A model generated the notes under the pieces. It made no database searches. It saw nothing but the letters and a program-made list of their open reading frames with translations, and was not told the DNA's origin. From the NCBI RefSeq assembly GCF_910592395.1, contig NC_088324.1, forward strand, positions 5,794,953 through 5,858,952: a DNA stretch of 64,000 nucleotides, in the 5' to 3' direction. Source of the stretch: Lineus longissimus. Lineage: Eukaryota > Nemertea > Pilidiophora > Heteronemertea > Lineidae. The first letter of the stretch is position 1; each line of letters starts with the position of its first letter. The position numbers and the translations under genes were made by a program. Positions 1 to 64,000 of the stretch are shown here, piece by piece.

Positions 1-135
1 AACGAACACAGCATTGGAAAAAATGAATTTATTCTCGGCTCTGACATTCGCTCTCCGTGACTCGCTAAAGTGTCCAACGTCCAACAGAGGGCACCATTGA
101 CTCACGACAGATTTAAAGGCGGGATGGCACGAACA
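1..135 (-). repeat. 3' LTR of the BEL element (partial, U3 side)
   Basis: This stretch matches 10656-10790 over 135 bp with two differences (positions 24 and 107). Read on the minus strand, the LTR starts with TGTTCGTGCC at position 135, just after a purine run. A minus-strand AATAAA lies at 28-33, where an LTR poly(A) signal would sit. The remainder lies outside the window. Confidence 0.9.
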
Positions 136-146
136 TACTCCCCCCG
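136..146 (-). promoter_or_regulatory. Polypurine tract of the BEL element
   Basis: On the minus strand the run CGGGGGGAGTA ends exactly where the LTR begins. This is the position of the primer for plus-strand DNA synthesis in LTR elements. The call rests on position and purine content. Confidence 0.7.
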
Positions 147-1085
147 ATTGTCTAAGGATCGCGAAGACCATCCAATCCATACGTGCCATTGCAACAGTCC
201 AATACCGTATTTGGTACCACGTAAAATGTCACTCAAAAAACAATGAAAGTGTCTGCCACACATTACACTTGCAGTGAAGTCCAGTTATTGTCCTTGCATC
301 AATCTACATTCACAAGTCCAGAAACCGCGAAAATATTGTATAGAATCCGATATGCACGAAAAAACACCATGTCTCGACCGAAGTATTTTTGGCAAACCAA
401 GGTTAGCTGTGCGTAGAAAAATTGCCCATGACAGAAATATTGTATAAGTTTTGGACCCATACAAACAACGAAACCAGAAACCCAGAAGGCTACCCTCTAA
501 ACATAATAGCAACACAGCTCCCGCTTAGGATACCGCCATACAAGATCCGACACGAACTAAAGCACTGTAGAATCGCATCTCCGATATCCGATAACTGAAA
601 TTTGAACGATTCACTGAATCAATTAACCCTTAACTACACTGGGTTTGAATAATTGACATTCAAGCACTATTCTGTAGCAAACCTGGAGAAGGCCAAATGC
701 TATCAGACGTTAGCAAATTTGAAAAACATTAAGTGAGATGTCCATGGCAGGACATCTAGTGACAAGTTTCTGTACTAATTTTTTATTGAAAACATCGTCT
801 GCTTCAGGTCTCTCCCAAGTCGCAGTTCTCCGTACATCCGCACAGATCGGAAATTTTTTTTGGTCGCAAAAAAGCGTACATCCGCAGCGAAAGGGTTAAA
901 ACACCTCGGTAGGGAATAACTAAAATAGTGATGGCCTTTATACCAAGTGGGTTCATGAAATGTACTTAAACAACTACATGTAATCACATCCTCGATCGAA
1001 TTACTGAATCCAACAACGAACAACGAACGAAGAGTTTCGCACAGAGTATGTGTCCGTCCTCCTCAATGTCCTTATCAGCAACCGT
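147..1085 (-). other. BEL 3' untranslated region, no gene seen
   Basis: These roughly 940 bases lie between the integrase stop and the 3' LTR. The small open frames here show no recognisable domain and no codon pattern. A short motif, CGTACATCCGCA or close to it, occurs twice near 830-880. I see no envelope-like gene. Confidence 0.55.
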
Positions 1086-1955
1086 CTACGTGCTTTCCTC
1101 AAGCAGACAAAGCTTGTGAACTGGACGTTTTAGAAAGGAATCTCCACGTTTCACTTCCACGACACGAACATGACCATCCTCTCCCGGGAAGACCTGCGTG
1201 ATTCTGCCCATTGGCCAATGGCCCCGAACCTTGTCGTCATCCGACACCAGTACCAGATCTCCAATCTTGGCATTTCGTTGCGGTAAATGCCAATTCGCTC
1301 TTTCTTGCAGGGTAGACATGTACTCAGGTACGAATCTTCTCCAGAAGTGGTTTGCCAAAAGCTGGACGTGACGCCACTTCCGACGGTGATACTGATCTGT
1401 GTCCTCGAAATCTCCGGGAGGTAGAGATATGGCAGGTCTCTGAATGAGGAAGTGCGCTGGTGTCAGCACCTCCTCATCCTTGCTGTCTTCACTGGTTCTG
1501 CACAACGACCGGCTGTTCAGTATCCCTTCGACTTCTACCAAAGCAGAATAAAGCACTTCATCGGAGACTACAAAGCTTGTGCCCAAAATGGCGTTAAGGC
1601 CAAGCTTAACCGACCTCACAAGCCTTTCCCATATGCCTGACATGTGAGGTGCTTGTAGTGGCTGGAAGTGCCACTGGATTCCTTTCTGGATTAGCTCCCG
1701 ATTGATCTGATCTTGATTCCAAGCTGCCAATGCTTCGCTCAGCTCTCGATTCCCACCAACAAAGTTTGTCCCATTGTCAGACCAAATCTCTTCTGGCTGA
1801 CCTCTACGACATGCAAATCTCATGAGTGCATTCAAAAATGAGCTCGTGTCCAGGGAATCCGCCATCTCAAGGTGAATAGCTCGAACGTTTAAGCAGGTGA
1901 AAAGGACTCCCCGACGTTTCGTAGTACTTCTACCCCTTTTGGTCAGCATCGGCCC
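1086..1955 (-). pseudogene. BEL integrase, catalytic core and C-terminal domain
   Basis: This is the integrase region that would join element cDNA to host DNA. The second catalytic Asp is in SDNGTNF and the catalytic Glu in GIWERLVRSVK. The long tail (HFLIQRP, WRHVQLLANHFWRR, GDLVLV) matches the Pao/BEL integrase C-terminus with its DUF5641-like region. The first catalytic Asp (GVDYF) lies on the far side of a LINE insertion at 1956-2446, so the domain is split. The frame is otherwise open for about 287 codons and ends at the stop near 1086. Confidence 0.9.
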
Positions 1956-1964
1956 AAAATAATC

Positions 1965-2437
1965 TTTTAATTTTTTTATTTATTAAAACATTTTTTATAG
2001 CGCTTAACGTTGTTAAAACTTTTAAGCGCTTTACAATTTATGATAAAACAATAAAACATTAATACATGATAGAATAAAAGTCATTACTAAAGAAAACGTG
2101 CAAGTGGGATTTAAAAATAGGATTCAAAATAATTTCTTAAAAATATGAGTTTTTAGTGCAGTTTTAAAACGACCCAGGGTACTCTGGCCACGAACACTAT
2201 TTGGCAGCTCATTCCATAGCTTTGGTCCCGCCACTGCGAATGCAGAGGAGCCTATCACCCGGTTTGTGCGGACTTCCTTACACAGACCCATCGTACTTGA
2301 TCGCAGGGAGCGAGAGGGTTTGTAAACTTCTAAGCAGTCTGCGAGATATTTTGGTGCGTAATCATGTAGACATTTGTAGACCATAAGATTAACCTTGTAC
2401 TCAAGCCTTGCTTTCAAAGGAATATTAAATAAGAAAT
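1965..2437 (-). mobile_element. 5'-truncated LINE insertion with 9-bp target duplication
   Basis: The integrase frame is interrupted by 473 bases flanked by the direct repeat aaaataatc (1956-1964 and 2438-2446), the expected target-site duplication. Read on the minus strand, the insert holds a LINE C-terminal coding segment and then an A/T-rich 3' end at 1965-1990. A short inverted repeat built on AGCGCT lies in the 3' untranslated part (about 2000-2030). The insert is therefore the 3' end of a CR1/L2-like non-LTR retrotransposon. Confidence 0.85.
2124..2417 (-). pseudogene. LINE reverse transcriptase, C-terminal fragment
   Basis: About 97 residues match the well-known tail of CR1/Jockey-clade LINE polymerases: KVNLMVYKCLHDYAPKYL, then SAFAVAGPKLWNELP and a closing LKTHIF helix. 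No catalytic motif is included, so the copy is a 5' truncation and inactive. It lies inside the BEL integrase. Confidence 0.8.
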
Positions 2438-2446
2438 AAAATAATC

Positions 2447-2749
2447 AACACCAGAACGTGTGAACGGGGGATCATACACCCTCAGCCTGTAGTCTGGGAG
2501 TTTCGCCATTATTTGCGTCATCCGCTTTGCATGTCGCTTGCGGCATCCAATGCAAGCTCTAAGTACCTTCTTTACGAGGGTACGGGCTCTGCAAATCCAC
2601 AACTCTTCTCTCAACTTGGCAAGTACGTGCTCCTGACCAGCATGACCAACAGCATCATGGAAATAACGAACCAGCACGTCCGCTACGTGATCATGGCTTG
2701 GCAGTATTATCGGAAATTTACTGTCAAAGGACATCGGTGCTTTTGCCAA
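2447..2749 (-). pseudogene. BEL integrase, N-terminal zinc-binding region
   Basis: The fragment has an HHCC-type integrase zinc finger: H in FHDAVGHAG, then CIGC upstream of RKRHAKR. It ends in RSGVDY, which contains the first catalytic Asp. The LINE insertion breaks the protein immediately after this motif. The next segment resumes at 1955. Confidence 0.82.
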
Positions 2750-2988
2750 TCTTCCTCCAACACGTTACACCTCATCGACCAACACAGGGTACAGTCGATG
2801 CAACTGACTTTTTGCTTTGACTTTTCCCGTCTATTGGATGCTGTCAATTTCTTCAGCAAAAGCAACTGCCTGCACCAACTTTACAACTGTGAGTTTCGCC
2901 TCAATCAATTCCTGGATCGTGATTTCTCGAATAACTGAAGACTTGTCTCTCAGATATCTGCAGAACTTTGTCAGCATCACCACATCTC

Positions 2989-3399
2989 TCAGCAATCTGG
3001 TCCATGATGAGTATCTCTGCAGAATATTCTCGACTGACGGTGCTGCTGTAGCAACCGTCCCAATAAACTTCTCTTCCTTCTCTTCCTCTCCGAATCATCG
3101 CCAGGTAAACACGATACAGCGGCATCTGGCCAGCAATCATCCGTTTTCCAGAGAAAGTCCGGCCCATGAAACCATTGTTTCGACTCCAATAACTTCTCGA
3201 CGGATTTTTCCCTAGACGCCATGTCTGCAGAGTTCAATACTCCTGGTATATGCCGCCACTGCCTTGGCGTCGTCGAGTCCCGTATTTCATTGACACGATT
3301 AGCCGCATAATGTCTTGAAGCGCCTATTCTCACTCTGCAGGTACTGAAGTGTGATCTTCGAGTCTGTCCAGTAATACATGTCACTAAAAGGTAGGTCAA
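2989..3399 (-). pseudogene. BEL fragment between RNase H and integrase
   Basis: The frame contains RYAANRVNEIRD, WRHIPGVLNSADMASR and WFHGPDFLW, hallmarks of the Pao segment after RNase H (the PGxxNxAD motif). It overlaps the upstream RNase H frame by about 100 bases in another frame, so at least one frameshift separates them. Near 2901-2989 the frame is lost again before the integrase finger. Confidence 0.8.
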
Positions 3400-3925
3400 G
3401 CTCTCTTCGTAGAAGGGTGTCTACTCTCACTGCAATCACAGCTGTCTGCAATTCCAGGCGTGGAATTGAGACATACTGGCTTGGCGCGCATCTGGACTTG
3501 GCCATCACAAAGGCACATTCGATGACTCCAGTTTTGTAGATCTTCCTTATGTATCGTATTGTCCCATATCCAACTTCGCTCGCATCAGCAAAATGATGTA
3601 GTTCATAACGACCTTCCGCTTCCGATGTGAAGTACCACCTTGGCAGTGAAATCTTAGTAAGATCTGGCAGACTTCGCTTCCACGTTTCCCAGGCTGTCGT
3701 CAAGTCGTCTGGAAGCTCATCATCCCAAGTCAGCCAAGACTTCCAGCTCAGCTGTAGGATACGCTTGGCGACCAATGTCACCGGAGCCACCTGACCCAAA
3801 GGATCATAGATACCACTCACAGCTGAGAGACACTCCCGTCGAGTGTTAGCCTTCTCGGCACCTTTGTCAATTCCTGTGACCTGTAGGCCCAAGGTGTCAT
3901 CGTCAACATTCCATCTAGCACCCAA
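3299..3925 (-). pseudogene. BEL RNase H region (Pao peptidase/RNase H family)
   Basis: About 208 codons carry the Pao signature: LSAVSGIYDPLGQVAPVTL, a tryptophan-rich segment (WKSWLTWDDELP), then the RNase H motifs HHFADASEVGYG, LELQTAV and YWTDSKITLQYL. These supply the acidic residues that degrade the RNA strand in RNA-DNA hybrids. The frame follows the RT fragment after a stop near 3929. Confidence 0.88.
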
Positions 3926-3928
3926 AGG

Positions 3929-4204
3929 TCACTCAGTAGTTGGCGAGTCCAAATCAAGATCCACAACTCCTGTTGCACGGACATTTCCCGGCAAGGCTTT
4001 CATCACTTCAGGCGAATTGGAGACAAATTTCACCAACTCCATCCTTCCTGCAGCTACCAGAGCAATTAAGCCCAATGATAGCACAATTGCAACCGCGACT
4101 GTAGCCAATGAACACAGCGAGTCATCTACATAGAACCTCCGGTGTACAGCTTCGGCAACTCTACTGTCGTACTTGGCACCGTGATCATTTGCACACTGTC
4201 TCAA
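3929..4204 (-). pseudogene. BEL reverse transcriptase, YVDD-containing half
   Basis: The fragment has the polymerase active-site box FYVDDSL about 25 residues in. The following part (GRMELVKFVSNSPEV) fits the Pao RT thumb region, with an unusual hydrophobic patch (VAVAIVLSLGLIALVAAG) between. It is one frame away from the upstream RT half at 4201-4524, so the polymerase domain is frameshifted. Confidence 0.85.
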
Positions 4205-4524
4205 TCCAAAGGTACACGCACTCGGGCTATCTGTCGCGCCAAAAATGTGCTATGGCAAATAACAGGCTTAACCTCAAGCCCATCCAGCCACCACAGAAAT
4301 CTCAAAGCTTGGCAATCTTCTTCAGGAACCTTGAACTGCGAAAACATGGCCTTGATGTCTGCTATAACGGCTATTGAATGCTCTCTAAACCTCAAGAGCA
4401 CTCCGAGTGGACCATTATTGAGGTCTGGCCCCTGTATCAGCTCTCGATTCAAGGAAGTGCCTTGATACTCTGCGGCTGCATCAAAGACTACTCGCACTCG
4501 ACCAGTTGTGTTGATATTTTGCAC
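4201..4524 (-). pseudogene. BEL reverse transcriptase, N-terminal half
   Basis: [36 protein letters not shown] and [24 protein letters not shown] (shown in parts) are the classic Pao RT blocks, including the first catalytic Asp in ADIKAMF. A stop at 4201 and a frameshift separate it from the YVDD half. Upstream, about 130 bases to 4658 are out of frame. Confidence 0.88.
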
Positions 4525-4657
4525 TCAATGGTGCGGCAAATACCAGGTTTGGTCATGGGATGCTGCTGCTTCTTCTGCGGTGAAAACTCTCGCGTAACCT
4601 TCCTTAAAGTTGATGTCCATCGATTCCCTGTACATTGCAGCATACACAAGATCCCTG

Positions 4658-5209
4658 TCAAACCGCCTCTTTAGCTAATCTTTTCTGTGCCAACATTCGG
4701 TTGTTCGGGAGTACTGGGTGGCTGCTCTTCCACAAGAGACCAATCTCATAATGACCATCATCAGTCTGACGTGTACCACTTTCAAGCATGGCTAATGAAC
4801 GACGATCTTCAACTGACATCATCTTTACTCCCGTATTTTCGAATCCATGCTTCTCGACTACACATAACTTCTCCACGGCCTTTGTGAGGTCAACATCTTG
4901 AGCTCCACCCAGTACTCCCAACTCCCTTGCCTGACTCATCCCGACATAACTGACGTTCATCCCTGGCGATGCCAGCTCATTGGTGGGTCCAGCACCACAC
5001 CATCCCAATGGTGTCCTCACCGCATAAGGTTGGTTATGAGGTTCTTCACCATAGCGACTTTTCAGCACAGCATGCGCTGTAGGTACGTTCTCTTCGATAA
5101 GGACTGTGACTGAGTCAAAATCAACCGTCGTCGAAAATTCAATCTCCCGCAGGTGATCCCATGCACAGAGACTCTGGATGATACTTGTTGTCTCTGTGAC
5201 GGTCTGCAA
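4658..5209 (-). pseudogene. BEL protease-RT linker region
   Basis: The segment RTPLGWCGAGPTNE, then YEIGLLWKSSHPVLPNNR, is the conserved Pao stretch just upstream of the RT palm. It overlaps the end of the protease frame (5139-5209) in another frame, so a frameshift separates it from the protease. A related but different BEL copy of the same region lies at 33417-34034. Confidence 0.85.
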
Positions 5210-5876
5210 CGATGTAGGCCTTATTTACAGGTATTACTGACTGGTCAGCTCCAACTGGCTGCAGGCTACAACTACAGACCGAGACATACTGACGTTGTCC
5301 TCGAGCTAGAACAGTGTTAACCATGATCGTCTCCTTCCTCCTGGCCATCTTCAGAGCATCCGCTAACTCCCTCGTAATCAGCGTTGTGCTAGACCCAGTG
5401 TCTAGCAGACCACGTGTTGTGAAAGATCTTCCGTTGTCCGCAATTACACGGACAGGCACCACCTTCAGCAACACTGCATCTTTTCCCGGTTTTGATGCTA
5501 CCACCGACCCAGCCGTTTGACTGTGGGTCTTGGTTTGACCTGAACGATCCTGACTGCTGGTTGGCCGAGCTGCTCCATCAGCTCTTTGTGTTCGGTGTCC
5601 GATGGATTCCTTTTGGCCCTGACCTGATGCGCCACGACCTGGCGTATGGAGGAGTGAATGGTGATCACCACCACAACTTTTACACGGCCTTTTCTTTCTG
5701 CAATCTTTAATCTTATGCCTGCCAAGGCAGCCATAGCACAGCATATTGTTCCAGGCAAATCTCTTCCTGACTGCGGGTTCCTCCTTCTCGAACTTCTGAC
5801 AATGGATAATCAGATGTTCCTGACTGCAAAATTTGCACTGCGGCTTTCCGCCCCCTGGTTTTTCGCCCTTCTGCAT
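5139..5876 (-). pseudogene. BEL zinc knuckles and aspartic protease
   Basis: The N-terminal part has Cys/His zinc-knuckle repeats (CKFCSQEHLIIHC, CYGCLGRHKIKDC, CKSCGGDHHSLLH). The second half has the retropepsin active site LLDTGSSTTLIT. This region would bind RNA and process the polyprotein. The linker (about residues 75-125) is rich in Gln, Ser and Gly. The frame is open for 245 codons and abuts the next gag fragment at 5877. Confidence 0.9.
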
Positions 5877-6152
5877 TTATTCACTCGCCGCCTGAGTGGA
5901 GAGGGTGGTAACCTTTACCTTTGGTGGGAATGCTGCCATTGTCCTGTTTTTCCACGCCGCAGCTGATGGTTGCGCTGCCGCTACCACTGACTTGACTTCA
6001 AAGACTACATGGTTCATCATCTTAGCTTGATTCTTCACATACTCCACCAAATTCTTCAATCGCGGAAACTTATCCTCCTCTTCCATACGTGACACCATCT
6101 TCGCCCATCCCGCCTGGACTGCCGGCGGCAATCGCTCAAATGTGGCCTTCAA
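5877..6152 (-). pseudogene. BEL gag, C-terminal helical part
   Basis: About 91 codons (LPPAVQAGWAKMV, FPRLKNLVEYVKNQAKMM) fit the helical capsid end before the zinc knuckles. It ends exactly one codon before the frame of 5139-5876, so only a stop separates the two. Upstream continuity with 6231-7187 is broken by a frameshift. Confidence 0.75.
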
Positions 6153-6230
6153 GGTGGTTTGAGTGTCCGCCTCGCTAAGTAGGTCGATGTCTGACAGAGT
6201 CTCGTAGACAGCGTTCAGGTGGTCGGAGTA

Positions 6231-7187
6231 CTAAAGCAATCCCTTTGGATCATGGGGGCCGATCCTCTTTCCAAACGTAATTTTCTCCAAGCATGACTTA
6301 ACGATCTGGTAGGGCCGACCGAACATGTCCTTATGTACATCCAAGGCTTTGGCGTAGCCCTCCCTTGTACCATCAAGGTGCATTATTGCCTTGTGGGCAT
6401 TATCAGTTGTCAACATCAGCAGCTGGGAAAGCTTAAAGCTATCGGTAAAGGGTTTGCATCCAACCCGCAGGTCAAACGATCGACGAAATTTCGTATACTC
6501 GGCCGGAGTTCCATCAAACGACATAGGTGGCGGTGAAGGCAACTCTGTTTGGACCGCTAATTTTTCCAGTACCGGTGCTAAACTTAGCTCATTAGACATA
6601 GCCTGGTCTCTCCCCCCATTAGGTACGATGTGGGGCTCTTGAATCATCCCTCCATGGCGTGTTGCACTTAGGTCTGCAGCTGGATGTGCCACCGTATGGG
6701 GCCTTCGGCTCACAGCATCTGCCCTCTCGTGGATTTGGCTCAAACTAGACTCATGAGGCATTTGGCGCACCCCATAGCCTCCTTTAAATCCGCTGGCCTG
6801 GGTTTCTCCTCTCAATTTCTGAATACCATTGCAGTATTCTTGACCACAATCACCAATGTACTCGGACTGGTTAATAGGGATACTACATGTTGGGTTTGGT
6901 TCCCTCACAAGTATTGGGTGACTAGTCAACTGGCTATCACCATAGGCATCCTCCTGCAAAGGTCCAACATCACCATCTATGTGAGTGCTAACACGAACCT
7001 GTGGCGCCATCTTCACCGTTCCGAATGACTGGCTGGTAGGCCTACCTAACCCTTGCAAACTATTCCCTGTCCTAGGTGTCGATGACATAGCAGCTCCAAT
7101 ATGGCGACTAAACGTCCCTGCTCCCTCAGCATGAAAATTTATACCATCAGACTTAAAGCCAATCACAGGATCTGGCCTTCGCGACAT
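6231..7187 (-). pseudogene. BEL gag, DUF1759-type capsid region
   Basis: The last 110 residues (PSPPPMSFDGTPAEYTKF, FKLSQLLMLTTDNAHKAI) match the DUF1759 capsid region of Pao/BEL gag. The first 200 residues are low in hydrophobic content and variable, as expected of a gag linker. Further gag sequence continues to about 7430 in another frame. Confidence 0.83.
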
Positions 7188-7265
7188 GCGTTGAGCACTC
7201 CCATGGCCACTGGGACCCGTTTCCCTAAAGCTATGGTAGACGTCTTTCGGTACTGTTGGCCAAAT

Positions 7266-7430
7266 TCAAAAACAGCTATCCTGGTGCATACTAATCTCAT
7301 TCTCCAATCTCTTGCATTCCTCCTTTAATGCAATAATTTCCCTTTCAAACCTATCATCTGCCTGAGAAGCCCGAGATCCAACTGTAAAATCACCGCCCTG
7401 TGTCCCCTTCAAGGCTGGACTCATTGGGTT
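7266..7430 (-). pseudogene. BEL gag coiled-coil fragment next to the LINE insertion
   Basis: A helical, charged stretch (DDRFEREIIALKEECKRLENE) fits a gag coiled coil. It is cut at 7431 by the tail of a LINE, whose 5-bp repeats run on from this point. The upstream gag piece continues at 9352-9669, beyond the LINE and a MITE. Confidence 0.65.
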
Positions 7431-7465
7431 AACATAACATAACATAACATAACATAACATAACAT
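7431..7465. repeat. (AACAT)7 microsatellite, LINE 3' tail
   Basis: Seven perfect copies of a 5-bp unit sit exactly at the 3' end of the LINE, read as ATGTT on the minus strand. Several LINE families end in such short repeats made by target-primed slippage. Confidence 0.9.
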
Positions 7466-7521
7466 AATTTATTTCTCCCCAAAAAACCCTTTCGGGTATA
7501 AGAGGTTACATGATTTAACAT

Positions 7522-7776
7522 TTACATATGGTGGACCAAGCTGATGAATTCTTTACAAAAACTATGAATATTGTCTAAGTTTACCCGGGAACATTTAGTC
7601 ATAATGCGACGGAAAAATTCATGATAAAAAACCTGAGGTAATTCTTTTAAGTTTGGAAACAACCTTACTCGCATGTGACGGAAATACGGACACGTAATAA
7701 AATAATGAAGTTCGTCTCTTACACAAACCTGGTCACAAAGACCACAAATATTTTCTGCAGTTTCATTTCTATACAT
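7522..7776 (-). pseudogene. LINE polymerase, C-terminal Cys/His motif
   Basis: The segment ICGLCDQVCVRDELHYFITCPYF is the C-x2-C...H...C zinc motif near the end of many LINE polymerases. It follows the 7800-8567 frame after a frameshift. The stop leads into the 3' untranslated part and the repeat tail. Confidence 0.78.
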
Positions 7777-7799
7777 TCTGGTTACTGTTTCTGGGAATT

Positions 7800-8567
7800 T
7801 TATAGATCCAGTACGAAATTTACAAATACTGACGTTTGATATAATGGTAATTTTTTAACATAGGGCTCCATATTCAGGTTTTGTTTAAACATTCTATAAA
7901 TTGTACATCTGAAATCGTTATTTACCTCGTTTCTCCATAGTTGTTCACACTGGTCTCTCATTATCTGTTCAACAACAATTTTCAGTTCTCGTAGGGACAA
8001 AACCTCGGGAGTATACCAAATTTGAGTGAGGCCACAGCTGTCTTGAACAGTTTTTACACTTTTACACCAGCCTTGGTTTAAATAACCCTTGTCTAAATGC
8101 TCCCTAGTTATGTTATAAAAGATATTACCCCATTTATCTGTTTTTCCAATTCTGAGTCTGTTCCAAAAAGATAACATTCGCACGGCTATGTGAATCTTCA
8201 AAGAGTATCGCCCAAGTTCTCCCATTACCATTACTGTAGGAGTTCTTAACGGTAATCGTAGCAAATATTTGCAAAATTTAACTTGTACACGATCCAGCAA
8301 CTCGGTGTTTTGGTTACCCCACACCTCACTACCATATAGCAAAACTGGTGTGACAACTTTGTCAAATATGTCTAGACTCAATTCGACCGTAAGAGAAAGT
8401 CTTCTACACGCTCTCAGTACACCAAACATGGCTTTCATACCTTTATTATATCTATCTTTTATTGCCCTCGCAAAATTTCCATTATATGCCCTGCCTAACC
8501 CCCATGGAACACGGAAAATAATCTGATCTATTATTGTTAATCTGAACACACGATTTCGCTTTATCAT
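7800..8567 (-). pseudogene. LINE polymerase, region after the RT palm
   Basis: The frame carries VTPVLLYGSEVWG and LLDRVQVKFCKYLL, the standard thumb/connector motifs after the LINE RT palm. Its first residues come from another frame. At the junction with 8482-9032 the block that should hold the catalytic Asp-Asp box is missing, so the copy has an internal deletion and is dead. Confidence 0.83.
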
Positions 8568-9032
8568 ACATATTTACCATGACATTCAATATTTTACCGT
8601 TTATACCATTTCCAATAAGTTTACGCCAAAGTCCTAACCTCCATATTTTATCGAAAGCTTGTTTGAAATCAATAAATACCACATATGAGCGTTTGCCCTT
8701 ACTCAAATATAAATCAATCAAACACTTCAGAACAAAAACTTTGTCCATGGTAGAGTAACCTGATCTGAAACCTGTTTGTTCTTCACCTAATACCTCGTGT
8801 AAATTCACATACTCGTCTAACCTGCTGTTTAAAATAGATGTGAACAATTTACCTAAACAGCTTAATAAAGTAATACCTCTGTAATTCTCACCCTTTGTTC
8901 TATCACCCTTTTTCTTATAGATTGGTTTTATAATGCCATTAATCCAATTTGTCGGTATGCATCCACTGTCCAAAATTCTGTTAAACAAATTATAGTAAAA
9001 ATCTATTAAATACTCCCCAGTGTTAATGTTAA
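8482..9032 (-). pseudogene. LINE reverse transcriptase, N-terminal palm and fingers
   Basis: Motifs in order are GIIKPIYKKKGDRTKGENYRG (first part), LGKLFTSILNSRL, GFRSGYSTMDKVF, FIDFKQAFDKI with the first catalytic Asp, and SMGVRQG. The frame stops right after GVRQG and the YADD block is absent. At the upstream end the frame runs into an unrelated MITE, so coding beyond 9032 is not LINE sequence. Confidence 0.88.
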
Positions 9033-9347
9033 AGCGAACTGGAACCGCCAAGCCAGTTCGTATGATCTCGTTTTCATTTCCCGCGTATCGGGTGATCAGA
9101 GCGAGGCATGAATGAAACATGGCGCCTAGCTGTCAATCATTCAGTGACGTCACTACTATGGAATTTACTACGAAAATTCATGAATGAAAGATCGCATGAC
9201 TCACGTGATTCTCACATGATTCTCAATAATAACAAATTGAACTGCGCATGCTCGGGCACTGGGGGCGGAGCTACAAATCTGAACTCGACTTTCTCGGGCG
9301 GTGAAAGTCGAAAAGTTGAATAAATCGCTCGGTGGTTCCAGTTCGCT
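9033..9347. mobile_element. MITE with TTAA target duplication
   Basis: These 315 bp are bounded by TTAA on both sides (9029-9032 and 9348-9351). The ends are inverted repeats: AGCGAACTGGAACC at the left and its complement at the right, extending to about 20 bp with two mismatches. TTAA targets are used by piggyBac and Kolobok transposons. No protein is encoded. It sits at the junction between the LINE 5' end and BEL gag. Confidence 0.78.
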
Positions 9348-9351
9348 TTAA

Positions 9352-9669
9352 GTTCCTGTGTTGTAACAGTGGCGCCACCCAACGCTTCTGCCTTGCCCTA
9401 TCTTGCTTTGACATCAAATACCGGATCTGAACCTTCGCTGCCTCCAATCTGAACTTCATCTCTCGGCCGATCTCATAAAACCTGTCCCATGCCACTCCAG
9501 CTTCGACCGGAATTGCCACAACATCAAATCTTTCGAGTTGATCCCTGTACTTTGTGGCAGACGAACATATTTCATTTTCAGCGTCCTCTATTTCCTCAAT
9601 TGACATGACCCAAAGCCTTTCATCCAGACGTGCTAACTTTCGTCTGACAATTCCCGAGTACTGGCCCAA
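9352..9669 (-). pseudogene. BEL gag N-terminal fragment
   Basis: A highly charged, probably helical segment (GIVRRKLARLDERL, REMKFRLEAAKVQIRYL) fits an N-terminal gag helix domain. It lies between the 5' LTR and the LINE insertion, in the right order and strand. No family motif makes it certain. A foldback MITE is inserted just upstream of it. Confidence 0.55.
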
Positions 9670-9687
9670 AGATCTCCTTTAGTATTG

Positions 9688-10339
9688 TATGCGCGGTTAT
9701 TACCGCAAATAAAGACAAACCAAAGCAAAGACACTTGTGTTGCATATCAAGGACACGTAGATTGATACTCCTATGTGTGCCACATCAAAGACATCTGGAA
9801 TGCATGTTTTGTTTTTGTTTGATACAGCACAGATAAAACTAGACCGCAACCTCTCTGGGATGGACAGTTGTTTTCATGAGCCATACACAGCACAGATAAC
9901 ACATGACCGCAATACCTCTCTGGACCATACACCACGTCAAAGATAACGATGCGAAGTCAACAGACGGCGCCACCGTCTTGGGAAAAGTAAAAAGTTGAAG
10001 GAGGTTGACACAGTTTTCTAACTTATCTCTATCCATGGTTATGATATACTAGTATGATTGATGATGTTGAAAAGAAAGGGGATCTCAAAATACGACAGTC
10101 TACTACGATTAGATGCAATAGTGACATAACAACACATGTGCATTTTCCCGCTAGTCGCTTATATCAACAAAAACCTGAAGTTGTCGATGTCGTTTTTACT
10201 TTTCCAAAGACGGTGGCGCCGTCTGTTGACTTCGCATCGTTAGATCGTCTTTGATGTGGCACACATAGGAGTATCAATCTACGTGTCCTTGATATGCTAC
10301 ACAAGTGTCTTTGCTTTGGTTTGCGGTAATAACCGCCCA
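9688..10339. mobile_element. Foldback MITE with 8-bp target duplication (hAT-like)
   Basis: The 652-bp element is flanked by tagtattg on both sides (9680-9687 and 10340-10347). The outer ~100 bp are inverted copies of each other apart from one ~10-bp indel. A second inverted pair (about 9945-9985 and 10195-10245) contains a GGCGCC core. Eight-base duplications are typical of hAT (also P) transposons. There is no coding capacity. It lies between the BEL 5' LTR and gag. Confidence 0.87.
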
Positions 10340-10347
10340 TAGTATTG

Positions 10348-10655
10348 CCGGTCTGCCATTCTCAAACGTGCGTACTGTAGCCCGAACTTACTACTGTGAC
10401 TACTGTCCTGGGGACGAGGTTGACCAAAATTCGGCGATTAGTGGACAACTGTCTAGTGAGACTGTCTAACTCTTGTGGACGAGGCTGCTTGCAATGGATT
10501 CATCATTGGAGTGCCGGAGAAGTATCAGATATTCGGTACTTTCCTCAAACAAAAACGATAATTTACGGACTTACGAGTCACCCATGTGGATGGACGCATG
10601 GGATTTTGAATCCCAATCAACTCAGAATTCTTGATAAACTCTCGAGACGACTGGA
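10348..10655 (-). other. BEL 5' LTR/leader, boundary not resolved
   Basis: This must hold the rest of the 5' LTR, the primer-binding site and the leader, because the U3 end is at 10790 and gag begins below. The 3' LTR copy is off the window, so the inner LTR edge cannot be set. No gene is seen. Confidence 0.5.
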
Positions 10656-10790
10656 AACGAACACAGCATTGGAAAAAATTAATTTATTCTCGGCTCTGAC
10701 ATTCGCTCTCCGTGACTCGCTAAAGTGTCCAACGTCCAACAGAGGGCACCACTGACTCACGACAGATTTAAAGGCGGGATGGCACGAACA
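10656..10790 (-). repeat. 5' LTR of the BEL element, U3-side part
   Basis: This is the matching copy of 1-135, with the TG end at 10790 and AATAAA on the minus strand at 10683-10688. The sequence outside it (ctctg...) belongs to the host. Only the segment confirmed by the other LTR is listed. Confidence 0.9.
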
Positions 10791-11428
10791 CTCTGTTCCC
10801 TCATGTATACCGTCTTTGGGTCCATATTTGAGAGGCCCGAAGGGATGAATACCTCGCAAACCTAATACAAAGGTTAGGCCTATTGGATTGGACTGATTGG
10901 CTTAGATCGTGGCGTATATGAACGCCGATGTACACACGACGCGTAAATGAATTCACGAAGGACTCAGTGACACTGTTGACCTTCATACTTCGTACTTGGT
11001 AATTCGTTGCGAAACCTACCTAGTATCACGATTTCCCAAGGCTTATCTGAACAGTTTAAAGCGTGGAAAAGCGACAACAAATATTAAACATGTTGCATCG
11101 CCGATGGCTTTTGCTCTAAATCGAATGTTTTTTCTTTTCTTTATTCACTGACGAGTGTCTATCGGCAACATTCGCGCGTCTCAGTTTATTTTCGGGAGAA
11201 TTCAAAACGACTTGTTTGGCTGTACAAAGCACACTGCTATGATGTTCGCGGAAGAGTTTTTGCAGACGGACCATCTGAGGGTGACGGCATTGTCGTATGA
11301 CAGCGTAAACTTTTGTTGGGTAACCTTTGATCGTTGGCAGAGTCTGTAATCACAGCTACAGCGTTTTTATATAACTTTAGATGTTTAATGTGTATGTGTA
11401 ATGTGTATATTTGATATTTTGTTTCCAG
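10791..11428. other. Host DNA without recognisable gene
   Basis: Between the BEL element and the LDLa exon no open frame resembles a known family. It is probably intron or intergenic sequence of the LDLa-bearing gene. Confidence 0.5.
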
Positions 11429-11569
11429 TGACGCCACACTGTACCTTATCAACGGAGTTTGAATGCAACAGTGGTGCATGCATTCGTAAGAGTTGGCGAT
11501 GTGACGGGGTCGACGACTGTGGAGATGGCTCTGACGAAATCGATTGCGCCAATAAACCCGGCCCGGCTG
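11429..11569 (+). CDS. LDL-receptor class A (LDLa) exon
   Basis: The exon encodes one complete LDLa module. Six cysteines appear in order (HCTL, FEC, GAC, RC, DDC, IDC) with the calcium-binding signature [13 protein letters not shown]. LDLa modules are extracellular ligand-binding repeats. A good acceptor (tttccag) precedes it and a GT donor lies at 11570. Both ends are in phase 1, the usual phase of shuffled LDLa exons. It is on the same strand as the LamG array 8 kb downstream and may belong to the same gene; that is inference. Confidence 0.85.
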
Positions 11570-11607
11570 GTAACCTTACTGTTGATCTAACTGCAGTTCC
11601 TCCTCAG

Positions 11608-11777
11608 TGTAACTTGTCCGTTCAGTTTTGAAGTAACAACGGAATATGCATTGAGAAGAGTTGGCGATGCAACGTGGAAGCCGATTGTTGAGACAGTGCG
11701 GATGAAGTTGGATGTGGAACCTCGGACGGCAACCCTACTACAGTATAATACCGCTATGCCAACTACGGTTGCTCCAG
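11608..11777 (+). pseudogene. Decayed second LDLa module
   Basis: The text aligns with the LDLa exon just upstream: CNLSVQF, NNGICIEKSWRC, then ADC and SADEVGC. Stops interrupt it at 11629-11631 and 11689-11691, and the second cysteine is lost. A Thr/Pro-rich tail follows, with a plausible donor (ccag/gtatct) at 11778, again in phase 1. It looks like a former module now non-functional. Confidence 0.75.
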
Positions 11778-12487
11778 GTATCTTTAGCATTGATTTCTCG
11801 AACTATTTATCCACATTTCGCATTAATATGTGGAAGTTAAGAGTACAGGGTGACCAAAATATGCCATCAAAGAATAATGTGAATAACATTATGTCATTTG
11901 CCTCTTGTTACGTGGTCTAATTCAGCACTTGGTAAGATTTAGAGACATGTCCAGAGAGAAGGTGGGTGGGAACAGTAGCGTTAGCTTAACAATGTTTTTT
12001 AGTGAAAAAAACCATTGGGCCAACGTGTCCAGGATATTTGCAGTGTAGTATGTATGGCCGGAGCATTTGAGAGCATGCTGATAAATGGTCATGTCATGAT
12101 GCATATGTCCTTGGGACATTCAGTTTATTTGGTATCCCACTATTTTCGCTCCATCTTCCTATTTTGGCACTGTAGGACTCTGAGGTCGTCTTAGGACAGC
12201 AATTGTGCACTTTCTTGACGGGACGTGTTCTCTCAAGGATGTCAGGTATGTGAGTGACCTATCGTACTGTTTGCATGACAACAATGTTCAAAGCATCCAA
12301 ACAAGTTTGTTTGGTACTTTATGATACTTCATGATTTGCGATTTTCCCTCCGAAGCCCATGTCCCCTAAATCATGCTAATCACCTCAACATCAAATGAAT
12401 CCATTCAGCCTAATACGTTGTTGGTCCTTGCTCCCGTGTTCGGACGGTAATATTCGGGCAGTCAATGGGTATTTTTGACACTGTTTT
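11778..12487. other. No gene recognised
   Basis: No frame longer than about 65 codons with family resemblance is seen. The region probably belongs to an intron. Confidence 0.45.
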
Positions 12488-13365
12488 TACAATTCTAAAC
12501 TACACGTGAAGTCCTGGAACTAGAAAATCATGCACATCAGGCATGTCAGGGTGAGTAACATAATGCCCACATTTATTTCTCCTTAACTATGGCAGTTACG
12601 ACTTTAATCCCGACATTGCCATCCCATGTTATATTCTGCACCACGCTATTCATTATAGCCCTGCATTTGTAATGCTAACAGTTACCATTTTAGCATATAC
12701 CATTTTGTATACTAGTATGAGTAAGCTGCTTCTGCGACAGCGATTTCGATGTAATGAATTACGTTTCAACTGACGCTTGAAGAAGTTGTCAGTTATTTTC
12801 TCTTCCAGTTTTCGACTTTGTGGAGTGTATCCATGACAATTCTGTCTTGGGGGGGGGGGGATTAACCAAAGGGTGACACTAAATGTGAATACCAATTAGG
12901 TCTCTCAATCGGATCACTCTGACTGTTTGGCTCACACTTCATTAACCCCATTCAAAATAGGCCCTTGATCTACAATGCCCGATTTTGGGAAGCCCTAGAA
13001 ATTTTGACGGCTTTTCTAGAAATCTGACCGTTCTCAAATCCGACCTTTCACAGAAAAGTCGGATAATGTCAGACTTTTGTAGGATGAGTTAGAAAATTTT
13101 TAGGAAACCGTTAAGAAGTCAGAAAATGTATCCCACTTATGTGTTTTTCCTAATACGCCTGATCAACATTAAAAAGCATGCCGATCTATATGCCTTTGTA
13201 GTAGGACTCGCAGTGTGGCCTTGGTCACTTAATTGTTGGTGCCGTCATTTTATAGCGGTTAGGTGCATAAAATGCAACAAATTCATGGTGTTTTTTTGTT
13301 GAAAGTTAAAGTGCAATAAATATTTCATGACACGCATTATCTTATAAGAAAGAATTCTTTGGATG
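12488..13365 (+). repeat. Diverged remnant of the ~10-kb array unit (unit 0)
   Basis: Two blocks match the array units. About 12488-12570 resembles 28730-28805, and 12895-13365 resembles the stretch 39120-39545. The latter includes the CCATTCAA and AAGTCGGA motifs and the TTTATAGCGG block. Differences are many more than among units 1-5, so this copy is older or evolves freely. A DIRS element is inserted at its right end. A run of ten G lies near 12850. Confidence 0.75.
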
Positions 13366-13438
13366 ACAAAGTATCCAAAGCGGTGCGTCATCATATGCAT
13401 GCTCTGTGCCTTTAAGTAATGGACATGAAATCGCTCTC
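13361..13438. repeat. DIRS split direct repeat, outer copy
   Basis: These 78 bp match 13641-13718 with one difference. In Ngaro/PAT-type elements the 3' end has the order B1-A2-B2; this would be B2 on the minus strand. Confidence 0.75.
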
Positions 13439-13640
13439 GGCACGAAGCACCCACATGATACGCACGAGAGACTCTAGTCAAGGGGAGGGAGGGTGGGCTC
13501 GACAAAACAACTCACTGGAGACAACTTGAGACGATAACAACACCCCCAACGCGTACTGACATTTCTCCTTCCCATCCGATGATTTCCAAAACCAACTGAG
13601 CTCATTAGGAAATCACGTGCTCTTGACGTCACCCCACTTC

Positions 13641-13718
13641 GGATAACAAAGTATCCAAAGCGGTGCGTCATCATATGCATGCTCTGTGCCTTTAAGTAAT
13701 GGACATGAAATCGCTCTC
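13641..13718. repeat. DIRS split direct repeat, inner copy
   Basis: This is the second copy of the 78-bp repeat, 202 bp from the outer one. The segment between them would be A2. Its expected partner A1 near 18.5 kb was not found by reading. Confidence 0.75.
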
Positions 13719-14015
13719 TCTCCGAAACGCTACGAGTTAACCCCTCCGGGCGCTAATGTCATGATAGAGTTTCCCTCATATTTGGGGCGATTATCTGATA
13801 TGAGTTATATTGCCTCTCCATCTACTCCACACCTTAACCCCCATCACTCAATAAAACTCATATCAAATAAACGCCCCAAACACCACCACCCGCTAAAGAA
13901 CTAACCAACGTCAATCTCTTAGTGATAAACCTTTATTCAGTACAACATTGCAAATACTATATCCCAACCATGTACACTTTTCCCAAACAGGAGTCCTCCA
14001 CATCGGGCAACTACT

Positions 14016-14302
14016 CTACACCTTCTGAGGAAACGGACTCGGCAGATCGCATTCCTCGATATATTCCCCCTCCACCTGCCTCCAGTCTTCAAAAGAAGCT
14101 GCCGACATAATTGCGGCCATTTTAGCTGCTTGGTCGAGCTTCCCCGACCTAGCGTAGCGTGAAGCCGACGATTCGGACGACCAACCAATGTGATCCATCA
14201 TGGCTTCAATATCTGGCTGTGAAGGCACCACTTTGGATGACAAAAAATGGATTGATATCGCACAGCCGCCCCTAAAAACTATGAGGCGTTTCCCCCTCAT
14301 CT
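14016..14302 (-). pseudogene. Tyrosine recombinase, C-terminal catalytic part
   Basis: The frame shows HIGWSSESSASRYAR, with the His/Trp and the nucleophilic Tyr of tyrosine recombinases. The HxxR box (HSF then RGGC) is split by one extra base in a run of five T (minus strand). This enzyme would integrate the circular cDNA without target duplication. Sequence up to 14472 contains further recombinase text out of frame. Confidence 0.78.
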
Positions 14303-14478
14303 GCCTCTATTTTCCCCAAATAATGCTTTAACCTCTGATAGGTAACCTCATATGACAGGGGGCTATCAACAACCCTCTGGTGCGCGAGAGGCCTACAGAA
14401 TCCCCATACTTAAATCCACGCCGAACGAACTGTCAACCTGAAAATACGTCTTTAAACCCAAGACCGGACACACCCTAG

Positions 14479-14847
14479 CTACCCTGGATTCCCCTGGCTC
14501 GCGGAGGACCACCCTTTAGGCTTTCCCAATCGATCAAATATGTCCCTAAGTTGTGAGATCTTGGACGCCACCGTGCCGTACGCTAACCTCCTTGGGCAGA
14601 CACATGTGGGTAATCTCTGACCAATAGCAGGGCACTGTATAACATGCACCACTGTTTTCCCTTCACTATCGGCCCATGCCAGATATAAACAAATATCATC
14701 CGGAGTACATGTATCAAGAACCTTCCCGAGATTGTCCAAGAATAATTCCAAATTCTTCTGAAGTTTCGACTTGCGAATCTGATAACACGATGATTTGAAC
14801 CCGTCCATCAGGGAATCGACCCGTCTGCGCAATTCAGCAACATCCAA
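14479..14847 (-). pseudogene. Tyrosine recombinase, N-terminal SAM-like domain
   Basis: About 122 codons form a helical core-binding domain (LELFLDNLGKVLDTCTPDDI, YLAWADSEGKT, YGTVASKISQLRDIF). This matches the N-terminal half of DIRS recombinases. A stop follows at 14479, and the segment that should carry the first catalytic Arg is degraded. Confidence 0.72.
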
Positions 14848-14970
14848 CCCCGAAGGCAGACCATGGGCACCTCTCTGAAATGGAACAAGAAGAAACGCTA
14901 TTACTACATAAAACTACGATCAACTACCGACACATAAACATAAGCCCCCGCTCAACCAGCTCTTAACCTC

Positions 14971-15783
14971 TCATTCTAGAACGAGCCTAGCTGCCAACAA
15001 GGGGTACAATAACGGTGAAGAGATATAACCCCACTTTGACGGGATCTCTAGCACTTCCCGATCATCCCTCCGACCAAGGACAATAACCGACTTTGCCACC
15101 GACATCAAAACCGGCCACCAAGACGGAAGAGGAGATAGCCGAGGAACTACAAAGATTACCCGAAGTGGCCTAGGGTTTTCATGTAACACGAAAGTCAAGA
15201 CCGAACCTATCATGCAAAAAGGCGGGAAACAATGGTAATTTTCCGTGCCGGATAGTATCTTCGTCAAAACGTTAACCCCCGTTGATCTCGGAAGTGGGTA
15301 AGGCGTGAAGTGTGGCAACGCGTTACCATCCCTATCTAGCATTGCGTTGGAATCTAATGCCATCAAATCCAGGGTATGGGGTCCAAACAACCTTTCTAAC
15401 CTCGACCAAGCCTCCACTGATAACCTTGCGTCTCTCGGAGACAAATTACGAGAAGCAGCATCCGCCGTGTTTTCCTTCGAAGGCACGTAAGTTAGCTTCA
15501 AATCGCAATTTAGTCCAGAAATCACCTGAAATATGGACTTGAGTAGTTTGACCAACGGAGGGTCTCTAGCCCCCTGCTTAGCCAATGATGCTACCAACGC
15601 CAGATTGTCAACAGATACATCTACCCGTTTGTCCCGTAACCACTCAGGAATCGCCTGCAGAGTCTTCAACAAAGCCTCAGTCTCCTTCAGATGGATTGGT
15701 CTGATGTCATCCCGTGGCCAGAAATCATGCATCTCCCGACCATCGGGCAGGGTGCCCCCCCCCCCAAGCGAAGCCACTGGCAT
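14971..15783 (-). pseudogene. DIRS RNase H and following domain
   Basis: RNase H motifs IHLKETEALLKTL, VSVDNLALV and YVPSKENTADAASR are present. They are followed by FGPHTLDLMALDSN and PLPRSTGVNVL, the conserved DIRS region after RNase H. The frame meets the upstream part (15725-16042) across an 11-C run at 15755-15765, where a one-base slip separates them. It ends with a stop at 14971. Confidence 0.85.
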
Positions 15784-16042
15784 CCGTGGACAAGTTCAAA
15801 TCCACATGGCGTTCACCCCTCCAATAAGCCCAATCCGAAAAGCCATCCAGGAAGCGCCAGAACACTATTTCCTCCCTCAAGTCCCCTTCAACCCGAATAT
15901 CTGCCTTGGCTTTCCCTGACCGACCAATTTCAATAGCCATTGCCCGAATGTAAAGACTTGCGGCAGGAACACAGATTTTGAACGAAACGCATTTGCCCAT
16001 GAACTTTTGCAAAGTCCTTACGGGAACCACGGCCTCCGCCAA
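15725..16042 (-). pseudogene. DIRS RT-RNase H connection
   Basis: The frame contains LQKFMGKCVSFKICVPAASLYIR (first part), typical of the DIRS RT connection, and LNLSTDASGFAWGG, which holds the first RNase H Asp. It leaves frame within the poly-C run at 15755-15765. A frameshift also separates it from the RT frame at 16103. Confidence 0.85.
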
Positions 16043-16102
16043 AATCTGTTCCCTTGATTCTCTAAATTTCAGTTTCTTATCCGCAGGTATCTGAAATTGC
16101 CT

Positions 16103-16588
16103 TTAATCCGAGTGAACTATCAACCCAAGGTTAAGCAATGAACAGGACGGAAACCATATACTCTTCAGAAATTCGATGGTGTAGCCTAGCAGAGACAGGG
16201 TTGCCGCGTTGCAAATTATCGAGATCCCCGTTTGTTGTAACTTCGAACCTGTTACATACCTTGCCGGGCCAAGAAACCTGTCATCCAGATATTGGGTTGT
16301 GATAACCCCTTTTAATCTCAAAAACGTCGTTGCCTGCATCCCTATCGATTGATAAACGAAAGGAGACAAAGACCATCCAAACGGCAAGCAGTTATAAACC
16401 AGATACCACCCACCAAATTGTATTCCAAAAAACGTTCTGGACCTCTCGGACAAAAATACGTTGAGATAAGCAGATTTCTCGTCAGTGGATGCCATGAAAT
16501 CCCCTTTCTCTATCAGACCCGGGATGAGATCAGAACCTTCCAGGGAAAAAGGCATGTGTTTCATGAAAAGATTTAAGAACCTCATCAT
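16103..16588 (-). pseudogene. DIRS reverse transcriptase palm
   Basis: GDFMASTDEKSAYLNV holds the first catalytic Asp region, followed by YLVYNCLPFGWSLSPFVY and the active-site box QYLDDRFLG. These are the DIRS/Ngaro palm blocks. The domain lies in the expected place between gag and RNase H. Its upstream part is in another frame (16530-16950). Confidence 0.87.
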
Positions 16589-16950
16589 GGCATAATCTAT
16601 TCTTCCAAGTTCCCCTTATCATCAATAGGGGCATAACCAAATATGGTGGAGGAACCTCGCCAACTCTACCAAGAAGCTTAAGGGAACCATTCCTTAAACC
16701 CTCCTCCAAGTGACGAGCTATTTTCTCCTTGTGGGGCTCACAGTTGGCATAATTATTAAATATCCGCGACGGTGGAAACTGTGCGTCGTACAAGACGCCA
16801 TTGAAATAGCCTCTGAAAAATGTCCATGGTCCCTTAGCGGTAGGTTGTCAAGTAGCTCCTCTCAATTGTTGCCGAGGTCTCCCCACTCTTCAGCCAAGAA
16901 ACCTGGATCCGAACGAGTAGAGGGGAAGGGCCTGCCCTTGTAGTTAACGT
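16530..16950 (-). pseudogene. DIRS reverse transcriptase, N-terminal part
   Basis: The stretch NYANCEPHKEKIARHLEEGL then VPPPYLVMPLLM fits the DIRS region before the palm. Upstream, 16900-16950 contains a Pro-rich segment with an in-frame stop at about 16856. Several frame changes show decay. Confidence 0.72.
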
Positions 16951-17420
16951 ATCTCGTTGATCTCAACTCTGCAGTTGCCTTGACCGGGTTGTATGAAGAA
17001 TCCAACTCCCATGCAGGTACACTCTGACGGTTGGGCTGAAACTACAGCAAGGAACCCATAACTAATGTGTTTGACCAAAGTTCCAGGCAACTGCAGAACA
17101 GATACTCTCTTGCAAGGCTAGACCCTCCCCCTCCTGTTCCAACCGGGCATCAGTGTCCCAGGAAACAAGAGAGAAAGCATCTTGCCCTCCCCAAAGCGAC
17201 TGCAAAATAAGCAACTACGAGGAAGATATGAAATTCAAATCTTTATTTACCTCTCACAGGGCCAGAGACATGTCGTATAGTACCACACTTGTAGCTATCA
17301 CCTGTACATGCCTCATCTCTTCAATTTAACATTCAACTATTTTTGTAAATGCTCACTAACTTACATATCTCCAAGAAACATTTCATCATTGACTAATATC
17401 CCAACCTAGAGTTACATGTG
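16951..17420 (-). other. Spacer between DIRS gag and RT
   Basis: No clear coding text is seen. The gag stop is near 17421 and RT-like text starts near 17000. Confidence 0.5.
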
Positions 17421-17906
17421 TTACTCGGTCTTTGGACTATTACTCGTAGTAGCGGCACCCGACAGATACTGAGGGCATGAGTGAAATAGGTGCTCACTTG
17501 ACCCGCAGATGTAGCAATTTCTTGCGTATGGGCTAGGCCCACCTCTCCCAAAAGCACTACGGAAGTTTCGCCTCCCTCTGAAGCCCCTTCTGCTGAAGCT
17601 ATTATATCCAACCCCAAAATTTTGTGGCACGTTATACCCCGAAAAAACCGGCTCATTCTTTTTCTCCTTCTCCTTCTCCTTCTCCTTTTCTCTTTCTTCC
17701 TTCTTCTTAGCCTTACGCCAAGAGTCCACCGACGCCTGTGCTTTCCGCGCCTGGTCAGTTCCGAATAGACGTGTCACCAGTGATTGTAGCTGACCCCCGG
17801 AGTCATTCTCCCGACTCATTTTAAGCGCCACCTTGAATGAATCAACGTCCTCGTGATCCACCCTTAGAGCGGTGTCGTACAGCGTCTCCATCGCCGCCAG
17901 CAGCAC
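17421..17906 (-). pseudogene. DIRS gag, zinc-knuckle part
   Basis: A helical segment (METLYDTALRVDHEDVDSFK) leads to a Lys/Glu-rich run and a Gly/Arg/Phe-rich stretch. The frame ends with the CCHC knuckle CYICGSSEHLFHSC, which would bind RNA. It ends in a stop just upstream of the RT region. Its connection to the exon at 17948-18106 is broken: only about 14 odd bases separate the two reading frames. Confidence 0.82.
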
Positions 17907-17947
17907 ACCATTATCCGTACTCTTGCGTAACGCTATTAGGTTCTCAC

Positions 17948-18106
17948 CTGCTTAAGAGCTGTGACGACTGAACCCTTGTCCTGAGTCTCCTTCATCTGCT
18001 TCAGAGACTTCTCGAGTTCCTCCAGCCTCGACGACGATACCGACGATGCCGACGACGGCCCAGCAGCCGGCTCCTTCGCGTCCAACTTGGCGTCACCCGC
18101 CACTCC
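17948..18106 (-). CDS. Putative DIRS gag exon 2
   Basis: These 53 codons (Ala/Ser-rich, then SRLEELEKSLKQMKETQDK) form a coiled-coil-like segment. On the minus strand the exon is preceded by tttatattgttgcag and followed by a GTGAGA donor-like site, both in phase 0. The composition fits gag. The frame joins in phase with 18275-18460 if the 168-bp intervening sequence is spliced out. Confidence 0.55.
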
Positions 18107-18274
18107 CTGCAACAATATAAAACATTACTGTTTACGCATGGGTTGAACGTTAAACGTTGAACACACCTCCCAGCACAGACCCAGACCAACCTGATACTAC
18201 CAAGTTAATCCCACTTACGAAGAACTCCACGCACACTACGGGGAACAAACCACTACTTTAAAACGGAAACTCAC
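18107..18274 (-). other. Putative spliceosomal intron in DIRS gag
   Basis: On the minus strand the 168-bp segment starts with GTGAGT and ends with a pyrimidine-rich tract and CAG. Both borders are in phase 0, and flanking frames stay open only if it is removed. In-frame stops occur inside. Confidence 0.6.
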
Positions 18275-18460
18275 CCTCTTTACTCCCTTCGCCGCTGACT
18301 TCTCGCCACTCGTGCTCGCCTTTGCGCTCCCCGTAGCCTCCTGCTGAACTAACCCTGGCTCCGACACCGCGGGAAGACTATTGGCCTGAAGCACGGCACA
18401 GTGCAACATATATCGGCGGTTCTCAATCGTATCATCCGCATCGACGATCTCCAACAGAGA
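18275..18460 (-). CDS. Putative DIRS gag exon 1
   Basis: 62 codons (LLEIVDADDTIENRRYML, then a Ser/Ala/Lys-rich end) are bounded on the minus strand by tttgttttgttgtag upstream and GTGAGT downstream. The upstream AG suggests a further 5' exon. No family motif is recognised; the assignment to gag rests on position. Confidence 0.5.
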
Positions 18461-18826
18461 CTACAACAAAACAAATAAAAATTGCCAACGGTTATCTTAA
18501 AAGATTTGAATTTAGAGTCGGTGTGTGAAACACAGTGTACGTCTCGTACCGCCACACAACTGTCTTATCATTGTTTTCTCATGAGATGGTATTTGAGGAC
18601 TGTATATTTTTGGCCAGGAAGAAACGCATGCGTTCTCTCCATATAAAATCTTTATTGCTACTAATACTCGTATAAGTTTACAACAGGTAATCGAATTAAC
18701 AACATATAATAGAATTAAAAATAAACCATTGAACATGAAATCAACATATGTACAATCTATTGCAACTCCAAAAGGTAAATAAAATCTATAGCATCGTGTT
18801 AAACTCTATATCCCTGTCTGATAGGT
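18461..18826 (-). other. DIRS upstream region or junction, unresolved
   Basis: A/T-rich sequence containing a minus-strand AATAAA near 18650 and another near 18715. No coding domain is seen. The border between the DIRS element and the LINE fragment lies somewhere here. Confidence 0.4.
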
Positions 18827-19333
18827 CTAAACAATCATAAAGGACTCCATGTCCGAAACGGAAGCTGATTTGTCAACTCTATATTCAAAAATGTCACGAC
18901 TTGGCTCAGGTCCTCCCTTTATCTTTGAGTTCTGCATTTTGGACCTTCCAATTACTATGTTACGTCTTTTTTGTTCGTTCCTTCTGATCCGTTTCATTTC
19001 TTTCTTTCCAAGAATAAAACCATCTGAATCTACACTCTTTCCTGAATACTGGCTACTTTCACTATTCAATGACCGCGCACTACCTCGTAGCCGTTGTATG
19101 TCCGGGTGTACTATCAGATTACCGGTACTGCGATTAGCTACTCCACCACGTCCACCTCGACGACCCCGCAAACTTGGTCTTAGACCCGTTGCTCCTAGTC
19201 GCCCAGCGATATCAGCAAAGGAATTAGTTTCCGGTACACTTTGTTTTTCACTTTTTGACTGACTTTGTTTCACTTTCGTATCGTTCACACTATTCTTATT
19301 CTCGACCCCATTATAACCACTGGCATAGACCAT
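18827..19333 (-). pseudogene. LINE ORF1 fragment, C-terminal part
   Basis: A basic Arg/Gly-rich segment (GRRGGRGGVANRS) is followed by RRNIVIGRSK and GGPEPSRDIFEYRVDKSASV, the conserved end of ORF1 proteins of CR1/L2-type LINEs in marine animals. ORF1 proteins bind RNA. The fragment stops shortly after this motif, and neither ORF2 nor a LINE 3' end follows. Confidence 0.65.
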
Positions 19334-19604
19334 ACCTCATCGAAGTCCTGACTCTGCATATCTTCCCAACCTGAACGGTGTTTGGTTTGTCCTCCTGTTT
19401 GGAACTAATCACCAATTCATAAATATCATTTGAATTCTTTACAACCGCATCCTGCATTTTATACGCTTTGGCGTCCAGTTTACTCAACCGATCAACAATC
19501 GAAATTGAATTCAGTTCTTCTGGTACTGACCTCGGGATATTGCACAGACTGTACGCGCAAATCACAATGTAAGGCATTTTATCGACTTTTTCTAAATTTT
19601 GCAT
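19311..19604 (-). pseudogene. LINE ORF1 fragment, N-terminal part
   Basis: The segment SVPEELNSISIVDRLSKLDAK resembles the helical N-terminal region of the same ORF1 family. It overlaps the 18827-19333 frame by 23 bases, so one frameshift separates them. Array sequence starts about 60 bases upstream. Confidence 0.6.
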
Positions 19605-19670
19605 TGCACCGATGTTGTCCGCTACATTTGCACCATATTCTGTTCTTTTTTTTTCACTATTTCGATAGAC

Positions 19671-19782
19671 GGCTCAAATCAGAAAGATGCAGAAGATTTC
19701 TCTGTCGTATCATTTGCTCGTGATTGTTGGTGTTCCCTATCGCGAGAGCAACGACTAGGAAGACTGCGGTCAGCGAGAAAAG
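19671..19782 (+). pseudogene. Decayed exon A, unit 1
   Basis: The DNA aligns with exon B 670 bp downstream: the same order of ATCAGAAA/ATCACAAA, GTCGTATC, GACTGTTGG-like and GAAGACTGC blocks. The frame is shifted in the second half and the splice donor is lost. Confidence 0.65.
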
Positions 19783-20339
19783 GGTCCGATGATGCGCCTG
19801 GGATAAAACGTGATTGTGAGCAAAACCCTCATTATGATGGATGTACATGTGTATATCAAGTACGGGTACATGTCACCTTATTGTATCGTTAGAAGGCTTG
19901 CTGCAGTCTTCAGTGTTTTCTTAGCGGTGGACAGTGATGACCTGTATTTAATAATGATCCAGGATTAATCCATTTTCCACTCATTCAACAACATTTCACC
20001 TATTACCTTACAAAAAGTGGCAACAGTCTTATTACTCTCGCTGACTAATTACCATATCGTGGAAAGAGATTTATTCCTGCAACAATAGTAGTAGTCTGAT
20101 CAAAAAAACACTGAGCGGTAGAAATAAATGCGCATGATGCCAACTTGGGTTCCCATCGAAACATGTGCAGTTGACTCATTGCTCATCGATAGCTGATTGA
20201 TTGGATTGAGTAAGTATCAATACGTGCCTGTAATCACGTGGCCTAATGGAAGTGTGTGTGGACTGAGAGAAAATCTTTCCAACTCAAATATAATTAATGC
20301 AGATAGATGTCTTCTATTGGGGCTTGTTCTTCATTATAG

Positions 20340-20463
20340 TCGATAGAGGGCCAAATCACAAACATGCAGGTGATTCACCTGTCGTATCCTTTGGTCATGA
20401 CTGTTGGTTATCTCAGGAGTGTGACGACGAGGAAGACTGCAGTCAGCGAGCTGCTGGCAAAAG
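20340..20463 (+). CDS. Exon B, unit 1 (Cys-rich, intact)
   Basis: A 124-bp exon has acceptor ttcattatag and donor aaaag/GTAGGC. It starts in phase 1 and ends in phase 2, matching the phase-2 start of the LamG exon 854 bp downstream. It encodes about 41 residues with DCWLSQECDDEEDCSQ (C-x5-C-x5-C). The acidic Cys pattern recalls part of a WAP or LDLa module, but the family is not certain. The product is probably extracellular. The frame is open in this unit. Confidence 0.65.
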
Positions 20464-21317
20464 GTAGGCTCAGAGTTATGGCTATGGGTGTCGTGTTATT
20501 CTTTTGAATGCTCGTCAGTTACGATACATATTTGATGATGTAGGTTAATTGTTCTTCAGAGCCTCTCTTTGTCTCCGTGAAGCGTGCCGTGGCCGTAGAA
20601 GTAAAATTGTTAAGGCCAGATCATCCTTCTGAGGGTCGTCAGCCTTGAACATCTGCCTAGAAATGGGTCGCAGTCATATGGTCGTTGTGAAGTGGTTTTA
20701 TTGCTTTCTCAGGCTTTTTAAAGTCCAGATCGAGTCATTTGGGTGAAAATATATGGCTGTTCTGGTGTTGTGAAGAGTTTTCAGACTTTTCTAGCATCTT
20801 CGCTGGGTAAATTTTTCAAAATCGGTATCTAGTTACACGAAGGATATAATGTTTTCAAGTTGCCTTTGTCAGGAATGTACCTAACTACATGTAGTTCCAC
20901 ACTCCGTTGGCAATCGCAGTATTTCCTCCATCGCCGCTGTCATTTCTTATAGCAACTCACAAATGGTTATTCAACAGAAGTGTAGAGATCTTAAGGTAAG
21001 GTGTATCTAAAAGTGGGGTTATTATCGCATATCATGGCAAAAGGTGAGTGACTCCATATAAAAACTATGGACCGATTCCGGTACGGTTTCTTTTGCTCAT
21101 GACGAGAACCTTCGTCACACGACCGTTTGATTTCTTCATAAATTCCTTCACTTTCTTAATGGAAAGGGAATTGTCACTTGACTTCATGCATGTAAAGTAA
21201 TTTGCTTTTTAAAGTTCATTCGTTTTTTGTTACTATCAACCAATGTAACCAACATCTGACAGAGACAATAAATATCATATTTATATCATTTCATAATGTA
21301 CCGTCTTGTTTTTTTAG
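20464..21317 (+). other. Intron between exon B and LamG exon, unit 1
   Basis: No further coding segment is seen. The sequence is conserved in all five units, including the block around GACCGATTCCGGTACGG (part of an imperfect palindrome). Confidence 0.5.
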
Positions 21318-21865
21318 GATGGATAAACGCTACTACAAGTTTGTGAATTCCAGATATTTTGGTGAGGTGCTTTCTGTGAGAGGACCAGTGCACCACGATA
21401 GCCGTGGCCTAGTGGTACAAACGAACGAAATAGAAACGTTGACTACAGCGAGTTCCTATTCTATATCGATACTATCACGCCCGATGCAGACTTATAAGGC
21501 CTTTCATAGGCATATTTTCAGTTACCGAATAAAAAAGAAATCTGTATCCATTGGTCTCTGTGACCAATACTTTACGCTAATGATTGAGATAAAGGTGAGA
21601 GGACGCTGCATTGCCTTCATGGGTGGAGAAGTACTAACTGGACAAACTTGGCAACTGATGACTGTAAGTTACGACGCCAATAAAAATAAAGTTGTCTTCT
21701 ATATAAACTCTGAGGCTTATGTTGGACGGATGACTCGTGTCGCTTGCAGTCCACTCAGAACCTATTATATCACTATCGGCCGCAACTATGGTGGAGAAAT
21801 CGCATGGGCAATGCTATTTCCATATGTATTGAAACAACCTGATGTAACTCTCATTTCGAACAACA
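21318..21865 (+). CDS. Laminin-G/pentraxin-like exon, unit 1
   Basis: The 548-bp exon has acceptor gttttttttag and donor A/GTAAGT. It starts in phase 2 and ends in phase 1, 182 codons. The fold is a concanavalin-A-like sandwich of Laminin_G_3 type: GEVLTGQTWQLMTVSYD is the W...VSYD strand pair, NKVVFYINSEAYVG the next strand, and ITIGRNYGGEIAWAMLFPYVL the typical G-x-I...Y-x-L end. Such domains bind sugars, lipids or proteins outside cells. Residues 138-150 read TRVACSPLRTYY, as in unit 3. The exon reads in frame from exon B. Confidence 0.82.
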
Positions 21866-22157
21866 GTAAGTCAATCATGTGCACTTCTAAATGATAGTCT
21901 GGAAAGGCTAAACATGTAAATTACTTGTAGCTAGATATAGCCAGGGGCCATGTTTTCACTTGATGTCAAGTCTATAAAAAGAATTACGGTTATCGTACGT
22001 TATGGTTACAGATAGTTTGACCTCTGTAACCTTGAATATTAGGTCAATTTGAAAATGTTTCGTGAACGATTTTAGGCTTGTCTACGGTGGCTGGGAAAGA
22101 ACATCGAAATAATTTTGTTTCTGTGCGGGACGACTTATTGTATCGGGGGACGACTTC

Positions 22158-22979
22158 GCGAATATTTTTTCACATCTAAAAAATCCGCCATCTTGGATTG
22201 GTTATAAGCATGGAGGAATCTACATGCGACGTCATTAGTCGATTTTGTTCTATTTTAAGCCATTCACTCTACGTGCGTTTGTTGACATTAACTTAGATGC
22301 TTCTCTTGGCAACTTGCATTTAATTTTACTGTAGTATCATGGTAACTGCAGCAAAACAAAGGCTTGGCACCAGTAGAAAAGCATTCATTCCTACTCTTTT
22401 TAGAGGATAGGAGAGGGTTTAGTAAATTTTCCCTGAAATGTTAAGATGAAAAAGACAAAGGCAAATTGAAGAGTTTGCTTCAATTTTGGAGCTCCTTTTT
22501 AGTCTTTCAGGGAATTTAGGCTGCAATTTCCTCATTCACTTCTACTTTCACATTCACAAATTTTAACTCACAAATCCCTTATAAATGAATAACCCAAGGC
22601 AGTTAATTGCTAAAAACAACACTTTATTAATCTTGATGATGCTTTTGCTAAACATCATTTAATATAATCTTCATACAAAAAGTTTATGATGCTTAAACAT
22701 GTATGGTAAACATAACCACTACACAACACTTTATTAAAGGGATAGTATTATGGCCGGAAAAGGGCGTATTTAGTGCCTTTGTACATGCAAGGTTTTTGAG
22801 GATCTCAAATACCGGCAGAATCATGAAAGTGTACGCATAAATACGCCATAAATGCATACACACGCCGTGGATGCAATTCCGAGGGTATTCCTAATGAAAT
22901 GACGTCATCTGGAGATTCCCTTCCAACCTTATTACCAATCCAAGTTGGCGGATTTTTTAGATGTGAAAAAAATATTAGC
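22158..22979. mobile_element. MULE-like MITE, unit 1
   Basis: 822 bp with ~46-bp inverted ends that begin GCGAATATTTTTTCACATCT. The flanking 9-bp repeats are GACGACTTC (22149-22157) and GACAACTTC (22980-22988). Nine-base duplications fit Mutator-like transposons. Unit 3 has the same insertion; unit 4 has the uninterrupted site near 52487. There is no transposase. Confidence 0.83.
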
Positions 22980-22988
22980 GACAACTTC

Positions 22989-24837
22989 ATAGAGAGTTTT
23001 CGCTATCCCGTACCGCCGAGAAATTCGACGAGAAAGAACCCATTTCTGCGTATGACGTCATCAGTTTTCGTGAAAAAATTTCCGATCTCGAGCTGGTCTC
23101 CATGAACCAAGCGAAGTATCTCGTTCACTATTTCGGGATCGGGAACTCGGGAAATGGCGGACTACTCAATCAAAATGCAAGGTTTTCTGTGATGTTACGC
23201 TCACGTGCCTATGGCGAGCGGTTACGGTCACAATTAATATATACTGTTCAACAATAAATATGTAGCGTTCAACCATAACTCTTTTTTGATTTGTGCACAA
23301 CAGAAATCTTTTCCTGCTGGTCGACCTGTTAGAGCACCAGCTGAACATCACATGGTCGATAAGTGGGCCCGGTCTATTATCAAGTTGCGTTGATGACAAC
23401 GAGGACCCTTCTGTTCGGTTCGCCAACAAAGAATTATATTTGAGCACAATATTTATTGTTGGGACTTACTGAACTTTACGGAACGGTTTTGGAGTAATCA
23501 CCATACATGTCAGGTGTCAGCATGACTTCGATCGACCGCTGATCATAATTCTGTATGCTCACCGCACACTGAGAGATTGTGGTTAAAATGCAGTTATTGC
23601 TGGCATACTGCCCGCTGTGGTTATATGTGGACACTGTTAGGACCGTCTGCTATGTTCATGGTGTAACCATAGCGGGAAGTCACACGGGTGCACAGAGGTT
23701 ACCATAGCGGACTGTCAGCCGTATGTTTTTTTTGCATTTTAAGTCACTTTATAAAACACTTTGAGCCAAGCACTTGTAATAACATCTTCCTATTCTCGTG
23801 TACATGCTACACAATACCGTTCAATAATCTCCAAAACTTATGCAACTATGTTAGAAATGAGCACAAGTGCCATTACTTGGCTCGGAGCTACAAAAACACT
23901 GATTTATCTACTTATTAAGGACAGCTTCATCAATAAGATGTGTGATACCAACCAGCAAATCCACGTCGAGTGCCACAGAACAGGAAACATTCGCACTTTA
24001 ATATGCCTGAAGCGGCTAGCAGATGACAGAATCAATTGAAAGTGTGCTTTATCCCGTCGTCTGCTAGCACCTTCAGTAGCTATAGCGGACAGTGATTTGT
24101 TGGCACTGTCCGAATCCCCACACTCAAGATTGGTGACACACATACTTGGCTGTCCAGTGTTTTATTGCGTCACTCTTTCCTTCTCCCAGTTAAAGATTCT
24201 ATGGGTATGTATACAATGCCACCGTTATCCTTTTCTTTCCCAACCGTTAGGGGGCATGCTGTGCATTCCAACACAACAGTATTCCGCCATAAGGCTGAAA
24301 TATGATGAAATACTATATATATAATAACAGTTAATTTTCGCACGAGACTGACCTCGGTTGGTCAAGGTCTGTCTTCACAGAGGCACTTGAAGATATCAAG
24401 AAGCCGCTCATAGGAGCTTTTGTTGAGCTTGCCGTGTAGGGCATAAACTGGTTCCCGGTATGTTTCGAATCTATGACCTCGGATGAGCCGTTTGTACCAG
24501 AACGCTCCAAGTCCATCGTGGTATAGGCAGATGTGCATTATGATGCAGTCTGATTTCAGGGTGGCATCATCCTGTTTCCGGCAACAATCAGGTTTCCTTC
24601 TCTGTTGGCAAACTTAGGCCAGGTTGGCATCAACAATATTGTAGCGACAGGTTTGTGCAGCAACCAAACACCTACTCGGCAAACACTTGTCAGTTTTAGG
24701 GCATTTGTTTCACGAAGGGCACGTATTATAGGCCGTTTGAACAGATGCCTTTCAACTGGCTCATAGCGTCTACATGTACAACGTATTACATTATAATGAA
24801 TTAAGCAAATTATGTCGTTTCATGCATTTCATACAAG
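22989..24837 (+). other. Unit 1 stretch between MITE and PAN-like frame
   Basis: A short frame ending at 23471 (LNITWSISG, VRFANKELYLSTIFIVGTY) is shared with units 3 and 4 and recalls a PKD/REJ-type beta-sandwich strand pattern. CCGCTATGGTTA-type inverted repeats lie at 23610-23725. Otherwise no gene is recognised on the plus strand. Confidence 0.4.
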
Positions 24838-25061
24838 AAAACATTACCTCAGCAAGTAACGAGACGAACTTTGTACGCAGTGACCAAGATGCAATTTCAC
24901 AGTCTACGCTCTGTTTTGAAAACACTTCGCTTATAAAGTGTGCAGCAGTATTCCTTATTGTTTGCCCTGACAACACGGGGATATATGCCGGTTTTATATT
25001 TGATCAGACACGCACTCACTGCCCATGTTTAATCTATATTTATCTGATGGCAGAAATATAG
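24838..25061 (+). CDS. PAN/apple-like exon candidate, unit 1
   Basis: The frame follows acceptor catacaag in phase 1, the phase in which the LamG exon ends. It encodes SLIKCAAVFLIVC then AGFIFDQTRTHCPCLIY, which recalls the Cys spacing of PAN/apple modules. It ends at a stop (25059-25061) conserved in units 1-4, just before a strong GTAAGT site, so it could be a terminal exon or a dead one. The opposite strand is also largely open here. Confidence 0.38.
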
Positions 25062-25676
25062 GTCCATGCGTACTGTAAGTTTTCAAAATCCTGGGCTAAT
25101 TCACACCTTGCGAATTCATTCTAAATTTCGAGCAGCATGGAGTCCTGGTGCCCGCCATTATCAAGTTTACTCCAATGGAAGGGTCTAGAGAAGTATTTAC
25201 ACGGGATATTATATATAGATGAACGCTCAGCAATGAATGAACACTCGGTCAGTGATCTGCTTACGATCATTCCAGGTTGATTAGAAGAAAGCGGATGAAA
25301 CCCAAAGAAATCAATGAGTCAATCTTTTGGGGCTAAATGTAGCGTAACATAATCTTCTGAGATGTTATTTTTTTATTAGTTGCAAAAAAGTGGTGGTTTT
25401 TGGAATTTATAATGTAACAAGGGTTGAGCGAGATCGTGTCGAATGAGATCGCAATCTACATATAAGAGTACCGGACTGGGGAGTACCCCCTCCTGCGCAT
25501 GCTCAGTCGTTCATGACATCTCCAATACGTCATTGACGAACAATTTAGGTGCTTACGAAATCATTTCAGGAATCGCTAAAATAAGTAAAATCGGATGCTT
25601 ACGTTACCGGACCACTTTTGGCACCTATGCATCAAGGCGAATCAGGCGAATCCTAAATCGCGACCAAAAGGCTTAA

Positions 25677-27080
25677 AGGTCATATATCAAGGTTTTTTGC
25701 CATTTTCTGCTGTAAGACGATTTCAAAAGTGTACCTAACACTTTATACAATACAGCAAACCAAATGCAATTAGCTCCATCCATTTTGAAGATATAGCCAA
25801 TTATGTGTTTGACAACTTGATTACCTAATCAGGCTAGCAACTGGCTTGTTAGAGCCAGGCGGCGGGTTCAGCAAAAGTTGTGATGTAGATCAGGTTATCT
25901 GTACATGTCATGCAATCATAAAAGCAGGAGGGCCTTAATTAATTATGCACACCTGGAAGTAATGTGTTTCATTCACTATGGTGTATTGTGTGGCTCCGAA
26001 TTGTGTCAAGGATAGCACAAAGAACAATCGAATGACGGATGGGACCCATTTTCATGAATTTCCAAAGCCAGTTGAACGAGAGAGGAGGAAGCTGTGGATT
26101 CGGAAGTGCAAACGTTTGGAGTGTTGGAAGCCTGGGCCTTCGGCCAAACTTTGCAGTGATCACTTTATCGATACGGATTATCACATGAAGCCGGATATCT
26201 GCATCCAACTGAATATCAAATGCCACTTGTTAAAAACAGCTGTTCCAACCATGTCAATTGCATTTAATGCCCGAGGCTGCTGAGGTCGGTTGTTATACAT
26301 AATGTGTAGGCCCTATTGGGGCCTGTGATACCGCATAGTGTCTTCTTGTGTTCCAGCCATAGCAAGGTGACAGCGACACAGGTCAGTGTCAGTGACAGCC
26401 ACTGTCACCACTGTCAATGACAGATTATTGTCATCTGACATCTAGGCCTATCTAACGTTGCACGGCATTATATCGTCACGTCAAGATGATTGTGCATAAT
26501 ACCGTCACTTTTCAATAGTAGTTCAGCGTCATGACATAACTGGCGATACAACACTGACGAGGCGAAACAATATTGTGCAACATTAGTCTGTTCAAAAATC
26601 ATACATGTTATGCATCTGCAACCGTCTATCAATGTCTTCTTTGCTATATCGGCAGGTCTGCCATGCAAATTGATTAACCACAAATTCTAATCACTTTCGT
26701 CCGAATGATCACTCTCATTATGATCTAGTGATATTAATGGCTCGAACATGTAGGCCTACGGCACAACGTTTAAATATCCTTCTGTATCGACCAAAACATC
26801 CTCAAATTCACTGCTCTCACTCTCTGAACTGTATGCGGAAGCCATCTTGCTTTGTTCTGACTGACCTGATCTACGTCATCAAAAAATCCCTAGCGGCCAC
26901 ATGTGGAACTAATCTAAAGTTGTGTGTGGTGGGAAATTCAAATAGTTTAAAATTGAAAATTGAAATAACTAAATAATGACTTTATTATTAGAATTTTTTT
27001 AATGTCTGGGATCTTGTTTTTTTAACCCTCAACATATTTCATGAGTATCAAGCATGTTTTCAAACCTTGATATATGGCCT
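25677..27080. mobile_element. Kolobok-like DNA transposon with THAP ORF
   Basis: A 1404-bp insertion present only in unit 1. Target TTAA is duplicated (25673-25676, 27081-27084). Units 2, 3 and 4 have the empty site with a single TTAA. The ends are 19-bp inverted repeats, AGGTCATATATCAAGGTTT and AGGCCATATATCAAGGTTT. TTAA targets plus a THAP-domain gene are known from the Kolobok superfamily. No transposase core is present, so this is a non-autonomous copy. Confidence 0.88.
25978..26283 (+). CDS. THAP-domain protein of the Kolobok-like element
   Basis: 101 residues form a THAP zinc-dependent DNA-binding domain. The C2CH zinc ligands are C4, C9, C59 and H62. W40 and P29 sit at the usual places, and AVPTMSIAF (88-96) is the AVPTIF-type closing motif. 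The length, about 90 residues plus a short tail, is that of the domain alone. It probably binds the transposon ends. The ATG at 25978 gives the standard start a few residues before the first Cys. Confidence 0.88.
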   Translation: MVYCVAPNCVKDSTKNNRMTDGTHFHEFPKPVERERRKLWIRKCKRLECWKPGPSAKLCSDHFIDTDYHMKPDICIQLNIKCHLLKTAVPTMSIAFNARGC

Positions 27081-27217
27081 TTAAACTAGTGCAACAGCTA
27101 GCTGTATACGTGTGGGGAAAAAAAAATTTTCAATCGTCTTATACGACAGACTCTCTCTCTTAAAGTATAATTGAAACATTTCTAGTTGATACTAAGTATT
27201 CTCTTTGAACCGAAAAG

Positions 27218-27373
27218 CAAAACATTACACATCATTACTTAAAAGGACAATTGGTATCAGTAAGGGCAATATTACCCAGTTGGCAGAAATATCACGCTTT
27301 TCCTATGTTGACTCCGATTTGACCCGAGTTAGCTCTCCATGCGTCGACGCTGTCATTGTGGAACAATGCACTA
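27218..27373 (+). CDS. Exon C candidate, unit 1
   Basis: A 156-bp segment bounded by an AG (ccgaaaag) and a donor A/GTAAGG, phase 1 to phase 1. It encodes HYTSLLKRTIGISKGNITQL and SSPCVDAVIVEQCT (two Cys). The frame is open at identical length in units 1-4, and several inter-unit differences are silent. No family is recognised. The acceptor has a weak pyrimidine tract. Confidence 0.42.
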
Positions 27374-30220
27374 GTAAGGTGCTCCCGGACGGTCCAATGG
27401 CGAATTTTCTATAGATCTACACCCGTTGAAACTCTCACATAGTCCATCATCTGCTACAGTTTGATCATCCACGCACCGATCCGGTGTGTATAGTGCGCTG
27501 CTTGTAACATGGATTGATGAATACCTCTCTTGTTCTGTTTCGATAATAATCATTTTAAGGATGTCGTGATAGCTTTTCTACGACACTGTGAAGTGTATTT
27601 GTGCAAAACAGATGCGTAATAAAGATATAAATTTCAACAATGAATGGCGCAGTCACGGACGCTCAGTGTTGCTGTGATCCGTGACCAGATGACAGCACGA
27701 CTGATCACTCACGAAGAGGCGCAACCCTTCGCTTTATGAAGGTTTCTCGCATGAATCTATTTTCTCAGCCATGTGACCTATTTCGGCGTCGTAATGAAAA
27801 ACCTCTTTTTGTTTTGTTGTTAGTTTTATAGATGGATCGTATTCTGGCAAAATTGGACAAAAAAGCCGCTTCGCGCTAAAACGTTCCCTCGTCCTCAATT
27901 TTGAAAAAGTAGAATGCGCAATGATATTGTGCGTATGAGTGTCCAACCTTAGATACGTCCCATTATGACCATTGTTGGCCGTCGATTGTTCCCATTGTAG
28001 AAAGGTGCCTGGGAAACCAACTGCGGTAGAGTTAATAAATCAAGTGAGACTTGGTAACGATCAATACCATTGACGACTCTAGGAGAATGACTCCGACGAT
28101 AATGGAAATAATCGCCGTTGCGTCGTAATAACGGGGTGACGTAAACTGGGATCTTGGGGTGCACTCACCTGTTGAAAAATAAATGTCGTTCACGCCAGGA
28201 CTTTTGCGTACTACAAATTACGAAAAACGCGCCAATTTGGTTTCTACTATCTAAGAGTTGAAACAAAATTGGAAAAGCATCAAACACGTTTAGAAAAATA
28301 GCTTACTGATGAAGCAGAGAAAGAACAAACATACTGCATTAAAAAGGCGTCCATTCCATTTATTGGAAGTAGAGCTGCTTCTATCACACATGCATATGGG
28401 CTACGGCAACACCTCTTCTAGCTATTTTTAATGCTTACCGTAACTTCTTCAGCTATTTCGTCCCTCCCTCCCATTATTCAAGCTGCAAATGCAAGAGTCA
28501 CCGTGAATTGCAAGAGGCCCAACATTCACGAATCGATCCGAAGATATTTGAAGCTGTGGAAATATACTAATTGCTTCAACTGAATGTCCAGATGTCTAAA
28601 GCGCCTATTCTCCTTCAAACGCCCATGATTTTCCTTCGATCCTGTCAATAGCGCAAATACTTATTTCAAGCAGATTCGTTGCTCTTCCTACTATTCACAT
28701 TCGCGAACATAAGACAAATATCCTGCTATTTACAATTCTAACCACCACATCCTGAAAATAGAAAATCAGGCACATCAAGCATGTCAGAGGGAGTAAAATA
28801 ACTGCCCACTCAAGTCCACTCGGCAGTGGCTGTATTTCTTTGCTTAGTTTTTATTGGTCTTCACCTCAAAATCAAACAGGATCTTTCCATTTTGGTAACT
28901 ATGATAACTTTTTGCATGTATTTGTATACATTGACGTACATATTGTAGTATATGAGCATTGAATTCGAATAATTTCCGCTCTGTACGGTTTATTTCGCGA
29001 CTGATCAGGATGAAATGTTCAGGTTATTATTTGTTTGTGTCCTTCTCTATTCATGATCATGTGCCATGAATGAACTAGAAATATCCAAAAACAAAGTATA
29101 TAATGGTCTATACAGGGAACCAAACAAATGACTTAATTGGTCTTCGCTGACTAATTTGTTTAATTTTTAAAAGGAGAATGTTGAATCCATAAACTCCTGT
29201 TTGGTTAAGAGGCAAGGATCGATAAAAACCAACCTAAAAGAAACCCGACCAATAGTTGTTTGGTCCTCACCTCATTAACCACATTCAACAAAGACCTTTG
29301 ATCTTTAATGTTCAATTTTGAGAAGCCCTATTTTTTTAACGAGTTTTCTCGAAATCCGACCTTTCAGGGAAAGGTCGGACTTTTGTCGGATAAGTCAGGA
29401 AAAAGTTACAGAAACTGTAAAAAAGTCGGAAAATGTATCGTACTTGTTAGTAAGCTTTCGTAAATCCTCTGAAAACACCTGCTAAACATTAAAGAGCATG
29501 TCGTTCTACGCCTTTGTAGTAGGACTCGTAGCGTGACATTGGTGCCGTCACTTTATAGCGGTAAGGTGCATACAAGGTAACCATTCCTGGTGTTTTTTGT
29601 AAAAAGCTAAAAGTACAATTATATCTTCCATGACAGGCAACATCTCATATAAGAAGAATGCTTTGGGTGTACTCAATAGCACGCAGATCTACATACCACT
29701 TTGTGATATAATCGTAATTTGTTAAGTGGTCTCGCTGACCGACTTCCTAAAGCAGCCTTCTCTCAAATACACTCAGGGATGGCATGCTGGATTGGAAGAA
29801 AATAATGATTTTCTGCATTGGTCATGTACATTATTGATGTTAACTTCATCATTGTTGGTTGGATTTTCATTGCCTTACATGTACAAGTTTATTGCATTAA
29901 AAATCATATTGTAAAATACATTTATTGATAGAAATTTGGTATTTATTTGTTGGCAAATGATGAATTGGTTAGGAAGACAACACCAATCGATCTTATTTCT
30001 ATCACATGGCCCAAGGCATTCTTGAAATGGCGGTGTAACGCGGACTATTGATTCTCGCTGAGACTGAGGAAATTATTATTGTGACCAAAACTTTCAGATA
30101 GATGATGGATGATTTTCAAGGCTAGCCGCCACCTACAGTGTTCTCTTAGCGATGGACATGGACTTCGCTGGATCAGTATTTTGACACTTAAACTTCTGTT
30201 TGTACTTGTTCTTCTTCGAG
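27374..30220 (+). other. Unit 1 spacer up to the next exon A
   Basis: No gene is recognised. It includes short minus-strand frames shared among units without known domain. The half-palindrome block with AAGTCGGACTTT lies at 29270-29450. Confidence 0.4.
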
Positions 30221-30343
30221 GGCTCCAATCAGAAATATTCAGACGATTCCTCTGTCTTATCATTTGCTCGTTGTTGTTGGTTTTTCTCGATCGCGAGAGC
30301 AACGTCTACGAAGACTGCGGTCAGCGAGTTGCTGGCAAAAAAA
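30221..30343 (+). pseudogene. Decayed exon A, unit 2
   Basis: It aligns with exon B. The donor aaaag/GTAGG has become an A-run followed by TAGG, and the frame is broken midway. Confidence 0.65.
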
Positions 30344-30915
30344 TAGGCTCAGAGCGATGATACGGCTGGGATGAAACGTGATTGTGTGCAAAACTCTCAT
30401 TGATGGATGTTTTTCAAGTACGGATACATGTCACCATATTGTATCGTTAGAAGGCTAGCTGCAGTCTTCAGAGTTTTCATAGCGATGAACATGGATGACT
30501 CTGGATCAGTATTTTGATAATGATCCAGGATTATTCCACTCTCCACTCATTCAACAGCATTTGACCTCTTGTCTCGAAAAAAGTGGCAACAGTCTTATTA
30601 CTCTCGCAGACCTATTACCATATCGTCAAAAGAGATTTATTCCCACAACATAAAGTAGTCGTGAGACCAATTCTGTGGCAAAATGACACAAAACGGTAAG
30701 GACACGTGCTAATGCCAACCTGGGTTCCCATCGAAACAGGTGTAATTGACTTGTGGCTGATCGATAGCCTATTGATTGGAGTGAGTAAGGAATCAATGCG
30801 CAACTGTGATCCCGTTGCGTAACTGTAGTGTGTGTGGGCGGAGAGAATATCTTTCCAACTCCAATATAATTAATGCAGATTGGTGTCTCCTGTTGGGGCT
30901 TGCTCTTCATTATAG

Positions 30916-31040
30916 TCGATAGAGGGCCCACATCACAAACATGCAGGTGATTCACCTGTCCTACCCTTTGTTCATGACTGTTGGTTTTCTCAGGAGTGAG
31001 ACGACGAGGAAGACTGCGGTCAGCGAGCTGCTGGCAAAAG
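30916..31040 (+). pseudogene. Exon B, unit 2 (frameshift and stop)
   Basis: One extra base in gggcccacatcac shifts the frame; use of an AG seven bases on (start 30923) would restore it. However, the Cys codon in the ECDDEED motif has become TGA. This copy therefore cannot encode a full exon B, although splice sites remain. Confidence 0.75.
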
Positions 31041-31903
31041 GTAGGCTCAGATATATGGCTATGGGTATCCCGTTATTCTTTTGATTGTTAGTCAGTTATG
31101 ATACATATATTTGATGATGTAAAATTAATTGTTCTTCAGAGCTCTTCTTTGTCCCCGTGAAGCTGGCCGTGGCTGTGAAAGTAAAATTCTTGAGGCCAGA
31201 TCATCCTTCTGAGGGTCGCCAGCCTTGAACATCTGCCTAGAAATGGGTCGTAGTCATATGGTCGTTGTGAAGAGGTTTTATTGCTTTCTCAGGCTTTTTA
31301 AAGTCCAGATCGAGTCATTTGGGTGAAAATATATGGCTGTTGTGGGGTTGTGAAGAGTTTTCAGACTTTTCAATTCTAGCATCTTCGCTGGGTAAATTTT
31401 TCAAAATCGGTATCTAGTTACACGAAGGATATAATGTTTTCAAGTTGCCTTTGTCAGGAATGTACCTAACTACATGTAGTTCCACACTCCGTTGGCAATC
31501 GCAGTATTTCCTCCATCGACGCTGTCATTTCTTATAGCAACTCACAAATGGTTCTTCAACAGTAGTGTAGGGATCTTAAGGTAAGGTGTATCTTAAACTG
31601 AGGTTATTATCGCATATTATGGCAAAAGGTGAGAGACTGCATATAAAAACTATGGACCGATTCCGGTACGGTTTCTTTTGCTCATGACGAGAACCTTCGT
31701 CACACGACCGTTTGATTTCTTCATAAATATCCTTCACTTTGTTAATGGAAAGGAAATTGTCTCTTGACTTCATGCATGTAGAGTAATTTGCTTTTTAAAG
31801 TTCATTCGTTTTTCATTACTATCAAGCAATGTAACCAACATCTTACAGAGACAATAAATATCATATTTATATCATTTCATAATGTACCGTCTTGTTTTTT
31901 TAG

Positions 31904-32451
31904 GATGGATAAACGCTACTGCAAGTTTGTGAATTCCAGATATTTTGGTGAGGTTATTTCTGTGAGAGAAGCAGTGCACCACGACAGCCGTGGCCTAGTG
32001 GTACAAACGAACGAAATAGAAGCGTTGACTACAGCGAGTTCCTTTTCTATATCAACACTCTCACGCCCAATGCCGAGTTATACGGCCTACCATAGGTGCA
32101 TTTTCAGTTACCGAATAAAAAAGAAATATATATCCATTGGTTTCCGTGACAACGAGTTTACGCTAATGCTCCAGATAAAGGTGAGAGGACGCTCCAATGT
32201 CTTCATAGGTGGAGAAGTACTAACTGGACAAACTTGGCAACTGATGACTGTTAGTTACGACGCCAATAAAAATAAAGTTCTCTTCAATATAAACTCTAAG
32301 GCTTATGTTGGACGGATGATTCGTGACTTTTGCGGTCCACAAACAATTCATTATATCAATGTCGGCATCAACTATGGTGGAGAAATCGCATGGGCAATGC
32401 TATTCCCATATGTGTTGAAACAACCTGATGTAACTCTCCTTTCTAAACACG
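31904..32451 (+). CDS. Laminin-G-like exon, unit 2
   Basis: 548 bp, open, acceptor tttttttag, donor G/GTAAGT, phase 2 to 1. The core (102-121) is identical to that of unit 1. Distinctive residues are REAV near position 22, FRDNEF near 81, and DFCGPQTIHYIN near 141. Several otherwise constant sites change (V126 to L, Y128 to N). The upstream exon B of this unit is broken, so its use in a transcript is uncertain. Confidence 0.8.
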
Positions 32452-32672
32452 GTAAGTCAATCATGAGCACTTTCTAAAATATAGTCTAGGCTAAACATGT
32501 AAGATACATGTAGCTAGATATGGCCTTGGGTCATGTTCTCACTTGCTGTCAAGTCAACAAAAGAATTGGTTACCGTAATGGTTACACAGAGTTTGACCTC
32601 TGCGACCTTTGAAATTAGGTCAATGAGAAAATGTTTCGAGCACGATTTAAAGCTTGTCAGGTCAATCACTGG

Positions 32673-33223
32673 CATACATTTGATGATTACGTAGTGGAGG
32701 TTTTGTCGATATATGACCTACACAGATTTTTGTGACATTTACCAATATCTGTTCTAGCCCATGGACGAATTAGGCTACTCGATCACTTAAAGAGTAGGTC
32801 ATGACAAATAAACTACCCGGTTGATCAGAACACTTTCGAGTGTAACTGTAAGCATTGGCGTCAAAATGTCGTTTTTCCAAGATAGCCGACTGGAAGCCAG
32901 AGAAGCCTCGGTCAAATCGCAACAGAACATAATACGTCAAAGCATATTCCCTAAAGCTACCATCACAGAAACGTCAGGCCTCTAGCCCGAGCGGTTACGA
33001 ATCTTGTTCCGTTAATGGACGACGGACGAGGACGGCTGACTTGTGCCATAGATGTACTGTAAAAGCCGCCAACCGGTGAGTATAAAGCCAAGGTGACAGA
33101 ATATGACAGGAAAATAAAAAACCAGCGGCGGTTTGCAACTCCTTACCCTTTCTTGAGTGACGTTTGAATCAGGAATAAATTAAAGTTCGGAAATAGATAC
33201 AAAATACACCCAACATTAATTTT
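32673..33223 (+). repeat. 551-bp direct repeat, left copy
   Basis: It matches 34387-34937 at equal length with few changes. A single copy occurs in unit 5 (63274-63819). It contains TGATGATTAC...ACACCCA bordered by acatt on both sides, which may be an old solo LTR. Confidence 0.85.
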
Positions 33224-34386
33224 AATTAAGTCCAGGGCATTGTCAAGCTCAACCTAGTTTACATAGTGTTAGTAATGTTTCGGTTGTGGATCAGCTTAAT
33301 CTGCCTGTTGTGAATGTAGACATGGCCAAGGAAAAGTTTGCTTGGTCCCATCTGAAAGATCTGATCTTACCGTCGGTTGAAGGTCATCATGTCACTTTGT
33401 TGCTTGGCTCTGATGTATGGACATAATAAAGCCGCTTAAGGTTCGGTCGGGCCCAAAGGGGGCACCACATGCTATCAATACTGTGCTTGGTTGGACTGTT
33501 GTAGGCCCACTCCCGGGAAAACAGGGTAGGCCTAGTTATGAAAGTTCATTTCGCGTTGGGTTACAGGTCAGTGACCCTGATGTTTGCCTCAGTAGGTTGG
33601 TAAAGGATTGGTGGTCCACCGAAGCCTTTGGTTGTTCCCATGACATTAAAAATGTCAGATCCATTGAGGACAAACGAGCTATCGCTATAATGGAAAATTC
33701 GACCAAAAAGGTTGGTGGGCGGTATGAGACCGGCCTCCTCTGGAAAGAGAAGGATGTTGTTCTCCCTAGCAATCGCGTTATGGCAGAGCGCAGGTTGTTG
33801 TCTCTTGAGAGAAAGTTAGACAAAGATCCTCTTCTCAAAAATTCGTATGAGAAAACCTTTCTAAATGACATTGAGAAGGGTTATGCGAGGAAGTTGTCCC
33901 CCTCTGAGATTGCTGCTCATGAGGACCGACAGTGGTTTTTGCCCCATCATGCTGTATTGAATCCCAACAAGCCAGGTAAAGTTCGGCGTGTGTTTGATGC
34001 TGCGGCGAGGTACGAGGGGGGTCGCATTGAATGATTGCCTTTTGACGGGGCCAAATCTGTTGAATTCGTTGGTTGGAGTCCTCATCAGGTTCAGGGAAGG
34101 GCCAGTTGCTTTGGCCGCTGATATTGAAGGGATGTACTCCCAGGTTCTCGTTCCAAAGGCTGACCAACCAGCCCTCAGATATCTTTGGAGAACAAATCGG
34201 AGTAAACCTCCCGATGTCTACCAATATCAACGGCACATTTTCGGGGCAACGTCATCGCCAACATCGGCCATTTATGCTCTTCAGTGTACAGCCAAGGAGA
34301 GTGAGGAATTGTATCAAGAGGCTGCAAGGGCAGTTCATAAATCCTTCTATATGGATGATTTTCTAGGCTCAGTAGACAGCATATCT
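33224..34386 (+). mobile_element. BEL/Pao fragment in unit 2
   Basis: A piece of a BEL element, plus strand, running from the end of the protease to the RT active site. It is present only in unit 2 and lies between two copies of a 551-bp sequence. It differs from the BEL copy at 1-10790. Confidence 0.85.
33417..34034 (+). pseudogene. BEL protease-RT linker and RT start
   Basis: Motifs include NTVLGWTVVGPLPG, YETGLLWKEKDVVLPSNR, WFLPHHAVLNPNKPGKVRRVFD (first part) and a broken palm start. Text related to the end of the protease (LLLGSDVW) lies just upstream, before a stop. A frameshift near 34020 leads into the next frame. Confidence 0.87.
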
Positions 34387-34449
34387 CATACATTTGATGA
34401 TTACGTAGTGGAGGTTTTGTCGATATATGACCTACACAGATTTTTGTGA
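33988..34449 (+). pseudogene. BEL reverse transcriptase fragment
   Basis: The frame has NDCLLTGPNLLNSLVGVLIR (first part), ADIEGMYSQVLVP with the first catalytic Asp, FGATSSPTSAIYAL and the active-site box YMDDFLGS. BEL similarity ends at about 34386, after which the frame runs into the 551-bp repeat and stops at 34449. Confidence 0.87.
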
Positions 34450-34937
34450 CATTTACCAATATCTGTTCTCGCCCATGGACGAATTAGCCTACTCGATCAC
34501 TTAAAGAGTAGGTCATGACAAATAAACTACCCGGTTGATCAGAACACTTTCGAGTGTAACTGTAAGCATTGGCGTCAAAATGTCGTTTTTCCAAGATAGC
34601 CGACTGGAAGCCAGAGAAGCCTCGGTCAAATCGCAACAGAACATAATACGTCAAAGCATATTCCCTAAAGCTACCATCACAGAAACGTCAGGCCTCTAGC
34701 CCGAGCGGTTACGAATCTTGTTCCGTTAATGGACGACGGACGAGGACAGCTGACTTGTGCCATAGATGTACTGTAAAAGCCGCCAACCGGTGAGCATAAA
34801 GCCAAGGTGACAGAATATGACAGGAAAAGAAAGAACGAGCGGCGGTTTGCAACTCCTTACCCTTTCTTGAGTGACGTTTGAATCAGGAATAAATTAAAGT
34901 TCGGAAATAGATACAAAAGACACCCAACATTAATTTT
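34387..34937 (+). repeat. 551-bp direct repeat, right copy
   Basis: This is the right-hand copy of 32673-33223. It continues into sequence that unit 5 shares (63820 onward), so the original order of unit 2 can be inferred from unit 5. Confidence 0.85.
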
Positions 34938-35810
34938 GATTTGGAGTGGCGAACTCTTACTTTCTCTTTTCAGTCCGAACGCTTTCAATCACCTTGGTCT
35001 TTCAGCTACAATTTAAAATGTTAGGTCTTGATCTCGTCATCCAGTCTTCAGACGTGCCCATGGTCAAGTTGGATAAAGAATATTGAATAACTTTGGGTGA
35101 AACACATACTTGGCTGTTCAGTGTTTCATTGCGTCACTCTTTCCTTCTTCCAGTTAAAGATTCTATGGGTATGTATACAATGCGACCGTTATCCTTTTCT
35201 TTCCCTACCGTTAGGGGGCATGCTGTGCATTCCAACACAACAGAATTCCGCCATAAGGCTGAAATATGAATAAATACTATATATATAATGACAGTTAATT
35301 TTCGCACGAGGCTGACCTCGGTTGGTCAAGGGCTGTCTCCACAGAGGCACTTGAATATATCAAGAAGCCGCTCATGGGAGCTTTTGTTGAGCTTGCCGTG
35401 TAGGGCATAAACTGGTTCCCGGTATGTTTCGAATCTATGACCTCGGATTAGCCGTTTGTACCACAACGCTCCAAGTCCATCGTGGTATAGGCAGATGTGC
35501 ATTATGATACAGTCTGGTTTCAGGGGGGCATCATCCTGTTACCGGCAACAATCAAGTTTCCTTCTCTGTTGGCAAACCCAGGCCAGGTTGGCATCAACAA
35601 TATTGTAAAATGACTCAGCGACAGGTTTGTGCAGCAACCAAACACCTACTCGGCAAACACTTGTCAGTTTTGATGCATCTGTTTCACGAAGGGCACGTAT
35701 TATAGGCCGTTTGAACAGATGCCTTTCAACTGGCTCATAGCGTCTACATGTACAACGTATTACATTATAATAAATCAACCAAATATGTCGTTTCATGCAT
35801 TTCATACAAG
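34938..35810 (+). other. Unit 2 stretch before the PAN-like frame
   Basis: 34938-35100 is shared only with unit 5. From about 35103 the sequence rejoins that of units 1, 3 and 4. No plus-strand gene is recognised; an antisense frame is listed separately. Confidence 0.45.
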
Positions 35811-35817
35811 AAAACAT
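35336..35817 (-). pseudogene. Unidentified antisense frame, unit 2
   Basis: Reading minus, about 150 codons stay in one frame with one stop (CGG TAA). Segments include YEPVERHLFKRPIIRALRE, VGVWLLHKPVAESFYNIVD and FETYREPVYALHGKLNKSS. In unit 1 the same position reads CGG AAA without a stop, but unit 1 has an 11-bp deletion. Unit 3 has another stop, and unit 4 is split by an insertion. It looks like the remains of a gene or retrocopy. No family is recognised. Confidence 0.3.
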
Positions 35818-36035
35818 TACCTCAACAAGTTACGGGACGAACTTTGTACGCAGTGACCAAGATGCAATTTCACAGTCTACGCTCTGTTTTTGAAAACACT
35901 TCGCTGATAAAGTGTGCAGCAGTATTTCTAATTGTTTGCCATGACAACACGGGGATATATGCCGGTTTTATATTTGATCAAACACGCACTCACTGCCCAT
36001 GTTTAATCTATATTTATCTGGTGGCAGAAATATAG
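35811..36035 (+). pseudogene. PAN/apple-like frame, unit 2 (frameshifted)
   Basis: Same as 24838-25061, but an extra T in a T-run near 35887 shifts the frame before SLIKCAAVFLIVC. Either the exon is dead here or it is not coding. Confidence 0.35.
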
Positions 36036-36788
36036 GTCCATGCGTACTGTAAGTTTTCAAAATCCTGGGCTAATTCACACCTTGCGAATTCATTCTAAAT
36101 TTCGAGCAGCATGGAGTCCTGGTACCCGCCATTATCAAGTTTACTCCAGTGGAAGGGTCTAGAGAAGTATTTACGCGGAATGTTGGATGAACGCTCAGCA
36201 ATGAATGCACACTCGATCAGTGATCTGCTTACGATCATTCCAGGAGAAGAAAGTGGATGAAAATCAAAGAAGTCAATGAGTTAATCTTTTTGGGCTAAAT
36301 GTAGCGTAACATAATCTTCTAATATGTTATTTTTTATTAGTTGTAAAAAAGTGGTGGTTTCTGAAATTTGTAAAGTAACAAGGGATGAGCGAGATTGTGT
36401 CGAATGAGATCGAAATCTACATATAAGAGTCCCGGACTGGGGAGTACCCCCTCCTGCGCAAGCTCAGTCGTTCATGGCATCTCCAATACGTCATTGACGA
36501 ACAATTTAGGTCCTTGCGAAATCATTTCAGGAATCGCTAGAACAAGTAAAATCGGATGCTTACGAAATCGGACCACTTTGGCACCTATGCATAAAGGCGG
36601 CTGTATGTGACCAAGGCCCATTGTTCTGGCGAATCCGAAATCGCGACCACAAGGCTTAAACTAGTGCAACAGCTGTATACGTGTGAGGGAAAATAATATT
36701 TTAATCGTCTTAACCGACAAACTCTCTCTCTTAAACTATAATTGAAACATTTCTAGTTGATACTAAGTATTCTCTTTGAACCGAAAAG

Positions 36789-36944
36789 CAAAACATAACA
36801 CATCATTACTTAAAAGGACCATTGGTATCAGTAAGGGCAATATTACCCAGCTGGCTGAAATATCACGCTTTTCCTATGTTGACTCCGATTTGACCCGAGT
36901 TAGCTCTCCATGCGTCGATGCTGTCCTTGTGGAACAATGCACTG
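36789..36944 (+). CDS. Exon C candidate, unit 2
   Basis: 156 bp, phase 1 to 1, donor G/GTAAAG. It encodes HNTSLLKRTIGISKGNITQL and ends VDAVLVEQCT. Compared with unit 1, about half of the differences are silent. Confidence 0.42.
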
Positions 36945-38869
36945 GTAAAGTGCTTCCTGGACGGTCCAATGGCGAACTCTCACATAGTCCATCATCTGCT
37001 ACAATTTGATCATCCACGCACCGATCCGGTGTGTATAGTGCGCTGCTTGTAACATGGATTGATGAATAGCCTTCTTGTTCTGTTTCGATAAAAAAAACAT
37101 TTTAAGGATGTCGTGATAGCTTTTCTATAACACTGTGAAGTGTATTTGTGCAAAACAGGTGCGTAATAAAGATATAAATTTCAACAATGAATGGCGCAGT
37201 CACAGACGCTCAGTGTTGCTGTGATCCGTGACCAGATGACAGCAGGACTGATCACTCACGAAGAGGCGCCACCCTTCGCTTTATGCAGGTTTCTCGCATG
37301 AATCTATTTTCTCAGCCATGTGACATTCCTCGGCGTCGCAATGAAAAACCCCTTTTTGTTTTGTTGTTAGTTTTATAGATGGATCGTATACTGGCAAAAT
37401 TGGACGAAAAAAAGCCGCTTCGCGCTAAAACGTTCCCTCGTCCTCCATTTTGAAAAAGTAGAACGCGCAATGATATTGTTCGTAGCGTGTCCAACCTTAG
37501 ATACGTCCCATTAAGACCATTGTTGGCCGTCGATTGTTCCCATTGTTGAAAGGTGCCTGGGACACCAACTGCGGCAGTCAGTAAATCAAGTGAGACTTGG
37601 CAACGATAATTACCATTGACGACGCTTGGAGAATGACTCCGACGATAATGGAAATGATCGCCGCTGCGTCGTAATAACGGGGTGACGTAAACTAGGATCT
37701 CGGGGTTACTCACGTGCTGAGAAATAAATGTCGTTCACGCCAGGACATGTGCGTACTACAAATAACGAATAACGCGCCAATTTTGTGTCTACTATCTATA
37801 AAGAGTTGAAACAAAATTGGAAATTCATCAAACACGTTTTGAAAAATAGTTTACTGATGAAGCAGAGAAAGAACAAACATACTGCATTAAAAAGGCGCCC
37901 ATTCCAGTTATTAGAAGTAGTGCTGCGTCTATCACACATGCGTATGGGCTACCGCAACACCTCTTCTAGCTATTTTTAATGCTTACCGTAACTTCTTCAG
38001 CTATTTCGTCCCTCCCTCCCATTATTCAAGCTGCAAATGCAGGAGTCACCGTGAATTGCAAGAAGCTCAACATTCACGAATCGATCCAAAGAAATTTGAA
38101 GCTATGAAAATGTACTAATTGCTTCGACTGAATGTCCAGATGTCTAAAGCGCCTGTTCGCCTTCAAACGCCCATGATTTCCCTTCGATCATGTCATTAGC
38201 GCAAATACTTATTTCAAGCAGTTTCGTTTCCCTTCCAACTATTCACATTCGCGAACATAAGACAAATATCTGCCTATTTTCAATTCTAACCACCACGTCT
38301 TGAAACTAGAAAATCATTCACATCAGGCTTGTCAGGGTGAGTAAAATAATTGCCCACTCAAGTCCACTCGGCAATGTTATGTCCATGTCGTTTGGGGCTC
38401 TGGAAAGGCTAGTACTGGTTGTACATGTATTACTTTGCTTGTTTTTATTGGTCTTCACCTCAAAACCAAACAGGATCTTTCCATTTTGGTAACTATGGCA
38501 ACTTTTGTATGTATTTGTATACATTGACGTACATATTATATTGTAGTATATGTGCATTGAATTTGAATAATTTCCGCTCTGTACGGTTTATTTCGCGACT
38601 AATCAGGATGATCGGATCATTGTTGGTTTGTGTCCTTCTATTCATGACCATGCACCATGGATGAACTAGAAATATCCAAAAACCATATATCCAAGTATAT
38701 AATGGTCTATACAGGGAACCATCCAAATGACCATTGGTCTTCGCTGAACAATTTGTTCAATTTCTGAACTGAGAATGCTGAATCAATAAACTCTTGTTCG
38801 GTCATGAGGCAATGATCGATAAAAAAAAAACTTAAAAGAAACCCGACCAATAGAAACCCGTTCTCCAGA
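36945..38869 (+). other. Unit 2 spacer
   Basis: No gene is recognised. Short minus-strand frames shared with the other units are present, but they shift between units. Confidence 0.4.
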
Positions 38870-39330
38870 ACCCCAATACAGACATAACATTTAAAAATAA
38901 CTATAAAGAAGGCTTTTTCCGAGTCCTAAACGGTTCCTCAATTTTTTGGCCAGATTTATCCGACAGAAATACGACATTGTTCGACTTTTCCCTAAAAGGT
39001 TGGATTTCCAAAAAATCGGTGGCTTCCCAAAATAGAGCATTGAAGGCATCAAAGTCCTATGTTAAATGGGGTTAATGAGGTGAGAACCAACGACTCAGAG
39101 TGACCCTGAATGTGACTAACTAGGACATTCTGACCGTTTGGCCCTCACCCCATTAACCCCATTCAACATCGACCTTTGATCTTTAATGCTCAATTTTGGG
39201 AAACCCTATATTTTTTAACGAGTTTTCTCGAAATCCGACCTTTCAGGGAAAAGTCGGACTTTTGTCGGATAAGTCAAGAAAAAGTTACAGAAACTGTAAA
39301 AAAGTCGGCAAATGTATCCTACTTGTTAGT
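38870..39330. repeat. Imperfect palindrome, unit 2/3 boundary
   Basis: A left arm (about 38870-39080) and right arm (about 39140-39330) are inverted, diverged copies. Both contain AACCCCATT, TTTTGGGAA and GTCGGA blocks. The same pair occurs at 59446-59910. Other units keep only the right arm. It resembles a foldback element. Confidence 0.65.
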
Positions 39331-40103
39331 AAGTTTTCGTAAATCCCCTGAAAACGCCTGATAAACATTAAAGAGCATGTCGTTCTACGCCTTTGTAGTA
39401 GGACTCGTAGCGTGACATTGGTGCCGTCACTTTATAGCGGTAAGGTGCATACAAGGTAACCATTCCTGGTGTTTTTTGTAAAAAGCTAAAAGTACAATTA
39501 CACCTTCCATGACAGGCAACATCTCATATAAGAAAGAATGTTTTGGATGTACTCAATAGCACGCAGACCTACATACCGCTATGTGATATAATCGTAATTT
39601 TTTAAGTGGCCTCGCTGACCGACTTCCTTAAGCAGCCTTCTCTCAAATACACTCAGGGATGGCATGCTGGACTGGAAGAAAATAACGATTTTTCTGCATT
39701 GGTCATGTACATTATTGATGCAACTTCATCATTGTTGGCTGGATTTTCATTGCCTTACATGTACAAGTTTATTGCATTAAAAATCATATTGTAAAATACA
39801 TTTTCGATAAAAAAAACAATTTGGATTTTATTTGTTGGCAAATGATGAATTGGTTGGGAAGACAAAACCGATCGATCTTATTTCTATCAAATGGCCCCAG
39901 CCATTCTTGAAATGGCGGTGTGGCGCGGACTATTGATTCTCGCTGCGACTGCGGAAATCATTATTGTGACCAAAACTTTCATATAGATGATGGATGATTT
40001 TCACGGCTAGCCGCCACCTACAGTGTTCTCTTAGCGATGGACATGGACTTCGCTGGATCAGTATTTTGACACTGACTTCTGTTTGTACTTGTTCTTCTTC
40101 GAG
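39331..40103 (+). other. Unit 2 end, no gene recognised
   Basis: This stretch is conserved among units. It contains a partial duplicate of the block that follows exon A (GCTAGC...TAGCGATGGACATGG...GGATCAGTATTTTGA). Confidence 0.4.
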
Positions 40104-40226
40104 GGCTCCAATCAGAAATATTCAGACGATTCCTCTGTCTTATCATTTGCTCGTTGTTATTGGTTTTTCTCGATCGCGAGAGCAATGTCTACGAAGACTG
40201 CAGTCAGTGAGCTGTTGGCAAAAAAG
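40104..40226 (+). pseudogene. Decayed exon A, unit 3
   Basis: Alignment to exon B holds, but frame and donor are lost, as in unit 2. Confidence 0.65.
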
Positions 40227-40787
40227 TATGTTCAGAGCGATGATGCGGCTGGGATGAAACGTGATTGTCTGCAAAACTCTCATTGATGGATGTATTACAA
40301 GTACGGGTACATGTCACCATATATTGTATCGTTAGAAGGCTAGCTGCAGTCTTCAGAGTTTTCATTGCGATGAACATGGATGACTCTGGATCAGTATTTT
40401 GATAATGATCCAGGATTAATCCACTCTCCACTCATTCAACAGCATTTGACCTCTTGTCTCGAAAAAAGTGGCAACAGTCTTAATACTCTCGCAGACCTAT
40501 TACCATATCGTCGAAAGAGATTTATTCCCACAACATATAGCAGTCGTGAGACCAATTCTGTGGTAAGATGACACAACACGGTAAGGATACGTGCTAATGC
40601 CAACCTGGGTTTCCATCGAAACAGGTGTAATTGACTTGTGACTGATCGATAGCCTATTAATTGGATTGAGTAAGGAATCAATGCGCAACTGTGATCACGT
40701 TGCGTAATTGAAGTGTGTGTGGGCGGAGAGAATATCTTTCCAACTCCAGATTGATGTCTTCTGTCGGGGCTTGTTCTTAATTATAAG

Positions 40788-40910
40788 CGATAGAGGGCCA
40801 AATCACAAACATGCAGGTTATTCACCTGTCCTATTCTTTGTTCATGACTGTTGGTTTCCTCAGGAGTGTGACGACGAGGAAGACTGCGGTCAGCGAGCTG
40901 CTGGCAAAAG
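40788..40910 (+). CDS. Exon B, unit 3 (open, acceptor moved by one base)
   Basis: The frame is open and keeps DCWFPQECDDEEDCGQ. At the acceptor, the sequence attataAGc replaces attatAGtc, so the AG lies one base later and the exon would begin in phase 2 instead of phase 1. Unless another AG is used, this copy would not read in frame from a phase-1 donor. Confidence 0.55.
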
Positions 40911-41767
40911 GTAGGCTCAGAGTTATGGCTATGGGTATCCCGTTATTCTTTTGATTGCTAGTCAGTAACGACACATATATTTGATGATGTAAAGTTAATT
41001 GTTCTTAAGAGCTCTTCGTTGTCTCCGTGAAGTGTGCTGTGGCCGTAAAAGTAAAATGCTTGAGGTCAGATCAGCCTTCTGAGGGTCGCCAGCCTTGTAC
41101 ATCTGCCTAGAAATGGGTCGCAGTCATATGGTCGTTGTGAAGTGGTTTTATTGCTTTCTCAGGCTTTTTAAAGTTCAGATCGAGTCATTTGGGTGAAAAT
41201 ATATGGCTGTTGTGGTGTTGTGAAGAGTTTTCAGACTTTTCTAGCATCTTCGCTGGGTTAATTTTTCAAAATCGGTATCTAGTTACACGAAGGATATAAT
41301 GTTTTCAAGTTGCCTTTGTAAGGAATGTACCTAACTTCATGTAGTTCCACACTCCGTTGGCAATCGCAGTATTTCCTCCATCGCCGCTGTCATTTCTTAT
41401 AGCAACTCACAAATGGTTCTTCAACAGTAGTTTAGAGATCTTAAGGTAAGGTGTATCTAAAACGGGTTATTATCGCATATTATGGCAAAAGGTGAGTGAC
41501 TCCATATAAAAACTATGGACCGATTCCGGTACGGTTTCTTTTGCTCATGACGAGAACCTTCGTCACACGACCGTTTGCTTTCTTCATAAATGTCCTTCAC
41601 TTTCTTAATGGAAAGGGAATTGTCACTTGACTTCATGCATGTAAAGTAATTTCCTTTTTAAAGTTCATTCGTTACTTCTTTACTATTAACCAATGTAACA
41701 AACATCTTACAGAGACAATAAAGATCATATTTATATTATTTCATAATGTTTCGTCTGGATTTTTTAG

Positions 41768-42315
41768 GATGGATAAATGCTACTGCAAGTTTGTGAATTC
41801 CAGATATTTTGATGAGGTGCTTTCCCTGAGAATACCACTGCACCAATTTAGCCGTGGCCTAGTAGTACAAACGAACGAAATAGAAACGTTGACTACAGCG
41901 AGTTCCTTTTCTATATCAATACTATCACGCCCGATGCAGACTTATAAGGCCTACCATAGGTACATTTTCAGCTACCGAATCAAAAAGAAATCTGTATCCA
42001 TTGGTTTCCATGACTACGTTTTTACGCTAATGCTTCGGATAATGGTGAGAGGACGCTGCACTATCTTCATGGGTGGAGAAGTATTAACTGGACAAACTTG
42101 GCAACTGATGACTGTTAGTTACGACGCCAATAAAAATAAAGTTGTCTTCTATATAAACTCTAAGGCTTACGTTGGACGGATGATTCGTAGCGCTTGCAGT
42201 CCACTCAGAACCTATTATATCACTATCGGCCGCAACTATGGTGGAGAAATCGCATGGGCAATGCTATTCCCATATGTATTGAAACAACCTGATGTAACTC
42301 TCATTTCGAACAACA
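41768..42315 (+). CDS. Laminin-G-like exon, unit 3
   Basis: 548 bp, open, phase 2 to 1, donor A/GTAAGT. The core is the same as in other copies. From residue 142 on it matches unit 1 almost fully (SPLRTYY, LISNNS). In 16-28 and 80-93 it is unique (DEVLSLRIPLHQF, FHDYVF, LRIMV). Against unit 1 I count 23 replacement and 9 silent codon differences. Confidence 0.8.
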
Positions 42316-42607
42316 GTAAGTCAATCATGTGCACTTCTAAATGATAGTCTGGAAAGGCTAAACATGTAAATTACTTGTAGCTAGATATAGCCAGGGGCCA
42401 TGTTTTCACTTGATGTCAAGTCTATAAAAGGAATTACGGTTATCGTACGTTATGGTTACAGATAGTTTGACCTCTGTAACCTTGAATATTAGGTCAATTT
42501 GAAAATGTTTCGTGAACGATTTTAGGCTTGTCTACGGTGGCTGGGAAAGAACATCGAAATAATTTTGTTTCTGTGCGGGACGACTTATTGTATCGGGGGA
42601 CGACTTC

Positions 42608-43430
42608 GCGAATATTTTTTTCACATCTAAAAAATCCGCCTCTTGGATTGGTTATAAGCATGGAGGAATCTACATGTGACGTCATTAGTCGATTTTGTTC
42701 TATTTTAAGCCATGCACTCCACGTGCGTTTGTTGACATTAACTTAGATGCTTCTCTTGGCAACTTGCATTAAATTTTACTGCAGTATCATGGTAACTGAA
42801 GCAAAACAAAGGCTTGGCACCAGTAGAAAAGCATTCATTCCTACTCTTTTAAGTGGATAGGAGAGGGTTTAGTAAATTTTCCCTGAAATGTTAAGATGAA
42901 AAAGACAAAGGCAAATTGAAGAGTTTGCTTCAATTTTGGAGCTCCTTTTTAGTCTTTCAGGGAATTTAGGCTGCAATTTCCTCATTCACTTCTACTTTCA
43001 CATACACAAATTTTTGACTCACAAATCCCTTATAAATGAATAACCCAAGGCAGTTAATTGCTAAAAACAACACTTTACTAATCTTGATGATGCTTTTGCT
43101 AAACATCATTTAATATAATCTTCATACAAAAAGTTTATGATGCTTAAACATGTATGGTAAAAATAACCAATACACAACACTTTATTAAAGGGATAGTATT
43201 ATCGCCGGAAAAGGCCGTATTCAGTGCCTTGGTACATGCAAGGTTTTTGAGGATCTCAAATACCGGCAGAATCATGAAAGTGTGCGCATAAATACGCCAT
43301 AAATGCATACACACGCCGTGGATGCAATTCCGAGGGTATTCCTAATGAAATGACGTCATCTGGAGATTCCCTTCCAACCTTATTACCAATCCAAGATGGC
43401 GTATTTTTTAGATGTGAAAAAAATATCAGC
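42608..43430. mobile_element. MULE-like MITE, unit 3
   Basis: 823 bp, same insertion point and ends as the unit 1 copy. The target repeats are GACGACTTC (42599-42607) and GACAACTTC (43431-43439). Carrying the same mismatch in the target repeat shows that units 1 and 3 share this insertion by descent. Confidence 0.83.
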
Positions 43431-43439
43431 GACAACTTC

Positions 43440-45279
43440 ATAGAGAGTTTTCGCTATCCCGTACCGCCGAGAAATCCGACGAGAAAGAACCCATTTCTTC
43501 GTATGACGTCATCAGTTTTCGTGAAAAAATTTCCGATCTCCAGCCGGCCTCCATGAACCCAGCGCAGTATCTCGTTCACTATTTCGGGATCGGGAACTCG
43601 GAAAATGGCGGACTACTCAATCAAAATGCAAGGTTTTCTGTGATGTTACGCTCGCGTTCCTATGGCGAACGGTTACGGTCACAATTAATATATACTGTTC
43701 GACAATAAATATGTAGCGTTCAACCATAATTCTTTTTTGATTTGTGCACAACACAAATATTTTCCGGCTGGTCGACCTATTAGAGCACCAGCTGAACATC
43801 ACGTGGTCGATAAGTGGGCGCGGTATATTATCAATTTGCGTTGATGACAACGAGGACCCTTCTGTTCGGTTCGCCAACAAAGAATTGATTTTGAGCACAA
43901 TATTTATTGTTGGGACTTACTGAACTTTACGGAACGGTTTTGGAGTAATCACCATACATGTCAGGTGTCAGCATGACTTCGATCGACCGCTGCTCACCGC
44001 ACACTGAGAGATTGTGGTTAAAATGCAGTTATTGCTGGCATACTGCCCGCTATGGTTATATGTGGACACTGTTAGGACCGTTTGCTATGTTCATGGTGTA
44101 ACCATAGCGGGCAGTCACACGGGTGCACAGAGGTAACCATAGCGGACTGTCAGCCGTATATTTTTTGCATTTTAAGTCACTTTATAAAACACTTTGAGCC
44201 AAGCACTTGTAATAACATCTTCCTATTCTCGTGTACATGCTACACAATACCGTTCAATAATCTCCACAACTTATGCAACTATGTTAGAAATGAGCACAAG
44301 TGCCATTACTTGGCTTAGAGCTACAAAAACACTGATTTATCTACTTATTCAGGACAGCTTCATCAATAAGATGTGTGATACCAACCAGCAAATCCACGTC
44401 GAGTGACACAGAACAGGAAACATTCGCACTTTAATCTGCCTGAAGCGGCTAGCAGATGACAGAATCAATTGAAAGTGTGCTTTATCCCGTCGTCTGCTAG
44501 CAGCTTCAGTAGCTATAGCGGACAGTGACTTGTTGACAATGTCCGAATCCCATCACTGAAGATTGGTGACACGCATACTTGGCTGTCCAGTGTTTTATTG
44601 CGTCACTCTTTCCTTCTTCCAGTTAAAGATTCTATGGGTATGTATACAATGCCACCGTTATCCTTTTCTTTCCCAACCGTTAGGGGGCATGCTGTGCATT
44701 CCAACACAACAGTATTCCGCCATAAGGCTGAAATATGATGAAATACTATATATATAATGACAGTTAATTTTCGCACGAGACTGACCTCGGTTGGTCAAGG
44801 TCTGTCTCCACAGAGGCACTTGAAGATATCAAGAAGCCGCTCATAGGAGCTTTTGTTGAGCTTGCCGTGTAGGGCATAAACTGGTTCCCGGTATGTTTGG
44901 AATCTATGACCTCGGATTAGCCATTTGTACCAGAAAGCTCCAAGTCCATCGTGGTATAGGCAGATGTGCATTATGATACAGTCCGATTTCAGGGTGGCAT
45001 CATCCTGTTTCCGGCAACAATCAGGTTTCCTTCTCGGTTGGAAAACTTAGGCCAGGTTGGCATCAACAATATTGTAAAATGACTCAGCGACAGGTTTGTG
45101 CAGCAACCAAACACCTACTCGGCAAACACTTGTCAGTTTTGGGGCATCTGTTTAACGAAGGGCACGTATTATAGGCCGTTTGAACAGATGCCTTTCAACT
45201 GGCTCATAGCGTCTACATGTACAACATATTACATTATAATGATTTACGCAAATATGTCGTTTCATGCATTTCATACAAG
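43440..45279 (+). other. Unit 3 stretch before the PAN-like frame
   Basis: Same content as in unit 1, including the short LNITWSISG frame and the CCGCTATGGTTA-type inverted repeats. No gene is called. Confidence 0.4.
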
Positions 45280-45503
45280 AAAACATTACCTCAACAAGTA
45301 ACGAGACGAAGTTTGTACGCAGTGACCAAGATGCAATTTCACAGTCTACGCTCTGTTTTGAAAACACTTCGCTTATAAAGTGTGCAGCAGTATTTCTAAT
45401 TGTTTGCCATGACAACACGGGGATATACGCCGGTTTTATATTTGATCAGACACGCACTCACTGCCCATGTTTAATCTATATTTATCTGATGGCAGAAATA
45501 TAG
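45280..45503 (+). CDS. PAN/apple-like exon candidate, unit 3
   Basis: The frame is open with the same acceptor and stop as unit 1. It encodes SLIKCAAVFLIVCHDN and AGFIFDQTRTHCPC. A 5-bp insertion lies just after the stop. The same caveats apply as in unit 1. Confidence 0.38.
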
Positions 45504-46082
45504 GTCCAAGCGTAGCCTACTGTAAGTTTTCAAAATCCTGGGCTAATTCACACCTTGCGAATTCATTCTAAATTTCGAGCAGCATGGAGTCCTGGTGCCC
45601 GCCATTATCAAGTTTACTCCATTGGAAGGGTCTAGAGAAGTATTTACACGGGATGTTATATATAGATGAACGCTCAGCAATGAATGAACACTCGATCAAC
45701 GATCTGCTTACGATCATTCCAGGTGGATGAGAAGAAAGCGGATGAAACCCAAAGAAATCAATGAGTCAATCTTTTGGGGCTAAATGTAGCGTAACATATT
45801 CTTCTGAGATATTATTTTGTTATTGGTTGTAAAAAAGTGGTGGTTTCTGGAATTTATAATGTAACAAGGGTTGAGCGAGATCACGTCGAATGAGATCAAA
45901 ATCTACATATAAGAGTCCCGGACTGGGGAGTACCCCCTCCTGCGCATGCTCAGTCGTTCATGACATCTCCAATACGTCATTGATGAACAATTTAGGTGCT
46001 TACAAAATCATTTCAGGAATCGCTAAAATAAGTAAAATCGGATGCTTACGATACCGGACCACTTTTGGCACCTATGCATAAA

Positions 46083-46806
46083 AGCGAATCACAATTATAG
46101 AGTGGTCTTAAAGTTCCATTTGGATAGAGATTTGACGGACTGATTTGGAAATTCATTCCAACCATGCAACTGTTTCAGAAATGAGAAAAAGCTCCTGGGT
46201 GTCATGACATGCATGATGTGTCTTGCCTCTGCATTTTTGTACTCAGACATGTCAGAGGGTTTTCAACTTTCATATCATTGAAGAAATAATTCATTCCAAT
46301 GGTATATCAATCACATCATTTATTTAAAAATCGTCTGCTAGGACATACAGGACAACGTCGGTGGAGACAGTTGTGACATTTCAATTTTCATTGCATAGAG
46401 ATTTGACGGACTGATTTGGCAATTCATTCCAACCATGCAACTGTTTCAGAAATGAGAAAAAGCTCCTGTGTGTCATGACATGCATTCAATTATTATTTCA
46501 CCACAAAGAGCTGCTTCTTTCAGCAGATATGAGACAGCTACCGGGGCGGGGACTATTTCTTTATGGGGCCTTATTGTTCAGCGTCTCCAAGGAATTCTAT
46601 TTTTAGAGTCCAATGGGGGGGATGGGGGGGGGCTTCCCCCCAATGTACTGACTAAAACCTGTCACTTTCAGAGAACGGGGAGGGGGTTTGGGGGACTCAT
46701 CCCCCAATGTACTGGCTATATATGTCAGAAGGACGGGGGTTTGGGGGTTCCCCCATGTCAAACAGTTGTGTGAGTTCACTAGAGATTGCTCTTTACATAT
46801 TAAATC
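46083..46806 (+). mobile_element. Private insertion with G-rich hairpins, unit 3
   Basis: About 720 bases absent from the other units. A 27-bp unit sequence (GGACCACTTTTGGCACC...) is present on both sides. Inside are two 88-bp direct repeats (about 46126-46213, 46396-46484) and a series of GGGGGTTTGGGGG...CCCCCAATGTACTG hairpins at 46610-46760. The right end, TTTACATATTA, matches that of the unit 4 insertion. Confidence 0.7.
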
Positions 46807-47025
46807 GGACCACTTTGGCACCTATGCATAAAGGCGGCTGTATGTGACCAAGGCCCATTGTTCTGGCGAATCCGAAATCGCGACCACAAGGCTTAAACTA
46901 GTGCAACAGCTGTATACGTGTGAGGGAAAATAATATTTTAATCGTCTTAACCGACAAACTCTCTCTCTTAAACTATAATTGAAACATTTCTAGTTGATAC
47001 TAAGTATTCTCTTTGAACCGAAAAG

Positions 47026-47181
47026 CAAAACATAACACATCATTACTTAAAAGGACCATTGGTATCAGTGAGGGCAATATTACCCAGCTGGCTGAAATAT
47101 CACGCTTTTCCTATGTTGACTCCGATTTGACCCGAGTTAGCTCTCCATGCGTCGATGCTGTCCTTGTGGAACAATGCACTG
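47026..47181 (+). CDS. Exon C candidate, unit 3
   Basis: 156 bp, same borders and phases as in unit 2 and nearly identical to it. One difference changes SKG to SEG. Confidence 0.42.
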
Positions 47182-50035
47182 GTAAAGTGCTTCCTGGACG
47201 GTCCAATGGCGAACTCTCACATAGTCCATCATCTGCTACAGTTTGATCATCCACGCACCGATCCGGTGTGTATAGTGCGCTGCTTGTAACATGGATTGAT
47301 GAATAGCCTTCTTGTTCTGTTTCGATAAAAAAAAACATTTTAAGGATGTCGTGATAGCTTTTCTATAACACTGTGAAGTGTATTTGTGCAAAACAGGTGC
47401 GTAATAAAGATATAAATTTCAACGATGAATGGCGCAGTCACGGACGCTCAGTGTTGCTGTGATCCGTGACCAGATGACAGCAGGACTGATCACTCACGAA
47501 GAGGCGCCACCCTTCGCTTTATGCAGGTTTCTCGCATGAATCTATTTTCTCAGCCATGTGACATTCCTTGGCGTCGCAATGAAAAACCCGTTTTTGTTTT
47601 GTTGTTAGTTTTATAGATGGATCGTATATTGGCAAAATTGGACGAAAAAAAGCCGCTTCGCGCTAAAACGTTCCCTAGTCCTCCATTTTGAAAAAGTAGA
47701 ACGCGCAATGATATTGTGCGTATGAGTGTCCAACCTTAGATACGTCCCATTATGACCATTATTGCCGTCGATTGTTCCCATTGTTGAAAGGTGCCTGGGA
47801 AACCAACTGCGCCAGTCAGTAAATCAAGTGAGACTTGGCAACGATAATTACCATTGACGACGCTTGGAGAATGACTCCGACGATAATGGAAATGATCGCC
47901 ACTGCGTCGTAATAACGGGGTGACGTAAACTAGGATCTCCGGGTCACTCACGTGTTGCAAAAATAAATGTCGTTCACGCCAGGACATGTGCGTACCACAA
48001 ATAACGAATAACGCGCCAATTTTGTGTCTTCTATCTAAGAGTTGAAACAAAATTGAAAAAGCATCAAACACGTTTTGAAAAAAAGTTTACTGGTGAAGTA
48101 GAGAAAGAACAAACATACTGCATTAAAAAGGTGTCCATTCCATTTATTAGAAGTAGTGCTGCTTCTATCACACATGCATATGGGTTACGGCAACACCTCT
48201 TCTAGCTATTTTTAATGCTTACCCTAATTTCTTCAGCTATTTCGTTCCTCCTTCCCATTATGCAAGCTGCAAATGCAAGAGTCAACGTGAATTGCAAGAG
48301 GCCCAACATTCACGAATCGATCCGAAGATATTTGAAGCTGTGAAAATATACTAATTGCTTCGACCGAATGTCCAGATGTCTAAAGCGCATATTCGCCTTC
48401 AAACGCCCATGATTTTCCTTCGATCCTGTCAATAGCGCAAATACTTATTTCAAGCAGATTCGTTTCTCTTCCTACTATTCACATTCGCGAACATAAGACA
48501 AATATCCTGCTATTTACAATTCTAACCGCCACATCTTGAAACTAGAAAATCAGGCACATCAGGTATGTCAGGGTGAGTAAATTAACTGCCCACTCAAGTC
48601 CACTTGGCAGTGTTATGTCCGCATCGTTTGGGGCTCGGGAGAGCGAAGTACTGGTTGTATTTCTTTCCTTGGTTTTTATTGGTCTTCACCTCAATATCAA
48701 ACAGGATCTTTCCATTTTGGTAACTATGATAACTGCTGCATGTCTTTGTATACATTGACGTACATATTGTAGTATATGAGCATTGAATTCGAATAATTTC
48801 CGCTCTGTACGGTTTATTTCGCGACTGATCAGGATGAAATGTTGAGGTTATTATTTGTTTGTGTAGTTCTCTATTCATGATCATGTGCCATGAATGAACT
48901 AGAAATATCCAAAAACAAAGTATATAATGGTCTATACAGGGAACCAAACAAATGACTGAATTGGTCTTCGCTGAATAATTTGTTTAATTTCTGAATGCTG
49001 AATCCATAAACTCCTGTTTGGTTAAGAGGCAAGGATCGATAAAAAACAACCTAAAAGAAACCCGGCCAATAGTTGTTTGGTCCTCACCTCATTAACCACA
49101 TTCAACAAAGACCTTTGATCTTTAATGTTCAATTTTGGGAAGCCCTATTTTTTTAACGAGTTTTCTCGAAATCCGACCTTTCAGGGAAAAGTCGGACTTT
49201 TGTCGGATAAGTCAGGAAAAAGTTAAAGAAACTGTAAAAAAGTCGGAAATGTATCCTACTTGTTAGTAATTTTTCGTAAATCCCCTGAAAACGCCTGATA
49301 AACACTAAAGAGCATGTCGTTCTACGCCTTTGTAGTAGGACTGGTAGCGTGACATTGGCGCCGTCACTTTATAGCGGTAAGGTGCATACTAGGTAACCAT
49401 TCCTGGTGTTTTTTGTAAAAAGCTAAAAGTACAATTACATCTTCCATGACAGGCAACATAAGAAAGAATGCTTTGGATGTAGTCTATAGCACGCAGATCT
49501 GCTATGTGATATAATCGTAATTTGTTAAGTGGTCTCGCTGACCGACTTCCTAAAGCAGCCTTCTCTCAAATACACTCAGGGATGGCATGCTGGATTGGAA
49601 GAAAATAACGATTTTCTGCATTGGTCATGTACATTATTGATGTTAACCTCATCATTGTTGGTTGGATTTTCAGTGCCTTACATGTACAAGTTTATTGCAT
49701 TAAAAATCATATTGTAAAATGCATTTATTGATAGAAAACAATTTGGTATTTATTTGTTGGCAAATGATGAATTGGGTAGGAAGACAAAACCAATCGATCT
49801 TATTTCTATCAAATGGCCCCAGCCATTCTTGAAATGGCGGTGTAACGCGGACTATTGATTCTCGCTGAGACTGAGGAAATCATTATTGTGACCAAAACTT
49901 TCATATAGATGATGGATGATTTTCACGGCTAGCCACCACCTACAGTGTTCTCTTAGCGATGGACATGGACTTCGCTGGATCAGTATTTTGACACTGACTT
50001 CTGTTTGTACTTGTTCTTCTTCGAGGGCTCCAATC
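47182..50035 (+). other. Unit 3 spacer
   Basis: No gene is recognised. The right half-palindrome block lies at 49085-49260. Confidence 0.4.
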
Positions 50036-50147
50036 AGAAATATTCAGACGATTCCTCTGTCTTATCGTTTGCTCGTTGTTATTGGTTTTTCTCGATCGCG
50101 AGAGCAATGTCTACGAAGACTGCAGTCAGCGAGCTGTTGGTAAAAAT
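50036..50147 (+). pseudogene. Decayed exon A, unit 4
   Basis: Alignable to exon B; donor lost (ggtaaaaatagg) and frame broken. Confidence 0.63.
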
Positions 50148-50707
50148 AGGTTCAGAGCGATGATGCGGCTGGGATGAAACGTGACTGGGTGCAAAACTCT
50201 CATTGATGGATGTATTTCAAGTACGGGTACATGTCACCATATTGTATCGTTAGAAGGCTAGCTGCAGTCTTCAGAGTTTTCATAGCGTTGAACATGGATG
50301 ACTCTACTGGATCAGTATCTAAATAATGATCCAGGATTAATCCTCTCTCAACTCATTCAACAGCATTTGACCTCTTGTCTTGAAAAAAGTGGCAACAGTC
50401 TTAATATTCTCGCAGACCTATTACCATATCGTCGAAAGAGATTTATTCCCACAACATAAAGCAGTCGTGAGACCAATTCTGTGGCAAAATGACACAAAAC
50501 GGTAAGGATACGTGCTAATGCCAACCTGGGTTCCCATCGAAACAGGTGTAATTGACTTGTGGCTGATCGATAGCCTATTGATTGGATTGAGTAAGGAATC
50601 AATGCGCAACTGTGATCCCGTTGCGTAATTGAAGTGTGTGTGGGCGGAGAGAATATCTTTCCAACTCCAGATTGATGTCTTCTGTCGGGGCTTGTTCTTC
50701 ATTATAG

Positions 50708-50832
50708 TCGATAGAGGGCCCACATCACAAACATGCAGGTGATTCACCTGTCCTACCCTTTGTTCATGACTGTTGGTTTTCTCAGGAGTGTGACGACGAG
50801 GAAGACTGCGGTCAGCGAGCTGCTGGCAAAAG
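50708..50832 (+). pseudogene. Exon B, unit 4 (one-base insertion)
   Basis: It carries the same extra base as unit 2 (gggcccacatcac), which shifts the frame from the usual acceptor. Starting at the next AG (50715) gives 118 bp in the correct phases 1 to 2, with the ECDDEEDCGQ motif intact. It may therefore be rescued by a shifted acceptor, or be dead. Confidence 0.6.
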
Positions 50833-51646
50833 GTAGGCTCAGAGTTATGGCTATGGGTATCCCGTTATTCTTTTGATTGCTAGTCGGTTACGATACATAT
50901 ATTTGATGATGTAAAATTAATTGGCCGTGAAAGTAAAATTCTTGAGGCCAGATCATCCTTCTGAGGGTCGCCAGCCTTGAACATCTGCCTTGAAATGGGT
51001 CGCAGTCATATGGTCGTAGTGAAGTGGTTTTATTGCTTTCTCAGGCTTTTTAAATTCCAGATCGAGTCATTTTGGGTGAAAATATATGGCTGTTGTGGTG
51101 TTGTGAAGAGTTTTCAGACTTTTCTAGCATCTTCGCTGGGTAATTTTTTTAAAATCGGTATCTAGTTGCACGAAGGATACAATGTTTTCAAGTTGCCTTT
51201 GTCAGGAATGTACCTAACTACATGTAGTTCCACACTCCGTTGGCAATCGCAGTATTTCCTCCATCGACGCTGTCATTTCTCATAGCAACTCACAAATGGT
51301 TCGTCAACAGTAGTGTAGGGATCTTAAGGTAAGGTGTTATTGTGGGGTTATTATCGCATATTATGGCAAAATGTGAGAGACTGCATATAAAAACTATGGA
51401 CCGATTCCGGTACGGTTTCTTTTGCTCATGACGAGAACGTTCGTCACACGACCGTTTGATTTCTTCATAAATGTCCTTCACTTTGTTAATGGAAAGGAAA
51501 TTGTCACTTGACTTTATGCATGTAAAGTAATTTGCTTTTTAAAGTTCATTCGTTTTTTGTTACTATCAAGCAATGTAACCAACATCTTACAGAGACAATA
51601 AATATCATATTTATATCATTTCATAATGTACCGTCTGGTTTTTTAG

Positions 51647-52194
51647 GATGGATAAACACTACTGCAAGTTTGTGAATTCCAGATATTTTGGTGAGGTGCT
51701 TTCTGTGAGAGCACCAGTGCACCACGAAAGCCGTTGCCTAGTGGTACAAACGAACGAAATAGAAGCGTTGACTACAGCGAGTTCCTTTTCTATATCAATA
51801 CTATCACGCCCGGTGCAGACTTATAAGGCCTTTCATAGGCTCATTTTCAGTTACCGAATAAAAAAGAGATATATATCCATTGGTTTCCCTGACAAAGACT
51901 TTACGCTAATGCTCCAGATAAATGTGAGAGAACGCTGCACTATCTTCATGGGTGGAGAAGTACTAACTGGACAAACTTGGCAACTGATGACTGTTAGTTA
52001 CGACGCCAATAGAAATAAAGTTGTCTTCTATATAAACTCTAAGGCTTATGTTGGACGGATGATTCGTGACATTTGCGGTCCACCCAAATTTCATTATATC
52101 AATATCGGCCGCAACTATGGTGGAGAAATCGCATGGGCTATGCTCTACCTGTATGTGTTGAAACAACCTGATGTAGCTCTCCTTTCTAAACACG
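51647..52194 (+). CDS. Laminin-G-like exon, unit 4
   Basis: 548 bp, open, phase 2 to 1, donor G/GTAAGT. Distinctive residues are HYC at 4-6, RAPVHHESRC, FPDKDF (shared with unit 5) and DICGPPKFHYIN, with YLYVL in place of FPYVL. Against unit 5, 19 codons differ by replacement and only 2 silently. Confidence 0.82.
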
Positions 52195-54253
52195 GTAAGT
52201 CAATCATGTGCACTTCGAAATGATAGTCTGGAAAGGCTAAACATGTAAGATGTAAGCCTGGAGCAACGTTCTCACTTGCTGTCAAGTCTATAAAAGGAAT
52301 TACGGTTAGCGTACGTTAAGGTTACAGATAGTTTGACCTCTACGACCTTGGAAATTAGGTCAATTTGAAAATGTTTTGAGATCGTTTTTAAACTTGTCTA
52401 CGGTGGCTAGGAAAGGACATCGAAATATTGTTGTTTCTGCGCGGGGCGACTTATTAAGTCGGGGGGCGACATAACACCTCGGGGACGACTCCATAAAGAG
52501 TTTTTGCTATCCCGTACCGCAGAGAAATCAGCCGAGAAAGAACCCATTTCTGCATATGACGTCATCAGTTTTCGTGAAAAAATTTCCGATCTCGAGCCGG
52601 TCTCCATGAACCCAGCGCAGTATCTCGTTCACTATTTCGGGATCGGAAACTCGGGAAATGGCGGACTACTCAAACAAAATACAAGGTCTTCTCTGATGTT
52701 ACGCTCGCGTTCCTATGGCGAGCAGTTACGGTCACACTTAATTACATATACTATTCAACAATACATATGTAGCGTTCAACAACAATTCTTTTTTGATTTG
52801 TGCACAACACAAATCATTTCCCGGCTGTTCGACCAATTAGAGCACCAGCTGAACATCACGTGGTCGATAAGTGGGCGCGGTCTATTATCAAGTTGCGTTG
52901 ATGACAACGAGGACCCTTCTGTTCGGTTCGCCAACAAAGAATTATATTTGAGCACAATATTTATTGTTGGGACTTACTGAACTTTACGGAACGGTTTTGG
53001 AGTAATCACCATACATGTCAGGTGTCAGCATGACTTCGATCGACCGCTGATCATAATTCCGTATGCTCACCGCACACTGAGAGATTGTGGTTAAAATGCA
53101 GTTATTGCTGGCATACTGCCCGCTGTGGTTATATATGGACACTGTTAGGGCCGTCTGCTATGTTCATGGTGTAACCATAGCGGGCAGTCACACGGGTGCA
53201 CAGAGGTAACCATAGCGGACTGTCAGCCGTATATTTTTTGCATTTTAAGTCACTTTATAAAACACTTTGAGCCAAGCACTTGTAATAACATCTTCCTATT
53301 CTCGTGTACATGCTACACAATACCGTTCAATAATCTCCACAACTTATGCAACTATGTTAGAAATGAGCACAAATTGTGTCATTACTTTGGCTTAGAGCTA
53401 CAAAAACACTGATTTATCTACTTATTCAGGACAGCTTCATCAATAAGATGTGTGATACCAACCAGCAAATCCACGTCGAGTGCCACAGAACAGGAAACAT
53501 TTGCAGTTGAATCTGCCTGAAGCGGCTTGCAGATGACAGAATCAATTGAAAGTGTGCTTTATCCCGTCGTCTGCTAGCAGCGTCGGTAGCCGTAGCGGAC
53601 AGTGATTTGTTGACACTGTCCGAATCCCCACACTGAAGATTGGGGACACACATAATTGGCTGTCCAATGTTTTATTGCGTCACTCTTTCCTTCTTCCAGT
53701 TAAAGATTATATGGGTATGTATACAATGCCATCGTTATCCTTTTCTTTCCCAACCGTTAGGGGGCATGCTGTGCATTCCAACAGAACAGAATTCCGCCAT
53801 AAGGCTGAAATATGATGAAATACTATATATATAACGACAGTTAATTTTCGCACGAGACTGACCTCGGTTGCTCATGAAGGGCTGTCTCCACAGAGGCATT
53901 TGAAGATATCAAGAAGCCGCTCATAGGAGTTTCTGTTGAGCTTGCCGTGCTGGGCATAAACTGGTTCCCGGTATGTCTCGAATCTATGACCTCGGATTAG
54001 ACGTTTGTACCACAACGCTCCAAGTCCATCGTGGTATAGGCAGATGTGCATTATGATACAGTCTGATTTCAGGGTGGCATCATCCTGTTACCGGCAACGA
54101 TCAGGTTTCCTTCTCTGTTGGCAAACTTAGGCCAGGTTGGCATCAACAATATTGTAAAATGACTCAGCGACAGGTTTGTGCAGCAACCAAGCACCTACTC
54201 GGCAAACACTTGTCTTTTTTGGGGCATCTGTTTCACGAAGGGCACGTATTATA
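52195..54253 (+). other. Unit 4 stretch after the LamG exon
   Basis: The MULE-like MITE of units 1 and 3 is absent; the single target GACGACTCC is seen near 52487. Downstream the CCGCTATGGTTA-type inverted repeats recur near 53105-53225. From 53640 on the sequence matches the antisense-frame region of the other units. Confidence 0.5.
52504..52980 (+). CDS. Open frame of 158 codons, unit 4
   Basis: The frame is open only in unit 4; units 1 and 3 have a stop (CAA TAA) midway. The last 47 codons (LNITWSISGRGLLSSC, VRFANKELYLSTIFIVGTY) are open in all three and look like a beta-sandwich edge of PKD/REJ type. No clear donor follows the stop. Function unknown; it may be chance or a decayed exon. 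Confidence 0.27.
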   Translation: MLSRTAEKSAEKEPISAYDVISFREKISDLEPVSMNPAQYLVHYFGIGNSGNGGLLKQNTRSSLMLRSRSYGEQLRSHLITYTIQQYICSVQQQFFFDLCTTQIISRLFDQLEHQLNITWSISGRGLLSSCVDDNEDPSVRFANKELYLSTIFIVGTY

Positions 54254-55342
54254 AGCCCCCCTTTAGGAGGGGCTCTTAAGATACACGTGTGTGCGGGAGT
54301 AGATAATGTAAATGAATGATGAGAAATAAAGAGAGTAACTATTGATTGTATATCCTACAAACAATTTTTTTTGGTATTTTTCTGAATTAACTCCGTTGAG
54401 TTTACCGATTTCTCCGCGATCTTCCGGTGGTGGTTGCTATCCCATTGCTTGAAATTAATTTAAATTAATTTAAATCTTCATGGGAATTCGCTACATCATA
54501 TGCCTAAGAAATTGGCCAATTATATTAATATTTTTATCAGAGAAATATCCGTCCTAAATAATGACAGAAAAGGGTGGTTTATTTCAATTTTGTGTCGACA
54601 TGATCGAGGTCACGTGACATAAAAACAAAACAATCGCACACACCCGTCCAAAAAAGGCACTTTAAGAAAAACAAATACGTTTTTCCAGCTTAAAACCACA
54701 CTGACGACTAAGTTATATTGGTCTACTGCCCAAATCTGAAGTATCAAATTGAATCACAAACTAGAACTAGCTCTATTTAGCTATAGTTGCGTGAAAAATT
54801 CGGGTGAGCGACGTACATTCTGTACCCTAGCGGCCAATGATTAAACTACTTTCAGCCGTCTGCTCCGGTCTCGTTAGGGAGTTTTTCCCAAATGTACGCG
54901 ATGATGACGTGCCCCATTAACAGGACGTAACATCTATTTTAAAATGCGTTTCGAAAGTGAATGAATGAGGACAACCCATTTGTGTCGTATATCACTGGAA
55001 ACGCCCGATTCCCGTGAATAAGGTCAATCACAATGTATTACATTACCAAAACAAAAATGTGTCGGAAGGAACTATATGGATGGTCCCATCGCACCCCCCC
55101 CCCCCCCCCCTCCAGCAGTATGACACAGAAGGGCTAGTTGACTGTCCACCGGGGGGGTTTGGGGGGAGCTTCCCCCCAACGCACTGGTAAAAACCTATGT
55201 CGACGGAGAGGGGTTTGGGAGGTGTCCCCCAATTGTAACAGCTGTAGTTGTTAGAGCTTGCACTTAACATATGCTCGTAGGGGGGTTCGGGGGAGCTCCC
55301 CCGACCTAAAGGGGGGCTCACTAAGTTCTTGACTTTACATAT
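54254..55342. mobile_element. Private insertion with G-rich hairpins, unit 4
   Basis: About 1090 bp interrupt the GTATTATA/GGCCG site that is intact in units 1-3. A TA duplication fits the borders. The left end AGCCCCCCTTTA is inverted near the right end (TAAAGGGGGGCT). Three degenerate modules with GGGGGTTTGGGGG and CCCCC arms lie at 55150-55315, and a long C run near 55090. The right end TTTACATATTA matches the unit 3 insertion. No coding capacity is seen. Confidence 0.72.
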
Positions 55343-55450
55343 TAGGCCGTTTGAACAGATGCCTTTCAACTGGCTCATAGCGTCTACATGTACAACGTAT
55401 TACATTATAATGAAATAAGCAAATATGTCGTTTCATGCATTTCATACAAG

Positions 55451-55674
55451 AAAACATTACCTCAACAAGTAACGAGACGAACTTTGTACGCAGTGACCAA
55501 GATGCAATTTCACAGTCTACGCTCTGTTTTGAAAACACTTCACTTATAAAGTGTGCAGCAGTATTTCTAATTGTTTGCCATGACAACACGGGGATATATG
55601 CCGGTTTTATATTTGATCAGAGACGCACTCACTGCCCATGTTTAATCTATATTTATCTGATGGCAGAAATATAG
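55451..55674 (+). CDS. PAN/apple-like exon candidate, unit 4
   Basis: Open frame as in units 1 and 3, ending at the same stop. The 1.09-kb insertion lies about 100 bases upstream of its acceptor. The minus strand is also open here. Confidence 0.38.
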
Positions 55675-56417
55675 GTCCATGCGTACTGTAAGTTTTCAAA
55701 ATCCTGAGCTAATTCACACCTTGCGAATTCATTTTAAATTTCGAGCAGCATGGAGTCCTGGTGCCCGCCATTATCAAGTTTACTCCATTGGAAGGGTCTA
55801 GAGAAGTGTTTACGCGGAATGTTGGATGAACGCTCAGCAATGAATGAACACTCGATCAGTGATCTGCTTACGATCATTCCAGGTGGATTAGAAGAAAAGG
55901 GATGAAACCAAAAGAAATCAATAAGTCAATCTTTTGGGGCTAAATGTAGCGTAACATATTCTTCTGAGATGTTATTTGTTTACATGTATTTGTTGTAAAA
56001 GAGTGGTGGTTTCTGGAATTTATAATGTAACAAGGGTTGAGCGAGATCGTGTCAAATGAGATCAAAATCTACATGTACCCCCTCCTGCGCATGCTTAGTC
56101 GTTCATGACATCTCCAATACGTCATTGACGAACAATTTAGGTGCTTACGAAATCATTTCAGGAATCGCTAAAATAAGTAAAATCGGATGCTTACGAAATC
56201 GGACCACTTTTGGCACCTATGCATAAAGGCGGCTGTATGTGACCAAGGCCCATTGATCTGACGAATCCTAAATCGCGACCACAAGCCTTAAACTAGTGCA
56301 ACAGCTGTATACGTGTGAGGAAAAAAAAGTTTAATCGTCTTATACGACAGAATCTCTCTCTTAAAGTATGATTGAAACATTTCTAGTTGATACTAAGTAT
56401 TCTCTTTGAACCAAAAG

Positions 56418-56573
56418 CAAAACATAACACATCATTACTTAAAAGGACCATTGGTATCAGTAAGGGCAATATTACCCAGCTGGCTGAAATATCACGCTTT
56501 TCCTATGTTGACTCCGATTTGACCCGAGTTAGCTCTCCATGCGTCGACGCTGTCCTTGTGGAACAATGCACTA
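56418..56573 (+). CDS. Exon C candidate, unit 4
   Basis: 156 bp, phase 1 to 1, donor A/GTAAGG as in unit 1. It encodes HNTSLLKRTIGISKGNITQL and VDAVLVEQCT. Confidence 0.42.
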
Positions 56574-58447
56574 GTAAGGTGCTTCCTGGACGGTCCAATG
56601 GCGAATTTCCTATACAACCGTTGAAAATCTCACATAGTCCCTCATCTGCTAGAGTTTGATCATCTACGCACCGATCCGGTGTGTATATTGCGCCGCTTGT
56701 ATCGATTGATGAATAGCCTTCTTCTTATGTTTCGAGAAAAAAAAATTTTAAGGATGTCTCGATAGGTATTTTTATAACACTGTGAAGTGTATTTGTGCAA
56801 AACAGGTGCGTAATAAAGATATGCATTTTAACAATGAATGGCGCAGTCACGGAAGCTCAGTGTTGCTGTGATCCATGACCAGATGACAGCACGACTGATC
56901 AGTCACGAAGAGGCACCACCCTTCGCGTTATGCAGGTTTCTCGCATGAATCAATTTTCTCAGCCATGTGACCTTCTTTGGCGTCGTAATGAAAAACCTCT
57001 TTTTGTTTTGTTGTTAGTTTTTTACATTGTTCGTATTCTGGCAAAATTTAACCAAAAAAAGCCGCTTCTCGCTAAACCTCTCCCTCGTCCTCCATTTTGA
57101 AAAAGTAGAACGCGCAATGATATTGTGCGTATGCGTGTCCAACCTTAGATACGTCCCATTATGACCATTGTTGGCCGTCGATTTTTCCCATTGTTGAAAG
57201 GTGCCTGTGAAACCAACTGCGGCAGTCAGTAAATCAAGTGAGACTTGGCAACGATAATTACCATTGACGACGCTTGGAGAATGACTCCGACGATAATGGA
57301 AATGATGGCCGTTGCGTCGTAATATCGGTGTGATGTAAACTCGGATCTCGGGGTGCACTCACTTGTTGAAAAAAATGTCGTTCACGACAGGACTTGTGCG
57401 TACTACTACAAATAACGAAAAACGCGCCAATTTGGTTTCTACTATCTAAGAGTTGAAACAAAATTGGAAAATCATCAAACACGTTTTGAAAAATAGTTTA
57501 CTGAGGAAGCAGAGAAAGAACAAACATACTGCATTAAAAAGGCGTCCATTCCAGTTATTAGAAGTAGAGCTGCGTCTATCACACATGCGTATGGGTTACG
57601 GCAACACCTCTTCTAGCTATTTTTAATGCTTACCCTAACTTCTTCAGTTATTTCGTCCCTCCCGCCCCATTATTCAAGCTGCAAATGCAAGAGTCACCGT
57701 GAATTGCAAGAAGCTCAACATTCACGAATCGATCCGAAGAAATTTGAAGCTGTGAAAATATACCAATTGCTTCGACTGAATGTCCAGATGTCTAAAGCGC
57801 CTGTTCGCCTTCAAACGCCCATGATTTCCTTTCGATCATGTCAATAGCGCAAATACTTATTTCAAGCAGTTTCGTTTCCCTTCCAACTGTCCACATTCGC
57901 GAACATAAGACAAATATCTGCCTATTTACAATTCTAACCACCACATCTTGAAACTAGAAAATCATGCACATCAGGCATGTCAGGGTGAGTAAAATAATTG
58001 CCTACTCAAGTCCACTCGGCAATGTTATGTCCGTATCGTTTGGGGCTCTGGAAAGGCTAGTACTGGTTGTACATGTATTACTTTGCTTGTTTTTATTGGT
58101 CTTCACCTCAAAACCAAACAGGATCTTTCTATTTTGGTAACTATGGCAACTTTTGTATGTATTTGTATACATTGACGTACATATTATATTGTAGTATATG
58201 TGCATTGAATTCGAATATTTTCCGCTCTGTACGGTTTATTTCGTGACTAATCAGGATGATCGGGTTATGTTTGTTAGTGTCCTTCTATTCATGACCATGT
58301 GCCATGGATGAACTAGAAATATCCAAAAACCAAATATCCAAGTATATAATGGTCTATACAGGTAACCATCCAAATGACCATTGGTCTTCGCTGAAAAATT
58401 TGTTTAATTTCTGAACTGAGAATGCTGAATCCATAAACTCCTGTTTG
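56574..58447 (+). other. Unit 4 spacer
   Basis: No gene is recognised; sequence shared with the spacers of units 1-3. Confidence 0.4.
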
Positions 58448-59369
58448 TGTAATGGTCATTTTACATTTTCAGTTTAAATTTCCCACACTTCAGCACTTTG
58501 TAAGGGACATGGAACCCTAAACTGGTTCCCTGTCCCATCTCTGGATTCCAGGTCACTTTTGTCCTTGTTTTTGGTTGGGAAGACCCCTTTCTGCCTTCTA
58601 TTCTGTTTTTAGTTCAACATTTCAAGTCCTTTTCTAGATTTATCTTTCTTACTATGTCTTTATTTCTGTGAGGAGCAGTCATTTTTAGCCCTCTAACGCT
58701 TGGTAAGTTTGCACAATATGAATAAAAGCTATTTAGGCCATTTGAATTATATTTTGTACTGTATTTAGTTTGGTTAGGAAGGATTTATTCAGTGCCTCTC
58801 CTGCCTGTTGTCCTCACCAGCATTTTCAGTTGTGCGTAGGCCCACACCATGTTGTATTATGTAATATTGCTTTAAAGGTCAACTGGGGTGAGCCCTGAAG
58901 GGCTGTCCTTCTTTGTTATTTAAATTGTGTCTCCCTGATCTAATAGTTTAGTCAGGTGATGTTTTTGTTTACATGTGGTGGGGAATTTGTGTCCTGTATG
59001 ATACTGTAAAACCGGCCAGGGGACGTTGTGTCCTTATCTTGTCTCTGGTCTCAAACTTCATTTAAATTTGGATTTTCTGATTTATGTTCACGAGATTTTC
59101 TCCGGCTTGTGCATAACCTTCTCTGGTACCCTTTATATCTTTTACACCTTTTATATCTAAACAAGAAAGTGTTTACTATATAATTGTCTCTGGTCTCTGG
59201 TCCCCTTTCTGATTGTCCTGTGATTTAGATCTTGTTATCATCTTGTGATTTGCATTCTTTGTCAATTATTTGTACTTGTGTTTATTTGTGCTTTTCCTTA
59301 TTTACAGTAAATCTGCTGCTGCTGCTGCCGAATCTACGACTTAGAGTTTTTTCTCTGACCGCTCCCACA
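58448..59369 (+). mobile_element. Solo LTR, 922 bp, probably Ty3-like
   Basis: The insertion starts TGTAATGG and ends CCCACA, with a 5-bp flanking repeat (GTTTG at 58443-58447, GTTCG at 59370-59374, one mismatch). The other units have the uninterrupted site. AATAAA at 58721-58726 fits a plus-strand LTR. It contains no coding region. Assignment to Ty3/gypsy rests on the TGTAATG start and length. Confidence 0.75.
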
Positions 59370-59445
59370 GTTCGGTCATGAGGAAGGATCGATAACAAAA
59401 AAAACTTAAAGTAAAAACCCGACCAATAGTTCGCCCTCCAGAATC

Positions 59446-59910
59446 CCAATGCAGACATAACATTTAAAAATAACTTTAAAGAAGGCTTTTTCCGAGTCCT
59501 AAACGGTTCCTCAATTTTTTTGCCCGATTTATCCGACAGAAATCCGACATTGTTCGACTTTTCCCTAAAAGGTTGGATTTCCAAAAAATCGGTGACTTCC
59601 CAAAATAGAGCATTGAAAGGCATCAAAGTCCTATGTTGAATGGGGTTAATGAGATGTGAACCAACGACTCAGAGTGACCCTGAATGTGAATACTAACTAG
59701 GACACTCTGACTGTTTGGCCCACACCTCATTAACCCCATTCAACATAGACCTTTGATCTTTAATGGTCAATTTTGGGAAACCCTATTATTTTAACGAGTT
59801 TTCTCGAAATTCGACCTTTCAGGGAAAAGTCGGACTTTTGTCGGATAAGTCAAGAAAAAGTTACAGAAACTGTAAAAAAGTCGGAAAATGTATCCTACTT
59901 GTAAGTAAGT
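59446..59910. repeat. Imperfect palindrome, unit 4/5 boundary
   Basis: The left arm (about 59446-59670) and right arm (about 59725-59910) are diverged inverted copies, as at 38870-39330. The arms meet around an ~80-bp centre containing CTCAGAGTGACCCTGAATGTG. Confidence 0.65.
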
Positions 59911-60659
59911 TTTCGTAAATCTCCTGAACATGCCTGCTAAACATTAAAGAGCATGTCGTTCTACGCCTTTGTGGTAGGACTCGTAGTGTGACATTGGTGC
60001 CGTCACTTTATAGCGGTAAGGTGCATACAAGGTAACAATTCCTTGTGTTTTTTTATAAAAAGCTTTAAGTACAATTACATCTTCCATGACAGGCAACATC
60101 TCATATAAGAAAGAATGCTCTATAGCACGCAGATCTACATACCGCTATGTCATATAATCGTATTTTATTAAGTGGTCTCGCTGACCGACTTCCTAAAGCA
60201 GTGTTCTCTACAATACACTCAGGGATGGCATGCTGGACTGGAAGAAAATAACGATTTTCTGCATTGGTCATGGATGTAATCTTTATCATTATTGGTTGGA
60301 TTTTTATTGTCTTCCATGTACAAGTTTATTGCATTAAAAATCATATTGTAAAATACATTTATTGATAGAAAACAATTTGGTATTTATTTGTTGGCAAATG
60401 ATGAATTGGTTAGGAAGACAAAACCGATCGATCTTATTTCTATCAAATGGCCCCAGCCATTCTTGAAATGGCGGTGTAACGCGGACTATTGATTCTCGCT
60501 GAGACTGAGGAAATCATTATTTTGACCAAAACTTTCATATAGATGATGGATGATTTTCAAGACTAGCCGCCACCTACAGTGTTCTCTTAGCGATGGACAT
60601 GGACTTCGCTGGATCAGTATTTTGACACTGACTTCTGTTTGTACTCGTTCTTCTTCGAG

Positions 60660-60781
60660 GGCTCCAATCAGAAATATTCAGACGATTCCTCTGTCTTATC
60701 ATTTGCTCGTTGTTGTTGGTTTTTCTCGATCGCGAGAGCAAAATCTACGAAGACTGCGGTCAGCCAGCTGTTGGCAAAAAA
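60660..60781 (+). pseudogene. Decayed exon A, unit 5
   Basis: Alignable to exon B; donor lost (aaaaaatagg) and frame broken. Confidence 0.63.
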
Positions 60782-61327
60782 TAGGTTCAGAGCGATGATG
60801 CGGCTTGGATGAAACATGATTGTGTTCAAAACTCTCATTGATGGATGTATTTCAAGTACGGGTACATGTTACTATATATTGTATCGTTAGAAGGCTAGCT
60901 GCAGTCTTCAGTGTTTTCATAGCGATGAACATGGATGACTCTGGATCAGTATTTTGATAATGATCCAGGATTAATCCTCTCTCCACTTGACTTCTTGTCT
61001 CGAAAAATGTGGCAACAGTTTTAATACTCTCGCAGACCTATTACCATATCGTCGAAAGAGATTTATTCCCACAACATAAAGTAGTCGTGAGACCACTTCT
61101 GTGGTAAGATGACACAACACGGTAAGGATACGTGCTAATGCCAACCTGGGTTCCCATCGAAACAGGTGTAATTGACTTGTGGCTGATCGATAGCCTATTG
61201 ATTGGATTGAGTAAGGAATCAATGCGCAACTGTGATCCCGTTGCGTAATTGAAGTGTTTGTGGGAGGAGAGAATATCTTTCCAACTTCAGATTGATGTCT
61301 TCTGTCGGAGCTTGATCTTCCTTATAG

Positions 61328-61451
61328 GCGATAGAGGGCCAAATCACAAACATGCAGGTTATTCATCTGTCGTATCCTTTGTTCATAACTGTTGGTTTTC
61401 TCAGGAGTGTGACGACGAGGAAGACTGCGGTCAGCGAGCTGCTGGCAAAAG
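61328..61451 (+). CDS. Exon B, unit 5 (intact)
   Basis: 124 bp, acceptor ccttatag, donor aaaag/GTAGGC, phase 1 to 2 as in unit 1. It encodes NCWFSQECDDEEDCGQRAAGK. The frame is open and joins the LamG exon in phase, so this unit has a complete two-exon cassette. Confidence 0.65.
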
Positions 61452-62292
61452 GTAGGCTCAGATTTATGGCTCTGGGTATCCCGTTATTCTTTTGATTGCT
61501 AGTCAGTAGCAATACATATATTTGATGATGTAAAGTTAATTGTTCTTCAGAGCTCTTCTTTTTCTCCGTGAAGCGTGCCATGGCCGTAAAAGTAACATTC
61601 TTGAGGCCAGATCATCCTTCTGAGGGTTGCCAACCTTGAACATCTGCCTAGAAATGGGTCGCAGTCATATGGTCGTAGTGAAGTGGTTTTATTGCTTTCT
61701 CAGGCTTTTTAAAGTTCAGATCGAGTCATTTGGGTGAAAATATATGGCTGTTGTGGTGTTGTGAAGAGTTTTCAGACTTTTCTAGCATCTTGGCTGGGTA
61801 AATTTTTCAAAATCGGTATCTAGTTACACGAGGGATATAATGTTTTCAAGTTGCCTTTGTCAGGAATGTACCTAACTATATGTAGTTCCACACTCCGTTG
61901 GCAATCGCAGTATTTCCTCCATCGCCGCTGTCATTTCTTATAGCAACTCACAAATGGTTCTTCAACAGTAGTGTAGGGATCTTAAGGTAAGGTGTATCTA
62001 AAACGGGTTGTTATCGCATATTATGGCAAAAGGTGAGAGACTGCATATAAAAACTATGGACCGATTCCGGAACGGTTTCTTTTGCTCATGACGAGAACCT
62101 TCGTCACACGACCGTTTGATTTCTTCATAAATGTCCTTCACTTTGTTAATGGAAAGGGAATTGTCACTTGACTTTATGCATGTAAACTAATTTGCCTTTT
62201 AAAGTTCATTCGTTTTTTGTTACTATCAACCAATGTAACCAACATCTTACAGAGACAATAAATATCATATTTATATTATATCATAATGTACC
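61452..62292 (+). other. Intron between exon B and LamG exon, unit 5
   Basis: Matches the corresponding intron in the other units, with no coding segment seen. Its end is altered by the solo LTR at 62293. Confidence 0.5.
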
Positions 62293-62485
62293 TGTCGGGG
62301 ATGCCCAGGTTCTAAGGGAATAACGACCACCCAGTTCTATGTAAAACTTCAACTGATTTATTACTAGACTCGAGTCAGAATGAACATGTGATATAGTTAC
62401 ATAATTCAGAAATACATGTTTCTAAAAGACATTCAATAACTCCAATAGACCAGCTATTGGCGGCGACTATAATCTGTTCCCAACA
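62293..62485 (-). mobile_element. Solo LTR, 193 bp, Copia-like
   Basis: The insertion has TG...CA ends (minus strand TGTTGGGAACAG) and a perfect 5-bp target duplication GTACC (62288-62292, 62486-62490). The empty site GTACCGTCT is seen in units 2, 3 (as a variant) and 4. A minus-strand AATAAA lies at 62357-62362. It ends only 19 bases upstream of the LamG exon. Confidence 0.85.
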
Positions 62486-62504
62486 GTACCGTCTGGTTTT
62501 TTAG

Positions 62505-63052
62505 GATGGATAAACGCTACTGCAAGTTTGTGAATTCCAGATATTTTGGTGAGGTGCTTTCTGTGAGAGGACCAGTGCACCACGATAGCCGTGGCCTAGT
62601 GATACAAACGAACGAAATAGAAGCGTTGACTACAGCGAGTTCCTTTTCTATATCAATACTATCACGCCCGATGCAGACTTATAAGGCCTTTCATAGGCGC
62701 ATTTTCAGGTACCGAATAAAAAAGAAATATATATCCATTGGTTTCCCTGACAAAGACTTTACGCTAATGCTCCAGATAAAGGTGAGAGGACGCTGCACTA
62801 TCTTCATGGGTGGAGAAGTACTAACTGGACAAACTTGGCAACTGATGACTGTTAGTTACGACGCCAATAGAAATAAAGTTGTCTTCTATATAAACTCTAA
62901 GGCTTATGTTGGACGGATGATTCGTGACTTTTGCGGTCCACAAACAATTCATTATATCAATATCGGCCCCAACTATGGTGGAGAAATCGCATGGGCAATG
63001 CTATTCCCATATGTGTTGAAACAACCTGATGTAACTCTCCTTTCTAAACACG
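62505..63052 (+). CDS. Laminin-G-like exon, unit 5
   Basis: 548 bp, open, phase 2 to 1, donor G/GTAAGT. Residues 75-92 equal those of unit 4 (FPDKDFTLMLQI), while DFCGPQTIHYIN and the end (LLSKHGKSIMSTF) equal those of unit 2. This patchwork suggests exchange among copies. The solo LTR leaves the pyrimidine tract GTCTGGTTTTTTAG untouched but moves the upstream branch-point region away. Confidence 0.82.
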
Positions 63053-63273
63053 GTAAGTCAATCATGAGCACTTTCTAAAATATAGTCTAGGCTAAACATG
63101 TAAGATACATGTAGCTAGATATAGCCTTCGGCCATGTTCTCACTTGCTGTCAAGTCAACAAAGGAATTGGTTACCGTTATGATTACACAGAGTTCGACCT
63201 CTGCGACCTTGGAAATTAGGTCAATGAGAAAATGTTTCGAGCACGATTTAAAGCTTGTCAGGTCAATCACTGG

Positions 63274-63819
63274 CACACATTTGATGATTACGTAGTGGAG
63301 GTTTTTTCGATATATGACCTACACAGATTTTTGTGACATTTACCAATATCTGTTCTAGCCCATGGACGAATTAGGCTACTCGATCACTTAAAGAGTAGGT
63401 CATGACAAATAAACTACCCGGTTGATCAGAACACTTTCGAGTGTAACTGTAAGCATTGGCGTCAAAATGTCGTTTTTTCAAGATAGCCGACTGGAAGCCA
63501 GAGAAGCCTCGGTCAAATCGCAACATAACATAATACGTCAAAGCATATTCCCTAAAGCTACCATCACAGAAACGTCAGGCCTCTAGCCGGAGCGGTTACG
63601 AATCTTGTTCCGTTAATGGACGACGGACGAGGACGGCTGACTTGTGCCATAGATGTACTGTAAAAGCCGCCAGCTGGTGAGCTTTAAGGTGACAAAATAT
63701 GACAGGAAGAGAAAGAAGGAGCGGCGGTTTGCAACTCCTTACCCTTTCTTGAGTGACGTTTGAATCAGGAATAAATTAAAGTTCGGAAATAGATACAAAA
63801 GACACCCAACATTAATTTT
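63274..63819 (+). repeat. Single copy of the 551-bp repeat, unit 5
   Basis: It matches both copies in unit 2 and has no BEL fragment beside it. It shows the state of this site without the BEL insertion. The flanking acatt repeats next to TG...CA ends are also present here. Confidence 0.8.
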
Positions 63820-64000
63820 AATTTGGAGTGGCGAACCCTTGCTTTCACTTTTCAGTCCGAACGCTTTCTATCACCTTGGTCTTTCAGCTCCAATTTAAAA
63901 TGTTAGGTCTTGATCTCGTCATCCAGTCTTCAGACGTGCCCATGGTCAAGTTGGATAAAGAATATTGAATAACTTTGGGTGAAACACATACTTGGCTGTT
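63820..64000 (+). other. Unit 5 sequence to window end
   Basis: Matches 34938-35120 of unit 2. No gene is recognised; the unit continues beyond the window. Confidence 0.5.

Follow-up and report, generated by a model that had tools for sequence, protein, structure and literature searches.

A tandem family of LamG-like genes in the nemertean Lineus longissimus: a candidate extracellular recognition repertoire with amino-acid change at recurring positions

In the oyster sperm bindin, F-lectin repeats show positive selection at eight clustered sites, and intron recombination yields many domain sequences, as described in PMC5712786. The locus considered here lies in a stretch of 64,000 nucleotides from Lineus longissimus (contig NC_088324.1, positions 5,794,953 to 5,858,952; hereafter the window), in which a first-pass annotation had recognised five LamG-like exons and read their divergence as diversifying selection on a binding domain. 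To our knowledge, few domain families hold fast-diversifying repertoires in invertebrates. The open-access literature, approached by topic and not by species, yielded in its retrieved portions no account of this array or of a tandem LamG-like recognition family. Five near-identical copies are insufficient to settle the question of selection; the wider genome could do so, and two subfamilies serve as natural replicates.

Gene models, domain identity and the wider family

Units of approximately 10 kb are repeated in tandem from position 19668 of the window onward, with unit-to-unit blocks of about 81-96% identity in a self-BLAST (Table 1). The five LamG-like exons are all 548 bp long and share a common open frame with AG/GT on both sides, as originally reported. 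All five serve as exon 3 in gene models of four exons, which consist of an ATG-bearing, signal-like exon 1, a 43-nt exon 2, the LamG-like exon and a terminal exon 4. The models were built by scanning for open frames and conserved splice sites, and the resulting exon phases fit. The ATG and donor of exon 1 are kept in all five units, and the splice sites are common to all ten copies on contig C17, where the phases of exon 2 fit likewise. The acceptor of exon 4 has the top score of 16 phase-fitting candidates in unit 1 and is conserved in units 1-4, and the end of the exon 4 frame differs in copies d2-d4 of a sister cluster. The modelled protein has 268 aa in each of the six array genes, but because the exon 4 scan was filtered on equal length across units, the agreement in length among genes 1-4 cannot be taken as independent proof for that exon. 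The N-terminus is hydrophobic and signal-like as judged by hydropathy alone, and the small encoded protein is probably secreted.

Table 1. Tandem units and modelled exons in the window (positions counted from its first nucleotide)
Feature	Position	Strand	Basis or remark
Tandem array	19668..64000	+	units 19668-30217, 30218-40100, 40101-50022, 50023-60656, 60657-onward
Gene 1 exon 1, ATG, signal-like, 100 nt	20364..20463	+	conserved ATG and donor
Gene 1 exon 2, 43 nt	20953..20995	+	AG/GT, phases fit exons 1 and 3
Gene 1 exon 3, LamG-like, 548 nt	21318..21865	+	open frame, splice sites, Laminin_G_3 match
Gene 1 exon 4, terminal with stop, least certain exon	24190..24305	+	acceptor score, phase
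Gene 2 exon 1	30941..31040	+	
Gene 2 exon 2	31538..31580	+	
Gene 2 exon 3, LamG-like	31904..32451	+	
Gene 2 exon 4 with stop	35154..35269	+	beyond LTR-type insertion in intron 3
Gene 3 exon 1	40811..40910	+	
Gene 3 exon 2	41403..41445	+	
Gene 3 exon 3, LamG-like	41768..42315	+	
Gene 3 exon 4 with stop	44623..44738	+	
Gene 4 exon 1	50733..50832	+	
Gene 4 exon 2	51286..51328	+	
Gene 4 exon 3, LamG-like	51647..52194	+	
Gene 4 exon 4 with stop	53700..53815	+	
Gene 5 exon 1	61352..61451	+	
Gene 5 exon 2	61944..61986	+	
Gene 5 exon 3, LamG-like	62505..63052	+	exon 4 just beyond window end, taken from genome

Within its own genome the LamG-like exon has 28 matches, 22 of them intact, in several clusters on four contigs, and belongs to a tandem multigene family with intact members. 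A sixth copy of the array lies beyond the window, where the terminal exons of units 5 and 6 were located, and a sister cluster of four copies, one of which (d1) has an in-frame stop, is found on the same contig. Thirteen intact relatives on the three other contigs, kept from 18 non-C17 matches after leaving out the partial or broken L041-L045, form subfamily 2. The 43-nt exon 2 has a counterpart at 12 of these 13 loci, with AG/GT in all 12, which bears out its choice over candidates of 101 nt (rejected by phase) and 76 nt (rejected on an acceptor judged by eye). In subfamily 2, five of the 13 loci have an upstream same-strand match that resembles exon 1 (E 0.4-0.8); these were set aside as chance level because six opposite-strand downstream matches reached E 0.29-0.77. 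Two further plus-strand frames with low dN/dS in the window were rejected as well: the one near 45306-45500 is frameshifted in unit 2, neither it nor that near 47016 could be placed in the gene in phase, and both may belong to something else. The additional exons of each unit and the mosaic nature of the copies had been missed by the first-pass annotation.

The designation as a LamG-like binding domain is a putative one, derived from sub-threshold profile matches. Laminin_G_3 (PF13385) matches the five window copies at 16.9-26.2 bits and the full-length copy 1 at 24.8 bits, below the Pfam gathering score of 27.6, and the alignments cover 126-135 residues in four window copies and 95 in copy 2. 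At E<=0.1 this profile matches eight of 18 members (best E 9.9e-6, window copy 1), and the sole other Pfam match in the whole set is a weak one to Hexapep. Both structure models are of low quality (mean pLDDT 44.3 and 29.3); the better one is all-beta, and LamG and pentraxin folds appear among its weak fold matches alone, the low-scoring ones including CRP, PTX3, neurexin and perlecan. When queried with the profile or with the full protein, the protein database gave no relative at E up to 10, and a further search at E 1e-3 gave none either; sequence searches of the PDB found no relative, and an Rfam search gave no match at gathering scores.

Divergence, mosaicism and selection

The replacement bias beyond neutrality that had been claimed for the window copies was not confirmed. 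The five copies show 87.5 replacement and 22.5 silent changes over 425.5 replacement and 120.5 silent sites, against an expected 3.5:1 (p=0.65), with a mean dN of 0.092 and a mean dS of 0.091 over the ten pairs. For copies 4 and 5 we count 19.5 replacement and 3.5 silent changes, near the 19 and 2 reported earlier, and for copies 1 and 3 the count of 31 and 12 departs from the earlier 23 and 9. Divergence ranges from 0.045 to 0.090 in intron 2 and from 0.005 to 0.181 in the first 217 bp of intron 3, which overlaps with dN (0.047-0.119), so that introns diverging at least as much as replacement sites, an outcome earlier named as evidence against selection, occur in some pairs (e.g., copies 4-5, dN 0.047, introns 0.062 and 0.181). 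The sister-cluster pair has an omega of 0.52-0.99, and copy 5 against it one of 0.63-0.83.

The distribution of changes along the exon is uneven. Residues 102-121 are indeed identical in all five proteins, and codons 106 and 116 within this stretch differ silently. The suggested clustering is seen in the variance among 12-codon windows (p=0.013), in empty windows (p=0.023) and in the longest invariant run (p=0.017), but not in the maximum count per 12 codons (p=0.52). At least three changes occur in 11 of 182 codons as opposed to approximately six of 414 noncoding triplets (Fisher p=0.003). In a comparison of clumping, such triplets make up 5.5% in the exon and 1.4% in noncoding DNA of the same units, and the variance/mean ratio of changes is 1.37 in the exon, 1.05 in the pooled noncoding DNA and 1.20 in intron 2 alone. 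Exon 3 of the five copies is free of indels (7.2 expected, P=7e-4) and of stops (4.1 expected, P=0.01). Exon 1 has a dN/dS of 0.21 among the five copies and differs from exon 3 (Fisher p=0.018).

The copies are mosaics: adjacent informative sites agree on their split more often than in all 5000 shuffles, and the dominant splits are 3-5 and 2-4 upstream, 1-3 in the exon, and 1-3 and 2-5 downstream. Segment 59-85 favours a different tree by 6.8 lnL, and the third variable cluster lies within a block whose intron also diverges. At the hot codons, several copies each have a residue of their own and not a shared block.

Codon models were fitted with purpose-written code (not PAML) using a small parameter penalty and naive empirical Bayes posteriors; d1 was excluded from all site models, gap columns were removed (182 and 187 codon columns kept), and the p-values of model comparisons are nominal. 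With an overall omega of about 1.2 in the window set, the M1a/M2a comparison of the five copies gives an LRT of 28.6 (p=6e-7), placing about 11% of codons at an omega of about 8, and remains significant with six copies (p=3e-8) and nine (p=2e-6). With four partition trees, whose cuts at 58, 85 and 138 were set after inspecting the splits, the LRT is 21.5 (p=2e-5). A test of omega>1 that lets the fast codon class have its own rate (rate-controlled test) gives p=0.028 on one tree and 0.011 on four trees for the five copies, 0.023 with six and 0.013 with nine copies; its value was reached in 17 of 400 simulations, and once in 21 at a smaller scale.

In the 13 relatives, omega is 1.44 under M0, the M1a/M2a LRT is 97.7 and the rate-controlled test gives p=1e-5. 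The result persists when L039 is removed (p=2e-6) and when the six members on contig C11 are taken by themselves (p=2e-4, with ill-determined fitted values). In 12 of the 78 subfamily-2 pairs, picked as close pairs and non-independent, dN was compared with flank divergence; it is higher with a Fisher p<0.05 in five and lower in four. The values in one trio are, for dN against flank divergence, L028/L038 (0.076 against 0.014, Fisher 3e-10), L028/L036 (0.077 against 0.020, 6e-8) and L036/L038 (0.037 against 0.012, 5e-4). Six of 12 selected sites are common to both subfamilies, with 2.0 expected (p=0.006; thresholds of 0.9 for the window set and 0.8 for the relatives were our own choice), and residue diversity correlates between the subfamilies (rho 0.29, p=9e-5, 177 sites). 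The recurring changed positions, in window-copy numbering, are 27, 65, 84, 141, 142 and 155 with their neighbours. A replacement rate above neutral at specific sites is thus clear in subfamily 2 and modest in the window. The diversifying selection proposed at first has the right direction and is strongly supported in the relatives, but the five window copies alone do not prove it; it is well supported across the whole family and modestly so in the window copies taken alone.

Alternative readings and proposed explanation

It is conceivable, although in our judgement unlikely, that the window lacks positive selection and that its exon is about neutral, with purifying selection on the frame alone and hot codons that represent mutational or multi-nucleotide-substitution clusters. 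The near equality of dN, dS and intron divergence in the window fits this, as do a single omega of 1.27 with 12% fast codons, which matches the omega mixture in fit (lnL -1321.62 against -1321.41), the failure of six copies (p=0.31) and of nine (0.92) to reject a uniform omega=1 when rate classes are allowed, and the third positions, which retain 8 of the 37 changes in codons with at least three changes (p=0.09). However, noncoding DNA of the same units clumps less, with intron 2 alone intermediate, the rate-controlled test still leans to omega>1 (p 0.01-0.04), and subfamily 2 rejects a uniform omega=1 (p=0.0024) as well as passing the controlled test. Conversion from unsampled divergent paralogs might instead insert blocks of differences that site models misread as selection, in keeping with splits that shift from upstream through the exon to downstream, the deviating tree of segment 59-85 and the divergent intron in the block of the third cluster. 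We regard this as rather improbable, as the LRT persists with partitioned trees, none of 21 null simulations with recombination reaches the observed LRT (highest 8.3) and private residues mark the hot codons; moreover, imported variability merely shifts the question to the donor paralogs.

That the duplicates decay under relaxed constraint is very unlikely: the overall omega near 1.2 and the stop in d1 would agree with decay, which is opposed by the intact exon 3 of five copies, the six full-length genes and the constraint on exon 1. A single Dscam-like gene with mutually exclusive LamG exons would explain why all exon-3 copies are identical in phase, yet an ATG exon and an exon 2 are present in each unit, and terminal exons with a stop lie in units 1-4 within the window and in units 5 and 6 beyond it, which makes this arrangement highly implausible.

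We consider it probable that the locus is a tandem LamG-like gene family driven to amino-acid change at recurring positions, and a candidate extracellular recognition repertoire. In each of the five window genes (six in the array), a signal-like N-terminus would be followed by one LamG/concanavalin-A-like domain, encoded by the 548-bp exon, and by a short tail. The copies retain the frame and a rigid scaffold, amino acids change at the recurring positions, and segment histories differ between copies, through conversion or unequal crossing-over. The protein may be secreted, with the changing residues presumably on loops that contact a variable ligand, and the array could act as a repertoire for the recognition of microbe, gamete or self. 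A more specific proposal, which we advance tentatively, is an undescribed lineage-restricted system of individual, gamete or microbe recognition with a binding surface diversified by gene conversion and positive selection. Small tandem LamG-like genes with selection replicated at homologous positions would provide a compact, testable candidate recognition system.

Comparison with known systems

The Sp185/333 (SpTransformer) genes of sea urchins are clustered, similar and quickly diversified as here, but the protein differs. Sp185/333 is not known to contain a LamG-like domain. The pentraxin and LNS laminin-G domains (PF13385) are linked to the window copies by a weak profile match below the curated cut-off. 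The Pif/BMSP shell-matrix proteins of animals (PMC7747718 and PMC11291548) also have a laminin-G-like region; they contain VWA and chitin-binding domains, to which the 268-aa protein has no Pfam match. Oyster bindin (PMC5712786) shares with the nemertean array repeats of a lectin-type domain, positive selection at clustered sites and recombination. It has an F-type lectin fold, with one to five repeats in one gene; the nemertean array consists of separate tandem genes with a putative LamG-like domain.

Substitution pattern in the five exons

All five LamG-like exons (starting at 21318, 31904, 41768, 51647 and 62505) are 548 bp long, share a single open frame and have AG/GT borders, as the first-pass annotation had described. 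Its pairwise counts were close for copies 4 and 5 (19.5 replacement and 3.5 silent changes by the Nei-Gojobori method), but too low for copies 1 and 3 (31 and 12). Taken together, the five copies require 87.5 replacement changes on 425.5 sites and 22.5 silent changes on 120.5 sites, which matches the neutral prediction (p=0.65). Averaged over the pairs, dN amounts to 0.092 and dS to 0.091, and intron divergence between copies ranges from 0.045-0.090 upstream of exon 3 to 0.005-0.181 directly downstream. The proposed replacement bias is therefore unsupported for the five copies as a whole.

What stands out in the window is that variation in exon 3 is concentrated at certain codons. Codon 65 displays a different residue in every copy, and codons 22, 81, 83 and 84 four different residues each. 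Triplets with at least three changes number 11 of 182 in the exon, as against about 6 of 414 in the noncoding parts of these units (p=0.003). Neither indels (7.2 expected) nor stops (4.1 expected) occur in the five exons.

A site model in which some 11% of the codons have an omega of about 8 fits the five copies better than a nearly neutral model (LRT 28.6; 21.5 with four separate trees), and null simulations including recombination reached at most 8.3 in 21 runs. We also have to consider a rival model in which 12% of the codons evolve nine times faster under a common omega of 1.27, which fits the window copies equally well. In a rate-controlled test, in which rate and omega of the fast class were both left free and p was computed from the lnL values, omega>1 is favoured with p=0.028 on one tree and p=0.011 on four trees; the single-tree value was reached in 17 of 400 simulations (1 of 21 in an earlier run).

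The copies are mosaics. Informative sites fall into blocks that group copies 3 with 5 and 2 with 4 upstream, 1 with 3 in the exon, and 1 with 3 and 2 with 5 downstream. Over the whole aligned stretch, agreement between adjacent informative sites is higher than in all 5000 shuffles, but it does not reach significance in the exon alone (p=0.14). In intron 3, copies 2 and 5 have a retroelement-like insertion in common. The third cluster of changes (about residues 138-150) lies in a block whose adjoining intron is equally divergent, and we interpret it for this reason as partly old block divergence.

Selection in the genomic relatives

A protein search of the species' own genome (391 Mb, 30 contigs) yielded at least 28 exon matches, a lower bound: 10 on the contig of the array (C17) and 18 on three others (C9, C10 and C11) at 29-40% identity, 13 of the latter being full-length and open. 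In these 13 relatives whole-exon omega is 1.44, the M1a/M2a LRT is 97.7, a model of uniform omega=1 with rate classes can be rejected (p=0.0024) and the rate-controlled test gives p=1e-5. The signal persists without the relative L039 and in the six C11 members alone, where fitted values are ill-determined. Within a C9/C10 trio dN is 0.037-0.077 versus 0.012-0.020 in flanking DNA (Fisher test, 5e-4 to 3e-10). Pairs outside this trio are less clear: of 78 pairs in all, 12 were tested, and dN falls short of flank divergence in four of these and significantly exceeds it in five. The C17 sister cluster gives a weaker signal, with pair omegas of 0.52-0.99.

Six of 12 selected positions (27, 65, 84, 141, 142 and 155) are common to the window family and the relatives, versus 2.0 expected (p=0.006), an overlap which could partly reflect loops that merely tolerate change. 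Taken together, the diversifying selection suggested in the first-pass annotation is strong across the family, but modest in the window copies alone.

Gene structure and surrounding elements

Searching for splice sites and frames conserved between units yielded an upstream exon and, subsequently, a first exon together with possible terminal exons of fitting phase. Exon 4, the least certain of the model, was chosen for the strongest acceptor among 16 terminal candidates in unit 1 and is conserved in units 1-4. Joined, the exons of genes 1-4 encode 268 aa each; gene 5 runs beyond the window end, and read onward in the genome it and a sixth gene likewise encode 268 aa each. The 43-nt exon 2 recurs upstream of 12 of the 13 full-length relatives, with AG/GT borders in each, which independently supports exons 2 and 3; exon-1-like matches at the 13 are at chance level. 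At a distance of about 2.6 Mb, four sister genes share the splice sites of the array. One of them, d1 (C17:3128127-3128674; L007, L027), carries a single in-frame stop within its LamG-like exon, while in d2-d4 exon 4 ends differently, giving other C-terminal tails and total lengths of 280, 251 and 251 aa. We read the array as a row of separate genes rather than as alternative exons.

Purifying selection acts on exon 1 (dN/dS of 0.21 across five copies), and the hydrophobicity of this exon near its start suggests a putative signal peptide. The few changes in the small exons comprise five replacement and no silent ones in exon 2, and five replacement and one silent in exon 4.

A second exon-1-like sequence (72-77% identical) precedes each exon 1 by about 680 bp and may represent an old duplication of the first exon; unit 1 has retained its ATG, where units 2-5 have ATT. 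Exon-1-like remnants about 10.4-11.1 kb past the window end possibly represent a seventh unit, and no match to exons 2-4 was found beside them within the stretch read. Two further frames have low dN/dS across units; neither could be placed in a gene.

The presence of introns and of BEL/Pao elements, which are known from animals, makes an animal genome likely. The 14-17 kb block may be DIRS-like, judging by its appearance. Among self-BLAST matches over 150 bp, the block with the THAP frame has no counterpart in other units. The direct-repeat pair in gene 2 likely represents LTRs.

Features of the array and its surroundings
Feature	Position	Strand	Remarks
BEL/Pao-type retroelement fragments	1086-3928	-	Peptidase_A17, DUF5641, weak integrase match
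Reverse-transcriptase fragment	8482-9132	-	
Reverse-transcriptase fragment	16103-16615	-	Sub-threshold match only
Second exon-1-like sequences	19687-19777, 30246-30340, 40129-40223, 50051-50145, 60685-60779		Units 1-5
Open frame with THAP domain	25963-26283	+	E 2e-13; unit 1
Direct-repeat pair	32673-33227 and 34387-34941		98% identical; flanks insertion in gene 2 intron 3
Low-dN/dS frame	45306-45500	+	Counterparts in other units; frameshifted in unit 2
Low-dN/dS frame	47016-47160	+	Counterparts in other units
Stretch related to gene 2 intron 3 repeat/insertion	63274-64000		Unit 5
Exon-1-like remnants	74450-75119		Extended coordinates

Domain identity and likely role

Each of the five window copies has a match to the Pfam family Laminin_G_3 that stays below the cut-off, and 8 of 18 members match it at E up to 0.1. 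No relatives by sequence were found in the protein database or the PDB, and structure models of the protein are of poor quality. "LamG-like" is a reasonable label rather than proven membership.

The observation thus holds, and its extent is greater than the first-pass annotation described: it concerns a multigene family of small LamG-like proteins, which are probably secreted. Recognition appears the most likely role, given the analogy with oyster bindin; the lectin repeats of that protein likewise display positive selection at clustered sites together with intron recombination (PMC5712786).
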